Shown here in pieces: positions 1 to 64,000 of a stretch of DNA of 64,000 nt. Source of the stretch: Siphonodentalium dalli (taxonomy: Eukaryota; Mollusca; Scaphopoda; Gadilida; Siphonodentaliidae); NCBI GenBank assembly GCA_032622095.1, contig CP136063.1, positions 75,183,980 to 75,247,979 of the forward strand, written 5' to 3'. Every line of letters begins with the position of its first letter. The stretch's first letter is position 1. Below the pieces are notes generated by a model that was not told where the DNA came from, made no database searches, and was given only the letters and a program-made list of their open reading frames with translations. Made by a program: the position numbers and the translations under genes.

Positions 1-1392
1 CAAATGTGTCATGTCCATTGAATTTGAGGTTTCGTGCAGTACCGATCAGATCAGGTAAACAGTGGTAATGTATGTGTCGCTGGATACATCGTGTCATTAC
101 AGATAGGAATACCCACTCGAATGGTGTATACATATACAGGATCTCCACCGGGAGTGCCCAACTTAACATCTCTGCACCACCTCCCTCAACAAGACCCAAA
201 AGTCCTGCACGTTTCATTTGCAGCACGCTTCCTTGGGTTGGAATTTTCCAACTGGATCCTCAAAAGTTCCAGCTGTTGGACATTTCCATTTTATTATATG
301 ATCATAAGTTTCTTTCCCCAATTCCCTAAACGTAAAGAAAACAAATGTGATATCTAACGATGTTCACCTCATTAATGTAACAACAGGTTAATAACAGTTC
401 TGAGTGACGTCAGATACTTCAGAGGTGAACATAAATTATTATCAGACCTGGAAATAGATCAGGTTTTACCAGCGACGTTCAACGTCACAACGTCTTGTCC
501 AATCAAAGTGTGTTTCATATAATAAATGCCGTAGGCCGATGTGAATGTTGACTTCCAAGGGCTGACAATTCCTCGTGTCAACCAAGAAACAATGCGATAA
601 CTGTTTAATGTTACCCTCTATTCTGTGGTTGGAGAATTTCGAATCGATTGCCATTTCAGTATACAAGAATATGATATGCTGGGACCAGTTTACCAGAAGA
701 ATTTCAACTTTATTCCATCTTTAATTCCCAACTGATGCTGTGCCAGACACGATCTTTCCAATTGTTGAACAAGTTTACGCAGGTAGGGGGTGAGACACTC
801 CCTCCAACCCACCATGTCGCTACCAATCCCACGTCTCTGACCCCTTCCGATCCATGAATTCGATTTCCTGTGTCACGCCTATATAAAACACGCGGAAGTT
901 CCCATATCCGTGAAAGGAATGAGTTCCTCGGCGGTGTTGTCTCTTACGAGCCCCCCGGAGAAATCGTTCTCCCCCAGGGGAGACATCATAGGCATTAATT
1001 TCAGGGTCAATTTCATTCTTCCACGCACATTTAATTTTTCATATTATATCATATACTCACCGTCATTCTCCTCTGTTGAGTCGATACTTAATCTTTTGAT
1101 CGTATGGGTCAGATGCTAATGTGAGTTGGCGCATCGATATCGAGAACAATGGCGCATGCGCATGATAGCTAGGAACCACCTTCGTGGGAATATGGCGATT
1201 AACTATTTAAAGTGCCCCCAAGGTGTTCGCTGTGGGTAAACCATTATTAGCAAGAATTTAGAACATGAAAAAAGAACCAATTTGTTCTCACTTCCATTAT
1301 CAATAATCCTCCTGTGACGAGATTATGAATCCATACGGGGTGCTGTGTATTTCCTCATTAATTAACATATGGTTAGAAGGAACTGCGTGTTC
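1..1392. other. intergenic, no recognisable gene
   Basis: No convincing coding region or RNA gene. A diverged fragment at about 150-300 carries the TTCCAACTG/GTTGGA wording of the dispersed repeat at 3175 and 17735. A weak 9-bp inverted pair (GTTCACCTC / GAGGTGAAC) lies at 361-369 and 422-430. The remainder is unassigned. Confidence 0.5.
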
Positions 1393-1842
1393 CCATTGGC
1401 TTCGGTTTTAAACTGTAAGAAAAAATATAAAAAAAGAATTTAAAGAATTAATGATAAAAAAATTCTAAAGATTGCTAAAGAATATAAGAAAAAAATGATA
1501 AAATTGTTGAAGAATATAAGAAAAAATTATAAAAATTGTTATAGAATGTAAGAACAAATTATAAAAATTCTAAAATTGTTAAAGAATATAAGAACAAAAT
1601 TAAAAAAAAATGTTATAGAATGTAAGAACAAATTATAAAAATGATAAAATTGTTAAAGAATATCCGAAAAAAATCTAAAAATTGTTATAGAATGTAAGAA
1701 AAAATTCTAAAATATGATAAAAATTGTTAAAGAATGTAAAAAAAAAAAATTTTAAATGAAACAATTGTTAAAGAATATAAGAAAAATTAATATAAAATAA
1801 TAATAAATTGTTACGCCAATTCATTCTCTTATGTATGCGATC
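1393..1842. repeat. AT-rich minisatellite flanked by relics of the double-hairpin core
   Basis: Roughly twelve degenerate units of about 30 bp, each built on TTGTTAAAGAATATAAGAAA followed by A/T runs. The same wording forms the spacer of the double-hairpin cores at 4327, 10414 and elsewhere. The left edge (1394-1402) reads CATTGGCTT and the right edge (1813-1840) reads as a diverged half hairpin ending ATGTATGCGA. The tract is therefore best read as an old core whose spacer expanded and whose hairpins decayed. The family match is seen directly; the expansion is inferred. Confidence 0.65.
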
Positions 1843-3174
1843 CTTTCTATATTAAATACTCGTTGACAAGTAGTTATCCATAAGGAAATGTGCAGATAAT
1901 ACGTTCAACAAACTAGGTCGTTTGATGAACTTATTATCTGAATATTTCCCTCCAATAAATAGGACTCCTTCTGTACTTGTATTATCTGTCTTCCGCGTTT
2001 CCCCCTGAAAACCACCGCCTACAGATGAATAATAGACCGTTCCAATGAATGTCTCTATATAATCCATTTATGCATTTAACACAGAAAGGGTTAAATCGCT
2101 ACAAACGTTTCTCAGTCTACCATACATCATATTTGTTGGTCGATTACCGGTGGGAACCTATACCAGCAGCAGTAGACTCGGGAGCCACGATATCTCCACC
2201 GCCTGGTGCTCCTTGAATTAAAATCGATCTGGTTTGATAAACAGCACTCGCAAGGCGTTCACTTTGGGTACACGTGGAAAAGTATGAAAACCCATCATGA
2301 TATCAAGAAGAACTTAAAAATATTTATAAAGGTGTTACAATCTTATTTATATTACAAATAGATTGCCGGTTCGCGTACATGTAGGCATGTAGATCACTAA
2401 GATCAAATAAAGGAAAGGTTGTACCTGGGACTAATATATTAGTCCCAAGTTGTACAATAAAAAAACGTGAAAGCAAAAAAACGGATTTTCAACTAAATAT
2501 TTTAAATACAATTTGAGTTCTGTAATAATATGGCTGTAAAAGTTTATGTTTACACAAAAATTGTTTCCCCATGAAAATTCTCGTTATTGAACAGTTATTA
2601 CGGATGAAAATAAGAATGAACCCTGTCTATTTGATAAAAAATCACATTCAAAAGTTACTGTGGATTATCGCGGTATTACAGACCTCTATGAAGTTTTTAT
2701 ATATACCAACTTCCAATGCCTTGAATCCCTTGAACGCAGTCGTTGATAGCAATGGAAGCATAGAAACTGTAAGGACGACGTGGCGACATGACGCGTGGTA
2801 TCTATCCCATCATCATCCAACCTTTGTCAAATTTCATGCCTGACACAATATTAGTTGTCAATGCTTGATTCTCTCATCTAAATTATGTATTACATAAAAG
2901 ATACTGAGATATATAACTAGAGGTATATATACAATAGACATATAACAATATATATAATAGATATGTACATACGGTTCCGGGTCGATGGCCAGTTGTAATT
3001 CGATGAATATATTCGCAATTTAATTCTGGCACCGCTACTAGCTTATTATCGTCCGAAGTATTTTGTATGGAAAATTTACATCACATGTAAATTCAAACTT
3101 TTCTCATTGTTTTATTTTCCACCTGTAATTAGTGGGGAATTTGTTGTTTTTAGACCAACAGTAGGATATGTTTC
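1843..3174. other. intergenic, little structure
   Basis: No gene recognised. A perfect 22-bp palindrome with core GGGACTAATATATTAGTCCC lies at 2426-2447. A segment at about 2190-2275 is a diverged direct copy of 3415-3505; both contain CACCGCCTG, then AATCGATC, then TTTGATAAACA or CTGATAAACAC. Confidence 0.5.
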
Positions 3175-3395
3175 AAAATTTTGGTCTGAAATGGCCATCG
3201 ATCGGAAATTTTGGTATTTCTAACAGTTGGAAAGCTTGAGGTACCAGTTGTTGAGTTCCAAATCAAGAAGGGGGTGCAAATCGAATTCTGCGAACCTGAG
3301 TTTGGTTTGGTTCAATGGGGATGGGATGCATGCAATTGGAAATGTCAAGGTGGACCCCCTGACGCGGGGATCCTCTAGCACCTCCCTTCCTTGCA
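3175..3395 (+). repeat. dispersed repeat A, copy 1
   Basis: Matches the reverse complement of 17735-17965. Shared landmarks in order are GAAATG-CC-TCG, AACAG plus TTGGAAAGC, TTGAGGTA, GCATGCA-TTGGAAAT and CCCCTGACG. Shorter relatives with the same TTGGAAA words occur near 53060-53140 and 59770-59850. No coding potential and no clear ends, so the class is unknown. Confidence 0.55.
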
Positions 3396-3833
3396 CGCAG
3401 TCATTGGCAGCAGTCGAAGCCTCGGGGACCGTGAGATTGGCACCGCCTGATATGCTCTTTGCAATAGAATCGATCCGGCCTGATAAACACCAATCGCATT
3501 TGTAAACATGAGGAATTAATCTTATCAAGGTGTAAGGCGATAGCTCATGAACACCGATCCCCTCTATCTCTCCCGGCCTCCCTTGGGTCTATGGTCTTAT
3601 CCGATCACATGTTTCATCGCATCCAATTTCCCCCGGAGCACTGACAACAATCACAGACCACCAGTGCATCACTGGTCATGCAACATGCCGTACGAGTGGC
3701 TTGCAACGGTTTAAATATAATATACCTTGCTCGTATTTAAATTCGCGCAGTACTTTTTTTCGCGCACCGATTGTTAAAACTGAGTGAAAAATAGTACGAA
3801 TCAAAATAGTTTAGCTAACAAATAGGAAGGGGT

Positions 3834-4270
3834 TTAAACGGACATGGCTCATTCGATCCTTCAAATTTTTGTTCTACATAATTTGAAGCGACGAATACGA
3901 TAGGTCGATAAATAAACGAACTATTGACATACCGGCTGCATATGCTGTGAAACACACTTGCCGAAGTCACAGCCATTTTTCAGCTGTTTTCAACTTTTTG
4001 CCAGAAGTCAAACAAACGCTCTTTCTTGCTACCATACCAGGAAGAGAATATCACGGAACGCTCTATTCTGTTCCATGGCTCTTTTGTGTTTAGGATCCAA
4101 ACACAGTATTCACAGTTGTATTTTTCATTACTTCAATGCGTCTTTTTTGGGATACAGAATGTCGTAGAAAGGTAATTAAGATATTTATCGACCTATTTTG
4201 ATACTGAGAAACATTCAAAAGCGAATAATATTATGTGTATTTTGGAGCGCAAACCGCCATGTGGCTTTAA
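3834..4270 (-). mobile_element. TTAA-flanked non-autonomous element B, copy 1
   Basis: Bounded by TTAA at both ends. Termini are imperfect inverted repeats: TTAAACGGACATGGC at the left and, inverted at the right, TTAAAGCCACATGGC. Full copies lie at 26337-26789 and 62903-63336 and a partial at 30992-31224. TTAA duplication is typical of piggyBac-type transposition, so a piggyBac-like MITE is plausible, but no transposase is present and the terminal repeat is only about 15 bp with mismatches. The family-2 hairpin MITE sits only 10 bp from the right end. Confidence 0.6.
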
Positions 4271-4280
4271 GTATTGATAA

Positions 4281-4741
4281 ATGTGACCCGCCATATCAAA
4301 TCCAGTCGTAAGTCGGGATTTTTTTACCCTGTGCCAATGCATTCTCTTATATATGCGAGTCGACCATAGGTCGCCTCGCATATATAAGAGAATGCATTGG
4401 CCTAACAATTTTTTATCATTTTTTTTAAATGAATGTTTCTTACAATTTTTAGGACATAACATAAAAAACATCCATTACCCTGCAGGGAGCCCCACACATA
4501 TATAGAAGCATATAGAAGAGTGTCGTCTGCTCATGTTTGTCTGGGGCTCTGTATGGGTGAAATTATAAAATTGTTAAAGAATACAAGAACAAATTATTAA
4601 AATTGTAAAAAATTGTTAGGCCAATGCAGTCTCTTATATATGCGAGGCAACCTATGGTCGACTCGCATATATAAGAGAATGCATTGGCACAGGGTAAAAA
4701 AAATCCCGACTTACGACTGGATTTGATATGGCGGGTCACAT
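4281..4741. mobile_element. family-2 MITE carrying the double-hairpin core, copy 1
   Basis: Long near-perfect terminal inverted repeats begin ATGTGACCCGCCATATCAAA and run through AAGTCGGGA into the core CCCTGTGCC. Each arm therefore extends more than 100 bp. Hairpins sit at 4334-4400 and 4621-4687; the second has one substitution (GCAGT for GCATT). The spacer holds an AT-rich stretch plus a 60-bp segment containing GGGAGCCCCACACATATATA and GGGGCTCTGTATGGG. TA-rich flanks suggest a TA target duplication, but the superfamily is undetermined. There is no coding capacity. Confidence 0.8.
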
Positions 4742-5751
4742 ATATATATGTAAACTACGAAGTATAAATTGTTTTGACCGCAGCAATTTATAGCGCTGGT
4801 CGTTGATGTCACTAATATTTATAGTTCGATTTCATGACCTATTATGTCCTATTAAAGGTACACAAACCGATGCCATGGTCCCCGTATCATCAAATTCGAA
4901 CAACAACATTTCTTCAGAAGACTATCATTTAGTTATCAGAATCGATTAATTACCACAAAATAATTCTAACCACTGTCAACTGTGGTATAATATTTACCAA
5001 AACGTGTTATATATCAACATTATTTTTGTTCAACGCAATTTGGTATCAAGAGTATGTCGGCCGGCTCGTCGAATATTTACTATGCCGTCACATATTCCAG
5101 GTGGTGAAAAATAACATATTTCACAAATCGATATTTGATAACTCTGAGCTTTGATGGTTGGGTTTCTCGACTCGAATCAAATATATTTTATCACATAATC
5201 ACATTTTAGCAATGGAAAACGATCTCGAAACGGTTGGGGTTCGAACAAAATTAGTTTTTATTTCCTTATCACAACCAAAGAGGAAGTAAAGACACCTTCA
5301 AGCAGAAATATAGTGACATGTTAAATGTGTCTTTTCATGTGGACAAAATTGTTCAACCACCCTTATCACCAATGTTTATCTCAAAGTCAACACAAAATAT
5401 CCCAGCACAAATTGAATATAGTCTAATTAACATAATAATACAGTTTCGGAATTGAGATTGACGCCATTGCGCTATGCTCTTATGTCACTGCGCGTGCCGA
5501 TAATACACGTGTGTCTTACTAAAAAAATGAGGCCCTTATAGGGGCTAATTGTGTGATAAATTAATTTATTACATGGTCCGACCACTTTTCCATTCATTAA
5601 ACACATTATATAATAATTATATGCAACGGTCATTGCATGCATGGCAGGAAATTGTGCATATTCAAATGTATATTATTATTGCGCAAACGTGATTCGGAAT
5701 CCGGGGGGCAAGGAATGTAGAAGAATGCCGCTCATGTCAGCGAGTGTGGGC
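4742..5751. repeat. dispersed repeat C copy 1 (about 4850-5140), remainder unassigned
   Basis: The stretch 4850-5140 is about 80 percent similar by eye, in direct orientation, to 33603-33880. Shared landmarks are GATGGTCCCC, AGTTATCAGAATC, CACTGTCAACT, GTTCAACG-AATTTGGTATC, GGCTCGTCGAATATTT and GGTGAAAAATAAC. No termini were found. From 5140 to 5751 no feature was recognised. Confidence 0.55.
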
Positions 5752-5815
5752 TAAAATTACGCGGACTTATTGTTTTGTAATATGCATGCATATATGTAGC
5801 AGTTGAAATGGTTTC
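5752..5815 (+). repeat. 64-bp flank duplicate, left copy
   Basis: The stretch AAAATTACGCGGACTTA through GTTGAAATGGTTTC recurs at 6843-6906 with few changes. The two copies bracket a fold-back remnant and a poly-G/C-ended repeat. Confidence 0.7.
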
Positions 5816-6257
5816 AAGTTTTGACAGGGAACCTTATAAAGTCAAAACAAGAACGCGGGGAATATATTTCTTAGTTATTATCTGTTCTTAAGAATGAACT
5901 TCACTGTAGGTAAAGCTCCCAACTCAAACTTGCATGCTTTTCTGTGACTTGTGTGGGCCGATATCACATTAAACATTGAATAATTATACCCAGGATAAAT
6001 GCCATAATTGTCAGTGATGCAAAGTGAAATCGCTAAAAAAAAATCAATTAAATAGTGAAATTTCGAGTTGGGACCTTCACGTACAGTGAATTACATTATT
6101 AAGGAACAGATAATAACTAAGAAATATTTTCCCCGTGGTATTTTTCGACTTTATAAGGCTCCCTGTCAAAACTTCAAAAAGTGCTAAGGATTTGTACTGG
6201 TAGAATATGATCTCTACGGGCGTTAGCCAGAGTAGAGATTCGTAGCATGATCTAAAT
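5816..6257. mobile_element. fold-back element D, left-truncated copy
   Basis: The left arm (5816-5930, TTTTGACAGGGAACCTTATAA onward) and right arm (6060-6240, ending CTCCCTGTCAAAACTTC and GTAGCATGATCT) are inverted copies of each other. They match the fuller element at 31391-31890, whose outermost 70 bp are missing here on the left. No open frame of interest. Confidence 0.6.
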
Positions 6258-6289
6258 TTTACTGTGAAAAAATGGCATTTTCCCAGTCT

Positions 6290-6840
6290 GTTCAAGGGGG
6301 GGGGGGGGGACAAAAACAACTCCGGTTACGTATGCCGGGGTGGGTTGGTGATCCGCAACTCAAAATGTTTTTTCCTGCAAGTCTTTTTGACTGTGTTTGC
6401 AATGAGTTTGGCTAAAAACACCTTAGAATGTCAATATTAATATAAATGAAAAATTTCATGATGATGAGACAAACAGTATAGCCTGTAGCCTATGCTAATG
6501 GATTGAATTTTGACATCCAAGATAGCCGCTGGCAGCCATGTTTTTTTGGCCGAATGACCCCAAAATGACTCGTTCCTATATTTACATGTCAATGTTAACA
6601 TCCATGACAAATAGTATGCACAGAAATTCATATACAGCTGTTTACAGTGAATTTCCCCAGCAAATCTCTGTTTTAGTGCTAAAAGGGAGGTGGGTGTCCA
6701 AAAATGGTCGGGAAAAAACTTCCGAAAACTGAAAATAAAATTGACGCGGGGGTGGGTGGGTCCCAACAAGGGTCGAAAGGAAAAAATCAGCATATACGTG
6801 CCTGAACATTTGTCCGACCCCCCCCCCCCCCGGTATATTG
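6290..6840 (-). repeat. poly-G/C-ended dispersed repeat E, copy 1
   Basis: Begins with a G14 run (6297-6310), ends with a C14 run (about 6819-6832), and matches 59920-60470 in the opposite orientation. Shared landmarks: CAGCATA-ACGTGCCTGAA, GGGTGGGTCCCAACAAGGGTCGA, CAGCTGTTTACAGTG, ATGACAAATAGTATGCACAG, ATGACTCGTTCCTAT, GGCAGCCATGTTTTTTTGGCC and AACTCATTGCAAA. The 148-codon open frame on the minus strand spans it but resembles no protein. Confidence 0.65.
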
Positions 6841-6842
6841 GG

Positions 6843-6906
6843 GTAAAATTACGCGGACTTACTGTTTTGTTATTTGCATGCATGTATAAAGCCGTTGAAA
6901 TGGTTT
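6843..6906 (+). repeat. 64-bp flank duplicate, right copy
   Basis: Near-identical to 5752-5815 (ATTACGCGGACTTACTG, GCATGCATGTATA, GTTGAAATGGTTTC). It marks the right boundary of the inserted or duplicated 1.0-kb segment between them. Confidence 0.7.
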
Positions 6907-7285
6907 CGGTGCATGCTGCTCATTATACTTGTACTCTGATACTTTCATCGACCACACCTGCCAGCTATATGATCGGCGTTCTTGTGCGTGGTATATGCAT
7001 GCAAATCGACATATTAATAGATGAATCTAATTCTATTAATCCGGGAATCGATTTGCCAATCAACAGGTAATGGACATAAATTTATTTACAAAGCGGTCGA
7101 CAGGTAGAACGCATTCCGCGGGGTTTTGAGCCTTCACTCTTTTAGCGCTAATGGATAGATAACGCGGCGGTGAAACGAATTTATCACCCATAACGGCTAT
7201 ATCAATGAACGAGCATGGTTATGTGAATACACTAAACACTTTGACCTATGCATACTATACTAAATACTCATCGCCCTATAGCTCC
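6907..7285. other. intergenic, nothing recognised
   Basis: No open frame, repeat match or structural RNA was recognised. Confidence 0.4.
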
Positions 7286-7458
7286 CGCCGCCTCCCCTGT
7301 CTCTCCCTATCTTTCTCTTTCTCTGTCTCTCTCTCACTCTCTCCCCTCTCTACCCCTTTCTCTCTCCTCTCTCTATCTCGCTCGCCCCAACTCTCCATCC
7401 CTCTCTCTCCCTCTCACTTTCATTCTCTCCCGCTCCATCTCTCACTCTCCCCTCTCTC

Positions 7459-7499
<41 letters not shown>

Positions 7500-7625
7500 C
7501 TCTCTCTATCTCACTCTCTCCCTCTCTCGCCCCCTCTTGCTATCACTCACCCTCTCACTCTTTCCCTTCTCTCTCCCTTTCTCCCCCTATCACTCTCTTT
7601 CCCCTCTCTCTCACGCTCTGAGAAT
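7286..7625. repeat. CT-rich polypyrimidine tract
   Basis: About 340 bp of nearly uninterrupted C/T on this strand. The core is an uninterrupted (CT)n run at about 7464-7496. Overlapping open frames of 138 and 204 codons here are Ser/Leu-rich low complexity and not genes. Such tracts can adopt triplex (H-DNA) structure; whether this one does is inference. Confidence 0.9.
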
Positions 7626-7635
7626 CCATGCAGCT

Positions 7636-7864
7636 TCTCCAAGTATATATATAAAGTACATGACATTGAGTATATATATAAAGTACATGACATTGAGTAT
7701 ATATATAAAGTACTTGACATTGAGTATATATATAAAGTACATGACATTGAGTATATATATAAAGTACATGACATTAAGTATCTATATAAAGTACATGACA
7801 TTGAGTATATATATAAAGTACATGACATTGAGTATATATATAAAGTACATGACATTGAGTGACT
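7636..7864. repeat. 27-bp minisatellite, 8 copies
   Basis: Eight near-identical units of AGTATATATATAAAGTACAT plus GACATTG, with one T-for-A and one small variant. Because 27 is divisible by three, the array stays open in several frames on both strands and produces spurious periodic peptides. Confidence 0.92.
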
Positions 7865-8621
7865 TCCTTGTCGGTGATCGTATTAAAATGTCAGAATGAA
7901 AACGTTGAGATTTATCTGATATTTTGATTTTCCAACCAACATTTATGTGATTATATGCGCAATCTAGACCAATAGCTCGTAATTCTGATGAAGCATAGTC
8001 CTACACATACGGTCGAAGTTGGTATGCCTACTGCCAGTATTACGGTATACAATAAATCTGAACAATAACAGTCGGAAAATAATTTTTTCATTTGAGAATG
8101 TAGAGTGGTCGGGGATGCAGTCATACATTTATATAGATGTACATTGTTGTCCAAAAATATATTTATGAACATCTACTCGTCGACTCCTGAATTCCGCAAT
8201 TGTTTATCCGTTAAATGACAGGTCTCAAACCACATCCATCACAATTTAGTTGAAGTAAGATATCCAGTTGTCAAGAAAATTTGTCGATTTTAATTCCAAC
8301 TGTTTTGGTTGAAAACCTTGATTGCATGGAATGACTGTTTTTGCTTTGGCATTTTATAGCAAGTACGGTGATGGGCTCAGCAGAGTTCGCCTTGAATTTC
8401 TTTGTTCTTGCATGACAGCCGTGGGTTGGGTGGAATGTTCTTGTCTTGACAGGTCTTGACTTGTGTCTTGGGTCTGGGCTTTGTCGGAAGACTTGGCGGG
8501 GGCTTTCACAACGATTTGTTAGTAAAATGGATATAGCTTCGTCTAACTGTTCAGTGTTACTGGTACATGTATGTATAATGTTGATATTAGTTCAAACGCC
8601 TGCATATTTTTATAACTTCAG
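7865..8621. other. intergenic, nothing recognised
   Basis: No gene. A 76-codon open frame at 8446-8676 runs into the next element and has no recognisable features. Confidence 0.4.
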
Positions 8622-9020
8622 TAAGGTACGTTTAAGGAAAGTTTGCCTGGTATTTTTTGCGGCAATTTTGTCATAGAAAAGGATATGGTGCCATAATATG
8701 AACGGTAACATCCGCATGAAATGCACCTTTGCCAAGACCAACGACAATGAAAAGTACACTTGCTGTAGTTCCACATGTAACGGTGCTACTAACATTTGCC
8801 ATCAAATACCTGTCTGACATATTTTTTGCGAGATAATTACATGCTATTTACAGGTAAATTTCGGTATCATCGCCATACAGGTGAAATAGAGTTGTTACTT
8901 CTCACGCAGTTAGTTGTGGTTCATATGAATTTTATAAGCATTTTTGCTTTCGGTTTCTGACAAATTATAGTTTTCCATACCGAAATGCCTGCAAATAAAT
9001 TCCAGACAAGTGTGTTAGTA
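8622..9020. mobile_element. PIF/Harbinger-like MITE, diverged copy
   Basis: Left end TAA then GGTACGTTTA. The body aligns with the clean copy at 10796-11212 through GGTGCCA-AATATGAACGG, GTAACGGTGCTA, ATTTGCC-TCAAATACCTGT, TTGCGAGATAATT and AAATGCCTGCAAAT. The right terminus is decayed. Non-coding. Confidence 0.6.
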
Positions 9021-9197
9021 AGTTAAGTTAATTTGCTTCAAATATTTACCAAGTTATTTAACCTACCACCACCCACAGGTCACCACAAAAACGTGCGATT
9101 AATAGCCCAGGATTATAGATAGCTTTAAATTGACAATTATACATTCCGTAAATAAGTGTACGCTATTTTACACGCGTGGACACTAACGTTAAACAAT

Positions 9198-9818
9198 GGC
9201 TGCGGACACACATACCACAGTAGCGATGGCACAGTAGGTATGACAATTTATTATGGTGGAGTTTGGTGACAAATGGTCGTCATAATTACAATGCAATAGC
9301 TAGCCATGTCGCCCGCTGCATATTCGCACAATGCGTCTACCAAGCTCTACCAGTGTCGCGGTCGTTCTCTCAAGGATTTATCTACCTGAATGTCTTGTCG
9401 CTGTTGATCTTTACTCAACACGCAAACGTCCCAAAATAGAAAACTCAATTGGGGAACTGTCTTAATGCGCATGAAATTAATGTCAGTAGATAAACATGCA
9501 TTGAGATCATATCAATAAAACGTACTACGTGCATGATATGTGAGTGAATGGGGGATTGTCACGGTCAAACACAATTCTGGACGATCGATCGTGCAATTAT
9601 ATATATAATGTAGCAAAACGTACTGAGTATATATAGAGATCAACTTTGGTGAAACGCAATGGGTTAATTGGTCCAGTCGACTCATTATGCTGAAACTCAG
9701 CGGGCAACATGGCTAGCTATGGCATAGTAATGGTGATGACCACTTGTCACCAAACTCCACCATAATAAATTGTTACACCTACTGTGCCATCGCTACAGTG
9801 GTACGTGTCTCCGCAGCC
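9198..9818. mobile_element. long-inverted-repeat element, 118-bp arms
   Basis: Arms at 9198-9315 and about 9701-9818 are inverted copies. Shared words include GGCTGCGGA, GTAGCGATGGCACAGTAGGT, TTTATTATGGTGGAGTTTGG, TGACAA-TGGTC and ATAGCTAGCCATGT. The 385-bp interior is unrelated and has no open frame of note. A non-autonomous long-TIR element is the likely class, but no target duplication could be defined. Confidence 0.65.
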
Positions 9819-10266
9819 GATGTTATCACAGACCCCATATCAATGCAATTCATTGAAGGAGAAGATAGCACTATACAATCTCTTGTGTGTGATTCTTTAT
9901 CACGCAGCGACCGTGTTCCCCAATTAGTGTAATATTGTGTGTGATGTCGCATCCGTCACAAGAATATATGAATACGTTTTGCATCCGTATCGCTTAAAAT
10001 TGAATATATTACGGGATCGAGGCTAATTTTTTGGAACCAATTTTAAAGACATAGTATGGACTAAATTAATTCAATAAAACTGATAAGTTAGTTAACATGC
10101 ACTATATTTCCACTTGAAGAATGTAGGAATAAACTAATATTGTCTAAAATTCCTATCACATCGACTGTACTATTTATATGAACACAACGACTAGTGCAGC
10201 GGCAAAACGCCAAAAGTGATCGGGTACCCCTCCCTAGCCATCGCAGAACAAGTCGAAGCCGATTTT
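9819..10266. other. intergenic with a 5' fragment of TTAA element F
   Basis: The stretch 10042-10092 (TTAAAGACATAGTATGGACT and CTGATAAGTTAGT) matches the first about 50 bp of the TTAA-bounded family at 34128 and 57278. The rest is unassigned. Confidence 0.45.
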
Positions 10267-10666
10267 TTAACCCTTTACCCAACAAACCGGCCAAAACCGG
10301 CCAAATAAAGATTCAACAGCCTAAAATATCTTCGGTCTGTCTCAATAGAACCATACACATATGGATATCATTGGAACCGGCTCCTTGACCACATTGTGAT
10401 AGTTACAGTTATGCCCTGTGCCAATGCATTCTCTTATATATGCGAGTCGACCATATGTCGCCTCGCATATATAAGAGAATGCATTGGCCTAAAAAAATTC
10501 TTTTTTTAACACTTTTTACCATTTTTTCTTACTTTCTTTAACAATTTTATAATTTTTAATGTGTTAAGCCAATGCATTCTCTTATATATGCGAGGCGACC
10601 TATGGTCGACTCGCATATATAAGAGAATGCATTGGCACAGGGCCCTTCTGTTGGGTAAAGGGTTAA
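10267..10666 (+). mobile_element. TTAA-flanked (piggyBac-like) MITE with double-hairpin core, copy 1
   Basis: Perfect TTAA duplications (10267-10270, 10663-10666) bound a 392-bp element with inverted ends CCCTTTACCCAACA / TGTTGGGTAAAGGG. TTAA targets and CCCTTT-type ends are characteristic of piggyBac-like elements; the assignment is by these features only. A unique 140-bp left part contains the ACCGGCCAAA duplication. The core 10414-10642 has hairpins at 10421-10487 and 10569-10635 with an 80-bp AT-rich spacer. No coding capacity. Sister copies: 19603, 29580, 31955, 60832. Confidence 0.88.
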
Positions 10667-10795
10667 AAGGAGAAATATACAATGTTCACGAAAATGATAG
10701 TGAAATATAGCGGAATTGATGGTGGCTATTGTTTCAACTATACGCACAAATGTAAATATTTACTACTTTATTCTGGACGAATTATTGGATGGTAA

Positions 10796-11212
10796 GGCTA
10801 CGTTCATACGCTGGCAAGTTTGCACGGTATGTTTTTATGGGCATTTCGTCACAGAAAAACCACATGGTGCCAGAATATGAACGGAACCGTGCACATAACA
10901 TGCATCTTTACCAAAGCGAAAGACATGAGAAGTAACATTTATCTTATTCCACTTGTAACAGTGCTATTGGAATTTGCCTTCAAATACCTGTATGATTTAT
11001 TCTTGCGAGATAATTGCACGATATTTACAGGCAAATTCCGGTAGCATCGTTACTAGTGGAACTACAGAGATTTTAGTTCGCACGTATAGTTCGCTGTGGC
11101 ACAGATGCACTTTATGTGCATGTTTCCGTACATATAATGGCACCATATCGTTTTCTACGACAAAATGCCTGCAAATCATACCGTGCAAACTTGCCAGCGT
11201 ATGAACGTACCC
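10796..11212. mobile_element. PIF/Harbinger-like MITE, complete copy
   Basis: Flanked by a TAA duplication (10793-10795 and 11213-11215). The 36-bp terminal inverted repeats match at 35 positions: left GGCTACGTTCATACGCTGGC, right inverted GGGTACGTTCATACGCTGGC. The inverted repeat continues patchily inward (GGTGCCA, TTTGCCTTCAAATACC). A TWA target site and GG-starting ends fit PIF/Harbinger. Relatives at 8622 and about 61895. No transposase. Confidence 0.82.
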
Positions 11213-11356
11213 TAAGCATACGGAAATGATTCCGTCAATTATAGTCAGTGCATGTAATTTGTTCATAACAACGCCCCTACATGTGTTCTGCCTATTTAGA
11301 AATAGACATTTATGAATACATGCAGCTACTTTTTGCACATGTTCCGGCCACGTCAC
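11213..11356. other. short unassigned spacer
   Basis: Lies between the PIF-like MITE and the large homology block; nothing recognised. Confidence 0.4.
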
Positions 11357-13672
11357 TTTAATTATACTTCCATGGTGTAACCAAGGAAGTATATTGTTTT
11401 TCTACTGAGGTCGTTTTCCGTTTATTTTGAAATACTCAGAAACTAATTGCAGTAGGAACGCGAAATCTCTAGCGATTGTAGGCATCTAAGGTCTACTAAA
11501 AATAAAGGTATCCGCATACCGGTCCAAGGTTTCTAGACGGAATTATGTCCCTTTTACGATTATTTTTCATTATTATTTGTTATTATACTCCACACTTTTG
11601 CAACGCCTTAATATATGAAATTATGGGAAGTATCGAACTGAAAGTTTGTACGTATGTTGGGGTCAATGAGTTCTAACATATCGCATACAACGAATATTGT
11701 CCGCGTTTACCCCGCGGAGTTATCTCCCTTTATATGAAAAAAATGTCATTTTATTATCTCGGAAATGATAAGGAGCAGAGCATCGAATATTGGACCGTAT
11801 GCACATCTCGATATGCCATACTGCCCACGGGCATCAAAACTTGTGTCCGCTCTTTCCCTGAGGAGTTACCGCCCATAACTAGGGACACACTATACACCAG
11901 GATGAATAAACCAAGGTTTTTTTTATAAGTCCAGCGCTCTAATTTTTTATTGCATATTCCGAATTGGACAAGTGATCCGGACCCGAATATACCGCTTAAA
12001 AATGTTTTTCCCAGGAATTTCCGCGTTACGGGGAACGGAATTATTGCATTTATTTTTCCCGCCAAATCCAAACCGGCTAATTAAAGAGCAAGATAATGTC
12101 GTAGCAGGTACGCTGACATACTGTGTGTACATCCCAAAAGTTTGACCGCTATACTTTAAAAGTAACCTGCCCAACGGAGAATGCGAGTCGGGGTGGGTTG
12201 AGACTTTAGGAAAATTCCACGAAAATTGCAAAGGGGAGATTCAAACATCGAGATAAATTTGTTTTGACGAGTACGTCTGATGGGTAGTGTTCACGCGCAT
12301 CTACAGTGCGATTTTCTAATTTTCAGATGGAACGGTTTACTCGGGACAACGCTATATAACATAAATATGAATACTTAGATAGTCTATCACTAACCTATGT
12401 TTAGCCCCAAATCCAAACGGGCTAATGAAGGAGCGAGTTTAATGCAGTGGCATGCATGTAAGCCGGTATACTGTAGGTACGCCTCCAAAATTTTACCTCT
12501 CTTCTATAAACGCAACCTGCTCAACGGAGTGTTTGTGTCGGGGTGGGTTCAGATTTGGCAAATTCTACCGAAAATCAAATGGGGAAAATCACTCCGAAAA
12601 TCAGATATTGAGATAAAAACTTTTCGACGAGCGGATGTTATTAGTAGCATCTAAACGCAAGATTAGTACGCTTTTCAAAGTTTCAGAGTGGACGGTTTAA
12701 CCCTGATAGCGTGTAACGTTGTTAACTGGTGATATATATTACTCAAATTCAAACCCACTCTTTATGACGCAAATTCAAACGGACTTATCAAGCAGCATGG
12801 CAAATGCATGAATACGTTCACCGATATACTATAGGAATATCCGCTCTACTATAAAAGTAACCTGTCCAACGGAGAGGTGGCGTACGTCCCGGAAGGGTCG
12901 AGGCTTTTGGCAAATTGCACCGAAACTCGTAAACAGGAAAAAAATGGCAAATCGCGAATCAAGTGTTTTATATTTTGAACACTGCATGTGTTTGGTAGTA
13001 TATAAGGACAACATTAGTTTCAGAGCGGACGGGTAAGCACTCAGCTAGCATTATCGATTGTGATATAGTTATCACTCGATTACAGTTAACTGTATTACAA
13101 ATACGTTAGTGACTATATGACTATAGTATTGCGATGACGCACTGAAATACTAATTAATAAATTAACCAAGCGGTCTTTCCTCCGCCATTAAAACTAAAAG
13201 ATTATGAATCCGAAACTGAAATAACTATTCAATAAATGTGCAATAACAGAGTTATGGTACATTAATATGCTTTACACCCTTTTGATCTACATTTCGATTA
13301 CGATATAATCAGACATGCCAAATTTCGTGACCGTTGAAATTGATATGGGCGTCTTGGGGAGGGGTTATAATTAGCTCTAAAATATATCCCTACCGAATAA
13401 AAAATGAACTGATTGGCTGGGGTGAATGGTGGCTCAGTTGGTCATGACCATGATGCAATAGACTGTCATTAAGCATCCACGGTGGGTCGAACCAAATGGC
13501 ATAAACTTTTGGAATATATATCTTATTTATAAATGCCAATGCAAGTCCACCATCGGATCACAAAACACCAACATGCATTCGCGTGAAGAGGAACACACCT
13601 ATACGCATAAAACACACATGGAATGGGATACCATGGAAGTATATCTGATTCCATGGAATCTGACCTCTAGTT
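11357..13672 (+). mobile_element. 2.3-kb repeat block G, copy 1
   Basis: Matches 42003-44969 in inverted orientation along most of its length. Near each end sits TATACTTCCATGG / CCATGGAAGTATA (11363-11375 and 13631-13643), compatible with a TA-targeting element. However, about 30 bp of homology continues outside the right motif (to 13672), so exact termini are uncertain. Inside are three divergent tandem modules, marked by AACCTG-CCAACGGAG, with spacing of 350 and 345 bp (12174, 12524, 12869). Upstream is a set of [A/T]TAACTCC plus GCGGACA words. No protein recognised. Confidence 0.7.
12010..13030 (+). repeat. three diverged 345-bp tandem modules inside block G copy 1
   Basis: Each module contains, in order, a CCAAA-CAAACGGGCTAAT-like segment, AACCTG[TC][CT]CAACGGAG, GTCGGG plus GTGGGTTGAG, GGCAAATT, CGAGATAAA and AACGGTTTA-like words. 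Anchors are at 12174, 12524 and 12869. The same three modules occur in copy 2 with anchors at 42807, 43152 and 43497 (exactly 345 apart). Confidence 0.7.
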
Positions 13673-14043
13673 CTTAATATTCTAGTGTATAGACTGAAGA
13701 AGTGCCACCAGAAAGACATTACATATAACGTTTGATAATGAATTATTCACCTTAACTATATATAGTGAGCCAACGGGTGCTCGTTTTATGGCTGGACAGC
13801 CACAGGCCTTTAAAATGTGTTCAAATAAAACGCTTTATATGTATACATGTATATGAGTTGTACTCAAAAGTTGGTATGGGGAATTCCAGACATATGTAGA
13901 TCCCTGGATATCCCCGGTGAATCGGGAAATCGTCAATTGATGAAGAAAATTATGTTTTCTTGTTGAATGAACACGGTCCGCTTCGACGAACGCTCGGATA
14001 TCAACATCGATGTAATCTTATACCGTCGGAATATTCCGTAAAC
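13673..14043. other. intergenic, nothing recognised
   Basis: No open frame or repeat identified. Confidence 0.4.
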
Positions 14044-14480
14044 GATCGGGATTTTGTTACCCTGTGCCAATGCATTCTCTTATATATGCGAGTCGACCAT
14101 AATATAAGTCGCCTCGCATATATAAGAGAATGCATTGGCCTAAAAAAAATTATCTTTTTTTTTAAATAAATGTTTCTTACAATTTTTAGGACATAAAATA
14201 AAAAAACATCCATTACCCTGCAGGGAGCCCCACACATATATAGAAGCATATAGAAGAGTGTCGTCTGCTCATGTTTGTCTGGGGCTCTGTATGGGTGAAA
14301 TTATAAAATTGTTAAAGAATACAAGAAAAAATTATTAAAATTGTAAAAAATTGTTAGGCCAATGCATTCTCTTATATATGCGAGGCGACCTATGGTCGAC
14401 TCGCATATATAAGAGAATGCATTGGCACAGGGTAAAAATATCCCGACTTACGACTGGATTTGATATGGCGGGTCACATAT
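14044..14480. mobile_element. family-2 MITE with double-hairpin core, copy 2
   Basis: Core 14060-14432 with hairpins 14067-14138 (loop carries an extra ATAT) and 14359-14425. The spacer is almost identical to copy 1, including GGGAGCCCCACACATATATA. The right outer repeat (TCCCGACTTACGACTGGATT through GCGGGTCACATATA) is intact. The left outer repeat is reduced to GATCGGGATTTTGTTA, so the left end is truncated or diverged. Confidence 0.8.
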
Positions 14481-15539
14481 ACCCGCCTGATCGAATGGTC
14501 CTGGTAATGTGCTATGATTCGGTTGGTTCCTGTTGAATTGTTATGGTGCTGTTATGACAAACTGATGCTGTTAACAAAAATATATATTCGTTTTTAATTT
14601 GTCTTTTTCACGGTGTTCCGATAATCTGAACATATCCAGGAAAAGCCGTTATGCGTATGATTCATTCAAAACATAATACTTGTTGTAAATAATACTTGTT
14701 TTATTTAATAATTGTTGTAAATAATACTTGTTGTATTTAATACTTGTTGTATTAGTTGTTGAAAATCGACTACAATCAAGATGGTTATACTTATTCACGT
14801 CGTTTTAGAAACACCTGCGCAGGCATTATTATACTTTTTCAAAAACATATATGTTCTTGAACGTTTCACACATCCGAATGTTTTCGCTCGTTTGTGTACA
14901 TTTCTCGCTTTCTCGGGAACGGTGATACATTGTTAAATATGTCCTGCCCGATTTGACGATTTTTATCCCATGTGTGGCTGTGTCATATGGTGAGATACAA
15001 ATGAATTACAAAATATATTCCTCATCCTTTCCAATGCCATTTATGTTGTTATATGGATACATTCAGTTGAAGATCTTGTATAGCACATGACAAAAAAACT
15101 CGAGCTTTATTATGCCTTTTTAATAAATCAAAATCCTTAGAAGAAGTTGCAAAATGCATTTGTTTACAGCGTTGGCTCTTGGCTGAGACGCTTCACAGCC
15201 ATATTGCGCAAATATAGTCCCCCAATTTGTCTCTTTGCTTATGTGTCTATTTTCGTTCGTGTAACGAAGTTGGACAAGAATTTAACTTTATAGATAAACA
15301 ATATAGTTGAACAAAGCAATAATTTTGCATTGTCTGGTGTTGGTGTTGGCTTTTCGATATATTATTAATCCGCCTGAATCAATGTGAAGACGCGGCATGG
15401 TGATTTCTTTGGCACGATGCCAAGTGATATGTAACATGCACCTATTCATCACTAGTGACACATAAGGAAACATGTAATGGCTTGTTTAATGATATAAAGG
15501 GGTTTCATGTGATTTATATACATTCAATTTTGCGCAACA
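14481..15539. repeat. mostly unassigned; AT minisatellite at 14675-14760
   Basis: About four degenerate units of AATAATACTTGTTGTA lie at 14675-14760. Nothing else was recognised from 14761 to 15539. Confidence 0.5.
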
Positions 15540-15832
15540 TAATTTTCATGTTAAAGATGCGACAAACAATTGCTTGCAGCAACATAATTTGCAGGGTAAA
15601 TAATTGCAGATAACTAAATTATATGCCGCAACTTTAAAGAAACTTGGCATTACGGTGATGTTTTGCAGCAGCCTAATTTGCTTGGTGAAAAAATGCAGCA
15701 AACTAATGGCATTGCGGCAAGGTTGCGGCAAGTTTTGCAGCAACCTAATTTGCACGGTAAAACTGTGCAAGAACATCGGTTGCTGCAACTGTGCGGCAAG
15801 GGTTGCCGCAATGGTGATAGTTTTGGTAAAGG
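15540..15832. repeat. degenerate TTGCAGCAACCTAATTTGC / TTGCGGCAA repeat cluster
   Basis: TTGCAGCA-CCTAATTTGC-GGTAAA occurs at about 15581, 15662 and 15736 with intervening TTGCGGCAAGGTTGCGGCAA words. GCGGCAAGGGTTGCCGCAATGG (15791-15812) contains near-palindromic halves. The spacing is irregular, so this is not a simple tandem array. Confidence 0.6.
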
Positions 15833-16667
15833 TATTATTCGTCCAGTGTGATATTATGCGTTATCAAATTTACGGGAATGTGTACATACATACATCAGTC
15901 TGGACTCGCCTCCGATGAGAATGGTCATCTTTGTCCAGTGTCAGCGATGTATCATACCTAATCTGATCGTACCAACCCAATTAACAGTATATAATGCTGG
16001 TTTTGAACACGAAATGAGAATGGTAGTTAAGTAACTGATTGTAATCTACATTGTAGATATATTACCGAATCTATCTATGGCGGGCGCATTTATCAGTCTG
16101 GAGCAGGCTCCCTTGGTAGAACAATGGACGCCTCTTCTCGGTACATTATCTTGCATGCTGATTACACACTGAAGTTTATTGCATTGGTTTTCTCTCAATT
16201 GTGTACGTACATTTCAGATACTGGCTATCAGTATAAATGCACTGACCAGAGACTTTTCGATATGGTGTACCCCAGACTGAGTTGTTACAAGGCGATAACA
16301 ACGACCGCATGTGTATATATATATATAGGCTATGACGTCACAAAATCACAAAGGTTATATAATAATATAGGCTATCTGATTTGGTGACGTCACCAATTAT
16401 ATTGATAATACCGAGATATTGAAATTTCAAAAGGGAGCAGTTTTTTTTTATTTCCGCTTCCAGGACAAGAGTTAGTAAAAAATAGCATTTTATGTGCTGG
16501 ATCAAACAAGGTACATGTAAGTTCGACTTCCAAAGAACTAATAACGACCACTGCATTGATTTGTGTATAATATCAGAGTTATGGAGGCACGGACTCAGTA
16601 TGAGTGCTCATTGCTTCAAATGTGCTCGCTTCAGTGAGCGTGAACAAATTCTCATTTCTTATCGAAA
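15833..16667. other. intergenic, nothing recognised
   Basis: No gene. Two TGACGTCA palindromes occur at 16333-16340 and 16385-16392 without supporting promoter context. Confidence 0.4.
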
Positions 16668-16795
16668 TGGTCATGTATCGATCGGAATGGTCATGTATCG
16701 ATCGGAGTGGTCATGTATCGATCGGAGTGGTCATGTATCGATCGGAATGGTCATGTATCGATCGGAGTGGTCATGTATCGATCGGAGTGGCACAT
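16668..16795. repeat. 20-bp minisatellite, about 6.3 copies
   Basis: Units ATGGTCATGTATCGATCGGA alternate a GAATGG and GAGTGG junction variant. Nearly perfect, hence young. Confidence 0.92.
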
Positions 16796-17734
16796 TGAGA
16801 TATTCCTCAACTCTGATCAAGTTTGAACATCGGTTCGAACCAGCACCAGCCAGACATTCACATTGAACATTCAAAAATCAGTAACAGTTAAAACTCATAT
16901 TTATAACTGACATTTAAAGATGGATTATCTCTTTAAATAATAAATTTGAAATAGTTGCGTGGGTATAAAATAATAGATATGAATTGAAGACCCCTGTCCG
17001 GAAAGGCTTCTATCAATTAATATTTTATTTTTATTTCGAATATTTTATTATGAAATTAGGTGATTAATTGGGACACTTTATTGGTTTATTTTTAGAACAG
17101 ACCATTCGGGTGATACTATATAGCGACTGCCTGCACCAAACAGTTGCCATCGTATTGGTACTGGTATGCCTGTACCGACCGGTGCCGACAGACTGTTGGC
17201 ATGCCGGTACTAGCACTGCCGGTATGAACCAAGATGCGGCCGGTACCGGCCGACACCGACATGTTTACTGGGTATATATATATGGATTTTTCCTGACCGC
17301 TATGACTACCGAGGGGTATATAGTTCGCCCCGACTAGAATCATTGTGTTAATTAGCGGACATTTAACACTTAATAATTGATGTGCCAATATTTTACCCCA
17401 GACTCTGGGCTATCTACACAGTCTATACTTACAAACCAACGATCGCTATAGCGTATTGATAGTGTTGTCCGCAATATCCTGTATCCGCGATGAATTCGCT
17501 CAATATAGCTTAACACGGAATATTCGAGTCCACGTCCCTTGTGCATGGAATAGTACAAGTGACGTGGTTATCGCGTGAAAATAAATCGCCATATCCATTT
17601 GCTTCTATAATAAGAGGTTAGTGTGGTCCTAGCCGTATAAAGTAATTCCCCGATGGATATTAAGATCACGCACCCCTTAGACACTATACATGAAGTAACG
17701 CGCTTCCAGCTTATTTATGATCACTCCATTATAA
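16796..17734. other. intergenic with a GC-rich GGTAC/CCGG-rich stretch
   Basis: The stretch 17155-17265 is dense in CCGGTAC, GGTACCGGCC and related words, giving many short overlapping palindromes. The rest is unassigned. Confidence 0.45.
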
Positions 17735-17965
17735 GGGATGTGGCTAGATGGTCCACGTCAGGGGTGTCCTCCTTCAAATTTCCAACTGCATGCACCCCAA
17801 CTATCATGTGTACCCCCCCCCCCCCCGTCCTTTTGGTTGGAACTTTCCAACTGCATGTTACCTCAAGAGCTTTCCAATTTTTGGAAATTTCAAAACCTGA
17901 CATCCCCTATACTGTTGGAAAGTTCCAACCGACGGTCATTTCACACCAAACTTTTGACGAAAAGT
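17735..17965 (-). repeat. dispersed repeat A, copy 2 (inverted)
   Basis: Reverse-complement relative of 3175-3395, with a C14 run at about 17813-17826 replacing the corresponding purine-rich segment. TTCCAACTGCATG occurs twice inside it (17779 and 17868), and GGAAAGTTCCAACC follows. Confidence 0.55.
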
Positions 17966-18239
17966 AGAATAATGTGCCACTGTTTGAAAACAACATTGTC
18001 ACCCACTATATAATAATCGCTGGTTGAAAAATCAAAATACATGTATGAGAACAATTTCAACATGTATATATGTGGTGCAAAATGTCCAACTAATGTTGAA
18101 AATTTTGACAACAATCCTAAAATCTACGGCTATATACAACTGGCATTCAAACTTTAGCACTCAAAGGTTTGCTATATAAAAAGACATCTATATGGATAAT
18201 TTGATCATTTGGCAGGCACTTTGTCAGCTGTGAAAATGT
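17966..18239. other. intergenic, nothing recognised
   Basis: No feature supported. Confidence 0.4.
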
Positions 18240-18690
18240 AGCATGAGTCCAGTATCTGCTTATTTAAGATTCAAATAATTATATCATGTACCTATTTCTA
18301 ATTATAGGTCGATTTTGTGCGTATTTCCGCGAGGATATGTTGGCTTATAATATGAGTAGTTTTAGGTAGATAGTATGCTTAGGTTCGCCTCATTTTGAGT
18401 CGATAATGTGCTGAAAATTTTAGTCACATTATCGATTCATAATGAGGCGATTCTGAGCAGGATTATGTGCGGACAGTGACACAAATAAGCAAAATCACGA
18501 CTTTTCAGGTGTACGCTCTTTAACATATGTTTTCACTGTAGCCCGCGCCACAAAATGAACAAACGGGCATGAGTCCATTATCTGCTTATTTCAGAATCAA
18601 ATAATCACAGTATGTACATATTTAATATTATACTTGCATGTCGATTATATGTGCGTATTTGCGCGAGAATATGTTGTATAAGCATTTCCA
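18240..18690. repeat. 120-bp direct duplication enclosing a 25-bp-arm hairpin
   Basis: 18240-18360 and 18568-18690 are diverged direct copies (GCATGAGTCCA-TATCTGCTTA, TAGGTCGATT/CATGTCGATT, GTGCGTATTT, CGCGAG-ATATGTTG). Between them an inverted repeat pairs 18386-18410 with 18425-18449 (CGCCTCATT-TGA-TCGATAATGTG), 23 of 25 positions matching. Confidence 0.7.
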
Positions 18691-19081
18691 CTTGCAATAT
18701 TATTGCGATATTGGGCGCAAAAATAGCGGGCTTAATATACCACTTCTTTTGACTGGTACTGTAGCTGGCCGTCCACCGGATTGACATCACCGCTGTATAT
18801 AAAGGCTCTGTGTCATTATCCAATCAAGAGGATTTAACTAATATTGCTCGCCGGTTACATAGAACATGCGCATATATAAAGAAGTAAATGATTGGTTCAT
18901 TTCAATCACGAGGAATCATGAGAAATTTATAGTGCTGCAAAATACATCAAAAATTCAGTTTGAGTCTCTATACGCTATGTGTAAGAAACATTTTATCCGG
19001 CAAGTGTTCTCGATTTATTCGCGAGGCGTGTCTACACTGACAAATGACAAATCTGATTGATTGGATCAATCCATCCATTAA
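18691..19081. other. unassigned, upstream of LINE relic
   Basis: Contains a 64-codon open frame (18866-19060) with no recognisable domain. It could be upstream sequence of the LINE relic that has decayed beyond recognition. Confidence 0.35.
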
Positions 19082-19522
19082 AAGATATTTTGTCCTAGAA
19101 CCCTATCTTTTAACTATATATACAGCTTCGCTAGCCGATCACTCGATCTTTTCGACCATCCCGGGCGCTCCGCGCCCATCTACTCACTCAGACCGCTCAA
19201 CATTTACGTGCATGAGAATAAGTAATAATTTTCTTGCCATCAAAAAGGGTCGCCATGCACGCCCAACCACCGATTCCTTTAGTCGGAAGACTGTGTGTTC
19301 TGTGTAAAGACGAAGCCATCGAAGATTAGAGTCATGTCTTAATTGATTGTCCGACATCTTCCTATACGGAATGAACTCTTCAAAATTGTGGGTGACAATT
19401 TTCGACTGTTGAGTAGAGCGGAGCAACTCACACATATATTAGCCAACGATACAGATCAGATATACTCCCAAATCTGCAACGTAGTCAAGCGGATATTCGA
19501 GGCCAGATCACAGCTAAACTAG
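19082..19522 (+). pseudogene. decayed C-terminus of a non-LTR retrotransposon (LINE) ORF2
   Basis: Reading with two frameshifts gives the usual order of the C-terminal region of many LINE reverse transcriptases. A LEPYL-like stretch is at 19095. MRISNNFLAI plus KKGRHARP (19211-19264) matches the common LRxSxHxLxIExGR motif. Then comes RLCVLC (first Cys pair codons at 19294 and 19303), His at 19333 in SHVLIDCP and Cys at 19348, giving the C-X2-C-X9-H-X4-C zinc-knuckle arrangement. The downstream frame ELFKIVGDNFRLLSRAEQ ends at TAG 19520-19522. Breaks: frameshift near 19266, TAG at 19327, frameshift near 19369. The polymerase and endonuclease domains are absent. The family cannot be named from this fragment. 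Confidence 0.65.
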
Positions 19523-19602
19523 ACAAATTACGTAGTGATGAATCATGCATAACTTACTATATAGAGAAGAATATACCCAATATCATCGACAGCGAATGTG
19601 CG

Positions 19603-20004
19603 TTAACCCTTTACCCAACAGAGCGGCCCTGTGCCAATGCATTATCTTATATATGCGAGTCGACCATAGGTCGCCTCGCATATATAAGAGAATGCATTGG
19701 CTTAACACATTAAAAATGATCAAATTGTCAAAGAATGTAGAAAAAATTATAAGAAAAAATGGTAAAAAGTGTTTTTTTTAGGCCAATGCATTCTCTTATA
19801 TATGCGAGGCGACCTATGGTCGACTCGCATATATAAGAGAATGCATTGGCACAGGGCATAACTGTAACCATCACAATGTGGTCAATGAGCCGGTTTCCAA
19901 TGATATCCATATTTGTATGGTTTTATTGAGACAGACCCAAGATAATTTAGGCTGTTGCAGCTTTATTGGCCGTTTTTGGCCGGTTTGTTGGGTAAAGGGG
20001 TTAA
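19603..20004 (-). mobile_element. TTAA-flanked (piggyBac-like) MITE with double-hairpin core, copy 2
   Basis: TTAA at 19603-19606 and 20001-20004 with inverted ends CCCTTTACCCAACA. Inverted relative to copy 1: the unique ACCGGCC-rich arm is on the right. Hairpins begin at 19634 and 19782. One substitution in the left hairpin (GCATTATCT) and an extra G in the right end (AAAGGGG). 394 bp between TTAAs. Confidence 0.88.
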
Positions 20005-21568
20005 TCAGCCGCTACCTATAATAAACTACCCGCTTTATAAAATATACCCAGTTGAGTTGTACGAGCCATGCATATAGTGTCTTATTCGCGAGCATGGATT
20101 CTCCTTTCCTGAAAAATAGCGAATGTGAATCTGAACCCCCGAAAGTAACTTCGTGATGTTCATGCATGATGGTCTGTTCGCGTGGTCTGTTCTATATAGC
20201 TGTGTTCGATTCAGCAAATACATGCCATTAAAATGCTGGTGGTTTGCAATTCGCGACCGCACACGAACGCGTATTCCAATACATCCATATTGAAGTAAAG
20301 TATGTTATAATACACCAAATACAAATTACTAGAGTGATTTCCCCTGGGACCCCCAAACTATAGGATCAGCATAACAAAAAAATCCTGGCAGCTGAATGGT
20401 CAATGATACATGGATGAAAAGTGCACGTAAAAATGCACAAACATGTTTCCCGACGAGAAACATCAAATATAACCACACGGTGAACGGTTAGGGCTGTCCA
20501 ATTGGCGAATAATTTATGGAAGGGGTGGTGTTTTTTTCTATGTCATTTTTTCCTCCATTTTGAGGGTAGTGTGACGTTTGTCAAAACTGCAGTGTTACGC
20601 AATACGTTGACAAGTACTTTTGGGCACATTTCCGTGTGTCTAAAAGGATGTTCTTCAATGTTTAATACTCGTGCAGGGTCAAATATTTCCTGCAGAATAC
20701 AGGCCAGCGGGATTTGTTAACACTGAGGCCTATGCAAATCATTTGGTGTATTATAACCTGTATGGGTAACAGTTAAATCAAACGCAGTATCGGAATAACG
20801 ACAATTATCTTCTCTATCGCTCCCATGTTTTATCCACATGTATGCCACCGTTGTTTGATGGATTTAGCCTCCTCGAATACAGTAAATTTGGCATGTATAG
20901 TTCCTTATGCAATAAACCGAATATGGGTATACCCGGACTCGCATAATACCCTCGTCGAAGCTGTTGTTCCGTCACCTCGCAAGATAAGACTCGACCATGT
21001 GTATCGTACCGACCATATAGATACCCATTAAATTCATGATTCAAAAATAAATCTAGTGCGAAATTGCAATGTGTGTGGATATATCATATAAGGTTTTGCC
21101 CAATATACATGCGATAGAAGATCTTATTCATTTTCAAATGAAATTCCACCATTTTTGCCATGTTTACATATACAAGTACGTTGTCAATCTTGTCGTGCTA
21201 ATATACACGTATGCTATTCCGTTTGTTATTCAATTTATTCATGTTTTGTATGATTCGATCCCTTTTATTCATCTTTATTAAAAATATATATATATATTTT
21301 AAAATAAAGCAAAATGATTGTGACTACAGCAACTAAAGTGGGTAATCAGAACCATTGTGTTATCTCCACTGTCTTGCTCCAGAAGAATATTTAAACTTTT
21401 TTAGAAATGATCATCAATTATCTTAAAAGATGTTCTGATGTGTGAAAGTGCCTATGAGCGATTGCGCTTCATTTTCGGGGCAAGCGGGGAAGACAATCCA
21501 ACAAAACTGCACGAGCCACGAATAAGAAGACATCACCAAGCCGCCTGGATTTAGATTGCTTGACATTT
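20005..21568. other. intergenic, few features
   Basis: The stretch 20783-20870 is a diverged direct copy of 22311-22385 (CAGTATCGGAATAACG, CCATGTTTTA-CCACATGTATG). A poly-TA tract lies at 21281-21300. No gene recognised. Confidence 0.45.
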
Positions 21569-21666
21569 GCAGAATGAGGTCCACAGAGGGTGAATTTAGT
21601 GACGCTACACAGCACAGTGTGCTATATAGCATCACCAAAATTCACCCAATGTGGACCTCATTCTGC
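21569..21666. repeat. 98-bp snap-back palindrome H, copy 1
   Basis: GCAGAATGAGGTCCACAGAG and its inverse bound a hairpin with arms of about 45 bp (TGAATTTAGTGACGCTA / TAGCATCACCAAAATTCA) and a central AGCACAGTGTGCT. A few mismatches. Confidence 0.8.
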
Positions 21667-22040
21667 TTAGGCCCTCATCGTCTGAGAGTTAGTTTACTTT
21701 TCCCAATCTATTCAGTTTCTATATCCCCTAATTTGCAGAGAGATAAAATCCATAACCGAGGTGACTAATGAGTGAACATCATCAACTTCTGTTTGTGACG
21801 CTAGTGCACTGCGGTATAAGAATCACTAAATTCGCTTAATAGAAATGCAACAGTTACTGCTGGAGGCGAAGTTCCTCGTTACCATGTGCATTCGCGCCAT
21901 CCATCTCCAGAAGAAATTGATATTTAAATTTATAATTTTACAATATTTACATCTTCTGTCACATGACTTCTTGTCAATAAAGAATCTACTGGCGTAAAGG
22001 ACGTATACAGGTAACAGTAAAGTAAACACATCTTTGATGT

Positions 22041-22305
22041 ATACAAACCTTGGAATAGTGAGCCTGTCATATGCAGAATGAGGTCCCCAGAGGGTAAATT
22101 TAGAGATGCTACCCCGAACAGCGGGCTAGCATCACTAAATTCACCCTCTGGGGACCTCATTCTGCTTAGGCCTTAGCAGAATGAGGTTCCCAGAGGGTGA
22201 ATTTGGTGATGGTAGCCCGCTGTGCGGGATAGCATCACTAAATTCACCCTCTGGGGACCTCATTCTGCAAATGGCAGGCTCACTATTTCAAGGCTTGGTT
22301 GTATA
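22041..22305. repeat. palindrome-of-palindromes (two H units inside longer inverted arms)
   Basis: 22073-22165 and 22176-22268 are each near-perfect snap-back palindromes of the H family, joined by TTAGGCCTTA. Outside them 22041-22072 (ATACAAACCTTGGAATAGTG and GCCTGTCAT) and 22269-22305 (ATGGCAGGCTCACTATTTCA onward) form a further inverted pair. The whole 265 bp can fold as one long hairpin or as two side-by-side hairpins. Diverged H units recur at 50903 and 51029. Confidence 0.8.
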
Positions 22306-23214
22306 CCAGTATCGGAATAACGGCGGTTGTCTAGTCTATCGTTGCCATGTTTTAACCACATGTATGTCATCGCGGTTTGAGAGACTTCCCTTGCTTAATC
22401 GATATCTATTGTGACACTAAGCAGAGGTTTACTGTCGGTCCGTGTGGTATTGATGTAAGCACAGGTGCATCAACAGGCGGCTATATCGAACCACATATAC
22501 AGCCTTTTGTATTTAACCCGTTCAATGCTAAATTGTTTCTTCCATCAGTTATTAGATACTGCATGAAACCGGTACGGGGTGAATATATAAATAGCCTATG
22601 TTGGATATACATAGACAAAATTAATTTATCTTTGGAGACACCCATGTATGCTATTTGACACCTGCGTTATACCTCTGTACGTTTACATGACCAGATTTAA
22701 ACTTTTAAAAGTGAATATAATATAAAGAGCGTTCGTCTAATATAAAGAGCGTTTATACTCTCGTTGCCTTGATATTATCTCAGGTCATTTTTTTTCCTTT
22801 AGAGAAGAAAGGAGATTATATCTTCCCACCCAAAAACAAAACCCCCCTGTCATGTGGTAGAGCACTAAGCGAAGTTCTATTGAGCACTAGATACGCGGAT
22901 ATCGAAATATTTCATCGCGAAAACAGTTCTATGAGGGTTAATTATAGCCAGCAGATAACCATCTTTTAGATATCTAACAGGGCGGTTCTCACTTATGGTA
23001 AGGGGTATCTAAATTCTGTCGATAATAAGGAGTGTACTCTAACTAAACAATTGTAACATTTGTAACACTTATAACACTGTTACAAAATGCCTAGTGGAGG
23101 AAAAATGTACCGGTTTCATGCAATATTTGTCAGTTATAAAAGCAATATATTGGAATGGTCTATTATTCATCTGGGAGCATATTCAGGAAATATAATGAGA
23201 CGATGGATAATAAA
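22306..23214. other. intergenic, nothing recognised
   Basis: Contains a duplicated TAATATAAAGAGCGTT (about 22717 and 22738) and the partner of 20783-20870 at 22311-22385. No gene supported. Confidence 0.45.
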
Positions 23215-23955
23215 ATTGTAGAAGGATTCCTGCTCATTTGTGAGTTATTTTTGTAGAAGGATTCCTGCTCATGTGTGGGTTATTATTGTAGAAGGATTCC
23301 TGCTCATTTGTGAGTTATTGTTGTAGAAAGATTCCTGCTCATTTGTGGGTTATTATTGTAGAAGAATTCCTGCTCATTTGTGAGTTATTGTTGTAGAAGG
23401 ATTCATGCCCATTTGTGGGTTATTGTTGTAGAAGGATTCCTGCTAATTTGTGGGTTATTATTGTAGAAGGATTCCTGCTCATTTGTGGGTTATTATTGTA
23501 GAAGGATTCCTGCTCATTTGTGAGTTATTGTTGAAGAAGGATTCCTACTCATGTGTGGGTTATTATTGTAGAAGGATTCCTGCTCATCTGTGGGTTATTA
23601 TTGTAGAAGGATTCCTGCTCATGTGTGGGTTATTGTTGTAGAAGTATTCCTGCTTATTTGTGGGTTATTATTGTAGAAGGATTCCTGCTCATGTGTGGGT
23701 TATTATTGTAGAAGGATTCCTGCTCATTTGTGGGTTATTATTGTAGAAGGATTCCTGCTAATTTGTGGGTTATTATTGTAGAAGGATTCCTGCTCATGTG
23801 TGGGTTATTATTGTAGAAGGATTCCTGCTCATGTGTGGGTTATTATTGTAGAAGGATTCCTGCTAATTTGTGGGTTTTTATTGTAGAAGGATTCCTGCTC
23901 ATTTGTGGGTTATTATTGTAGAAGGATTCCTGCTCATTTGTGGGTTATTATTCAG
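23215..23955. repeat. 35-bp minisatellite, about 21 copies
   Basis: Units of TTGTAGAAGGATTCCTGCTC followed by ATTTGTGGGTTATTA, spaced exactly 35 bp (for example 23461 and 23496). Variants are CATTTG/CATGTG/AATTTG and GGGTT/GAGTT. Earlier units are more variable than later ones. Confidence 0.93.
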
Positions 23956-24843
23956 AGAATAATTTCAACAATTAAACTACCTATATAATTGAACATCTCT
24001 ACTACGGAAACTACTCGTCAATGGGTATTTATAAAGGGATAATACTCACCTTGATTGGAGGGGCCGATGTCAGTGATTGGAATTTTTGAGTGATCGACGG
24101 TCGTAATCCCCCACATTATTGATTGGTGTTGACATGTTCGTTTGTCCCACAAACTTCACCTCACAATAAATTGCTTCAGTAATTGAGTCGTTAGTTATGG
24201 CCGCAGTGCATCATGTGTCGTGTATTCGCCACCATGAGTTTTTTTAGCTTTACATGTATATAGGGAGTATAAAAGCACATGGAACACTCGACACCGATGT
24301 CCTGCAGACCCCGGAAGCAAAAAGGCAATACATACATAATCATACGCTTAATCACACTCCTTAATTCTGCTTTTCTTTTTCATTTCTGATCATCTAATGA
24401 CATTCGAATACCGTTCTCAACGCTCACATGTAAATGAACATATTTGAACCAATTGACCAGACAGACTGAACTTACCTCGACGGACAAACTCCGCGAACAC
24501 AATGTGCATGAATCATATTCTTGTATATATAGCTAGCTGAAACAGGCCTTTATTCAGCGGCGGATGGGGCTTCAGCCTTTATTCAGCGGCGGCCCTTCTT
24601 TGCGCTTAGTTTTGATCGTTTAAAACATTTGAATTTAAAAAAAAAATTATTAAATAATTTTAATTTTAAAATTAATAAAAAATTTAATTTGTTTTTTAAT
24701 TTTGTTGTTGCACAATTTAACAATTTTGTTATATATTTAGCAGTATATGTTCTCGAAATTGAATGTTTACAATATTCGTTTATAACTACGAACGCAAAGA
24801 GAATGTACGGCTGCATGCGAAACCCAAGTTTATCGACACTTCG
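23956..24843. other. intergenic; short duplication and AT-rich stretch
   Basis: GCCTTTATTCAGCGGCGG is duplicated at 24546-24563 and 24575-24592. The stretch 24632-24700 is almost pure A/T. No gene. Confidence 0.45.
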
Positions 24844-25858
24844 GCCCGGCAACGGACTGGCATCATTGTATATGTTCTCGATTGTTATGGGCGTAATGTT
24901 ACCATTACTTCACCCCGGGCAACGCGCTGATATTACAACTGTTAAAAAGTTGTCCGACATCAAATGTACATGTAAAATACGTAAAATATAAGGTCTGTTC
25001 GATTACATGTACGATCACAAAACGAACGTATGCGATCGTTTTGCTTGGCGAGCAACCAAACTCCATGCAGCGCCTTCTACGTTAGCACTGCGATTCACGC
25101 AGCACCTTCTACGTTAGCACTGTCCCATGCAGCGCCCTCTGTGTTAGCACTGTCCCATGCTACGTTAGCACTGCGATATTGCACTGCCACAAGGATGGTA
25201 CTTTGCGGACCGATAAATCTATTTTTACATATCGTCAGAACTATATTTATTCACATATTATCTTATTTTGACCACCAAAAGTTTGCAATAATGGCAATTA
25301 TTTCGGTATTGATAAGAGCAATAGAGACTGAGTTAGACATAGACAATTTAATCCTAAAACATAAGAACTAAGAACACGTAAGAAATCCTTACCAAATGTC
25401 CTTATGGCAGTGATATCTCAACGGCAACGGACTGGCATCATTTGATCTGTTCTCGATTGTTATGCGCGTAACGTTACCATTACTTCGGGGCAACGCGCTG
25501 ATATCACATCTGTTAAAACGTTGTCCGACATAAAATGTACATGTAAAATACGTATAAGGTCTGTTCGATTACATGTATGTACGATCACAAAACGAACGTA
25601 TGCAATAATGGCATCATTGGATCTGTTCTCGATTGTAATGCGCGTAAGTTACCATTACTTCCGGGCAACGCGCTGATATCACATTTGTTAAAATGTTGTC
25701 CGACATAAAATGTACATGTAAAATACTTATAAGGTCTGTTCGATTACATGTACGATCACAAAACGAACGGATGCGACCGTTTTGCGTCGCGAGCCCATCG
25801 TCATGCGCGCAACGTTGCCACCATTTCACCCCGGGCAACGCGCTGATATCTCACCACA
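24844..25858. repeat. three copies of a 185-250-bp unit with an inner 32-bp repeat
   Basis: Copies at about 24844-25060, 25418-25603 and 25606-25858 share GGCAACG-ACTGGCATCATT, TGTTCTCGATTGT, GGGCAACGCGCTGATAT, TTGTCCGACAT-AAATGTACATG, AAGGTCTGTTCGATTACATG and ATCACAAAACGAACG. Between copies 1 and 2, 25070-25175 holds about four units of CATGCAGC-CCTTCTACGTTAGCACTG. Non-coding. Confidence 0.75.
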
Positions 25859-26336
25859 TCTGTATGTATTGTGTTGCAATTAGTGGCCACAGCATGACTG
25901 CTCGCTGGAGATTATATCCTCGCATCTCATATTGAATTTATCAGATGACGAAGTTAATTCTGTCCACGTTCCGATGCATTGGGCTTTTTGTCGTTGGGTA
26001 ATCTGCGGAATTGGCTTGAATCGATGCTGACATATACGTCTCATTTCATTGCGTCGCACGTGACGTCGATGCCCTGCTCACGTGACATGTAGATGTCATT
26101 CCCTGTCACTTAAATTATTTGCGAATATTTCATCATGATTGTCAGTTCGCTATATCCGCCGTAAATGGGATATAATAATGTGACAGCACTGTTCAGGTTG
26201 AGATGTGTACTTTCCCACAGTCCAGTTGCATGTGGTATTTTGTTATATCCGGTGTCTACAGCATTCGGCGTTGCTGACTGCGAAGGTCTGTCTCTGTCAG
26301 AATATTTGGTCTGATACGTCGTAAGTGAAAGTGTTA
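25859..26336. other. intergenic, nothing recognised
   Basis: No feature supported. Confidence 0.4.
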
Positions 26337-26789
26337 TTAAAGCCACATGGCGGTTTGCGCTCCAAAATACACATAAGATTATTCGCTTTTGAATTGTTCT
26401 CAGTATCGAAATAGGTCGATAAATATATGAACTACCTTTCTACGAGCATTATGTAACCCAAAAAGACGCATTAAAGTAATGAAAAATACAACTGTGAATA
26501 CGGTGTTTGTGTCCCAAACATAAAACAGCCATTTGACAGGGAACAAAAAAGAGCGTTCCGTGGTAGTCTATTCCTGATATGGTAGCAATAAAGAGCGTTT
26601 TTTCTGACTTCTGGCGAAAAGTTGAAAACGGCTGAAAAATGGCTGTGACTTTGGCGAGTGTTTTACAGAGCATACGACGCCAGTCTATCAACAATTCGTT
26701 TAGTTATCGACCTATCGTATCCGTCCCTCTAAACTACGTAGAAAGTAGAAAAAATTAGAAGGAGGTTAGAATTAGCCATGTCCGTTTAA
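26337..26789 (+). mobile_element. TTAA-flanked element B, copy 2
   Basis: TTAA at 26337-26340 and 26786-26789. Ends are TTAAAGCCACATGGCGGTTT and GCCATGTCCGTTTAA. The body aligns with 3834-4270 (inverted) and 62903-63336 (direct) through CCAAAATACACA, GACGCATT-AAGTAATGAAA, GAGCGTTCCGTG and GGCTGAAAAATGGCTGTGAC. Small minus-strand open frames repeat in the copies but are not conserved as proteins. Confidence 0.75.
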
Positions 26790-27415
26790 GTGCTGACTAT
26801 GTGACAATAAAATAATATATCCAAACTCAAGTATGGACATATTTTTCAACAGAATTTCCAAGCGAAGGTATGATTTGGTGTGTATGATGGTATGGTATGA
26901 TTTTATTCTGCAATATATCTATATAAATACAAAATGCAATATACAATGTTTATTATGAAGGTATTATTAGGTGCTGACTATGTGACAATAAAATAAAATG
27001 GACATATTTTTCAACAGAAGTTCCCAGCAAATTTATGTTTGTGCATGTGTGGTAATCTCCAAACATGTAACTTATGATAAAAACTGAAAACGCACCATCA
27101 AATTTCAGCATGAGCTTATTTCTTATTTAAAAACTATCATGCTGCCAAAGTTTCAAATGGATACACACAAATGGAAACTAATCTCCCCACCGGCTTTGAT
27201 TTGAATTCGCTGTAAAATATATGTTTTGGCTGCATACCGTGTATTCTGGTTGGTCTGTCGTTTGTTAGACACCAATTCAATGTTTTACCGCTGAGCTGAG
27301 CACATGTACGATTCTTGTTAATTCGGCGCTGGTGGGTGTAGGAGACGGACCTGTGTCTCGTGGGTTTCCCCACACCGAACCCCGGTCAGTCGCCCTCACA
27401 CACACAGCGCTGAAT
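26790..27415. repeat. 70-bp direct duplication; possible 3' part of a retroelement
   Basis: GTGCTGACTATGTGACAATA at about 26791 and 26971, each followed by TGGACATATTTTTCAACAGAA, forms a direct duplication. The stretch 27180-27415 has no repeat match and no gene. Confidence 0.5.
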
Positions 27416-27720
27416 TGACCAAGTTGGAGATTAATTATTATCATGTTACCCATGTGTATGTATGTATGTACGTATATGTGTATGTACGCGGGTATATGTA
27501 TGTATATGTATGTATGCATGTGTGTATATGTATATGTATATATATATATGTATGTATATATGTATGTATATGTATATGTGCGCATGTATGTGTGTCCCTC
27601 TTGTCTGCACCTCTTGACATTGAATGTGTTATGTTTTTCATATATATGGCTCTATTGTCGCATTATACTTGTATATATGTGATTTATGGGCAATAAAACA
27701 TTGAATTGGTGTAATAAACA
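27416..27720 (+). repeat. TATG microsatellite and AATAAA-rich tail
   Basis: 27453-27590 is a (TATG/TGTA)n-type tract on this strand. It is followed by GGGCAATAAAACATTGAATT and a second AATAAA, an ending often seen at the 3' end of LINEs or of transcripts. Whether this is a retroelement tail or a genuine polyadenylation region cannot be decided. Confidence 0.6.
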
Positions 27721-27846
27721 TCTGAATCTGAAGAAAAAAATCTGTCCGCAACTCATTCGATAAAACATTCTCGAATCTCGATTAAAGGGGTACTGTACGT
27801 CAAATTGAATAAATTCCCGCTAATAACAACAATCTAACATCGATAA

Positions 27847-28521
27847 TCTTCTATATATTTTGAGACTTCCGTATATAAGGGTGTATATGTGTGTGTATAT
27901 CCTTTATAGACTCGAAAACGGCTCGACCGATTGAGCCCAAACTTCCTATCTAAGGGTAAAAAGCCACGAGAAGTGTCATCGGACCATTCGCGAGCTCGTG
28001 CGACCACTCCTTCACCCTTCAACTGCCACCGTAATGAGGATTGATGGGTTAATCGCGTGATAATTAATGAGCGTTTGTATATGAGGCGTCGCTATATATT
28101 AAAGAGCGTTTATCTACTTTAGTGAAAATATACGGCAGGTCAAAACTAGGGATATCGAGACGAAATTTCGTACTTAGGGGTTCCAAGGGACGGGGGAGAT
28201 TTTCGTCGGGTCAGTTCGTCCGCCCGAGCTGACCTTGACCTTCAAACGGGTACCCACAAATGACCTTGGGTGATATCTCGGTAGTCAGCGGTGACATCGA
28301 TGTGAAATTTGTTATGTATGGTCAACTCGGGACGGGAAATATTTTTGTCGGGTTATTTTGTTCACCCAACATGACCTTGACACGGGTACCCGCAAATTAC
28401 CATGGGCGATATTTCGGGCGTCAGCGGTGGTAGCGACGTATGGGGTTACCTTGAAAAACTAAAATTAATGGATCGACCAAACCATGGGACCAATCCCGCC
28501 AGTGGCGGGCTAATCTGCTAG
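27847..28521 (+). mobile_element. non-autonomous Helitron
   Basis: 5' end TCTTCTATATATTTTGAGAC. The 3' end is a hairpin CCCGCC-AGT-GGCGGG (28495-28509), 8 nt, then CTAG (28518-28521): the hallmark TC...hairpin...CTRR structure of Helitrons. The host base before is A and after is T, as expected. The uninterrupted sister of the host element (54314-54868) reads GATAATATATAG at the corresponding point, confirming both ends with no target duplication. The interior has two tandem modules. It carries no Rep/helicase, so an autonomous partner is required elsewhere. Confidence 0.93.
28160..28437 (+). repeat. two tandem 138-bp modules inside the Helitron
   Basis: 28160-28297 and 28300-28437 share GAAATTT, GGGACGGG-GA, TTTTTGTCGGGT/TTTTCGTCGGGT, GACCTTGAC, ACGGGTACCC and GTCAGCGGTG. 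About 70 percent alike by eye. Confidence 0.7.
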
Positions 28522-28997
28522 TATATATATATATATAAGTAATTTGAGTCGAAGGTGCATTCTATGAACCTTAAGATTAACTGGTTATCTTAAAATCAAA
28601 GTCAATAAATTGATATAAATTTAATTTGTGGCTCCATGCAAGAATTTCAGTGTACAAGACGTCATCAAATGAATTGACTGAAAGTGGATTGAGCAACGCG
28701 TGGCACACATGATCATATAACAAATTATGTCAATACGGGGCGTAAACTCAATCCATTCACTGACTAGTGATACACTAACTTATGGGACTATTGTGCATAT
28801 AATATAACATTTATTGCATACAGTTTATTTGCTTGAAAAATGTATAAAAATTACTCGAAGACGATAGTTCTATTTTTGGAATTCCGACTAATCTGCCATC
28901 CTTAACATTACTTCGTACTCAACAGACTGGTTACCTTATTCTACGAAGCATAGACTATAGAAACCTACAACAATATCTGAGTACAGTATCCCTTTAA

Positions 28998-29153
28998 GAA
29001 GCGCGTTGCATGCGTTTTACTTATTCACCCTTTATTTAATGAATACTAATTGGCGAGTAGTTCCCTATTATTATTAATTGTCCTCGAATCATTCAGATTA
29101 TTTCGTCAAAGTCGTCGAAAATGAAAATTTAAGAAATGTAACGGTACAATTTC
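28998..29153. other. short unassigned spacer
   Basis: Lies between TTAA elements I and F; nothing recognised. Confidence 0.4.
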
Positions 29154-29533
29154 TTAAAGTGATGTGAAACACTCCGGTAGAGTGACCAAATAGAAGTGGA
29201 GAATAATCTTTCTCAAAGTAGTAATTTTTACAAATATTATATCCAAATTGACAATACAGGCCGTCATTCTTATATGTTAATTAAATGCAGTGACCCTCGA
29301 TGGCGAAATCGTTTTCGTTAGTTTATCACCGATAGATGCGTCCCGAATCGAGTAGTAAATATTTACAATTGTGCGCAGTTCAGACGATGTTTTCAGACGA
29401 TGATATGCGGTTGATTTGCTTCAAATTTTCAGCTATGTTAGTATAGAATGTTCCATTCATCCAGTTGGCGTAGCGCCTGAATACTAACTTATCAGTTTCA
29501 CGCACCCAAAACAAGTCCATATTATGTCTTTAA
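29154..29533 (-). mobile_element. TTAA-flanked element F, copy 1
   Basis: Bounded by TTAA (29154-29157, 29530-29533). The end TTAAAGTGATGTGAAACAC and, inverted at the other end, TTAAAGACATAATATGGAC share only TTAAAG plus scattered bases, so the terminal repeat is very short. Copies at 34128-34499, 48681-49058 and 57278-58475 (interrupted), and a fragment at 10042. Internal landmarks: CTGATAAGTTAGTA, GTTCAGACGATG, ATGGCGAAATC. Non-coding. Confidence 0.75.
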
Positions 29534-29565
29534 CAACACTATTTTTGCCTCAACAAAGCAAAATG

Positions 29566-30045
29566 AGAACCAGTTCTGGTTAACCCTTTACCCAACAAAC
29601 CGGCCAAAACCGGCCAAATAAAGCTTCAACAGCCTAAAATATCTTCGGTCTGTCTGAATAGAACCATACAAATATGGATATCATTGGAACCGGCTCCTTG
29701 GCCACATTGTGATAGTTACAGTTATGCCCTGTGCCAATGCATTCTCTTATATATGCGAGTCGACCATAGGTCGCCTCGCATATATAAGAGAATGCATTGG
29801 CCTAAAAAAAATCTTTTTTTTAACACTTTTTACCATTTTTTCTTACATTCTTTAACAATTTTATAATTTTTAATGTGTTAAGCCAATGCATTCTCTTATA
29901 TATGCGAGGCGACCTATGGTCGACTCGCATATATAAGAGAATGCATTGGCACAGGGCCCTTCTGTTGGGTAAAGGGTTAAAACACAGACTCAACAGCTAT
30001 CACTACAGCTTAGCTGTGCATGAGTCTGTGTTTTAACTAGAACTG
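29566..30045. repeat. hairpin split by a TTAA MITE
   Basis: Removing 29584-29980 joins CAGTTCTGG-TTAA to AACACAGACTCA. The resulting 25-bp arm matches the inverse of 30021-30045 (TGAGTCTGTG, TTTTAACTAGAACTG) at 24 of 25 positions. The loop contains CAGCTATCACTACAGC. This symmetry shows the TTAA was single before insertion. Confidence 0.85.
29580..29980 (+). mobile_element. TTAA-flanked (piggyBac-like) MITE with double-hairpin core, copy 3
   Basis: TTAA at 29580-29583 and 29977-29980; 393 bp between them. Same orientation as copy 1 and nearly identical to it. Hairpins begin at 29731 and 29882. Inserted into the TTAA of a pre-existing hairpin, which gives direct evidence of TTAA duplication. 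Confidence 0.92.
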
Positions 30046-30540
30046 AATCATAACACATTTCCATACAAACCACTGATGAATAAATAGTTGTCACTCTGAT
30101 AATTCTGACGGTTCATATATTAATGTAGCTGTATGTGTCCTAGGTATGTGTCACAGATGCTGTTTCTCGTGCCATTTGATGAACCGTCGTGTTGTATATA
30201 ACAATTATTCCGCAACAGATGGTGGTATATATACCAGGGACGTGTCTGATGGTCGTACACATCCATAGTTAAGTGGTCCTGCTGAATTTACCTGATGCTG
30301 GTAGGCCAAAGCGATGCTGTTGAGATAATGTAGCGTTATTTTATACCCCCGTAACAAGCTATGGGGTATATGGGAACCAGCTTGTCCGTCCGTCTGTCTA
30401 AGTTCACCTGTAAATATAGGAACTACGCAGTTTAGTAATCTACTGGCGCCCCACTTATGGACCTGCTCCCCACCTAATCACCAGTTCGCTATTACCTTGA
30501 TCTACCGTAAGTACTGTCTTCCAGAGTAGCTGACTAACAC
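30046..30540. repeat. unassigned, with a CCCCCGTAACAAGC dispersed motif
   Basis: 30340-30420 holds ACCCCCGTAACAAGC and GGGGTATATGGGAACCAGC followed by TTGTCCGTCCGTCTGTC, wording that looks like the edge of a dispersed element. A related CTGTCTGTCCGTAAACG occurs at about 30910-30926. No gene. Confidence 0.4.
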
Positions 30541-30546
30541 TTGACT

Positions 30547-30591
<45 letters not shown>

Positions 30592-30619
30592 CTATATATA
30601 TATATATATATATATATAT
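30541..30619. repeat. (TA)n microsatellite
   Basis: About 79 bp of TA interrupted once by GC (30590-30591). Confidence 0.95.
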
Positions 30620-30991
30620 GAAGAAAATACCCCTTTGCACAAAACCCTGCTCCAACATTAGTTAAAACGAACAAAAATCACACAAACCCCGCCAAATGTT
30701 ATAGCTACCAAACCAGCCATAGCCAATATAGCTCTGGAAGGCACAACATCAAACACCATAAAATAACTCAATCATGCATGTAAATATGTTCAGCTGTCAT
30801 CTTGTAAACATTTTGTATTTAAATCGACTGTATTGGGAGAGGGGCCTCATAATTGAAAAAAATTGTGCCCCAATTGTATTATTTACAAATAAAATACGTT
30901 TCAAGTCAAGTCTGTCTGTCCGTAAACGCAACTTTGTCCGAGCTTTTATTTATACATTTTTCGGTCAATTGTTTTGAAGATTGGAATAGTC
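30620..30991. other. intergenic, nothing recognised
   Basis: No feature supported apart from the CTGTCCGTAAACG motif noted for the preceding interval. Confidence 0.4.
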
Positions 30992-31224
30992 TAACACGGA
31001 ACGCTCTTTTCTGTTTCATGCCGTGCACATGGCTGTTGTTTGTTTGGGGCCCAAACACAGAGTTCAACGTTGTATTTTTTTATGAAAATTCGTCTTTCTG
31101 GGGCATATGATGCCCACAGTGAGGGCAGTTCAAGTAGTTATCGACCTATTGCGATACCGGAGGAGATTCAAAAGCGAATATTATTAGGTGTATTTTTGGA
31201 GCGTAAACCGCCATGTGGCTTTAA
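30992..31224 (-). mobile_element. TTAA element B, left-truncated copy 3
   Basis: Retains the right end ACCGCCATGTGGCTTTAA and the CACGGAACGCTCTTTTCTGT and GCCCAAACAC landmarks of 3834-4270; the left half is missing. Confidence 0.65.
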
Positions 31225-31390
31225 GTTGTAATACAACTCATATTTGAAAGAAATTATCTTGTAAGAAGCAATCATGCAATCACTCGTGACATTTCCTCGA
31301 TCTAATATGTGATAAACCAATCGAAGACTCATATGTTGTAATTCCAAAATTGATCATTAAAACGTCTGCAATAGATAGCCATATACGTAA
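31225..31390. other. unassigned spacer
   Basis: No feature supported. Confidence 0.35.
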
Positions 31391-31890
31391 ATCATGCCAT
31401 GAATCTCTACCCTGACTAACGCCCGTAGAGATCATATTCCACCAGTACAAAACCTGGGAACTTTTTGAAGTTTTGACAGGGAACCTTAAAAAATCGAAAA
31501 AATAACACAGGGTATATATTTCTTTGTTATTATCTGTTTCTTAGTAATATACTTCACTATAATAGGTGAAGGTCCCAACTCGAAATTTCACGATTTAAGT
31601 GATTTTTCTTTGCGTTTCATTCAATTATGGAATTTCATGGGTAATTAATTGAATTTTTATTGCGATATTGGCTCTCAAAAGTCACACAAAAGCATGCAAT
31701 TTCGAGTTGGGACCTTCACATATAGGGAAGTACACTATTAAGGAACAGATAATCATTAAGAAATATATTCCCCGTGTTATTTTTTCGACTTTATAAGGTT
31801 CCCTGTCAAAACTTAAAAAATTCGAAGGTTTTGCACTGGTGGAATATGATCTCTATGGGCGTTAGCCATAGTAGAGACTCATGGCATGAT
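31391..31890. mobile_element. fold-back element D, complete copy
   Basis: Two arms of about 205 bp (31391-31600 and about 31685-31890) are inverted copies. Landmarks from outside in are ATCATGCCATGA, CTAACGCCC-TAGAGATCAT, TTTTGACAGGGAACCTTA, TTATTATCTGTT and GAAGGTCCCAACTCGAAAT. The centre is an 85-bp loop. TA-like flanks are possible but not certain. A left-truncated copy is at 5816 and a strongly diverged arm near 45655-45815. Confidence 0.75.
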
Positions 31891-31954
31891 CTACCATTCA
31901 TATACGAAGAATGTCACGAACAAGTCTGCCATCTATATATGTGAGCGTATACTA

Positions 31955-32345
31955 TTAACCCTTTACCCAACAGAACGGCCCTGTGCCAGTGCATTCTCTT
32001 ATGTATGCGAGTCGACCATATGTCGCCTCGCATATATAAGAGAATGCATTGGCTTAACACATTGAAAATTATAAAATTGTTAAAGAATGTAACAAAAAAT
32101 GGTAAAAAGTGTTAAAATGTTAGGCCAATGCATTCTCTTATATATGCGAGGCGACCTATGGTCGACTCGCATATATAAGAGAATGCATTGGCACAGGGCA
32201 TAACTGTGACCATCACAATGTGGTCAATGAGCCGGTTCCAATGATATCCATATTTGTATGGTTCTATTGAGACAGACCGAAGATATTTTAGGCTGTTGAA
32301 GCTTTATTTGGCCGGTTTTGGCCGGTTTGTTGGGTAAAGGGTTAA
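31955..32345 (-). mobile_element. TTAA-flanked (piggyBac-like) MITE with double-hairpin core, copy 4
   Basis: TTAA at 31955-31958 and 32342-32345; 383 bp between them. Oriented as copy 2. The left hairpin has GTGCATTCTCTTATGTATGC changes; the right hairpin matches the other copies. The AT spacer is about 10 bp shorter than in copy 1. Confidence 0.88.
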
Positions 32346-32930
32346 GCAAGCATCTATAATGTGCACTCTAACATGATGGCAAGAGATTATGTACCCTATC
32401 GGAATCCATATATGAGCTATCGCGTGTATACATCGACAGCTTGTTGATTCACATTATCACACATCATACCCCTTGTTTTGAGACCTTCTCTTCAAATAAT
32501 ACAAAATCGAATTTTCATCGCCGTGTGATATCGCGGATGGATTTAAATTCCAAGCGGGAGAACTGATAGAAACAGCGCGGTGTTATCTGGTTTCACCGCG
32601 GCGAGTCTGTGATGCTCGAGGAGTGTCGCTCCAAACCTCTTAACTGATGGGTGCGACACGAATCCTCTGTTTGATATGTTAATTTGGCCCTGCCGGTAAT
32701 GGTAGAAGAATCCACAGATGGATTATGCATTCCAAGTGGTAGTAACTGAGTTTGAATCCACTCCAGGGCTGTCTTTACAAATCCGATTTCCCCACAAGAA
32801 TGTTTATTCTATCTCATTACGCTCTCATTGAGTTTCTTGTCGAGAGCATCTTATGTTTTCTCCCGGGAAAGTTTGTCTGGGGCGTCTCATTCGAATTAAT
32901 TTGCAGATAGATGTCGGAGGGTAAAAGGTA
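32346..32930. other. intergenic, nothing recognised
   Basis: No gene. The stretch 32540-32660 is CpG-richer than its surroundings but has no other signal. Confidence 0.4.
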
Positions 32931-33268
32931 GTGCATGTCCAGTACCATTGTCCGGCTTTATAATGCATATACACGCATGTACTGGTGTAGACACATATCG
33001 GAGGATATATAGAAGGTGGTGAATGTCCAGTACCAATGTCCGGCTTTATATATAGTGCATATACACGCATGTACTGGTGTAGACACATATCGGAGATATA
33101 TAGAAGGTGGTGAATGTCCAGTCCCAATGTCCGGCTTTGTATTGCATATACACGCATGTACTGGTGTAGACACATATCGGAGATATATAGAAGGTGGTGA
33201 ATGTCCAGTCCCAATGTCCGGCTTTGTATTGCATATACACGCATGTACTGGTGTATAGACACATATCG
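32931..33268. repeat. 86-90-bp tandem repeat, about 3.9 copies
   Basis: Units start GTG[CA]ATGTCCAGT at 32931, 33019, 33110 and 33196, continuing ATTGTCCGGCTTT, CATATACACGCATGTACTGG and AGACACATATCGGA. The 145-codon minus-strand frame across it is a repeat artefact. Confidence 0.9.
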
Positions 33269-33602
33269 GACTTATTCAACGTACATGTGAACTATGTATC
33301 CGTAACGTGATTGGTATCTGTATTATGACAACTGCCCCACGTGTGTGTATTTTATCAATAAAAAGTTTATGTTTATGCATAACGTAAGAATAAACAATTA
33401 TTTATTTACCAGGTACAGTCGATATAATATAAACATAAACCATCCAGCGATGGCAAAGCTGGTTCTTATCACATTAAGCGCGGAGTTGTGATCCACATAT
33501 AACGGGGGGGGGTGTCTGATTCGCATATCGACCGAAATGACGATATAGTGACGATATATAAACCTCAAATAAATCAAACACACATGCACATAGTTCGCAC
33601 TT
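33269..33602. other. intergenic, nothing recognised
   Basis: No feature supported. A G9 run lies at 33505-33513. Confidence 0.4.
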
Positions 33603-33880
33603 AAAGGCACAGAATCCGATTCGATGGTCCCCATATATCATCCAACAACAAAAACTTGTCTTCAAAAGACGATGTATAGTTATCAGAATCAGAATCGATT
33701 AATTTCCATGCACTGTCAACTTTATTATAAAATTTTCCAAAAACATTTTATATATCAACATTTTGTTCAACGAAATTTGGTATCGAGAACATGTCGGTCG
33801 GCTCGTCGAATATTTTATATAGGCCGCCAAATATTCCAGGCGGTGAAAAATAACGGATTTCAAAAATCGATATATATGCA
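33603..33880 (+). repeat. dispersed repeat C, copy 2
   Basis: Direct-orientation relative of 4850-5140, with shared ATCAGAATCGATTAATT, ATATATCAACATT and GGCTCGTCGAATATTT. No termini defined. Confidence 0.6.
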
Positions 33881-34127
33881 TGCTCGAATCCCCGAATACC
33901 CAACTCAACACGCATTTATTTTTTAAATATATTATGGACCGTCGCGCAAATGGGTTACTATTTATTGGTACATCGAGAAAAGGAATATATAGTTACATCG
34001 TAGAACGAATTACTTGTGTGAATTGGTTAAAATTATTGCATGAGTTGTTTTTGACGCGATGGTACAACGAGACCCGCAGGTTCGAGTTATACTTTGCGGC
34101 ACGATAAACGAGTGTATTATAACCGCG

Positions 34128-34499
34128 TTAAAGACATATTATGGACTAATTCTGGTGCGTGAAACTGATAAGTTAGTACTCAGGCACTATGCCAACTCTA
34201 GGAATGTAGCATTCTGCTAGCATCACAGAAAATTTCAAAGAAATCGACCATACCACTCCATAGTTTTAATCGTCTGAACTACGCTTATTTGTCTTAAATC
34301 TAGATTCGGGACGCGATAATCGGCGATAAACTAACGTTAATTATTTCGCCACCGAGAGTCATTCCATTTAATTAATATATAACAATGACGGCGTGTGTAC
34401 TGTAAATTAGGATTAATATTCGTAAAAATAACTATTTTGAGCAAGATTATTCTCTATTTCTATTTGATCACCAAACTGTAGTGTTTCACATCACTTTAA
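34128..34499 (+). mobile_element. TTAA-flanked element F, copy 2
   Basis: TTAA at 34128-34131 and 34496-34499. Aligns end to end with 29154-29533 in inverse orientation, with GCGTGAAACTGATAAGTTAG near the left and GTGTTTCACATCACTTTAA at the right end. Confidence 0.78.
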
Positions 34500-34929
34500 C
34501 ATGTTCAAATAATTGTGTTGTTCAATGTTTATTGCATATCAGAAGACTGTATAGCTTGTACTAATGTATGTATTGCTATTTCATATGGTATGTCTTCATT
34601 TGATTGGAAAAGTTAATGTATTTGCTATAGGATACATGTACCTCATTCTAGTGAAGATCATTTCCTTTACAACTTTACAACAAACTGCATTGACGCGTGG
34701 TCAACGAATGTTTTGAAACCATCTGTATATTTTTCTGTATATTAGGCTAAAAATAAGCTAATCTGTGTGCAATAAATAGCTTTCCGGAATTATTCATTCC
34801 ACAAGGCAAGGGTTTGAACTCCTGACTGCGCGGTGACGTATTTGACACCCGTTGTCAATGGCAGCGTGCTCTATTTAAAAGTGGTGCACGCTTCCGCGGA
34901 CGCTGCTGCACGTTGAATCGAAAACTAAT
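34500..34929. other. intergenic, nothing recognised
   Basis: No feature supported. Confidence 0.35.
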
Positions 34930-35008
34930 GTTAGCAGCTTTCTACTAATCAGAACACGTAGCTTTCTACTAATCAGAACACGTAGCTTTCTACTAATCAG
35001 AACACGTG
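34930..35008. repeat. 24-bp minisatellite, three copies
   Basis: AGCTTTCTACTAATCAGAAC followed by ACGT, three perfect units. Confidence 0.9.
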
Positions 35009-35949
35009 TTTTATCGACGAATATTCAAACAATCAACTCGAATTACAATACGGGTTTGTCATTGCCTCTATACAGTAATTGGACTTTTTGTGTCAAAATC
35101 ATTCAAAAAAATTTGAAATTTTAATTGTGTGCACATACTTAATCGGGACAAATTAACGCCATCTACAGCAGCAATGCTGCATGTTTAAACAGCGTGTTCT
35201 CAACAAACCACTTATTTCTCTACTACAATCGAATCATATTTATATAGCCTATCCCGGATACTGCAATGTGGGACTTTGTTGTTTCGCGGAAGTGATCGAG
35301 CGGTGACCTGGCATGGTAATACACGCACTTACTATCGATCAACGGATTGCTTAAAATCAAACCATATAACACACTTTCAACAAAACAACAAGGAATTGTG
35401 GTCTGTGGCTATTATTCCTCCGAATCGATTCAGGTTGCGTGGATTGGTATAAAATTATAACCCAGGTGTCTGATCAATTCCTCGTGAAACGAAACGAACC
35501 ATAAAGTGTCACCCTTCTGTGTAATGGGGTCGTATTGTGATGTGAAACGCATTCCAGCATACTTCTCTGTGGCGACACAAGAAACGATTATATATATACG
35601 GGTGCTTATGTATGACAGCGCGCGAAGATACAGAATTAAAGGTGCATGCCTTTTCGAACTGCAATGCAGAGTTCAGTCCCCTGTTACGCTGGCCTGATCG
35701 ATGCCACAACATACACAGATTGTGAGGAAATAACTCATTTTTTTATTTAAGAAATTTGTCGGTTACAATTTATACTGCATTATTCTGAGAAACTGTCCAT
35801 ACTCATTTGAAAATTGGTTTAGATCACGCGAGAATTAATTGTATCTGACAAACACTTAAATAAAATATGTTAGATTTAACTCTGCCTTGCAGCTTGTTGC
35901 CTTTCCTCGGTGGTTTGTAACTTAATTTATGGTACATGTATGAAGTCTG
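35009..35949. other. intergenic, nothing recognised
   Basis: Overlapping 63- and 67-codon frames on opposite strands near 35506-35712 have no recognisable domain. No repeat match in the window. Confidence 0.4.
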
Positions 35950-36140
35950 TCAGGGATGGGGTGATCGTATTTTGTATTTGTATTGTAATGATTACAAATT
36001 TTGAAGTATTTGTATTGTAATCAAGAATTCTAGGAGCCAAAGTATTGTATTTTAATTCAGATACTTTGGAAATTGGAGAGTATGTTCAATTACTTTTTGA
36101 TTACGTTTGATTACATCTTGCGAAAGTATTCTAGATTATT
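35950..36140 (+). mobile_element. possible hAT-type terminal fragment
   Basis: CAGGGATGGGG (35950-35960) followed by repeated GTATTTGTATTGTAAT words resembles the terminal and subterminal pattern of some hAT elements. No matching opposite end was found, so this is tentative. Confidence 0.25.
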
Positions 36141-37136
36141 TTTGTAGAAAGTTGAGATTAAACATTTCTTACTATAACATCTAATTGAATGGAGCAAAAT
36201 CATATAAACATATGATGTAGGTTGCATTGCTGCTGGCAATGCCACCAAAGAACACATTCACAAATTTGTTCCATCAATAAAATAACTTGAGTTGTTTTTA
36301 TCTGAAGTCAACATATTAATGAGCAGCCATCAATTATAACAAAACCATGCATCTGCGCACCGCATGTATTGCACACTAATTTCAACGATAATAAATAATA
36401 CTTGCTGGATCTTATTAGGTTCGTGTCATATACATAATTATAGCAATTTATAGTATGCAAAGCGAGAGCGATTAGTAAAGCACTCAACACCTGCATGTGT
36501 ATCAATATTTACAATATTTAAAAAACAGTTTCTATATGGTTAAAATTTACTAATTATATTATTTATGGTAAATTCAGAACGTAAATTAATTATAGCTGCA
36601 CATAGTGCTTTTGGAACTCTGATTTTGCAAACCTTAAATATTACACACCATTGACCACTTTAGCTGTCTAATAAGAGAAAATTAAAGTTCTTCTGAAGAC
36701 AAAATATTAATTTATTGTTCTTTATAACCATTGTTTTTGCTACAGAAACCCATATTTTCGGACAATATAATATGTCAAGGTAATATCTAGTATCGCTGCC
36801 TCGTCTTTCTTTTAAGTTGAGCGATGTCTGCAAAACGTTTCTCATGTACCATGTATACCGGCTGAGAAAAAAGCATTACTTACTTACTATGTCTGCAAAA
36901 CTTTTCCAAACACAATAAGTGCCTTTAACTATTTTATAATTACGTGTTACAAGAAAGAAAGTAGGTCAGGGCATGGAAGAGTTACGCTCCCCCATGTCCT
37001 GGATTGAGAGAATGATTGCGTGTATACATGTATATGCATGTTGTCTCTTCTTCCTTTGTTATTCTCTTTTCTCCATAAACAACTTAAAAATAACACCTGC
37101 TTGTGTGACCACGCTAAGCCCAATGTGGGTCACCGT
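36141..37136. other. intergenic, nothing recognised
   Basis: No gene or repeat supported. Confidence 0.4.
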
Positions 37137-38870
37137 GATTGCCGGTATTTTTTGTTTTTCGCGGTGATCCATTAATATGTATTGAACATTAATATGAATT
37201 ACCAGATATCCTGGAGATTGACCAGGGCTTACCAAGAATCACAACGAAAGCGACAACTACATGTATTTAGAATAACTTACGCATTTTTCATCTATTTTAT
37301 AACAGTATTAACAATAAATATTTATAATTGTCTTGTCTTGGCCTGTTCAAGCATGTAATGATCGTGATAATGACACTGTGACGTGTGAAATTGTATACCT
37401 ATAATGCAATTACATGGCAGTTGCATATATACAGATAGTTCGCGGTGATTACCGGTTATCCAGATTGTGCCGCAGCCATTCATGGTTGTATATAGTGAGG
37501 TTTGGATAAAACTGTCACCACCATGCATGTTGATTGCACCATAGCGCTGGCAATCCTCACTACTTAAGCTTTCGATGTATAACACTCAATTGAGTGGGTC
37601 ACCGTGAGTCACTCTACCAAAATAATCGCCATGGTGTTGAATGTTTTTCTCTTTAAATAATGTATAGCAATGTATCTTATAATGGACGTTAATTCCAGAA
37701 GCCAAAATCTATTATTGATTGGCTGTATTTTTAGTTTTTCGCGGTGATCCATTAATATGTATTGAACATTAATATGAATTACCAGATATCCTGGAGATTG
37801 ACCAGGGCTTACCAAGAATCACAACGAAAGCGACAACTACATGTATTTAGAATAACTTACGCATTTTTCATCTATTTTATAACAGTATTAACAATAAATA
37901 TTTATAATTGTCTTGTCTTGGCCTGTTCAAGCATGTAATGATCGTGATAATGACACTGTGACGTGTGAAATTGTATACCTATAATGCAATTACATGGCAG
38001 TTGCATATATACAGATAGTTCGCGGTGATTACCGGTTATCCAGATTGTGCCGCAGCCATTCATGGTTGTATATAGTGAGGTTTGGATAAAACTGTCACCA
38101 CCATGCATGTTGATTGCACCATAGCGCTGGCAATCCTCACTACTTAAGCTTTCGATGTATAAAACTCAATTGAGTGGGTCACCGTGAGTCACTCTACCAA
38201 AATAATCGCCATGGTGTTGAATGTTTTTCTCTTTAAATAATGTATAGCAATGTATCTTATAATGGACGTTAATTCCAGAAGCCAAAATTTATTATTGATT
38301 GGCGGTATTTTTTGTTTTTCGCGGTGATCCATTAATATGTATTGAACATTAATATGAATTACCAGATATCCTGGAGATTGACCAGGGCTTACCAAGAATC
38401 ACAGCGAAAGCGACAACAACATGTATTTAGAATAACTTACGCATTTTTCATCTATTTTATAACAGTATTAACAATAAATATTTATAATTGTCTTGTCTTA
38501 GCCTGTTCAAGCATGTAATGACCGTGATAATAACAATGTGACGTGTGAAATTGTATACCTATAATGCAATTACATGGCAGTTGCATATATACAGATAGTT
38601 CGCGGTGATTACCGGTTATCCATAGTGTGCCGCAGCCATTCATGGTTGTATATAGTGAGGTTTGGATAAAACTGTCACCACCATGCATGTTGATTTGCAC
38701 CATAGCGCTGGCATTCATCACTACTTAAGCTTCGATGTATAACACTCAATTGAGTGGGTCACCGTGAGTCACTCTACCAAAATAATCGCCACGGTTTTGA
38801 ATGTTTTTCTCTTTAAATAATGTATAGCAATGTATCATATACTGGACGTTAATTCCAGAAGCCAAAATTT
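37137..38870. repeat. 580-bp tandem unit, three copies
   Basis: GCGGTGATCC anchors at 37161, 37741 and 38321 give an exact 580-bp period. Copies 1 and 2 differ at only a handful of positions; copy 3 is slightly more diverged. Within each unit are GGATATC/CCAGATATCCTGGAG, GTGGGTCACCGTGAGTCACT and a 68-codon minus-strand frame. That frame is retained in all copies because the copies are young, not from visible selection. No match to known small RNAs was recognised. Confidence 0.93.
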
Positions 38871-39538
38871 ACATGGAGGCGAATCTGAACCTGGCTAGGG
38901 ACATGAACATATAAGTGTAATTGATGCTATAGACATTATCGGCTTGTCATAATGGGTGTCAATGAGTTCGACTTCGGAGATTCTGTCGGTTATTCCCAGC
39001 ATCGTAGGCGGCCCATTTGGGATGAAAGGACATAATTCGCATATACGACAAGTTGATGTGACGTTGTTGAACCAAATAATACCCCCAGTGGGTTCCGTTG
39101 ATGAGGACTATTGCGTTTCATTCAGCGCACTCGACTGTGATCGTTTGTCATCTGGCACTGCCAGTGGTACCGTCGTCAGACAATCGTTTACACACCGGGT
39201 TGAGTTCTCCTGCTAATGTAATTCGCTTTACACCCCTATAGTTGGTTTAAACAATATTTAATTCTACCCTCAAAGAATATATATAATATTTTTTAACAAA
39301 TGTTTATTTATGACATTATTTAGAATAGATGAGGGTGAAGAGGATTTAACAACAGCCGATTCATCGCTTATGTTGAGTTATTTCCTCAGAAAAGAAAAAG
39401 ACATGGAGTATATAAGAAGAGCGGAGGGCAAGAGGCCAAGTTGACGAGTACAGGATTTGAATGACAGGATATTTTACATGACAATGATGAATTTAATAAG
39501 CGTAGAAAATTTATGAATCTGCTGAGGTCAGAGAGACA
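38871..39538. other. intergenic; 86-codon open frame without support
   Basis: An open frame runs 38956-39216 on the plus strand (first ATG 38962). Its 3' end falls in a motif (GGTTGAGT-CTCCTGCTAATGTAA) that recurs at 39839 and 39884, so it is more likely repeat than exon. Confidence 0.35.
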
Positions 39539-39587
39539 GAGAGCGAGAGTGATTAAGAGGGAGAAAGAGAGAGAGAGAAAGAGAGAT

Positions 39588-39625
<38 letters not shown>
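39539..39625. repeat. GA-rich polypurine tract
   Basis: Degenerate then perfect (GA)n, ending in about 15 uninterrupted GA units at 39594-39623. Confidence 0.9.
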
Positions 39626-40650
39626 GGGAGATATAGTGTACTACAACTGCCGTGTGTTCATGAATATTTAACGCATCTTTTTCACTGTTAATTTTTAATG
39701 TTCTTTTCGCTTTTAAATTATTAGGAATACTTATGACTGATGGAAATTCACTGAATCAAACAACTATGCTAGATCGTTATCAAGGTAATCATTTATGAAT
39801 GTGTGCTAATAATATAATGTAATTCGCGTTACACACCTGGTTGAGTGGTCCTGCTAATGTAAGTCTGTTTACACATCTGGTTGAGTGCTCCTGCTAATGT
39901 AATTCGAAATGATGTTGGTCCGCCATTCTGGTTTCGCTATGATGTTGATGGAGCAAACCAATGCCGTTAAGGGTCAGGGGACATCAACTGATATCAAAAT
40001 GGAAACAAAATTTGTGTCCATCTAAAATTTACATTTAATTGCACACTAGTTGATACATATGTAAAAGATGCAGAAAAACATTGTATATGGCAATTGTATA
40101 ACAAACATTTTACCTTGAAAATTTCAATGCAAAATTTCTTGTTTCCTGATTCACTGTGAACACGTGCTCAAATAATTATCAAATTTGCTATTCTTCCACT
40201 AAAATGATTACCCATTCAGTAAATAAAAGTTATGATAAGCTAAGTGATTCCAAAAAAGTATTTTTGCTTCTAAAAAAATACATATTTTGCTGCAAATAAT
40301 TTCAAGTTGCCTATTGTCATGGTAAGCGTGTGGTTCTGGTCATCTCAAGTGAGACCCCCTGATCATTAAGAAAAAGGGATGTCATTTTTGCGACCTTTGG
40401 CTAATCCGAGCAATTCCAGTAGAAGGTAGTGTCTACATAACACATTCAAGGACACAAACTATGTTAATAATTGTTGTGTTAAAGATACAGTAAGCGTTTG
40501 TGGTGGGTATTGCTGATAAAATACTCAGTGAAACCGCCATAAACAGAAAGAATTTTAAAATATAGTAAGATTGTGTTCTTATACCAATCATAAATATCGT
40601 GTAAATAACATGCTATTGTAGTTCGTATGGTAGGTTATGTAAACAAACGG
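39626..40650. repeat. unassigned with a 45-bp tandem pair at 39820-39910
   Basis: TAATGTAATTCG-GTTACACACCTGGTTGAGTG is followed by a second unit 45 bp on; a third relative sits at 39187-39230. Nothing else recognised. Confidence 0.5.
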
Positions 40651-40866
40651 TACGTAAAGAGTGAGCGATAAGCAAAACACTCAACATCGGGGAGACCACA
40701 GTAAGTGAACTTTCGTTAAAACTGATACCATGTTGTTTAGAACATACCGATAAAACTAGTCTTCAACACTCAAGATTTCGGTGTAGAATGGATAACCATG
40801 AACCGATCTCTCAAAAATATCGGCACGGTGTTGAGTGTTTTGCTTATCGCACACTATGTACGTGCT
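40651..40866. mobile_element. short inverted-repeat element (hairpin MITE)
   Basis: 40651-40690 and 40821-40866 are inverted copies sharing GCGATAAGCAAAACACTCAA plus GTACGTA/CGTACATAG outside it. The loop is about 130 bp. No target duplication defined and no second copy in the window. Confidence 0.6.
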
Positions 40867-40995
40867 GTATATAAATAAACGATCGGCTCACACAAAGGGT
40901 TAAATAATCAGATGCCTTATTGTTATAATGTAATTTCGTTTGGTACTTGGGACACGCGGCTATGATAACACACATGTATTCTCGATGACTCGTGA

Positions 40996-41253
40996 TCACC
41001 AATCCGACATCCAACATTGGCTGTTGGGCCCCCTAGAGTCTAAAGCACCGATTTCTCCGATCTCTTTGTCGGGATATATGATTGGTGTCAGCACGACCGG
41101 TTGAAAGTGAATGACTTCCTTCACCCATGGGGGCAGATAACAATTAACTTCCCCATCATCACAAAAGCGCCAAATGTCACCAGGTGACGCCCCATTTGTA
41201 CGTACATATACGCGCACCGTCTTCCTGTCCGTCAGGGACTTCCATCGGGTCAT
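40996..41253 (-). CDS. 85-codon open frame of unknown nature (candidate exon or element fragment)
   Basis: ATG at 41253 to TGA at 40996. Base composition and third-position G/C are higher than in the surrounding AT-rich DNA, and the peptide is not low-complexity. It begins MTRWKSLTDRKTVRVYV and contains Trp, Cys and Pro in a protein-like mix (NGASPGDIWRFCDDGE, LPPWVKEV). An in-frame TAG lies six codons upstream of the ATG. Just beyond the 5' end is a 33-bp minisatellite. No family was recognised and no splice signals or second exon could be linked. With so many open frames of this size expected by chance, it is only weakly supported. Confidence 0.2.
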   Translation of the reverse strand: MTRWKSLTDRKTVRVYVRTNGASPGDIWRFCDDGEVNCYLPPWVKEVIHFQPVVLTPIIYPDKEIGEIGALDSRGPNSQCWMSDW

Positions 41254-41262
41254 AAGCGCGAT

Positions 41263-41372
41263 ATGAACCTATTTAGAGGTCGAAATAAGTCTAATATGAA
41301 CCTATTTAGAGGTCGAAATAAGTCTAATATGAACCTATTTAGAGGTCGAAATAAGTCTAATATGAACCTATT
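41263..41372. repeat. 33-bp minisatellite, about 3.3 copies
   Basis: Units of ATGAACCTATTTAGAGGTCG followed by AAATAAGTCTAAT, spaced exactly 33 bp. Confidence 0.92.
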
Positions 41373-41412
41373 TCGAAATGAATTCAGTCAAGTATGGTAC
41401 TATTTAAACAAT

Positions 41413-41820
41413 ATGTGACCCGCCATATCAAATCCAAATTTTTTACCCTGTGCCAATGCATTCTCTTATATATGCGATTCGACCATAGGTCGCCTCGCAT
41501 ATATAAGAGAATGCATTGGCCTAACAATCTTTTACAATTTTAATAATTTTTTCTTGTATTCTTTAACAATTTTATAATTTCACCCATACAGAGCCCCAGA
41601 CAAACATGAGCAGACGACACTCTTCTATATGCTTCTATATATGTGTGGGGCTCCCTGCAGGGTAATGGATGTTTTTTTATTTTATGCCCTAAAAATTGTC
41701 AGAAACATTTATTTAAAAAAAATGATAAAAAATTGTTAGGCCAATGCATTCTCTTATATATGCGAGGCGACCTATGGTCGACTCGCATATATAAGAGAAT
41801 GCATTGGCACAGGGTAAAAA
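41413..41820. mobile_element. family-2 MITE with double-hairpin core, copy 3 (inverted, right end missing)
   Basis: Left outer repeat ATGTGACCCGCCATATCAAA is present but shortened; the GTCGTAAGTCGGG portion is absent. Core 41446-41814 with hairpins beginning at 41454 and 41741. The spacer is inverted relative to copies 1 and 2 (CCCATACAGAGCCCC on this strand). After CACAGGGTAAAAA the outer right repeat is missing. Confidence 0.8.
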
Positions 41821-42002
41821 CTTTTGCTGCAGCTTTGTACTCTTTAAACTTAAAGATGAATCTTTATATTACATATTTTAGATAGTTCCATGGGCATGAA
41901 ATAATACGTATGGGTTGGAAATCCATGCCCGAAAAACGATTCTATCAATTAATATCGCTTTTATTTCGATATTATTTTATTATTATGTGACAAATATAGT
42001 AA
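41821..42002. other. unassigned spacer
   Basis: No feature supported. Confidence 0.35.
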
Positions 42003-44969
42003 CAACTAGAGGTCAGATTCCATGGAATCAGATATACTTCCATTGTATCCCATTCCATGTGTGTGTTATGCGTATAGGTGTGTTCCTCTTCACGCGAATG
42101 CATATTGGTGTTTTGTGAGCCGATGGTGGACTTGCATTGACATTTCTAAATAAGATATATATTCCAAAGGTTTATGTCATTTGGTTCGACCCACCGTGGA
42201 TGCTTAATGACAGTCTATTGCATCATGGTCGTGACCAACGGAGCCACCATTCACCCCAGCCAATCAGTTCATTTTTATTCGGTAGGGATACATTTTAGAG
42301 CTAATTATAACCCCTCCCCAAGACGCCCATATCAATTTCAATGGTCACGAAATTTGGCATGTCTGATTATATCGTAATCGACATGTAGATCAAAAGGGTG
42401 TAAAGCATATTAATGTACCATAACTCTGTTATTTTACATTTATTGGATAGTTCTTTCAGTTTCGGATTCAGAATCTTTTAGATTTAATGGCGGAGGAAAG
42501 ACCGCTTGGTTAATAAATTAATTAATTAGTATTTCAGTGCGTCATCGCTACACTATAGTGCTATAGTCATTAACGTCTTTGTAATAGAGTTAACTGTAAT
42601 CTAGAGATAACTATATGACAATCGATAATGCTAGCTGAGTGCTTATCCGTCCGCTCTGAAACTAATGTTGTCCTTATATACTACCAAACACATGCAGTGT
42701 TCAAAATAGAAAACACTTGATTCGCGATTTGCCATTTTTTCCTGTTTACGAGTTTCGGTGGAATTTGCCAAAAGCCTCGACCCTCCCCGGGGCGTACGCC
42801 ACCTCTCCGTTGGACAGGTTACTTTTATAGTAGAGCGGACATACCTATAGTATATCGGTGAACATATTCATGCATTTGCCTTTCTCCTTGATAAGTCCGT
42901 TTGAATTTGCGTCATAAAGAGTGGGTTTGAATTTCAGCAATATATATCACTCGTTAACAACGTTACACGCTACCAGGGTTAAACCGTCCACTCTGAAACT
43001 TTGGAAAGTGTAATAATCTTGCGTTTAGATACTACTAATCACATCCACTCGTCGAAAAGTTTTTATCTCAATATCTGATTTTCGGAGTAATTTTCCCCAT
43101 TTGATTTTTGGTGGAATTTGCCAAATCTGAACCAACCCCGACACAAACACTCCGTTGAGCAGGTTGCGTTTATAATAGAGATGTCAAATTTTGGAGGCGT
43201 ACCTACAGTATACCGGCTTACATGCCACTGCATTATACTCGCTCCTTCATTAGCCCGTTTGGATTTGGGGCTAAAAATAGGTTAGTGATAGACTACTTAA
43301 GTATACATAGGTTGTCACGAGTAAACCGTTCCATCGGAAAATTTGAAAATCGCACTGTAGATGCGCGTGAACACTACCCATCAGATGTACTCGTCAAAAA
43401 AAATTTATCTCGATGTTTTAATTTCCCGATCCTTTGCAATTTTTTGGAATTTTCCTAAAGTCTCAACCCACCCCGACTCACATTCTCCGTTTGGCAGGTT
43501 AGTTTTAAAGTATAGCTGTCAAACTTTTGGGACGTACATACAGTATGTCAACGTACCGGCTACGACAGTATCTTGCTCTTTAATTAGCCGGTTTGGATTT
43601 GGCGGGAAAAATAGGTGCAATATTTCCGTACCCCGTAACGCGTAAAGTCCTTGGAAAAAACATTTTTAAGCGGTATATTCGGGTCCGGATCACTCGTCCA
43701 ATTCGGAATATGCAATACAAAATTCAGAGCGCTGGACTTATATTAAAAAACAAAACAAAAACAAAAAAACCTCGGTTTATTCATCCTGGTGTATAGTGTG
43801 TCCCTATTTATGGGCGGTAACTCCTCAGGGAAAGCGCGGACACAAGTTTTGATGCCCGTGGGCAGCAGGGCATATCGAGGTGTGCATACGGTCCAATTTT
43901 CGATGCAAATTTTGAGGACCCGTAACTCTGTCAGTTTTCAATGGAATTTCGAAATTCTTTCAGTTTCGAGATCGGCTGGTGTTGTAGATATTATATTCCA
44001 AGTTTCATCTGATTCCGAGAAGAATTAAAAATTGGTACCACAGACCACCCCTCCACAGACCCACAATACTGAACAGATTCTGGCAAAATTTGGCTCACCG
44101 CGGGCCCTTTTCAGTCCGCACACATTGGCGTATCAGATGACATCCAAACTTCGACATCTTCGGAGGAGATGTGTTAACAAGCACATGGGCCCAAATTGCA
44201 AACTTTGAAGGCCCGTTACTCTTGCATTTCTTCTCGGATTTCAAAAATCTTTCCGGTGTGGGTTTGTTTTTGTTCAGGAAGTCCATATACTTAAATAGAT
44301 GAATGACAATCAAAATTTTTTTTTGCAAAATTTTTGCCCCCACCCAGTGTAAAAATATATATCCGACCCTGTCAAATTTTCTTCCTCGGACTAAGCTGAC
44401 AACGGTCAAAACGACTATGAAAACCAATTGCAGTTATCTGGAATGATACGGGAGGACAACAGAGTACAATCAAATAGAGGTTTGCCAATTATTGTCGGTA
44501 ACTCCTCAGGGAAAGCGCGGACACAAGTTTTGATGCCCGTGGGCAGTAGGGCATATCGAGGTGTGCATACGGTCCAATTTTCGATACTCTGCTCCTTATA
44601 ATTTCCGAGATAATAAAATGACATTTTTTCATATAAAGGGAGATAACTCCGCGGGAAAAACGCGGACAATATTCTTTATGCGACTAGGGCTTACAACACT
44701 TTGGCCCCAACATACGTACCAAGTTTTAGTGTGCTACTCCTTGTATTTTTCGAGTAATAGTGATTACAAAAGTGTCCAGTATAATAATAATGAAAAGTAT
44801 TCTAAAAAGGGCCATAACTCCGTCAAAAACCATTGGGCCGAATTCCGGATACAATTATTTTTAGAAGACCTTAGATGGCTACATTCGCTAGAGATTTCGC
44901 GTTCCTACTGCAATTAGTTTCTGAGTATTTCCAAATAAACGGAAAACGACACCATGGAAGTATAATTAA
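42003..44969 (-). mobile_element. 2.9-kb repeat block G, copy 2 (inverted)
   Basis: Inverted counterpart of 11357-13672, about 28 kb away. Motifs TATACTTCCATTG (42033) and CCATGGAAGTATA (44952-44964) sit near the ends. Three tandem modules have anchors at 42807, 43152 and 43497. The extra length lies mainly in 43870-44480, where the sequence has no counterpart in copy 1 and TAACTCCTCAGGGAAAGCGC is repeated (43819 and 44502). Words such as CCATAACTCCGTC and AACTCTGTCAG recur. No transposase or other protein recognised. Confidence 0.7.
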
Positions 44970-45640
44970 TGGGAATATATTAGTTACTATATTTAGAACT
45001 TTTAGATAGGGGCCTCCACCGGTACTCCGAACTGTCTCTAATTGTTTGTATCTATTGTAATATTAAGTGCTAATTACGAAGACAAGACCTAGAATGTAGA
45101 ATATGCTTATTTTAATAATTAAAATAACTAAAAAAAAAAAGAAATATAAAAGACGGTCGTGAATATTAGGGACCATTATTGAACGGCACAGAGTTATGTT
45201 TTGCGAAAAACAAAAATCCAAATAACATCAATAGTAATTGATTTACGCGTTTCCGGACACAGGGGTTTTAGATTCATATTTATTATTTCATACACAGGAA
45301 ACTATATAAATCATGTTGCGCTCGAGATAATCCATCTGTAACCCGGGTTAGGTCTTATATACATTAACGTTTAGGGATAACACTAGTCTATGTCGCAATA
45401 CATATTCATATATCTTCTTTTTTTCTTTTCTTTTTACTTTTTTTTTATTCTTTATTGACACTATATACATGGACATATTCATATATTTAAAATACAGCAT
45501 AATGACAATAACAAAAATATTCATATATCTAATCAGATGAGTCCGTTTCAACAATGATGATTCAATGAGAGTCGCTGGATTTACATGTTAATCGAGTGAA
45601 TGTCTACTCAAGTGGAAATAATTGAGTAAGGGACTGAAGT
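44970..45640. other. intergenic, AT-rich
   Basis: No gene. The stretch 45415-45450 is T-rich. Confidence 0.4.
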
Positions 45641-45830
45641 CTGTGTGGAGCTTGGTACTAACTAAGAAATATATTACCTTCATTGTTGTTTTCAATGTTA
45701 TAAACTTCCCTGTTAAAACATCAAACAGTTCCCAATTAAGTGTTTAATTGGTGGCGACTATACCATGGAGTATGATCTATATGGGCATAGCCAGAGTGGA
45801 TATTCAAGACGTAATCTATCCAGAGCTAAC
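45641..45830. mobile_element. diverged arm of fold-back element D
   Basis: TAACTAAGAAATATATTACC, TTCCCTGTTAAAACATCAAA and GAGTATGATCTATATGGGC are diverged counterparts of 31755-31870. A single arm only. Confidence 0.5.
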
Positions 45831-45854
45831 TATAGGCTTATAACGGGGGCATGG

Positions 45855-47047
45855 AAAACAAGAACACCATAGTCAGAAATGGTAACGCGCTCAAGATCAT
45901 ATATTATATACCCATGATTGTAATTATAGAATATAAAATATATTGGTTTCACGAATGACCAACTCATATAATTAATCGCCCTGCACTTCTTGGCATCCGA
46001 ATAACAATTGAAATTGAAATTGAAATTCCCAACTACACCTTTTATCGGACTCGGCCTCCGGGTCGCAGTTCGACATTTAATCCGTCAAAAAATTCCCATT
46101 ATATAAATAAAACGCCCATGCGCCCTCTGTAATTAAGAAACAGCGGAATATTATACACGCGGAGCGCGGAATAAACAAACGAAATCGACACTTTTCCAAA
46201 ATTACGTCATTATGAAGTTCAACTTCGAACGAGTCGTTTTTGTTCAATGTGTTAACATTTTAATCTAAACAGATAAAACATTTTTGCCAAAGTTGACCAA
46301 ACTCGACCCCCTCCTGTTGTCACGTCCCTGACAACCAGCACTCTTCAGATAATATTCAGGGTTTGATGCAGATTATGTTAGATAACGTGCTATGGACTCA
46401 ACTAATTATGCCCTGTACTACATGTAGCTGATCTTGTCGTGTCAATGGGGCGATGGGAATATCTGGCAGGACAACACATTTCGGGTTTCACGCGATGCGA
46501 GTTATTTTAGGAAATTGTAGAAAGTCTGATCTGTCCGTGTCAATGAAGCTATAGCGAGGGAACATCTCGTAGGACAACAATTTTCGGGTTTTCGCGTATG
46601 TATCTTGACGGATGTCTCATTGTTGCAGTATGTAACTTTTATGACCGCGTTAACTGCTTTCGATGTTTAGGTATGAACAATGTCTGGGCAACGCTTGAAG
46701 ATTTTATTGCGGGAACACAATGCATACTATAACAGCTAACTTTGCTAATGACGTATGTCTCAGTTGGAATGTAGAATAAAGGTCGTATTGCGAAGTATCG
46801 GGCGTGTATTTAATCAGATTAGTAGATTTTTGGTCCGCATTTAGAGGCTTTCTGGTGTGGCGAATTAGAAAATTGCAGTAATAAGCCGTAGTTTTTGTCA
46901 TAATTTGAAGGATTAGTTGTTTTAATGGAATTCTGAGGTGGTGCATTCATGAAACCAATATAATTTATATATATTATAATTGATATATATGCCTAATAAG
47001 ATGATCTTGAGGTCGTTACCATTTCTGACTATGGTTTTCTTGTTTCT
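45855..47047. mobile_element. long-TIR element, about 100-bp arms
   Basis: 45855-45957 and 46945-47047 form an inverted pair. Best parts are CCATAGTCAGAAATGGTAAC, CTCAAGATCAT and TATTGGTTTCA-GAATG. The interior holds a diverged 95-bp direct duplication (46430-46500, 46528-46602: GTGTCAATG, GGACAACA, TTTCGGGTTT) and 46000-46080. The last is an inverted relative of 52110-52195 (CCTTTTA-CGG-CTCGGC-TC-GGGTCGCA). No open frame of note. Confidence 0.6.
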
Positions 47048-47199
47048 TACTGTGATCGGAACTTCGGAAGTACTGACGAACGTTTGAAAATTTCAACCAA
47101 CGTTGGGGTGTTATATATGCACCATATACACCCCATACCCCATGTCGCCACGTCACTGTCCGTTTCCGTGAATTACATCGTTCGCATCGATCCCCGGGT
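47048..47199. other. unassigned spacer
   Basis: No feature supported. Confidence 0.35.
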
Positions 47200-48211
47200 G
47201 TCAACCGCCTATAACTCATGGTTCTCCGCGGCCCTATACAGTAACCTCCTATAACTCATGGTTCTCCGCGGCCCTATACAGTAACCTCCTATAACTCATG
47301 GTTCTCCGCGGCCGTATACAGTAACCGCCTATAACTCATGGTTCTCCGCGGCCGTATACAGTAACCGCCTATAACTCATGGTTCTCCGCGGCCGTATACA
47401 GTAACCGCCTATAACTCATGGTTCTCCGCGGCCGTATACAGTAACCGCCTATAACTCATGGTTCTCCGCGGCCGTATACAGTAACCTCCTATAACTCATG
47501 GTTCTCCGCGGCCCTATACAGTAACCTCCTATAACTCATGGTTCTCCGCGGCCGTATACAGTAACTGCCTATAACTCATGGTTCTCCGCGGCCGTATACA
47601 GTAACCTCCTATAACTCATGGTTCTCCGCGGCCGTATACAGTAACCGCCTATAACTCATGGTTCTCCGCGGCCGTATACAGTAACCGCATATAACTCATG
47701 GTTCTCCGCGGCCGTATACAGTAACCGCCTATAACTCATGGTTCTCCGCGGCCGTATACAGTAACCTCCTATAACTCATGGTTCTCCGCGGCCGTATACA
47801 GTAACCGCCTATAACTCATGGTTCTCCGCGGCCGTATACAGTAACCGCCTATAACTCATGGTTATCCGCGGCCGTATACAGTAACCGCCTATAACTCATG
47901 GTTCTCCGCGGCCGTATACAGTAACCGCCTATAACTCATGGTTCTCCGCGGCCGTATACAGTAACCGCATATAACTCATGGTTCTCCGCGGCCGTATACA
48001 GTAACCGCCAATAACTCATGGTTCTCCGCGGCCGTATACAGTAACCGCCTATAACTCATGGTTCTCCGCGGCCGTATACAGTAACCGCCTATAACTCATG
48101 GTTCTCCGCGGCCGTATACAGTAACCGCCTATAACTCATGGTTCTCCGCGGCCGTATACAGTAACCGCCTATAACTCATGGTTCTCCGCGGCCGTATACA
48201 GTAACCTCCTA
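47200..48211. repeat. 40-bp minisatellite, about 25 copies
   Basis: Unit GTATACAGTAACCGCCTATA followed by ACTCATGGTTCTCCGCGGCC, exact 40-bp period. Two recurrent variants are CCCTATACA/CCGTATACA and AACCTCC/AACCGCC; otherwise only isolated single changes. The last unit runs directly into the left terminus of the mariner-like MITE (48197), whose first bases TACAGTAACCTCCTA match the unit. Confidence 0.95.
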
Positions 48212-48385
48212 AATAATCCACTCCTTAACCACAGTAGAATCATGTGTAATTTTTCAGGATTCAGTCGGAAATATGGCTTGTTGCCATTCGTCGGAAAGCT
48301 CTCGGTGGCAACAAGCCATATTTCCGACTAAATCCTGAAAAATGACCCACAATTCTGCTGTTGTTAAGGAGTCGATTATTTAGGG
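48197..48385. mobile_element. mariner-like hairpin MITE, copy 1
   Basis: Ends TACAGTAAC... / ...GCATTACTGTA. Arms pair TAAATAATC-ACTCCTTAAC, CAGGATT-AGTCGGAAATAT and GGCTTGTTGCCA with their inverses around a CGTCGGAAAGCTCTCGG loop. TA plus CAGT ends fit Tc1/mariner-type MITEs. Closely related to 53352-53568 but more diverged between arms, with the inner 20 bp of the second arm deleted. Confidence 0.78.
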
Positions 48386-48680
48386 CATTACTGTATATTA
48401 GTTTCGGTTGGGAACAGTATCTCTGATTATTCGCATGGTGTTTGGGGAGATCTACGTGCTAAATAATTCACGAGCGTCGTGATTGGTATCAGGAGGACTA
48501 TAAAAACTGCTGCATCGGCTAGTAATTTGGATCAATAAGCCCCCACGATTCCCAAGAGAACACGTTCAGTTGTCGCATATGGAGCTATAGTGACAGTTCG
48601 TATGAGGTTACGAATGGGGCAGCTTATTGTCTGGGCGTTATCCGGCCAACTGACCTTGACTGGGCAGTTTACCTAAATAT
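48386..48680. other. intergenic, nothing recognised
   Basis: No feature supported. Confidence 0.35.
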
Positions 48681-49058
48681 ATTATAGACATGTTATGGAC
48701 TTGTCGGGTGCGTGAAACTGATAAGTTAGTATTCAGGCACTATGCCAACTGGATGAATGGAACATTCTACTAACTAACATAGCTGAAAATTTGAAGCAAA
48801 TCAACCGCATCATCGTCTGAAAACATCGTCTGAACTGCGCTCAGTTGTAAATATTTACTACTCGATCCGGGACGCATCTATCGATGATGAACTAACGAAA
48901 ACGATTTCGCCATCGAGCGTCACTGCATTTAATTAATATATAAGAATGACGGCCTGTGTGTCAATTTGGATATAATATCTGAAATAAATACTACTTTTAG
49001 CAAGATTATTCTCCACTTCTATTTGGTCACTCTACCTGAGTGTTTCACATCACTTTAA
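48681..49058 (+). mobile_element. TTAA element F, copy 3
   Basis: The right end GTGTTTCACATCACTTTAA is intact; the left begins ATTATAGACATGTTATGGAC, so the left TTAA is mutated to TTAT. It is the closest relative of 29154-29533 (shared AAACATCGTCTGAACTGCGC and TGACGGCCTGTGTGTC). Confidence 0.75.
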
Positions 49059-49355
49059 AACAAATTTTCGTTTCGCCAGGAACAAAATTCCCAATATTTT
49101 CATTTCACCACGTTCACACCTTCCGATGGTCAAGATTCATGACGGTGTCAAACTCTATTCAATGAACATGGTCACGACAAGAGTGTAAATAAGATAAGTG
49201 TAAATACGTCTTGCTTCTCATATATCTATTTGTGTTCTGTCTATATAAAATTTAATTATAATATATATTCATTATGTTGTGCATAACAATGTTATACACT
49301 TTGTGAAATCTTCAATTTATGGAGGAAATAAAGATATAATAATTATTATTATTAT
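49059..49355 (+). repeat. probable LINE 3' end
   Basis: GAGGAAATAAAGATATAATA followed by ATTATTATTATTAT (49321-49355) is the simple-repeat 3' tail typical of CR1/L2-type LINEs. The upstream 250 bp show no reverse transcriptase motif, so only the tail is inferred. Confidence 0.5.
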
Positions 49356-49852
49356 AGGATATGGTACATGAGCTATACTATAGTGATGCGGACCGGACCG
49401 CAAAAAACGGCCCGGTACCGCTCCACGGCTGTACCGGACTGGGGACCGGAGTATCCCATCTGGGCCGGTCCAGTGCTAGCTGGACCGGTCCGGTCTAGAC
49501 TATATAGTTTTGTGGAACAATTACATAGTTTACAAATGTATGAGACTTCAACATGTAGACTGTTTTATACTGTTAAGAAATAAAACAATTGGTACTTTTT
49601 AAGCTGGACATGATCATGCTATAATACCGTTTTAACAGTACGGCCAAATGCCTTCTTCTTCGGTATTGACACTAAGAGTCTGACTATTCATTCTTATTTT
49701 CTGTTTCTGTTTTTTTTGTAGTGATAAAATTATAAAATATCACAGTTAATTACAGTCTGATAACCAGTTCAAGACCAAATGACCCATCATTGTCGGAAAT
49801 ATGTCAAACACGTTATTATGTTTCCTGCAAGGCCCCAGGGTGCATGGTGTCA

Positions 49853-49928
49853 TGTTCCCGGCCTGGAAATTATATTCAACTTCGCCGCTGGGGCGGCTCG
49901 GTAGAATATACGTTCCAGGCCGGGAACA
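49853..49928. repeat. perfect 16-bp-arm hairpin inside the hAT-like element
   Basis: TGTTCCCGGCCTGGAA (49853-49868) pairs with TTCCAGGCCGGGAACA (49913-49928). The 44-nt loop itself contains ATATTC/GAATAT and GCCGC/GCGGC pairs. Confidence 0.85.
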
Positions 49929-50902
49929 AGACAGGAAATAGAATATATATATATAACTTATACTGTTCAAATAACAATCTTACCTTCCAGAATGTTATTT
50001 CGAAAAGCGATGTGCAATGTTTATCTGTAATGGCCTAATAATATATATACACAACAAAAATGGTAAATAATATCTAAATGTCTATTTTTATAGTATGTAC
50101 TGATGGGTTATTGCAGTGCCACCTTGTTAACTGTGACAAGCAATGCTGCACACATTGTTTGCGCACCTTGTTTTTAGATATATAGTGAACCTAATTTTTC
50201 CTGTTTACGCAAGGGGGGGGGGTCGGAAAAAAAGTGACATGACATTAGGCTGAAAAAACTTTTTTCCGGCTCTTGGGTACCCACCACCCCCCTATTTGAA
50301 GGAAAAAAATTTACAATTTCATGCGGGGTACCCACCCCCTTTTTACCTCCAAATCTGTAATATCACACCATTTAAGCTTGATGGTCAGTATTACAGTTAC
50401 CCTATTTCCATTTCTGGTTCTTCTAAGTCATTCCAACTTTTGTAACAACACGAAACAGGTTCTAAAAAAATACCTGGAAAAACCCAAAATAACACACAGA
50501 ATACATGTGCTGATCAGTAAATTATTGATTGATTCTTCCCCAGATATTGTCTAAGGTAGCTAATAATGCTCACTATACATGCAAACAAATATAAAAGCAT
50601 TAGTGTACCTTCTTTTCATCACAGAAAGTGTAACTTTAGATGTGTCCCATAGTATCACATGAATTTATGTCAATTATGATTTTTGAAAAAATTATTAGGG
50701 CAACACCACCTGGCAATTAACTCTCCAACAATACAGGTATTCAGCTGAAATCCACTATGTATCACAAAACTAATTTTCATTTCCATGAGCTGAGTTCTTG
50801 GGCTAGGTACTGTGCTAAGGCCAGACCCAGGTCAAGCATTCATACAAATACATGTACTGCGTGTAAATAGAAACTTGAAAATAAGACGGTCATATGCAGT
50901 CT

Positions 50903-51117
50903 GCAGAATAAGCTCCAAGGAGGGTGAGTTTTGTGATGCTACCCAGCAGAGTGTGCTATAGCATTACCAAATTCACCATATGTGACCCTCATATGTAGCT
51001 AGTTCTCCATGGTTGGTCGAGACCAAAATAGAATGAGGTCGTTAGAGGTTGAATTTGTTGATGCTATGCCGGGTAGTATCGCCAAATTCGCCCTCTGCAG
51101 ACTTCGATCATTTTGCT
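50903..51117. repeat. two diverged H palindromes inside the hAT-like element
   Basis: 50903-50999 (GCAGAATAAG, AGGGTGAGTTTTGTGATGCT, AGCATTACCAAATTCACC) and 51029-51117 (AGAATGAGGTCGTTAGAGG, TTGATGCTATGCCGGGTAG, CCCTCTGCAGACTTCGATCA) are degraded relatives of 21569 and 22073. Confidence 0.65.
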
Positions 51118-51947
51118 GATGACCAGCACATTATTTTTAGACTTGCATATTATATTAAGTTATATTATATTTTCTTTCCCTTCTTTTCACTCATCTTTTC
51201 TGATTTTGTTTATTCCACTTAGCAGCCTTCTCCATATCTACACATTCAAGGTCTATGTATGCTCGCCCAATCTTTTATCTGGGTCCCAACATCTCAAGAT
51301 TATTATCTCAGTGATATGCGTTGTTGCAGTCTACAGTCCCATGCCAAGTTCGATACAATTTTGACTGAGTCATCTGGTCTGATCAGGTATAATGAGTAAA
51401 TATTAATGAGATAAATGAATAGCTTTTTTCATTTTATTTATATTAAAGTTTATTCATGTGCTACATAACTGTCCATTTTCATCTGGAACCAGTAGCATTG
51501 GTACATGGCAATGTGATCGGATGTAAAAGGCGAATTCCTGAGAGTTGGTTCGTAATCTGGATTTCTGAGAAGCTTCATGCCCATATCCACACTAACAACC
51601 CCCCTAAGCACTGCCCTAAGTATCATACACACCTTAACAATGATGCTGAACACTTTGAGGCATTTATATTGAAGAAATGTTGTAAGAGGAAAAAATTGCG
51701 ACCACTCAGGAAAAAAGTTACTTTTTCGCAGCTGAACCACCCACCCACACCGGCCTAGTGTATGGAAAAAAGTGAGTGACCCCCCCCCCCCCCCTGGTTT
51801 ACGATGGACATTTTGCTAAAATGGTAATTCATTCATGAAAGTAGGCAGGACCGTTTTGAACCGGCCCAGGCAAGGGTATCGGATCGGAATGGCCTGGACT
51901 TGACGGGACTGGACCGCCTAGTCAATGCGGTCCGGTCCGCATCACTA

Positions 51948-52715
51948 CTATACTGACCGTGTTGTAGGGGATGGAAAGTGAGCTGTATACTCGCTGTATT
52001 ATTACGCGCGCCGCGTGTATACTAATGTACAAATTCTTGTTTCGCCTGGGCACTGCCATAGCGCATGGGGGTCCTATTTATAAAATGTTAATTATTGGGA
52101 CACATTCAAAGTTGTAGTGCGACCCCGAGCTGTAGTGCGACCCCGAAGCCGAGCCCGGTAAAAGGTATAGTTGAGAATTTCAATTTCGTTTCTTGGCGTT
52201 TACATTATGTCGTATTATATGTGGGATGGGATGTGCGCCATACCGGCTGTATATTATAGGGGGTGACAAGTGAGACATACTGGCCGTATTATATGTGGGA
52301 TGGGAAGTGCGCCATACCGGCTGTGTATTATAGGGGTTGACAAGTGAGACATACTGGCCGTATTATATGTGGGATGGGAAGTCTGCCATACCGACTCTGT
52401 ATTATAAGGGATGACAAGTAAGACATGCCGGTCGTATTCTATGTGGGATGGGAAGTGTGCCACATCGGCTGTATATTATAGGAGATTATTGACCGTATTA
52501 TATTACTGACCGTATTATATGTAGGAAGGGAAGTGCGCCATAACGGCTGTATAGGGGATGACAACTGAGACATACTGGCAAGTATTATATGTGGGATGGA
52601 ATGTATGCCATACCGGCTGTATAGTACAGGGGATGACAAGTGAGACATACTGGCCGTATTATATGTGTGATGGGAAGTAGAGTAGATGGGACTTGAGCCA
52701 CACTAGACGTATAAT
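51948..52715. repeat. degenerate 73-75-bp tandem array, about 7 units
   Basis: Unit landmarks are CCGTATTATATGTGGGATGG, GAAGTGCGCCATACCGGCTG and TATTATAGGGGATGACAAGT, then GAGACATACTGG. Clean units run from about 52207 to 52680. A more diverged one (GACCGTGTTGTAGGGGATGG) starts right at the hAT junction and completes a unit begun at 49353-49380. The stretch 52110-52195 is the relative of 46000-46080. Confidence 0.82.
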
Positions 52716-53351
52716 ATAGCGGACAAACTACTTCCCCCGGGAAAACGCAACCACTCGCCAGCTGATGGTGCGACACACTCTTCGATTGATTTCACAGAAA
52801 ATGTTATTTCGTTGTCGTCTGCTGGATTGAAGCGCGTTGTCCTTTCATGAGTTCTATTCTCGACATGTCTCGTATGTCCCCGCAGCTCGTTAACGCGTGA
52901 CGTCTGAGCTTAGTTAATCTCCGTTATCGATGCGCTCGCTACATCTCCCGTTGTACACTATGCGTTTTTGGCGCTAATGCGGTAAGAAAAACACGCGACC
53001 GATCGTTTTAAATACATTCACCTCGTGTGTACTCAGAGATGTTTCCGACATGCAGGGGGTGGCCAATATTTTCGGTATTAATTTTGAAAAATTCAAACCT
53101 GAAACAACATTATAGTTGGAAAATTCAGACCAAAAGTATGTTAAATTTGTTCTCAAGCATGAAAGTCTGATCTTCCAATCATGGCTTCGTGTCTAATTTG
53201 TTTATTTTGACCAAAATACGAATATACAGCGAGGTTTAGCCACATGTACGTGTAACATGTAATGTCTGTTATTGTCCTATTGCTATCGAGATGCTCTTGG
53301 GGGGGGGGGAAATCTCATGTGATTTTACGGCGCCAATCCTACATATCTACA
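52716..53351. other. intergenic; fragment of repeat A near 53060-53140
   Basis: No gene. A G10 run lies at 53300-53309. The stretch 53060-53140 contains TTGGAAAATTCAGACC wording related to repeat A. Confidence 0.4.
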
Positions 53352-53568
53352 TACAGTAATGCTCTAATTAATCGACCTCTTAACCAAAGCAGAATTATGG
53401 GTAACTTTTCAGGATTTAGTCGGAAATATGGCTTGTTGCCATTCATCGGAAAGCTCTCCACGAGAGCTTTCCGATGAATGGCAACAAGCCATATTTCCGA
53501 CTAAATCGTGAAAAGTTACCCATAATTCTGCTTTGGTTAAGAGGTCGATTAATTAGAGCATTACTGTA
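53352..53568. mobile_element. mariner-like hairpin MITE, near-perfect palindrome
   Basis: 107-bp arms (53352-53458, 53462-53568) around a 3-nt centre differ at one position (G at 53412, whose partner should be C). Ends TACAGTAATGCTC / GAGCATTACTGTA give a TA target with CAGT-type termini, as in Tc1/mariner MITEs. A transcript would fold into a very stable hairpin and could feed small-RNA pathways; this is inference. Confidence 0.88.
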
Positions 53569-53965
53569 TATTGGTCAAACGTGCAGGAAAATAAGCTCTA
53601 ATGGATATCCCGTCTAAAAATATTGAAAACTTATGGCGATAGAGCATTTGATTCGTATATGCTCCAAATGTTTGGAACTCAACGAGACACGGCACAATAT
53701 TTTCAAACTCTCTGACCGAATGCAAGTATGTGTTAAAGAGTGAATTATTCTGTGATCACCATTGGGAATTTATCTCAGATGTTGTATGTTTGTGTGAATC
53801 TAATGTCATCTCTTGTGTATATGCCTATGGTGTGTGTGTATATATGTATGTTTGTATCACGTGTGGTAGACGGCAGGGTACTAGTATAGGAATGTAAGCG
53901 CTCTGGGCCGTCTGGGATAAAACGCTATATAAATATTATTTATTATTATTATTATTAAGAACGGG
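53569..53965 (+). repeat. probable LINE/SINE 3' end
   Basis: GTAAGCGCTCTGGGCCGTCT, GGATAAAACGCTATATAAAT and then ATTATTTATTATTATTATTA (53896-53957) is the characteristic tail of CR1/L2-type retroelements and SINEs that borrow it. The upstream sequence has no recognisable coding motif. Confidence 0.6.
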
Positions 53966-54313
53966 GAATATGTTTTAAAGCTTGTGTGAAAACGCTCTGT
54001 AAAAAATCGCTCTTTAAAATCGCCTCTTCGAGAAATAAAACGCTCTTTAAAATACTCTTTAAATGTTAACAATGTTAACGGTGCCAACAGATCGTGTTAA
54101 TGCCAGTGCCTAACATTTTAAACAGGTTTACGCTGGTATCGCATATTAAACATTGCATAAGGATCGGATGGACTCCGAGTGTATGTTAATACAGACTGGT
54201 TGGCGCTACTATATATAGCGGGAAATCCTGCGGTTCGGGAAATAGAATGCCTACACCAAGTAATCAGACCAACGATTTATATGTGGTATGTCGTTAACTT
54301 AGACTGGGGATTT
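53966..54313. other. unassigned; repeated CGCTCTTTAAAAT words
   Basis: 53990-54065 repeats CGCTCTTTAAAAT and similar words about four times. Otherwise nothing. Confidence 0.4.
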
Positions 54314-54868
54314 TTAAAGGGATACTGTACCCAAATGTTGTTGTTTCTTTCTTTAGTCTCTGAGTTGTAGAATAGGGTAACCAGAAGTCTGTTAAGTACG
54401 AAGTAATGTGCCGGATGGCAGATTAGCCGGAATGCGAAAATACCAATTATCGTTGTCGAGTAATTTTTGGACAGTTTTCAAGCAAATGTATCAAATAAAT
54501 GTTATATTATATGCATACTAGTCCCATATACTCATTAAGTTATTGGATAGTCACTAGTCAGTGAGTGGCTTGAGTTTACGCCCCTTATCAACATAATTTT
54601 TTTACACGATCATGTGTGCCATGCACGCTTTGCACAATCCACTATCCGTGAACTATTTTGATTACGGAAATTCGTAATTTAATTTATGACTCCAGCCATA
54701 AATCAAATTTATATCAAATTATTAACTTTGATTTTAAGATAACCTAATAACCTGAACGTTTACAGAATACATCTTGAACTCAAATTACTTAGTTTTCTAT
54801 ATATTATCGATATTAGATCGTTGTTATCACCGGGAATTTATTGAAAATGGCGTACAGTACCCCTTTAA
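54314..54868 (-). mobile_element. TTAA-flanked element I, copy 2 (uninterrupted)
   Basis: TTAA at 54314-54317 and 54865-54868 with ends TTAAAGGGATACTGTACC and GTACAGTACCCCTTTAA. It aligns inverted with 27782-28997 minus its Helitron and supplies the empty site. Internal landmarks: AAGTACGAAGTAATG, GGCAGATTAGCCGGAAT, TCAGTGAGTGG-TTGAGTTTACG. Confidence 0.85.
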
Positions 54869-55149
54869 ACTTGAATATTCAGTATAGAAAGAGTCTGGCT
54901 CGACGCATGTAGTGTTCGATGACGCATAACATGTTCGATATTGTCCCAGAAATGTACCACGAACAACGGTGCGGCGTTTCATATTTTAAATCGGCATACT
55001 GCATGGGCATCGTTCTCTGGATTTCTGTCCATTCCGCCGCCTATCACTAATCTGGGCGATAGAAAGAGAAAGCTGGTATTTTTCTGGATTCATTTGAAAG
55101 CCATCGTGCGCATATTTCTACTGGCGTGGAGAAGATAACTGTAAATGAG
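54869..55149. other. unassigned spacer
   Basis: No feature supported; a 65-codon frame has no recognisable domain. Confidence 0.35.
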
Positions 55150-57277
55150 TGCCTACGAACGGAGAGCTGCCATTTGCGTCGGGGCCCATCAATTAAGAAT
55201 GGGAACTTGACAGAGCGGTAATATTACGGGAAGCCATCACCGGATCATTTCCGTTCCCAAGTTAGTGTTTTACCGCGGGTCAATATCGGCTCCTTTCCTG
55301 CGTGTTACTTAATGGCGCGGTTATCAAAGAGCGAGGGAAATATTTTTGGTAACATAAATATTATATAGCACTCTTTATGCATATGCAGCGTTTTCTGAAC
55401 AGATTATGTCAGTGCACTGAGTTAATATTCTTTAATTATTTATTCAGGATTATATTATAGACCTCCATGCAGTTACAACTTACAGCATCAATATAAAACC
55501 TAATTTAACGTCGTCTTCTTGTGAAAATGTGTCGAAAATATCATAAACTAGGCCTATAAATGACAAAAATACCAATTTGTTATTAAAAAGTTAACAAACA
55601 AATGTTGTTGTTGTTGTTGTTGCTGTTGTTGTTGTTGTTGTTATCCCTCTAAATCACAGAAACGATTTGATGTATACATGTAAATACATATAAATAAATT
55701 CCATATCACATAGCCACATATCACATTATCATCATAGCTTATTTCGTGCACCAATTGTTTTACAATTCTGTTATTTTATGCACTAGAATCTGTCTTTTAC
55801 CTCGGTACTCATCAATTAAGAATGGGAACTTGACAGAGCGGTAACATTACGTAAAGACATCACCGGGTCATTTCCGTTCCCAAGTTAGTGTTTTACTATA
55901 TGGGTTAATATTACGGCGTGGTTATACAAGTGCAAGGAATTTTTTTTTATCATATGTAGCTCTCTTTAGTGCATGGTTTTCTGGAAAGATTATGTTAGAT
56001 AATGCGCTGTTCTTCTTTAAATATAGTCAGGATTCTAGTTAGTTAAACGTATTTGTATTTCCAATAAAGGACATGTTAGACAATATGGATTAGCGCACAA
56101 GTGCTGGCCACAAACTTTCCCCGCTCCGATATAACGCAAATGCAATGCGCGGCAATAAATGACAATGTTTAACAATATAATATACATATACATGAGGAAA
56201 TAAAGTGGTTGCAATTGGACATGAGAAAAGAACTAAAAGATGATTGATCTCTTCCCGGAAGTGTTTGATTCGGCAACATCAGTATTTCTATAAACCTTTG
56301 ACTACTTCTATGCAATGTTATACCAGGAAGAAACAGTGGTGAAATCGTTCTATAGACAAAATTTTATGAATCCACATTTAAAGATTTGCATGTTTAACAG
56401 TCCAAATTATTCGAAAGTTTATAGAGTAACATATTCTGTCCTGAGTTCAGATATATTTTGTTCTGGAAAACAAAAACAATCTTGGAGGCTGTAGCAGAAT
56501 ACAAACACTCATTTATAGGTCTCAAAAAACAACAAACAAACAAAACGTAAAAACAGAAACAAAATAACGATAGTCAGTCAGGGTTCTATAGGCCTCCAGA
56601 CGCTCCAGTTACAACTTTCAACATCAACATAAAAACCTAATTTAACATAGTTTTCTTCTTTTTTCTTTTGAGAAACTGTTGAAAACTAAATATAATAAAC
56701 TAGGCCTATAAATGACAAAAAATTTATATTTGTTATTACACAAGAAATTATGGCCTTCCGCCATGAGAACAAATCGGACGATCTTTAATTTAATAAATTA
56801 AAAAAATTTAAATAGGATATTTTACAATATATGTATATTTATATCTGTTTATGTGTTATGTGTGTTTGGTGTACGAGCATGTTGATTATCGAAGTAAAAG
56901 ATTTTAATTTGTTTATACACGTTCCCCGTGCTCACCAGGCAACGCATATTAATTTTCAAATGGATAGTGGATTGGGAATCGGAAGGCCTTGTTCTTCGTT
57001 GAATTCCATTGTCGTTTCACCGGAGAGGCTACAATTCGAATATGGTATTATACAATGGTTGTTTGTATACACATGTGTCTAGTAAGATTAAATCATGCAG
57101 TTATACTTCTACCAAAGCTAGTAAGAACCGCCACTGGGATACACGATTTAGTGTGTACCCTCGATACTCACGCGAGAATACGACGTGGATGAGAGCCAAG
57201 GACGTAATCCACGAAAAGCGAAAACAATAGAGGACGACAACACTGTACAAGCCTTCGGCGCCTGTCGTCCTAAAAAA
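55150..57277. repeat. degenerate two-part repeat series V-U, copies 1-3
   Basis: U parts (TTAAGAATGGGAACTTGACA, GCCATCACCGGATCATTTCC, AGTTAGTGTTTTACCGCGGG, GGCGCGGTTATC) occur at 55188-55400 and 55808-56035. V parts (ACCTAATTTAAC, TAAACTAGGCCTATAAATGA, TTTGTTATTA) occur at 55480-55795 and 56600-56760. A (TTG)n tract is at 55602-55641. From 56761 to 57277 no further unit is visible; a few short open frames there have no support. Confidence 0.65.
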
Positions 57278-58475
57278 TTAAAGACATGTTATGGATTTGT
57301 TCGGGTGCCTGAAAATGATAAGTTAGAATTCAGACGCTATGCCCATTGAGGGAATATAGAATTCTACTAACATAGCCAAAAATCTCAAGAAATCGACCAT
57401 AAAACTCCATAGAAAAAACCGTCTGAACTACGCGCAATTGTAAATATTTACATCTCGATTCGGGACCCAACAATCGGCGATAAACTAATGCAAATGATTT
57501 CGCCATCGATGCTCATTACATTTAATAAACATATCAGACTGACGGTGTGTGTTGTAAATTTGGATTAATATTCATAAAAATAACTACTTTGAGCAAGATT
57601 ATTCTCAATTTCTATTTGATTAGGGTGGATACACACATGCATGTAATCTCTGTATGTAAAATACATGGCCACACCGATAATTGACAACATTAATCACCTG
57701 AGCGCGAGCGGTTCATTTTTAACAGGCCAGACAAGTGAGTAGTCATAAGCGAAGTCAAACTCTCTGCTATCAGGACATTTAAGGCCAGTCCAAAAACATG
57801 TCTTCTCTTACGGATGTGGAAATTAGTTAAGTCTGTGTGATATCTGGCATTTTATTAATGCACATCACCAGAAGCGACACATCTGGTGTACACAGGCTTG
57901 ATATAGAACATTTTCGACCATGATGCTTGCTTAGCGTATGGTTTCGAAAGCTTCAAATCACTAAGGGACTTAGTTGAATGTATCGGTCGGAATAATCTGG
58001 TCAAGAAGGTACAATATATGTTTTACTTAAATAGCTCAGAGTTAGTCTGGTAACTTTCGGGATCATATATAGCCCCTAGTCGGGGGTCATATATAGCCCC
58101 TGCGTCAGGAAATCCTGATAATATTGCCCCCATGTTGGGGATCATAGCCCCTGGGTTGGGGAAATCCTGGGGCCATCATCGGTATACATATCAAGAGAGG
58201 ACTGACAATGGTTTAAACAGAAAGTCCAACATTTGGGTTATCGCGCGAACAATTATTCTAAGCGGCCTGACGACTTCGTTCAGTCAACGGTCCTCTGCAC
58301 GCTCAGAGCTATGCTCACTATGGTCAAACATAGCCGCAATGATTGGGTTGTCAACGGACATATATTACATGGTCTGTATGATCCATGTAAAACTCCAAAT
58401 ACACGATAGTTACAGAGATTACATGCATGTGTGTATCCACCCTTGCCCATACCGAAGTGTTTCACATCACTTTAA
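57278..58475 (+). mobile_element. TTAA element F, copy 4, interrupted by a Harbinger-like element
   Basis: Left TTAA 57278-57281 and AAGACATGTTATGGA. The homology stops at TCTATTTGAT (57620) and resumes at GAAGTGTTTCACATCACTTTAA (58454-58475). The gap is the 820-bp insertion at 57623-58442. Confidence 0.78.
57623..58442. mobile_element. PIF/Harbinger-like non-autonomous element
   Basis: Terminal inverted repeats of about 31 bp beginning GGGTGGATACACACATGCAT, with an inexact TTA / TTG flank (57620-57622, 58443-58445) compatible with a TWA target. Nested in a TTAA element whose other copies show the uninterrupted state. The interior has a short degenerate tandem of GGGATCATATATAGCCCC (58059-58170). 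A 116-codon frame overlaps the right end but shows no transposase feature. Confidence 0.75.
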
Positions 58476-59620
58476 CAAATAAATGTTGTTGTCCCTCTAA
58501 AACATGGAAACGATATGAAATAAACATGTAAATATACCTAAATAAATAAATTACATACATGTATATCACACAACATAGCTTATTTCGTGCACCAATTCTT
58601 GGTCCAGCTCTGTTATTTTATGCACTAGAATCTGTCATTTACGTTGGGGCCCATCAATTAAGAATAGGAACTTGACGGAGCGGTATCATTACGTGAAGCC
58701 ATCAACGGATCATTTCCGTTCCCAATTTAGTGTTTTACCGCGGGTCAATATCGCCTCCTTTCTTGTGTGTTACTTCATGGCGCGGTTATCAGAGAGCGAG
58801 GGACACATATTTTTGGTAATATCTAGCCAGCTGGTGCATGGTTCTCTGAACAAATTATGTTAGACAACGTACTGTGGACTGAAGTACTCTTCTTTAAAGG
58901 ATTACACTGATGTATTATTTTTTGCCCGCCAATCCACTAAGCACGTTGCCAAAAAGATTGTTGTGGTCGGCCGCCCGTAACTGAAGTTATGGCGATTCAT
59001 GCGATTGAATATTATTGAATGTGGATTATGCAGTCTGAATCGTTAATATTTCTTCATGTGACGTCATATGAGGGACTACAAGCGGGACTACACAGTTTCA
59101 AACATGAAAGCTTGCCGCAATTGGCTTTAATTTATTTACTGATTGTTATACAGAAACGGCTTGCCCCTCGGAACTGAAAATGTGTACAAATGGGTAATTT
59201 GACCCGGAGGATCTTATTATATAGGTCCTGTTGACATCAGATGTCTTAAAGGGGCACTAATAATGAACTACATACCCAACATAGCTTCTTTTGACCAGGT
59301 ACATCTGCAACATCGATATAACATAATTTATCATCGTTTACTTCTTTGTTCTGCAGTACGGCGAAAAACTGTTGAAAACTAATTATTACATATAAACCAG
59401 ACCTATAAATTAAAAAAATAGCATTTTGTTATTGAAAAATTAACAAGTATATGTTGTTGTTCGCCTAAAACATGGAAACGGTATGAAATAAATACATACA
59501 TAAATTCAATATTGAACAATATATAGTGTCTTTCGTGCAACAATTCTTGTTCCAATTTTGTTACTTTATGCACTGTAGAATCTGTCATTTACATCGGGGC
59601 CCATACCGCGTGTTACTTGT
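58476..59620. repeat. degenerate V-U repeat series, copies 4-5
   Basis: V4 58476-58640 and U4 58641-58870 are followed by a unique stretch, then V5 59285-59595 (AAACATGGAAACGGTATGAA, CTTTCGTGCAACAATTCTTG, TTATGCACT-TAGAATCTGTCATTTAC). The U5 remnant jumps from GGGGCCCAT to CCGCGTGTTACTT, an internal deletion relative to U4. Confidence 0.65.
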
Positions 59621-59919
59621 TTTGGCAACATTGGGGACGTGCCAGGGGGTCCCGATGGGGGTGTCAAACTTGGAAATCCCCCCCCCCGAAGGAACCATAC
59701 CATTTTGGCACCCCTGCCCGGGTAGTAGGAACGTTTGACTTTGGTATAAATAAACAATAATTTCACCACACTAAATACTGGTTGGAAAATCAGAGCATTT
59801 GTTTTAAATGTCCAGCTAATGACCGTTTCAACTGTTGACATTTTTGCCAACGTTGGGGTAGGGGTTAAGTCACTCCACAACACTCTGTTAATTATGGTAA
59901 TGTTTGTCCCTATCAGGGG
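59621..59919. other. unassigned; C-rich run and repeat A wording
   Basis: C10 at about 59679-59688. The stretch 59765-59870 contains GGTTGGAAAATCAGAGC and CAACTGTTGACATTTTTGCC, related to repeat A. The 166-codon minus-strand frame across it looks like an artefact of low complexity. Confidence 0.4.
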
Positions 59920-60470
59920 GGGGGGGTTGGAAAAAAAATTCAGGCACGTATGCTGATTTTTACCTATCGACCCTTGTTGGAACCCACCCACCCCGCGTCC
60001 AAATTGTTTTCCGTTTTCGGCAGTTTTTTCCGACCATTTTTGACACCCACCCACTCCTTTTAACACTAAAACAAAAAACAGAGATTTGCGGGGGAAAATA
60101 CACTGTAAACAGCTGTATATGAATTTCTGTGCATACTATTTGTCATGGATGTTAACATTGACATGCAAATAGGAACGAGTCATTTTGGGGCCATTCGGCC
60201 AAAAAAACATGGCTGCCAGCGGCCATCTTCGATTTCAAAATTTGCAACAAAATACAATACGATAACTGCCTGCAGTCAGTTTAGCAGTTAGAATTACATT
60301 ATTTCTCTTATTCTAAGATGTTTTATGCCAAACTCATTGCAAAAACAGTCAAAAAACTTGCAGGAAATTTTTTTTTGAGTTGCAGAATAAATAATTTGTT
60401 GGTCCCATCGACCACCCACCCACCCCGACATACGTGGCAGCAAAAATCCCCTCTGTCCCTATCTATATAC
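59920..60470 (+). repeat. poly-G/C-ended dispersed repeat E, copy 2
   Basis: Starts with a G10 run (59918-59927) and aligns inverted with 6290-6840; the two share at least nine landmarks in the same relative order. The right end is CCACCCACCCACCCCGACAT. Confidence 0.65.
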
Positions 60471-60831
60471 GGCAGAAATTAACGATAAAGTGTGGAAAAG
60501 CAATTGACGTTATTACATCTGTATGATAAAACGTCGGCTACCATTAAGGACCACAGTGGAAATAAGTGAGCTTTGGCTTGCTTTCCTGCATGTGCGCTCC
60601 TTGATGGCAATCGATGGCATGACTTGTCAGACCGAACATATTCATGTGTATATTTCTCCCCTACTTCTCGATCTATCTCTCTACCTCCAACTCTACCTTT
60701 CGTTGTCTTACTTATCTCCTGTTATCTTACTGGGCTATCTTAAGCAACATGACAGTCCTGTTGAGGGAGGAGAGTGGGATAGCACGGGTTGATTATGAGT
60801 ATTTATTTAGTAGTTATTATACTAAGCTGGG
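60471..60831. other. unassigned spacer
   Basis: No feature supported. Confidence 0.35.
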
Positions 60832-61231
60832 TTAACCCTTTACCCAACAGAATGGCCCTGTGCCAATGCATTCTCTTATATATGCGAGTCGACCATAGTT
60901 CGCCTCGCATATATAAGAGAATGCATTGGCTTAACACATTAAAAATTATTAAATTGTTAAAGAATGTAAGAAAAAATGGTAAAAAGTGTTAAAAAAGATT
61001 TTTTTTTAGGCCAATGCATTCTCTTATATATGCGAGGCGACCTATGGTCGACTCGCATATATAAGAGAATGCATTGGCACAGGGCATAACTGTAACTATC
61101 ACAATGTGGTCAAGGAGCCGGTTCCAATGATATCCATATTTGTATGGTTCTATTGAGACAGACCGAAGATATTTTAGGCTGTTGAAGCTTTATTTGGCCG
61201 GTTTTGGCCGGTTTGTTGGGTAAAGGGTTAA
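60832..61231 (-). mobile_element. TTAA-flanked (piggyBac-like) MITE with double-hairpin core, copy 5
   Basis: TTAA at 60832-60835 and 61228-61231; 392 bp between them. Orientation as copies 2 and 4. Hairpins begin at 60861 and 61011; the first has a C-to-T-like loop change (ATAGTTCGCC). Confidence 0.88.
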
Positions 61232-61894
61232 TTCGCCGTCTTGTCCCTATTGAGAACTACCAAGCTGCATTCCTGCTATATTTATATATCTATATGAATC
61301 TCACACTCTGTACTGCTTTTTTTGTAATTGTGCTTTTGCTCAACCGTCTACTTGTTATGCATCTATTAATGATAAAAACATATCTATCTATATATCTATC
61401 TGTATCGTATTCGAATGCCGTATATGAACGTTCAATACAACGACAGTGTCGTTGCGACAGAAAAGGTATTGGCAGCTAAGTAAACGTATGACATGGATCC
61501 ATATATAGAATCAATCCGGTGTAGTATTCCTATACAACACCGTCAAACATGGACATTCTTTTATTATCTCATAAACTCTATTTTACTTGAATAATTCATT
61601 ATTGTGACGCACGATTCCGTGACTATAATATTACATTATCTGATCTTTGGAATTTAGTTCCGTCAATTTTCCCCAAAATCTTTTATTCTTAGATATATTT
61701 GAGTCGTATACTTTTTGTTTTACGAAATGTATAGCTACCTTGAATGTGTGGCCTCTCGTTAAAACACATATATGACGGATTCGTCATCTCCAGAAATAAA
61801 ACGGATTCGTCTTCTCAAGTCTAACCTGCCTAAACCGGGTTCAGTTGTACCGTCGAATAATATGGTTTAGTTGCCGGGTTAAGGTTACTAACGA
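61232..61894. other. intergenic, nothing recognised
   Basis: No feature supported. A short TATC-rich stretch lies at 61380-61402. Confidence 0.4.
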
Positions 61895-62145
61895 CATGAG
61901 AAGTAAACTTTTGTAGTTCCACATGTTTCGGTGCTGCTGACATTTGCCTTCAAATACCTGTATAATTGATTATTGTGAGATAATTGCATACTATTCACAG
62001 GCAAATAACGATAGCATTGCTGCAGGTGGAACTATACATACAGTTTACTTCCCACGTAGTAACTGTAATACAGATGCATGTTATAGGCATGTTTCCGTTC
62101 ATATTCTGGCACCATATACGAAATGCCTGAAAAACTTACCGTGCT
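61895..62145. mobile_element. PIF/Harbinger-like MITE fragment
   Basis: Aligns with the middle of 10796-11212: GACATGAGAAGTAA, ATTTGCCTTCAAATACCTGT, GTGAGATAATTGCA, GTGGAACTA and CATGTTTCCGT. Both termini are missing or diverged. Confidence 0.65.
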
Positions 62146-62473
62146 AGTGTCTGACTGTGGATACTCTGTTGCTGTCTGCGATTATGCACTGGGTTTGGGA
62201 ATCTTACCTTGCTTCTGAACCAACATCACTTGGTGGTGCGAGCCTGTGTTGTTTTCGCAGACAATTGGGCCCTTATATGTATCCATTCTCGTTGCGTGTA
62301 CTAAAAATCATTTGTTCGATATGCTTGAGCTAGTGTATGGTTCAGACGAGATTTTGTGACAGGTAATTCGATATTGTGCGTTATTTTAGTGAATCAACCT
62401 GATCAGTGACTGCCCCTGTGCTATGCTAGCAGGAAGAATGTCACAATCAATTAAATGTGGAATACTATATTAG
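62146..62473. other. intergenic, nothing recognised
   Basis: No feature supported. Confidence 0.35.
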
Positions 62474-62806
62474 GGCCACTTCCTAATATAATGGCGCGTC
62501 TGAAGCGCGCCGAAAGCGACAAAATGTGCGCCATTAGTCGCGCGCTGAACTCGACAGAAGCGACAAAATGTGCTCTATAAAGCTGCAGATATTGGTACTT
62601 GTGTCACTTTCGGTGGGCGACAAATGAGAAATGTCGCATTAGTTTTGACGCGCGCAGAACGCGCCAAAATGCGCGACAAAATGTCGCATGTTTTGCGAAA
62701 GCGACAAACCATGCGACGTTGTCGCTTTCGGCGCGCGACTAATGGTACACATTGTGTCGCTTCTGACGCTATCGGTGGGCACAAGAAGCTCCATTAGGAA
62801 GTGGCC
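62474..62806. mobile_element. CpG-rich inverted-repeat element with reiterated GCGACAAAATG
   Basis: Ends GGCCACTTCCTAAT (62474-62487) and ATTAGGAAGTGGCC (62793-62806) are perfectly inverted. The 333-bp interior is far richer in CpG than its surroundings. It repeats GCGACAAAATG[TC] and TCGC in both orientations, so many partial inverted pairs are possible. Opposing short open frames are by-products. No target duplication could be fixed. Confidence 0.65.
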
Positions 62807-62902
62807 ATAACAGTATTCCGTATAGTGAATATTGCTAATTGTCAAATGTTCAAAGATCTCCGTTATTTCGTTAATTATTTGATTTACTTGCTGATGTTTA
62901 GA

Positions 62903-63336
62903 TTAAAGCCACATGGCGGTTTGCACTCCAAAATACACAATATATTATTCGCTTTTTTCTCTGTATCGAAATAGGTCCATAAATATCTCAACTATACCTT
63001 TCTATGAGCATTATATAACCCAAAAAGACGCATTGAAGTAATGAAAAATACACATGTGAATACGGTGTTTGGGTCCCAAACATAAAACAGCCATTTGCGC
63101 GACATGGAACAGAAAAGAGCGTTCCGTGGTAGCCAATTCCTGATATGGTAGCAATAAAGAGCATTTTTCTGACTCTGGCGAAAAGTTTAAAACGGCTGAA
63201 AAATGGCTGTTACTTTGGCAAGTGCATTTGAAGCCGGTATACGTCAATAGTTCGTTTATTTGTCGACCTATCGTATCCGTCGCTCCAAGTTACGTAGAAA
63301 AGAAATCGGTGGTTCGAATGAGCCATGTCCGTTTAA
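62903..63336 (+). mobile_element. TTAA-flanked element B, copy 4
   Basis: TTAA at 62903-62906 and 63333-63336. Same orientation as 26337-26789 and closest to it (shared GGCTGAAAAATGGCTGT, GTCGACCTATCGTATCCGTC/TTATCGACCTATCGTATCCG and AGCCATGTCCGTTTAA). Confidence 0.75.
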
Positions 63337-63645
63337 GTTTATGAGTTCAATAAAAAACCATTGAAAATAAATGTACTATATCTCGATATGCGCGTGAGAT
63401 AATTTCTCTTCAAAACTATCGACTTTTTACTGCATAAACTTGGTCGAATCAGCCTATATCGGGTGTACGTCACTAGAACTCTATTAAAATTAGGCTCTGT
63501 TTTGAAGGGATTACCTCCATTTCATTGGAGAATGGCGCAGACTACGCGCGAGTTCATTGGTTTATGGCATAACAGTTCACTTTACAGATCTGAGGTCAAT
63601 GACGCGTTGACAATTTTCCCACGCAATGTCAATCTCAACTGTTGG
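63337..63645. other. unassigned spacer
   Basis: No feature supported. Confidence 0.35.
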
Positions 63646-63945
63646 AAAACTGAATACAGGCGATATGTCCATAATTAAACTGAATACAGGCGATATGTCC
63701 ATAATTGAACTGAATACAGGCGATATGTCCATAATTAAACTGAATACAGGCGATATGTCCATAATTGAACTGAATACAGGCGATATGTCCATAATTAAAC
63801 TGAATACAGGCGATGTCCATAATTAAACTGAATACAGGCGATATGTCCATAATTAAACTGAATACAGGCGATATGTCCATAATTGAACTGAATACAGGCG
63901 ATATGTCCATAATTAAACTGAATACAGGCGATATGTCCATAATTC
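63646..63945. repeat. 30-bp minisatellite, 10 copies, with alternating variants
   Basis: Unit AACTGAATACAGGCGATATG followed by TCCATAATT[A/G]. The last base largely alternates A and G, giving a 60-bp dimer; one unit (about 63812) has lost 2 bp. The array is open in several frames because 30 is divisible by three. Confidence 0.93.
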
Positions 63946-64000
63946 ATTTTACTCATCGCAATATATAGGAGACATCATCTTCGAGTTTTTATCAGTCAAC

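Follow-up and report, generated by a model that had tools for sequence, protein, structure and literature searches.

The window, a stretch of 64,000 nucleotides from Siphonodentalium dalli (contig CP136063.1, positions 75,183,980 to 75,247,979), contains eight copies of a core, CCCTGTGCC..GGCACAGGG, in which two 69-bp hairpins lie in mirror orientation with an AT-rich spacer between them. The cores account for 16 hairpins, at the positions given in a preliminary description of this DNA, and belong to elements of two families, designated A and B. The elements are listed below (positions in the window, strand, type).

1440..1841 (about), no strand assigned: damaged half-core, in which tandemly repeated spacer units (1440-1813) precede a hairpin arm with 3 mismatches (1815-1841)
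4282..4740, plus strand: family B with both outer ends and 46-bp terminal repeats; core 4327-4694, hairpins 4333-4401 and 4620-4688
10267..10666, plus strand: family A, TTAA to TTAA, 400 bp, long flank on the left; core 10414-10642, hairpins 10420-10488 and 10568-10636
14044..14477, plus strand: family B without the left outer end; core 14060-14432, hairpins 14066-14139 (loop enlarged) and 14358-14426
19603..20004, minus strand: family A, 402 bp, long flank on the right; core 19627-19856
29580..29980, plus strand: family A, 401 bp; core 29727-29956, hairpins 29733-29801 and 29882-29950
31955..32345, minus strand: family A, 391 bp; core 31979-32198
41414..41820 (right limit approximate), minus strand: family B without the right outer end; core 41446-41814, hairpins 41452-41520 and 41740-41808
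60832..61231, minus strand: family A, 400 bp; core 60856-61084

The five TTAA-flanked elements (10267, 19603, 29580, 31955 and 60832) were recovered as first described. Three further elements had been assigned the ends 'ATGTGACCC'; both outer ends are present in the one at 4281, whereas the left one is missing at 14044 and the right one at 41413. The damaged half-core at about 1440-1841 is an addition to the earlier list.

Each hairpin measures 69 bp, not the 67 bp with 26-bp arms originally stated: perfectly paired arms of 27 bp are followed by a single T·C (or G·A) mismatch, then by 5 more base pairs and a loop of 3 bases. One of the 16 hairpins of the window is an exception, its larger loop bringing it to 74 bp. 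The left hairpin is the reverse complement of the right one, as had been proposed. Folding of one hairpin on each strand with DNA parameters yielded z = -15.6 and -16.0, and none of the 200 shuffled controls was as stable as the real fold. Rfam matched no family in the window, ten of its 21 listed frames gave nothing above the cut-off in Pfam, and a search of viral contigs for the hairpin word returned 0 matches.

In the genome (2.23 Gb, 9 contigs), the 20-bp end of the core occurs in 152,002 exact copies, compared with 0 for a backwards-pattern control. Short flank words typical of the families described below precede 146,478 of these copies (96.4%), with 88,919 in class G, 25,377 in class TTA, 14,040 in class AAA and 18,142 in class ATA. 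At least four families whose own ends are unrelated (A to D) carry the core, which has identical sharp boundaries in each of them. The idea of a module common to elements with unrelated ends, put forward for two families, was thereby upheld and widened. Family A (TTAA followed by CCCTTTACCCAACA) and family B (ends TGTGACCCGCC, with a two-base target duplication that is mostly TA) correspond to the first and the second of the families originally described. Family C (TTAA followed by CCCTTTGAGTGCC) has a single hairpin, and family D (TTAA followed by CCCTTTCATGAC) is the oldest of the four. The ends of A, C and D begin with CC[C/T]T (CCCTTTACCC, CCCTTTGAGTG and CCCTTTCATGAC, respectively), and no coding capacity was seen in any of the four families.

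TTAA was present at both sides in 23/23 rows of family A (L029 being counted on both strands, L003/L005 and L040/L044 being duplicated blocks, and two rows being shifted by one base) and in 4/4 rows (3 independent) of family C; in family D it was found at both ends in 2/6 rows and at one end only in the other 4. The flanks of family B match over 2 bp in 8/11 rows (TA..TA in 6, TT..TT in 2, no match in 3), or in 7/10 independent rows when L039 and L045, one insertion seen twice, are merged. Because of this match, the end proper of the 'ATGTGACCC' elements is probably TGTGACC. The window's own B copy at 4281 is among those with non-matching flanks. Comparison of the outer parts of A and B by blastn revealed no similarity. 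Their consensus hairpins are identical (69/69, twice), and their spacers are not unrelated, aligning at 77-85% over 53-61 bp.

Within family A, changed cells amounted to 10/1104 in hairpins, 19/611 in spacers and 45/1463 in outer parts (hairpin versus outer, p = 1.5e-4 for cells that are not independent). The corresponding values for the three copies of family B were 6/388, 16/644 and 5/296. The statement that hairpins are almost invariant though spacers differ thus applies to A and not clearly to B. Changes on both sides were found in 7/31 base pairs of the hairpin, among 16 distinct sequences, and 91.9% of cells were paired, versus 28-54% when the arms were slid by 1-3 columns; these paired changes represent few events that were inherited by many copies. 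The T·C mismatch was present in 52/52 hairpins. Judged from these sequences, paired changes preserve the base pairing of the hairpin from one family to another, and the one T·C mismatch is invariant. Copies of D (n=8) differ by 6-17% from their own rough consensus, whereas A and B diverge by about 2-4% outside the hairpins, so the hairpin has persisted beyond at least one earlier burst.

Core-only elements were absent from the 18 elements in 20 sampled regions and from 19 targeted loci (17 independent), and no core-only copy with its own target duplication was seen in either set; an orphan half-core was seen once. TTAA lies directly on the core at only 315 of the 152,002 ends, and of the six such ends that were fetched, five belong to damaged copies of A, B or D and the sixth is the orphan half-core. 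The core was accordingly rejected as a free TTAA element, and the suggestion that it is itself mobile found no support. Families A and B were also searched genome-wide for core-free copies, with exact 12-base flanks being needed for detection. For A, this yielded one place, which is a deletion inside the core, and for B three places, of which two are deletions of core-bearing copies in which remnants of the core or spacer persist and the third is ambiguous. Insertion of the core into surviving, pre-existing A or B MITEs was thus not found genome-wide, with the single ambiguous B place as the only candidate. Three B cores with short spacing were considered as A/B recombinants and proved to be internal deletions of B, two of them from one duplicated block. 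The view of the core as an exchanged module was therefore not confirmed, and inheritance by descent, with the ends being replaced, is just as possible. Since free cores were unseen in the sample and core-free A and B copies are nearly absent, the behaviour of the core is that of a built-in component of one non-autonomous family after another.

We favour, with a probability of roughly 40%, the reading that the core is a cis-acting module of MITEs that was carried through successive families while the outer ends were replaced. The module would have been retained as the ends changed; the outer terminal sequence would set the transposase and the target site, so that replaced ends would bring a changed transposase. 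The hairpins may be kept because they are helpful to mobilisation, most simply as palindromic near-end sites that are bent or bound by a transposase or host factor, or as cruciforms, and new families would arise once the core becomes joined to the ends of another element. That the module is present in four or more families whose ends are unrelated suggests that it may help short elements to spread. Against this reading, family B, which does not use TTAA, misfits a binding site for piggyBac only, and its hairpins are conserved no better than the rest. Two hairpins are also not strictly needed for copy survival, because family C and one-hairpin copies of A and D (L042 and L011, respectively) have only one. 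A site near the end is not general, since the core of the symmetric form of A sits 147 bp from both ends.

The core might instead be a passenger, caught in one element and passed on to the others by nested insertion and internal deletion, in which case its spread would be due solely to outer ends that make good substrates and its apparent conservation to the young age of A, B and C. The low divergence of A and B outside the hairpins (only about 2-4%), the hairpins of B that are not significantly more conserved and the persistence of copies with internal core deletions (L003, L036, L042, L055, L071-L073) all agree with this history. We nevertheless consider it rather doubtful, given that one and the same core occurs in at least four families, that core-free A and B are nearly absent, that paired changes maintain the hairpin in D and that the A and B consensus hairpins are identical while the spacers are 77-85% alike. 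If the core had been a once independent transposon, bounded by CCCTGTGCC..GGCACAGGG, and had entered other MITEs by insertion, this would account for its equal sharp ends in all four families and for the TA on both core sides in most B copies; in addition, CCCT fits the CC[C/T]T piggyBac ends given in PMC2872659. This origin is distinctly unlikely, as no core-only copy was found among those examined, TTAA precedes only 315/152,002 ends (none of the six fetched being a free core), in A and D the core showed no flanking target duplication, and neither a core-free A host nor a clear core-free B host was detected. Even less credible is a role of the hairpin at the transcript level, as a small-RNA source or decoy affecting the silencing of the elements: a 27-bp perfect stem with a mismatch and a short loop could be processed if transcribed, and the copy number is very high, but the window contains no Rfam family and such a role has no need of two mirror hairpins.

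The reading of the core as a cis-acting module retained through replacement of the ends may be extended to a transferable mobilisation module that serves more than one transposase superfamily, probably acting via a host factor or DNA structure rather than the binding site of one transposase; this extension seems unlikely. If it were true, a mirror pair of mismatched hairpins would let TTAA- or TA-specific short elements reach ten thousand copies or more. Why some MITEs become hugely numerous is an open question, and the occurrence of one module in four or more abundant families, which have unrelated ends and two types of target site, makes the effect of internal structure on success testable by a substitution series.

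The piggyBac transposase (PF13843) has 128 matches in the genome, many of them in open frames. The 501-bp flanks downstream of 12 of the 128 matches contained no hairpin and no A, C or D ends, and none reached a recognisable transposon end. According to PMC11707139, piggyBac-type transposases bind palindromes near their ends, and those of piggyBat and piggyBac are bound by paired transposase C-terminal domains. These palindromes are short (14-19 bp) and are described there in autonomous elements, whereas the present hairpins measure 69 bp and no autonomous carrier was found.

Families A, C and D resemble piggyBac/TTAA MITEs in their outer TTAA, their CCCT ends and the lack of visible coding capacity, but differ in having long hairpins common to several families. 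Family B is similar to Tc1/mariner-type (TA) MITEs in its mostly-TA two-base duplication, its inverted terminal repeats and, again, the lack of visible coding capacity, but has as its interior the core that the TTAA families also contain. Repetitive hairpin or double-hairpin elements of mitochondria (PMC2800124) are reportedly hairpin-forming repeats that repeatedly invade genomes; these are organelle elements, and the present results show no link in sequence or mechanism between them and the core. Among the openly accessible papers searched, only a coral study came close to a hairpin core common to MITE families. That study (PMC2872659) describes Acropora CMITE families that are TTAA-flanked and about 100 bp long, with different terminal repeats and a 75-base internal region that differs less from family to family than the ends do, a sharing left unexplained by the authors; it also reports piggyBac-like transposases in the Acropora genome and a composite family, CMITE-IN. 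Compared by blastn with the window and with every locus fetched, the published CMITE 60-mer gave no convincing match (best E 0.11). Similar to the CMITEs, families A, C and D have TTAA and different ends and share an internal hairpin. In contrast, the shared part here consists of one or two 69-bp hairpins, and the core is also found in a family with a two-base (mostly TA) duplication, while CMITEs are TTAA-flanked. The coral CMITEs are thus a precedent within TTAA families, the two target-site classes and the double hairpin being new, and with 152,002 exact ends the coral observation is extended to a much larger data set.

One hairpin module belongs to several MITE families that have different outer ends and target sites. 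In the window, this core is present eight times, starting with CCCTGTGCC and finishing with GGCACAGGG, and its left hairpin mirrors its right one. Fifteen of the 16 hairpins measure 69 bp and one, with an enlarged loop, 74 bp; the 69-bp form comprises perfect arms of 27 bp, a single T·C mismatch (G·A on the opposite strand), five further pairs and a three-base loop. DNA folding of one copy yielded z values of -15.6 and -16.0 for the two strands, much better folds than shuffled sequence gives. Five cores lie inside TTAA-bounded elements of 391-402 bp (family A; two in one orientation, three in the other) and three inside family B. Two features of the window are:

4282-4740: family B element with both outer ends, the sole such copy of the window's three
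about 1440-1841: damaged half-core with expanded spacer array

The array (1440-1813) consists of tandem units of about 32, 42 and 74 bp of the core's AT-rich spacer and terminates in a decayed hairpin arm. By eye, a short tandem repeat whose unit resembles AATATGAACCTATTTAGAGGTCGAAATAAGTCT (about 41250-41400) abuts the left side of a truncated B element at 41414. Ten of the window's 21 listed long frames were compared with Pfam, with no match over cut-off, and Rfam gave none in the window.

The surrounding assembly comprises 2.23 Gb in 9 contigs and contains 152,002 occurrences (76,182 + 75,820) of the exact 20-bp core end CCCTGTGCCAATGCATTCTC; the same pattern read backwards, used as a control, occurred 0 times genome-wide. 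Twenty ten-kilobase stretches were sampled at round positions across the nine contigs. Further loci comprised first matches (L001-L008, partly overlapping), six TTAA-flanked matches (L029-L034), smaller sets and 19 contig 1 loci picked for paired core ends (L035-L053), a non-random sample because of its selection on exact ends. Hairpin arms with at most 5 mismatches were present in 7 of the 20 stretches, which by our reading contain 18 elements, several of them truncated (4 A, 3 B, 2 C and 9 D, excluding a weak arm with 6 mismatches at L017); none of the 18 is core-only. The 19 targeted loci (12 A, 7 B) reduce to 17 independent ones because L039/L045 and L040/L044 are duplicated blocks sharing the same insertion flanks. 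These pairs lie at about 1.79 Mb and 3.59 Mb of contig 1, at least one in opposite orientation, and their identical flanks suggest a duplicated block. Elsewhere on contig 1 of the assembly (G000), core ends recur at near-constant spacings of about 14.56 kb (735748-779416, 4 places) and about 11.2 kb (831192-920823, 9 places), suggesting tandem duplication of element-containing blocks.

There are at least four families. Their ends read TTAA|CCCTTTACCCAACA in A, TGTGACCCGCCATATCAAATCC after a two-base duplication, mostly TA, in B, TTAA|CCCTTTGAGTGCCAGG in C and TTAA|CCCTTTCATGAC in D. Family C carries one hairpin close to one end and a GGCCGATCTCATCGGCCC palindrome close to the other; family D carries two hairpins about 28-30 bp apart, or one in some copies, and its inner flanks differ between the two sides. 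TTAA was found on both sides in 23/23 rows of A (some duplicates) and 4/4 of C (3 independent), and in D at both ends in 2/6 and at one end in 4/6. In B, the 2-bp flanks match in 8/11 rows (7/10 independent), and in most copies TA also flanks the core itself on either side; no target duplication is visible around the core in A or D.

Classes were assigned genome-wide by the bases immediately preceding the 20-mer, which are short family proxies that include some chance matches and undercount divergent D copies. Of 152,002 ends, 88,919 follow G (A), 25,377 TTA (B), 18,142 ATA (C) and 14,040 AAA (one of D's two sides, along with some C copies, L011 among them), together 146,478 (96.4%), although a TA-targeting free core would partly hide among TTA and ATA. 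The remaining 5,524 could, by our estimate, be explained by one to three mutated flank bases, which makes a large group of free cores with random flanks unlikely. TTAA immediately precedes 315 ends. Of the six that were read, three belong to B, one is a D, one an A lacking an end, and the last an orphan half-core in which no outer end could be recognised (L034). At L071 and L072, one duplicated block, both B outer ends are lost and the B inner flank is retained.

Core-free relatives of A and B were sought as closely spaced inner flanks, requiring exact 12-base flanks. In A, flanks 0-25 bp apart occur at one place, a deletion, since CCCTGTGCCAATG remains; in B, flanks 0-28 bp apart occur at three, with a spacer remnant, a CCCTGTGCC..GCACAGGG remnant and an ambiguous case. 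A symmetric A copy of 555 bp, with 147 bp between the core and both ends, exists at L029, from which form the usual 400-bp A may have arisen by losing one flank; by our reading of the letters, the junction fits CC microhomology. For the usual forms of A, B, C and D, about 24-46 bp separate the core from one end or both. At the centre of L055, a symmetric A copy has its core reduced to CCCTGTGCCAATG, so that its two long flanks nearly adjoin. By eye, a further near-perfect palindromic stretch with GGAAAGCTCTCGGCGAGAGCTTTCC at its centre (L003:2320-2469) adjoins an A element.

The module may help mobilisation; the main rival explanation makes it a passenger whose apparent conservation reflects the youth of the families. 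Consensus hairpins of A and B are identical (69/69, twice), spacers are 77-85% alike across 53-61 bp, and blastn found no similarity between the outer parts. Within A, leaving out copies picked by the search word, 10/1104 hairpin, 19/611 spacer and 45/1463 outer cells changed (hairpin vs outer, p = 1.5e-4, with cells not independent owing to subfamilies). Three B copies gave no clear difference (6/388, 16/644 and 5/296, respectively), and B hairpin columns outside the search word were changed in 22/1186 cells (11 copies). Family D diverges by 6-17% from a rough eight-copy consensus that includes partial copies and is therefore older; the module has thus outlasted bursts of different age. A D element at L022:89-1576, read at its two ends, is apparently interrupted by some 1.4 kb of intervening sequence, which D would therefore predate.

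Hairpin pairing is kept between families. Among 18 hairpins (16 distinct) picked from 55 across families, 91.9% of cells pair and 7/31 pairs changed on both sides (reached by 9/500 shuffles); the covariation score of 0.160 was reached by 0/500, although relatedness alone can exceed shuffles, as the tool warns. Compared with the A-type sequence, ten D hairpins show 24 cells changed on both arms yet paired (1.8 expected, maximum 9 in 2000 trials), which reflect a small number of events passed on to many copies. At positions 27/41, 52/52 hairpins from all four families carry the T·C mismatch; this set comprises hairpins of exactly 67 columns with arms within 6 mismatches, oriented to read T·C rather than G·A.

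The closest published work found concerns coral CMITEs, in which MITE families flanked by TTAA differ in their ends but have a common internal region of unexplained origin and role (PMC2872659). The present families are of the same kind, with a shared interior and different ends, but their module is different and hairpin-forming, one family lies outside TTAA and copy number is far higher. The CMITE sequence had no convincing match in the window or the loci read. In piggyBac, palindromes near the ends are bound by paired C-terminal domains (PMC11707139); the hairpins of the TTAA families could act likewise, a model that does not explain family B. The piggyBac transposase family PF13843 has 128 genome matches (116 of 649 first-look candidates scored; 0/14 control genomes matched). 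In the 12 read in part, transposon ends were not found. Many matches lie in long open frames of 500-700 codons, and one group, with a frame of 584 codons, aligns to the family in two parts.
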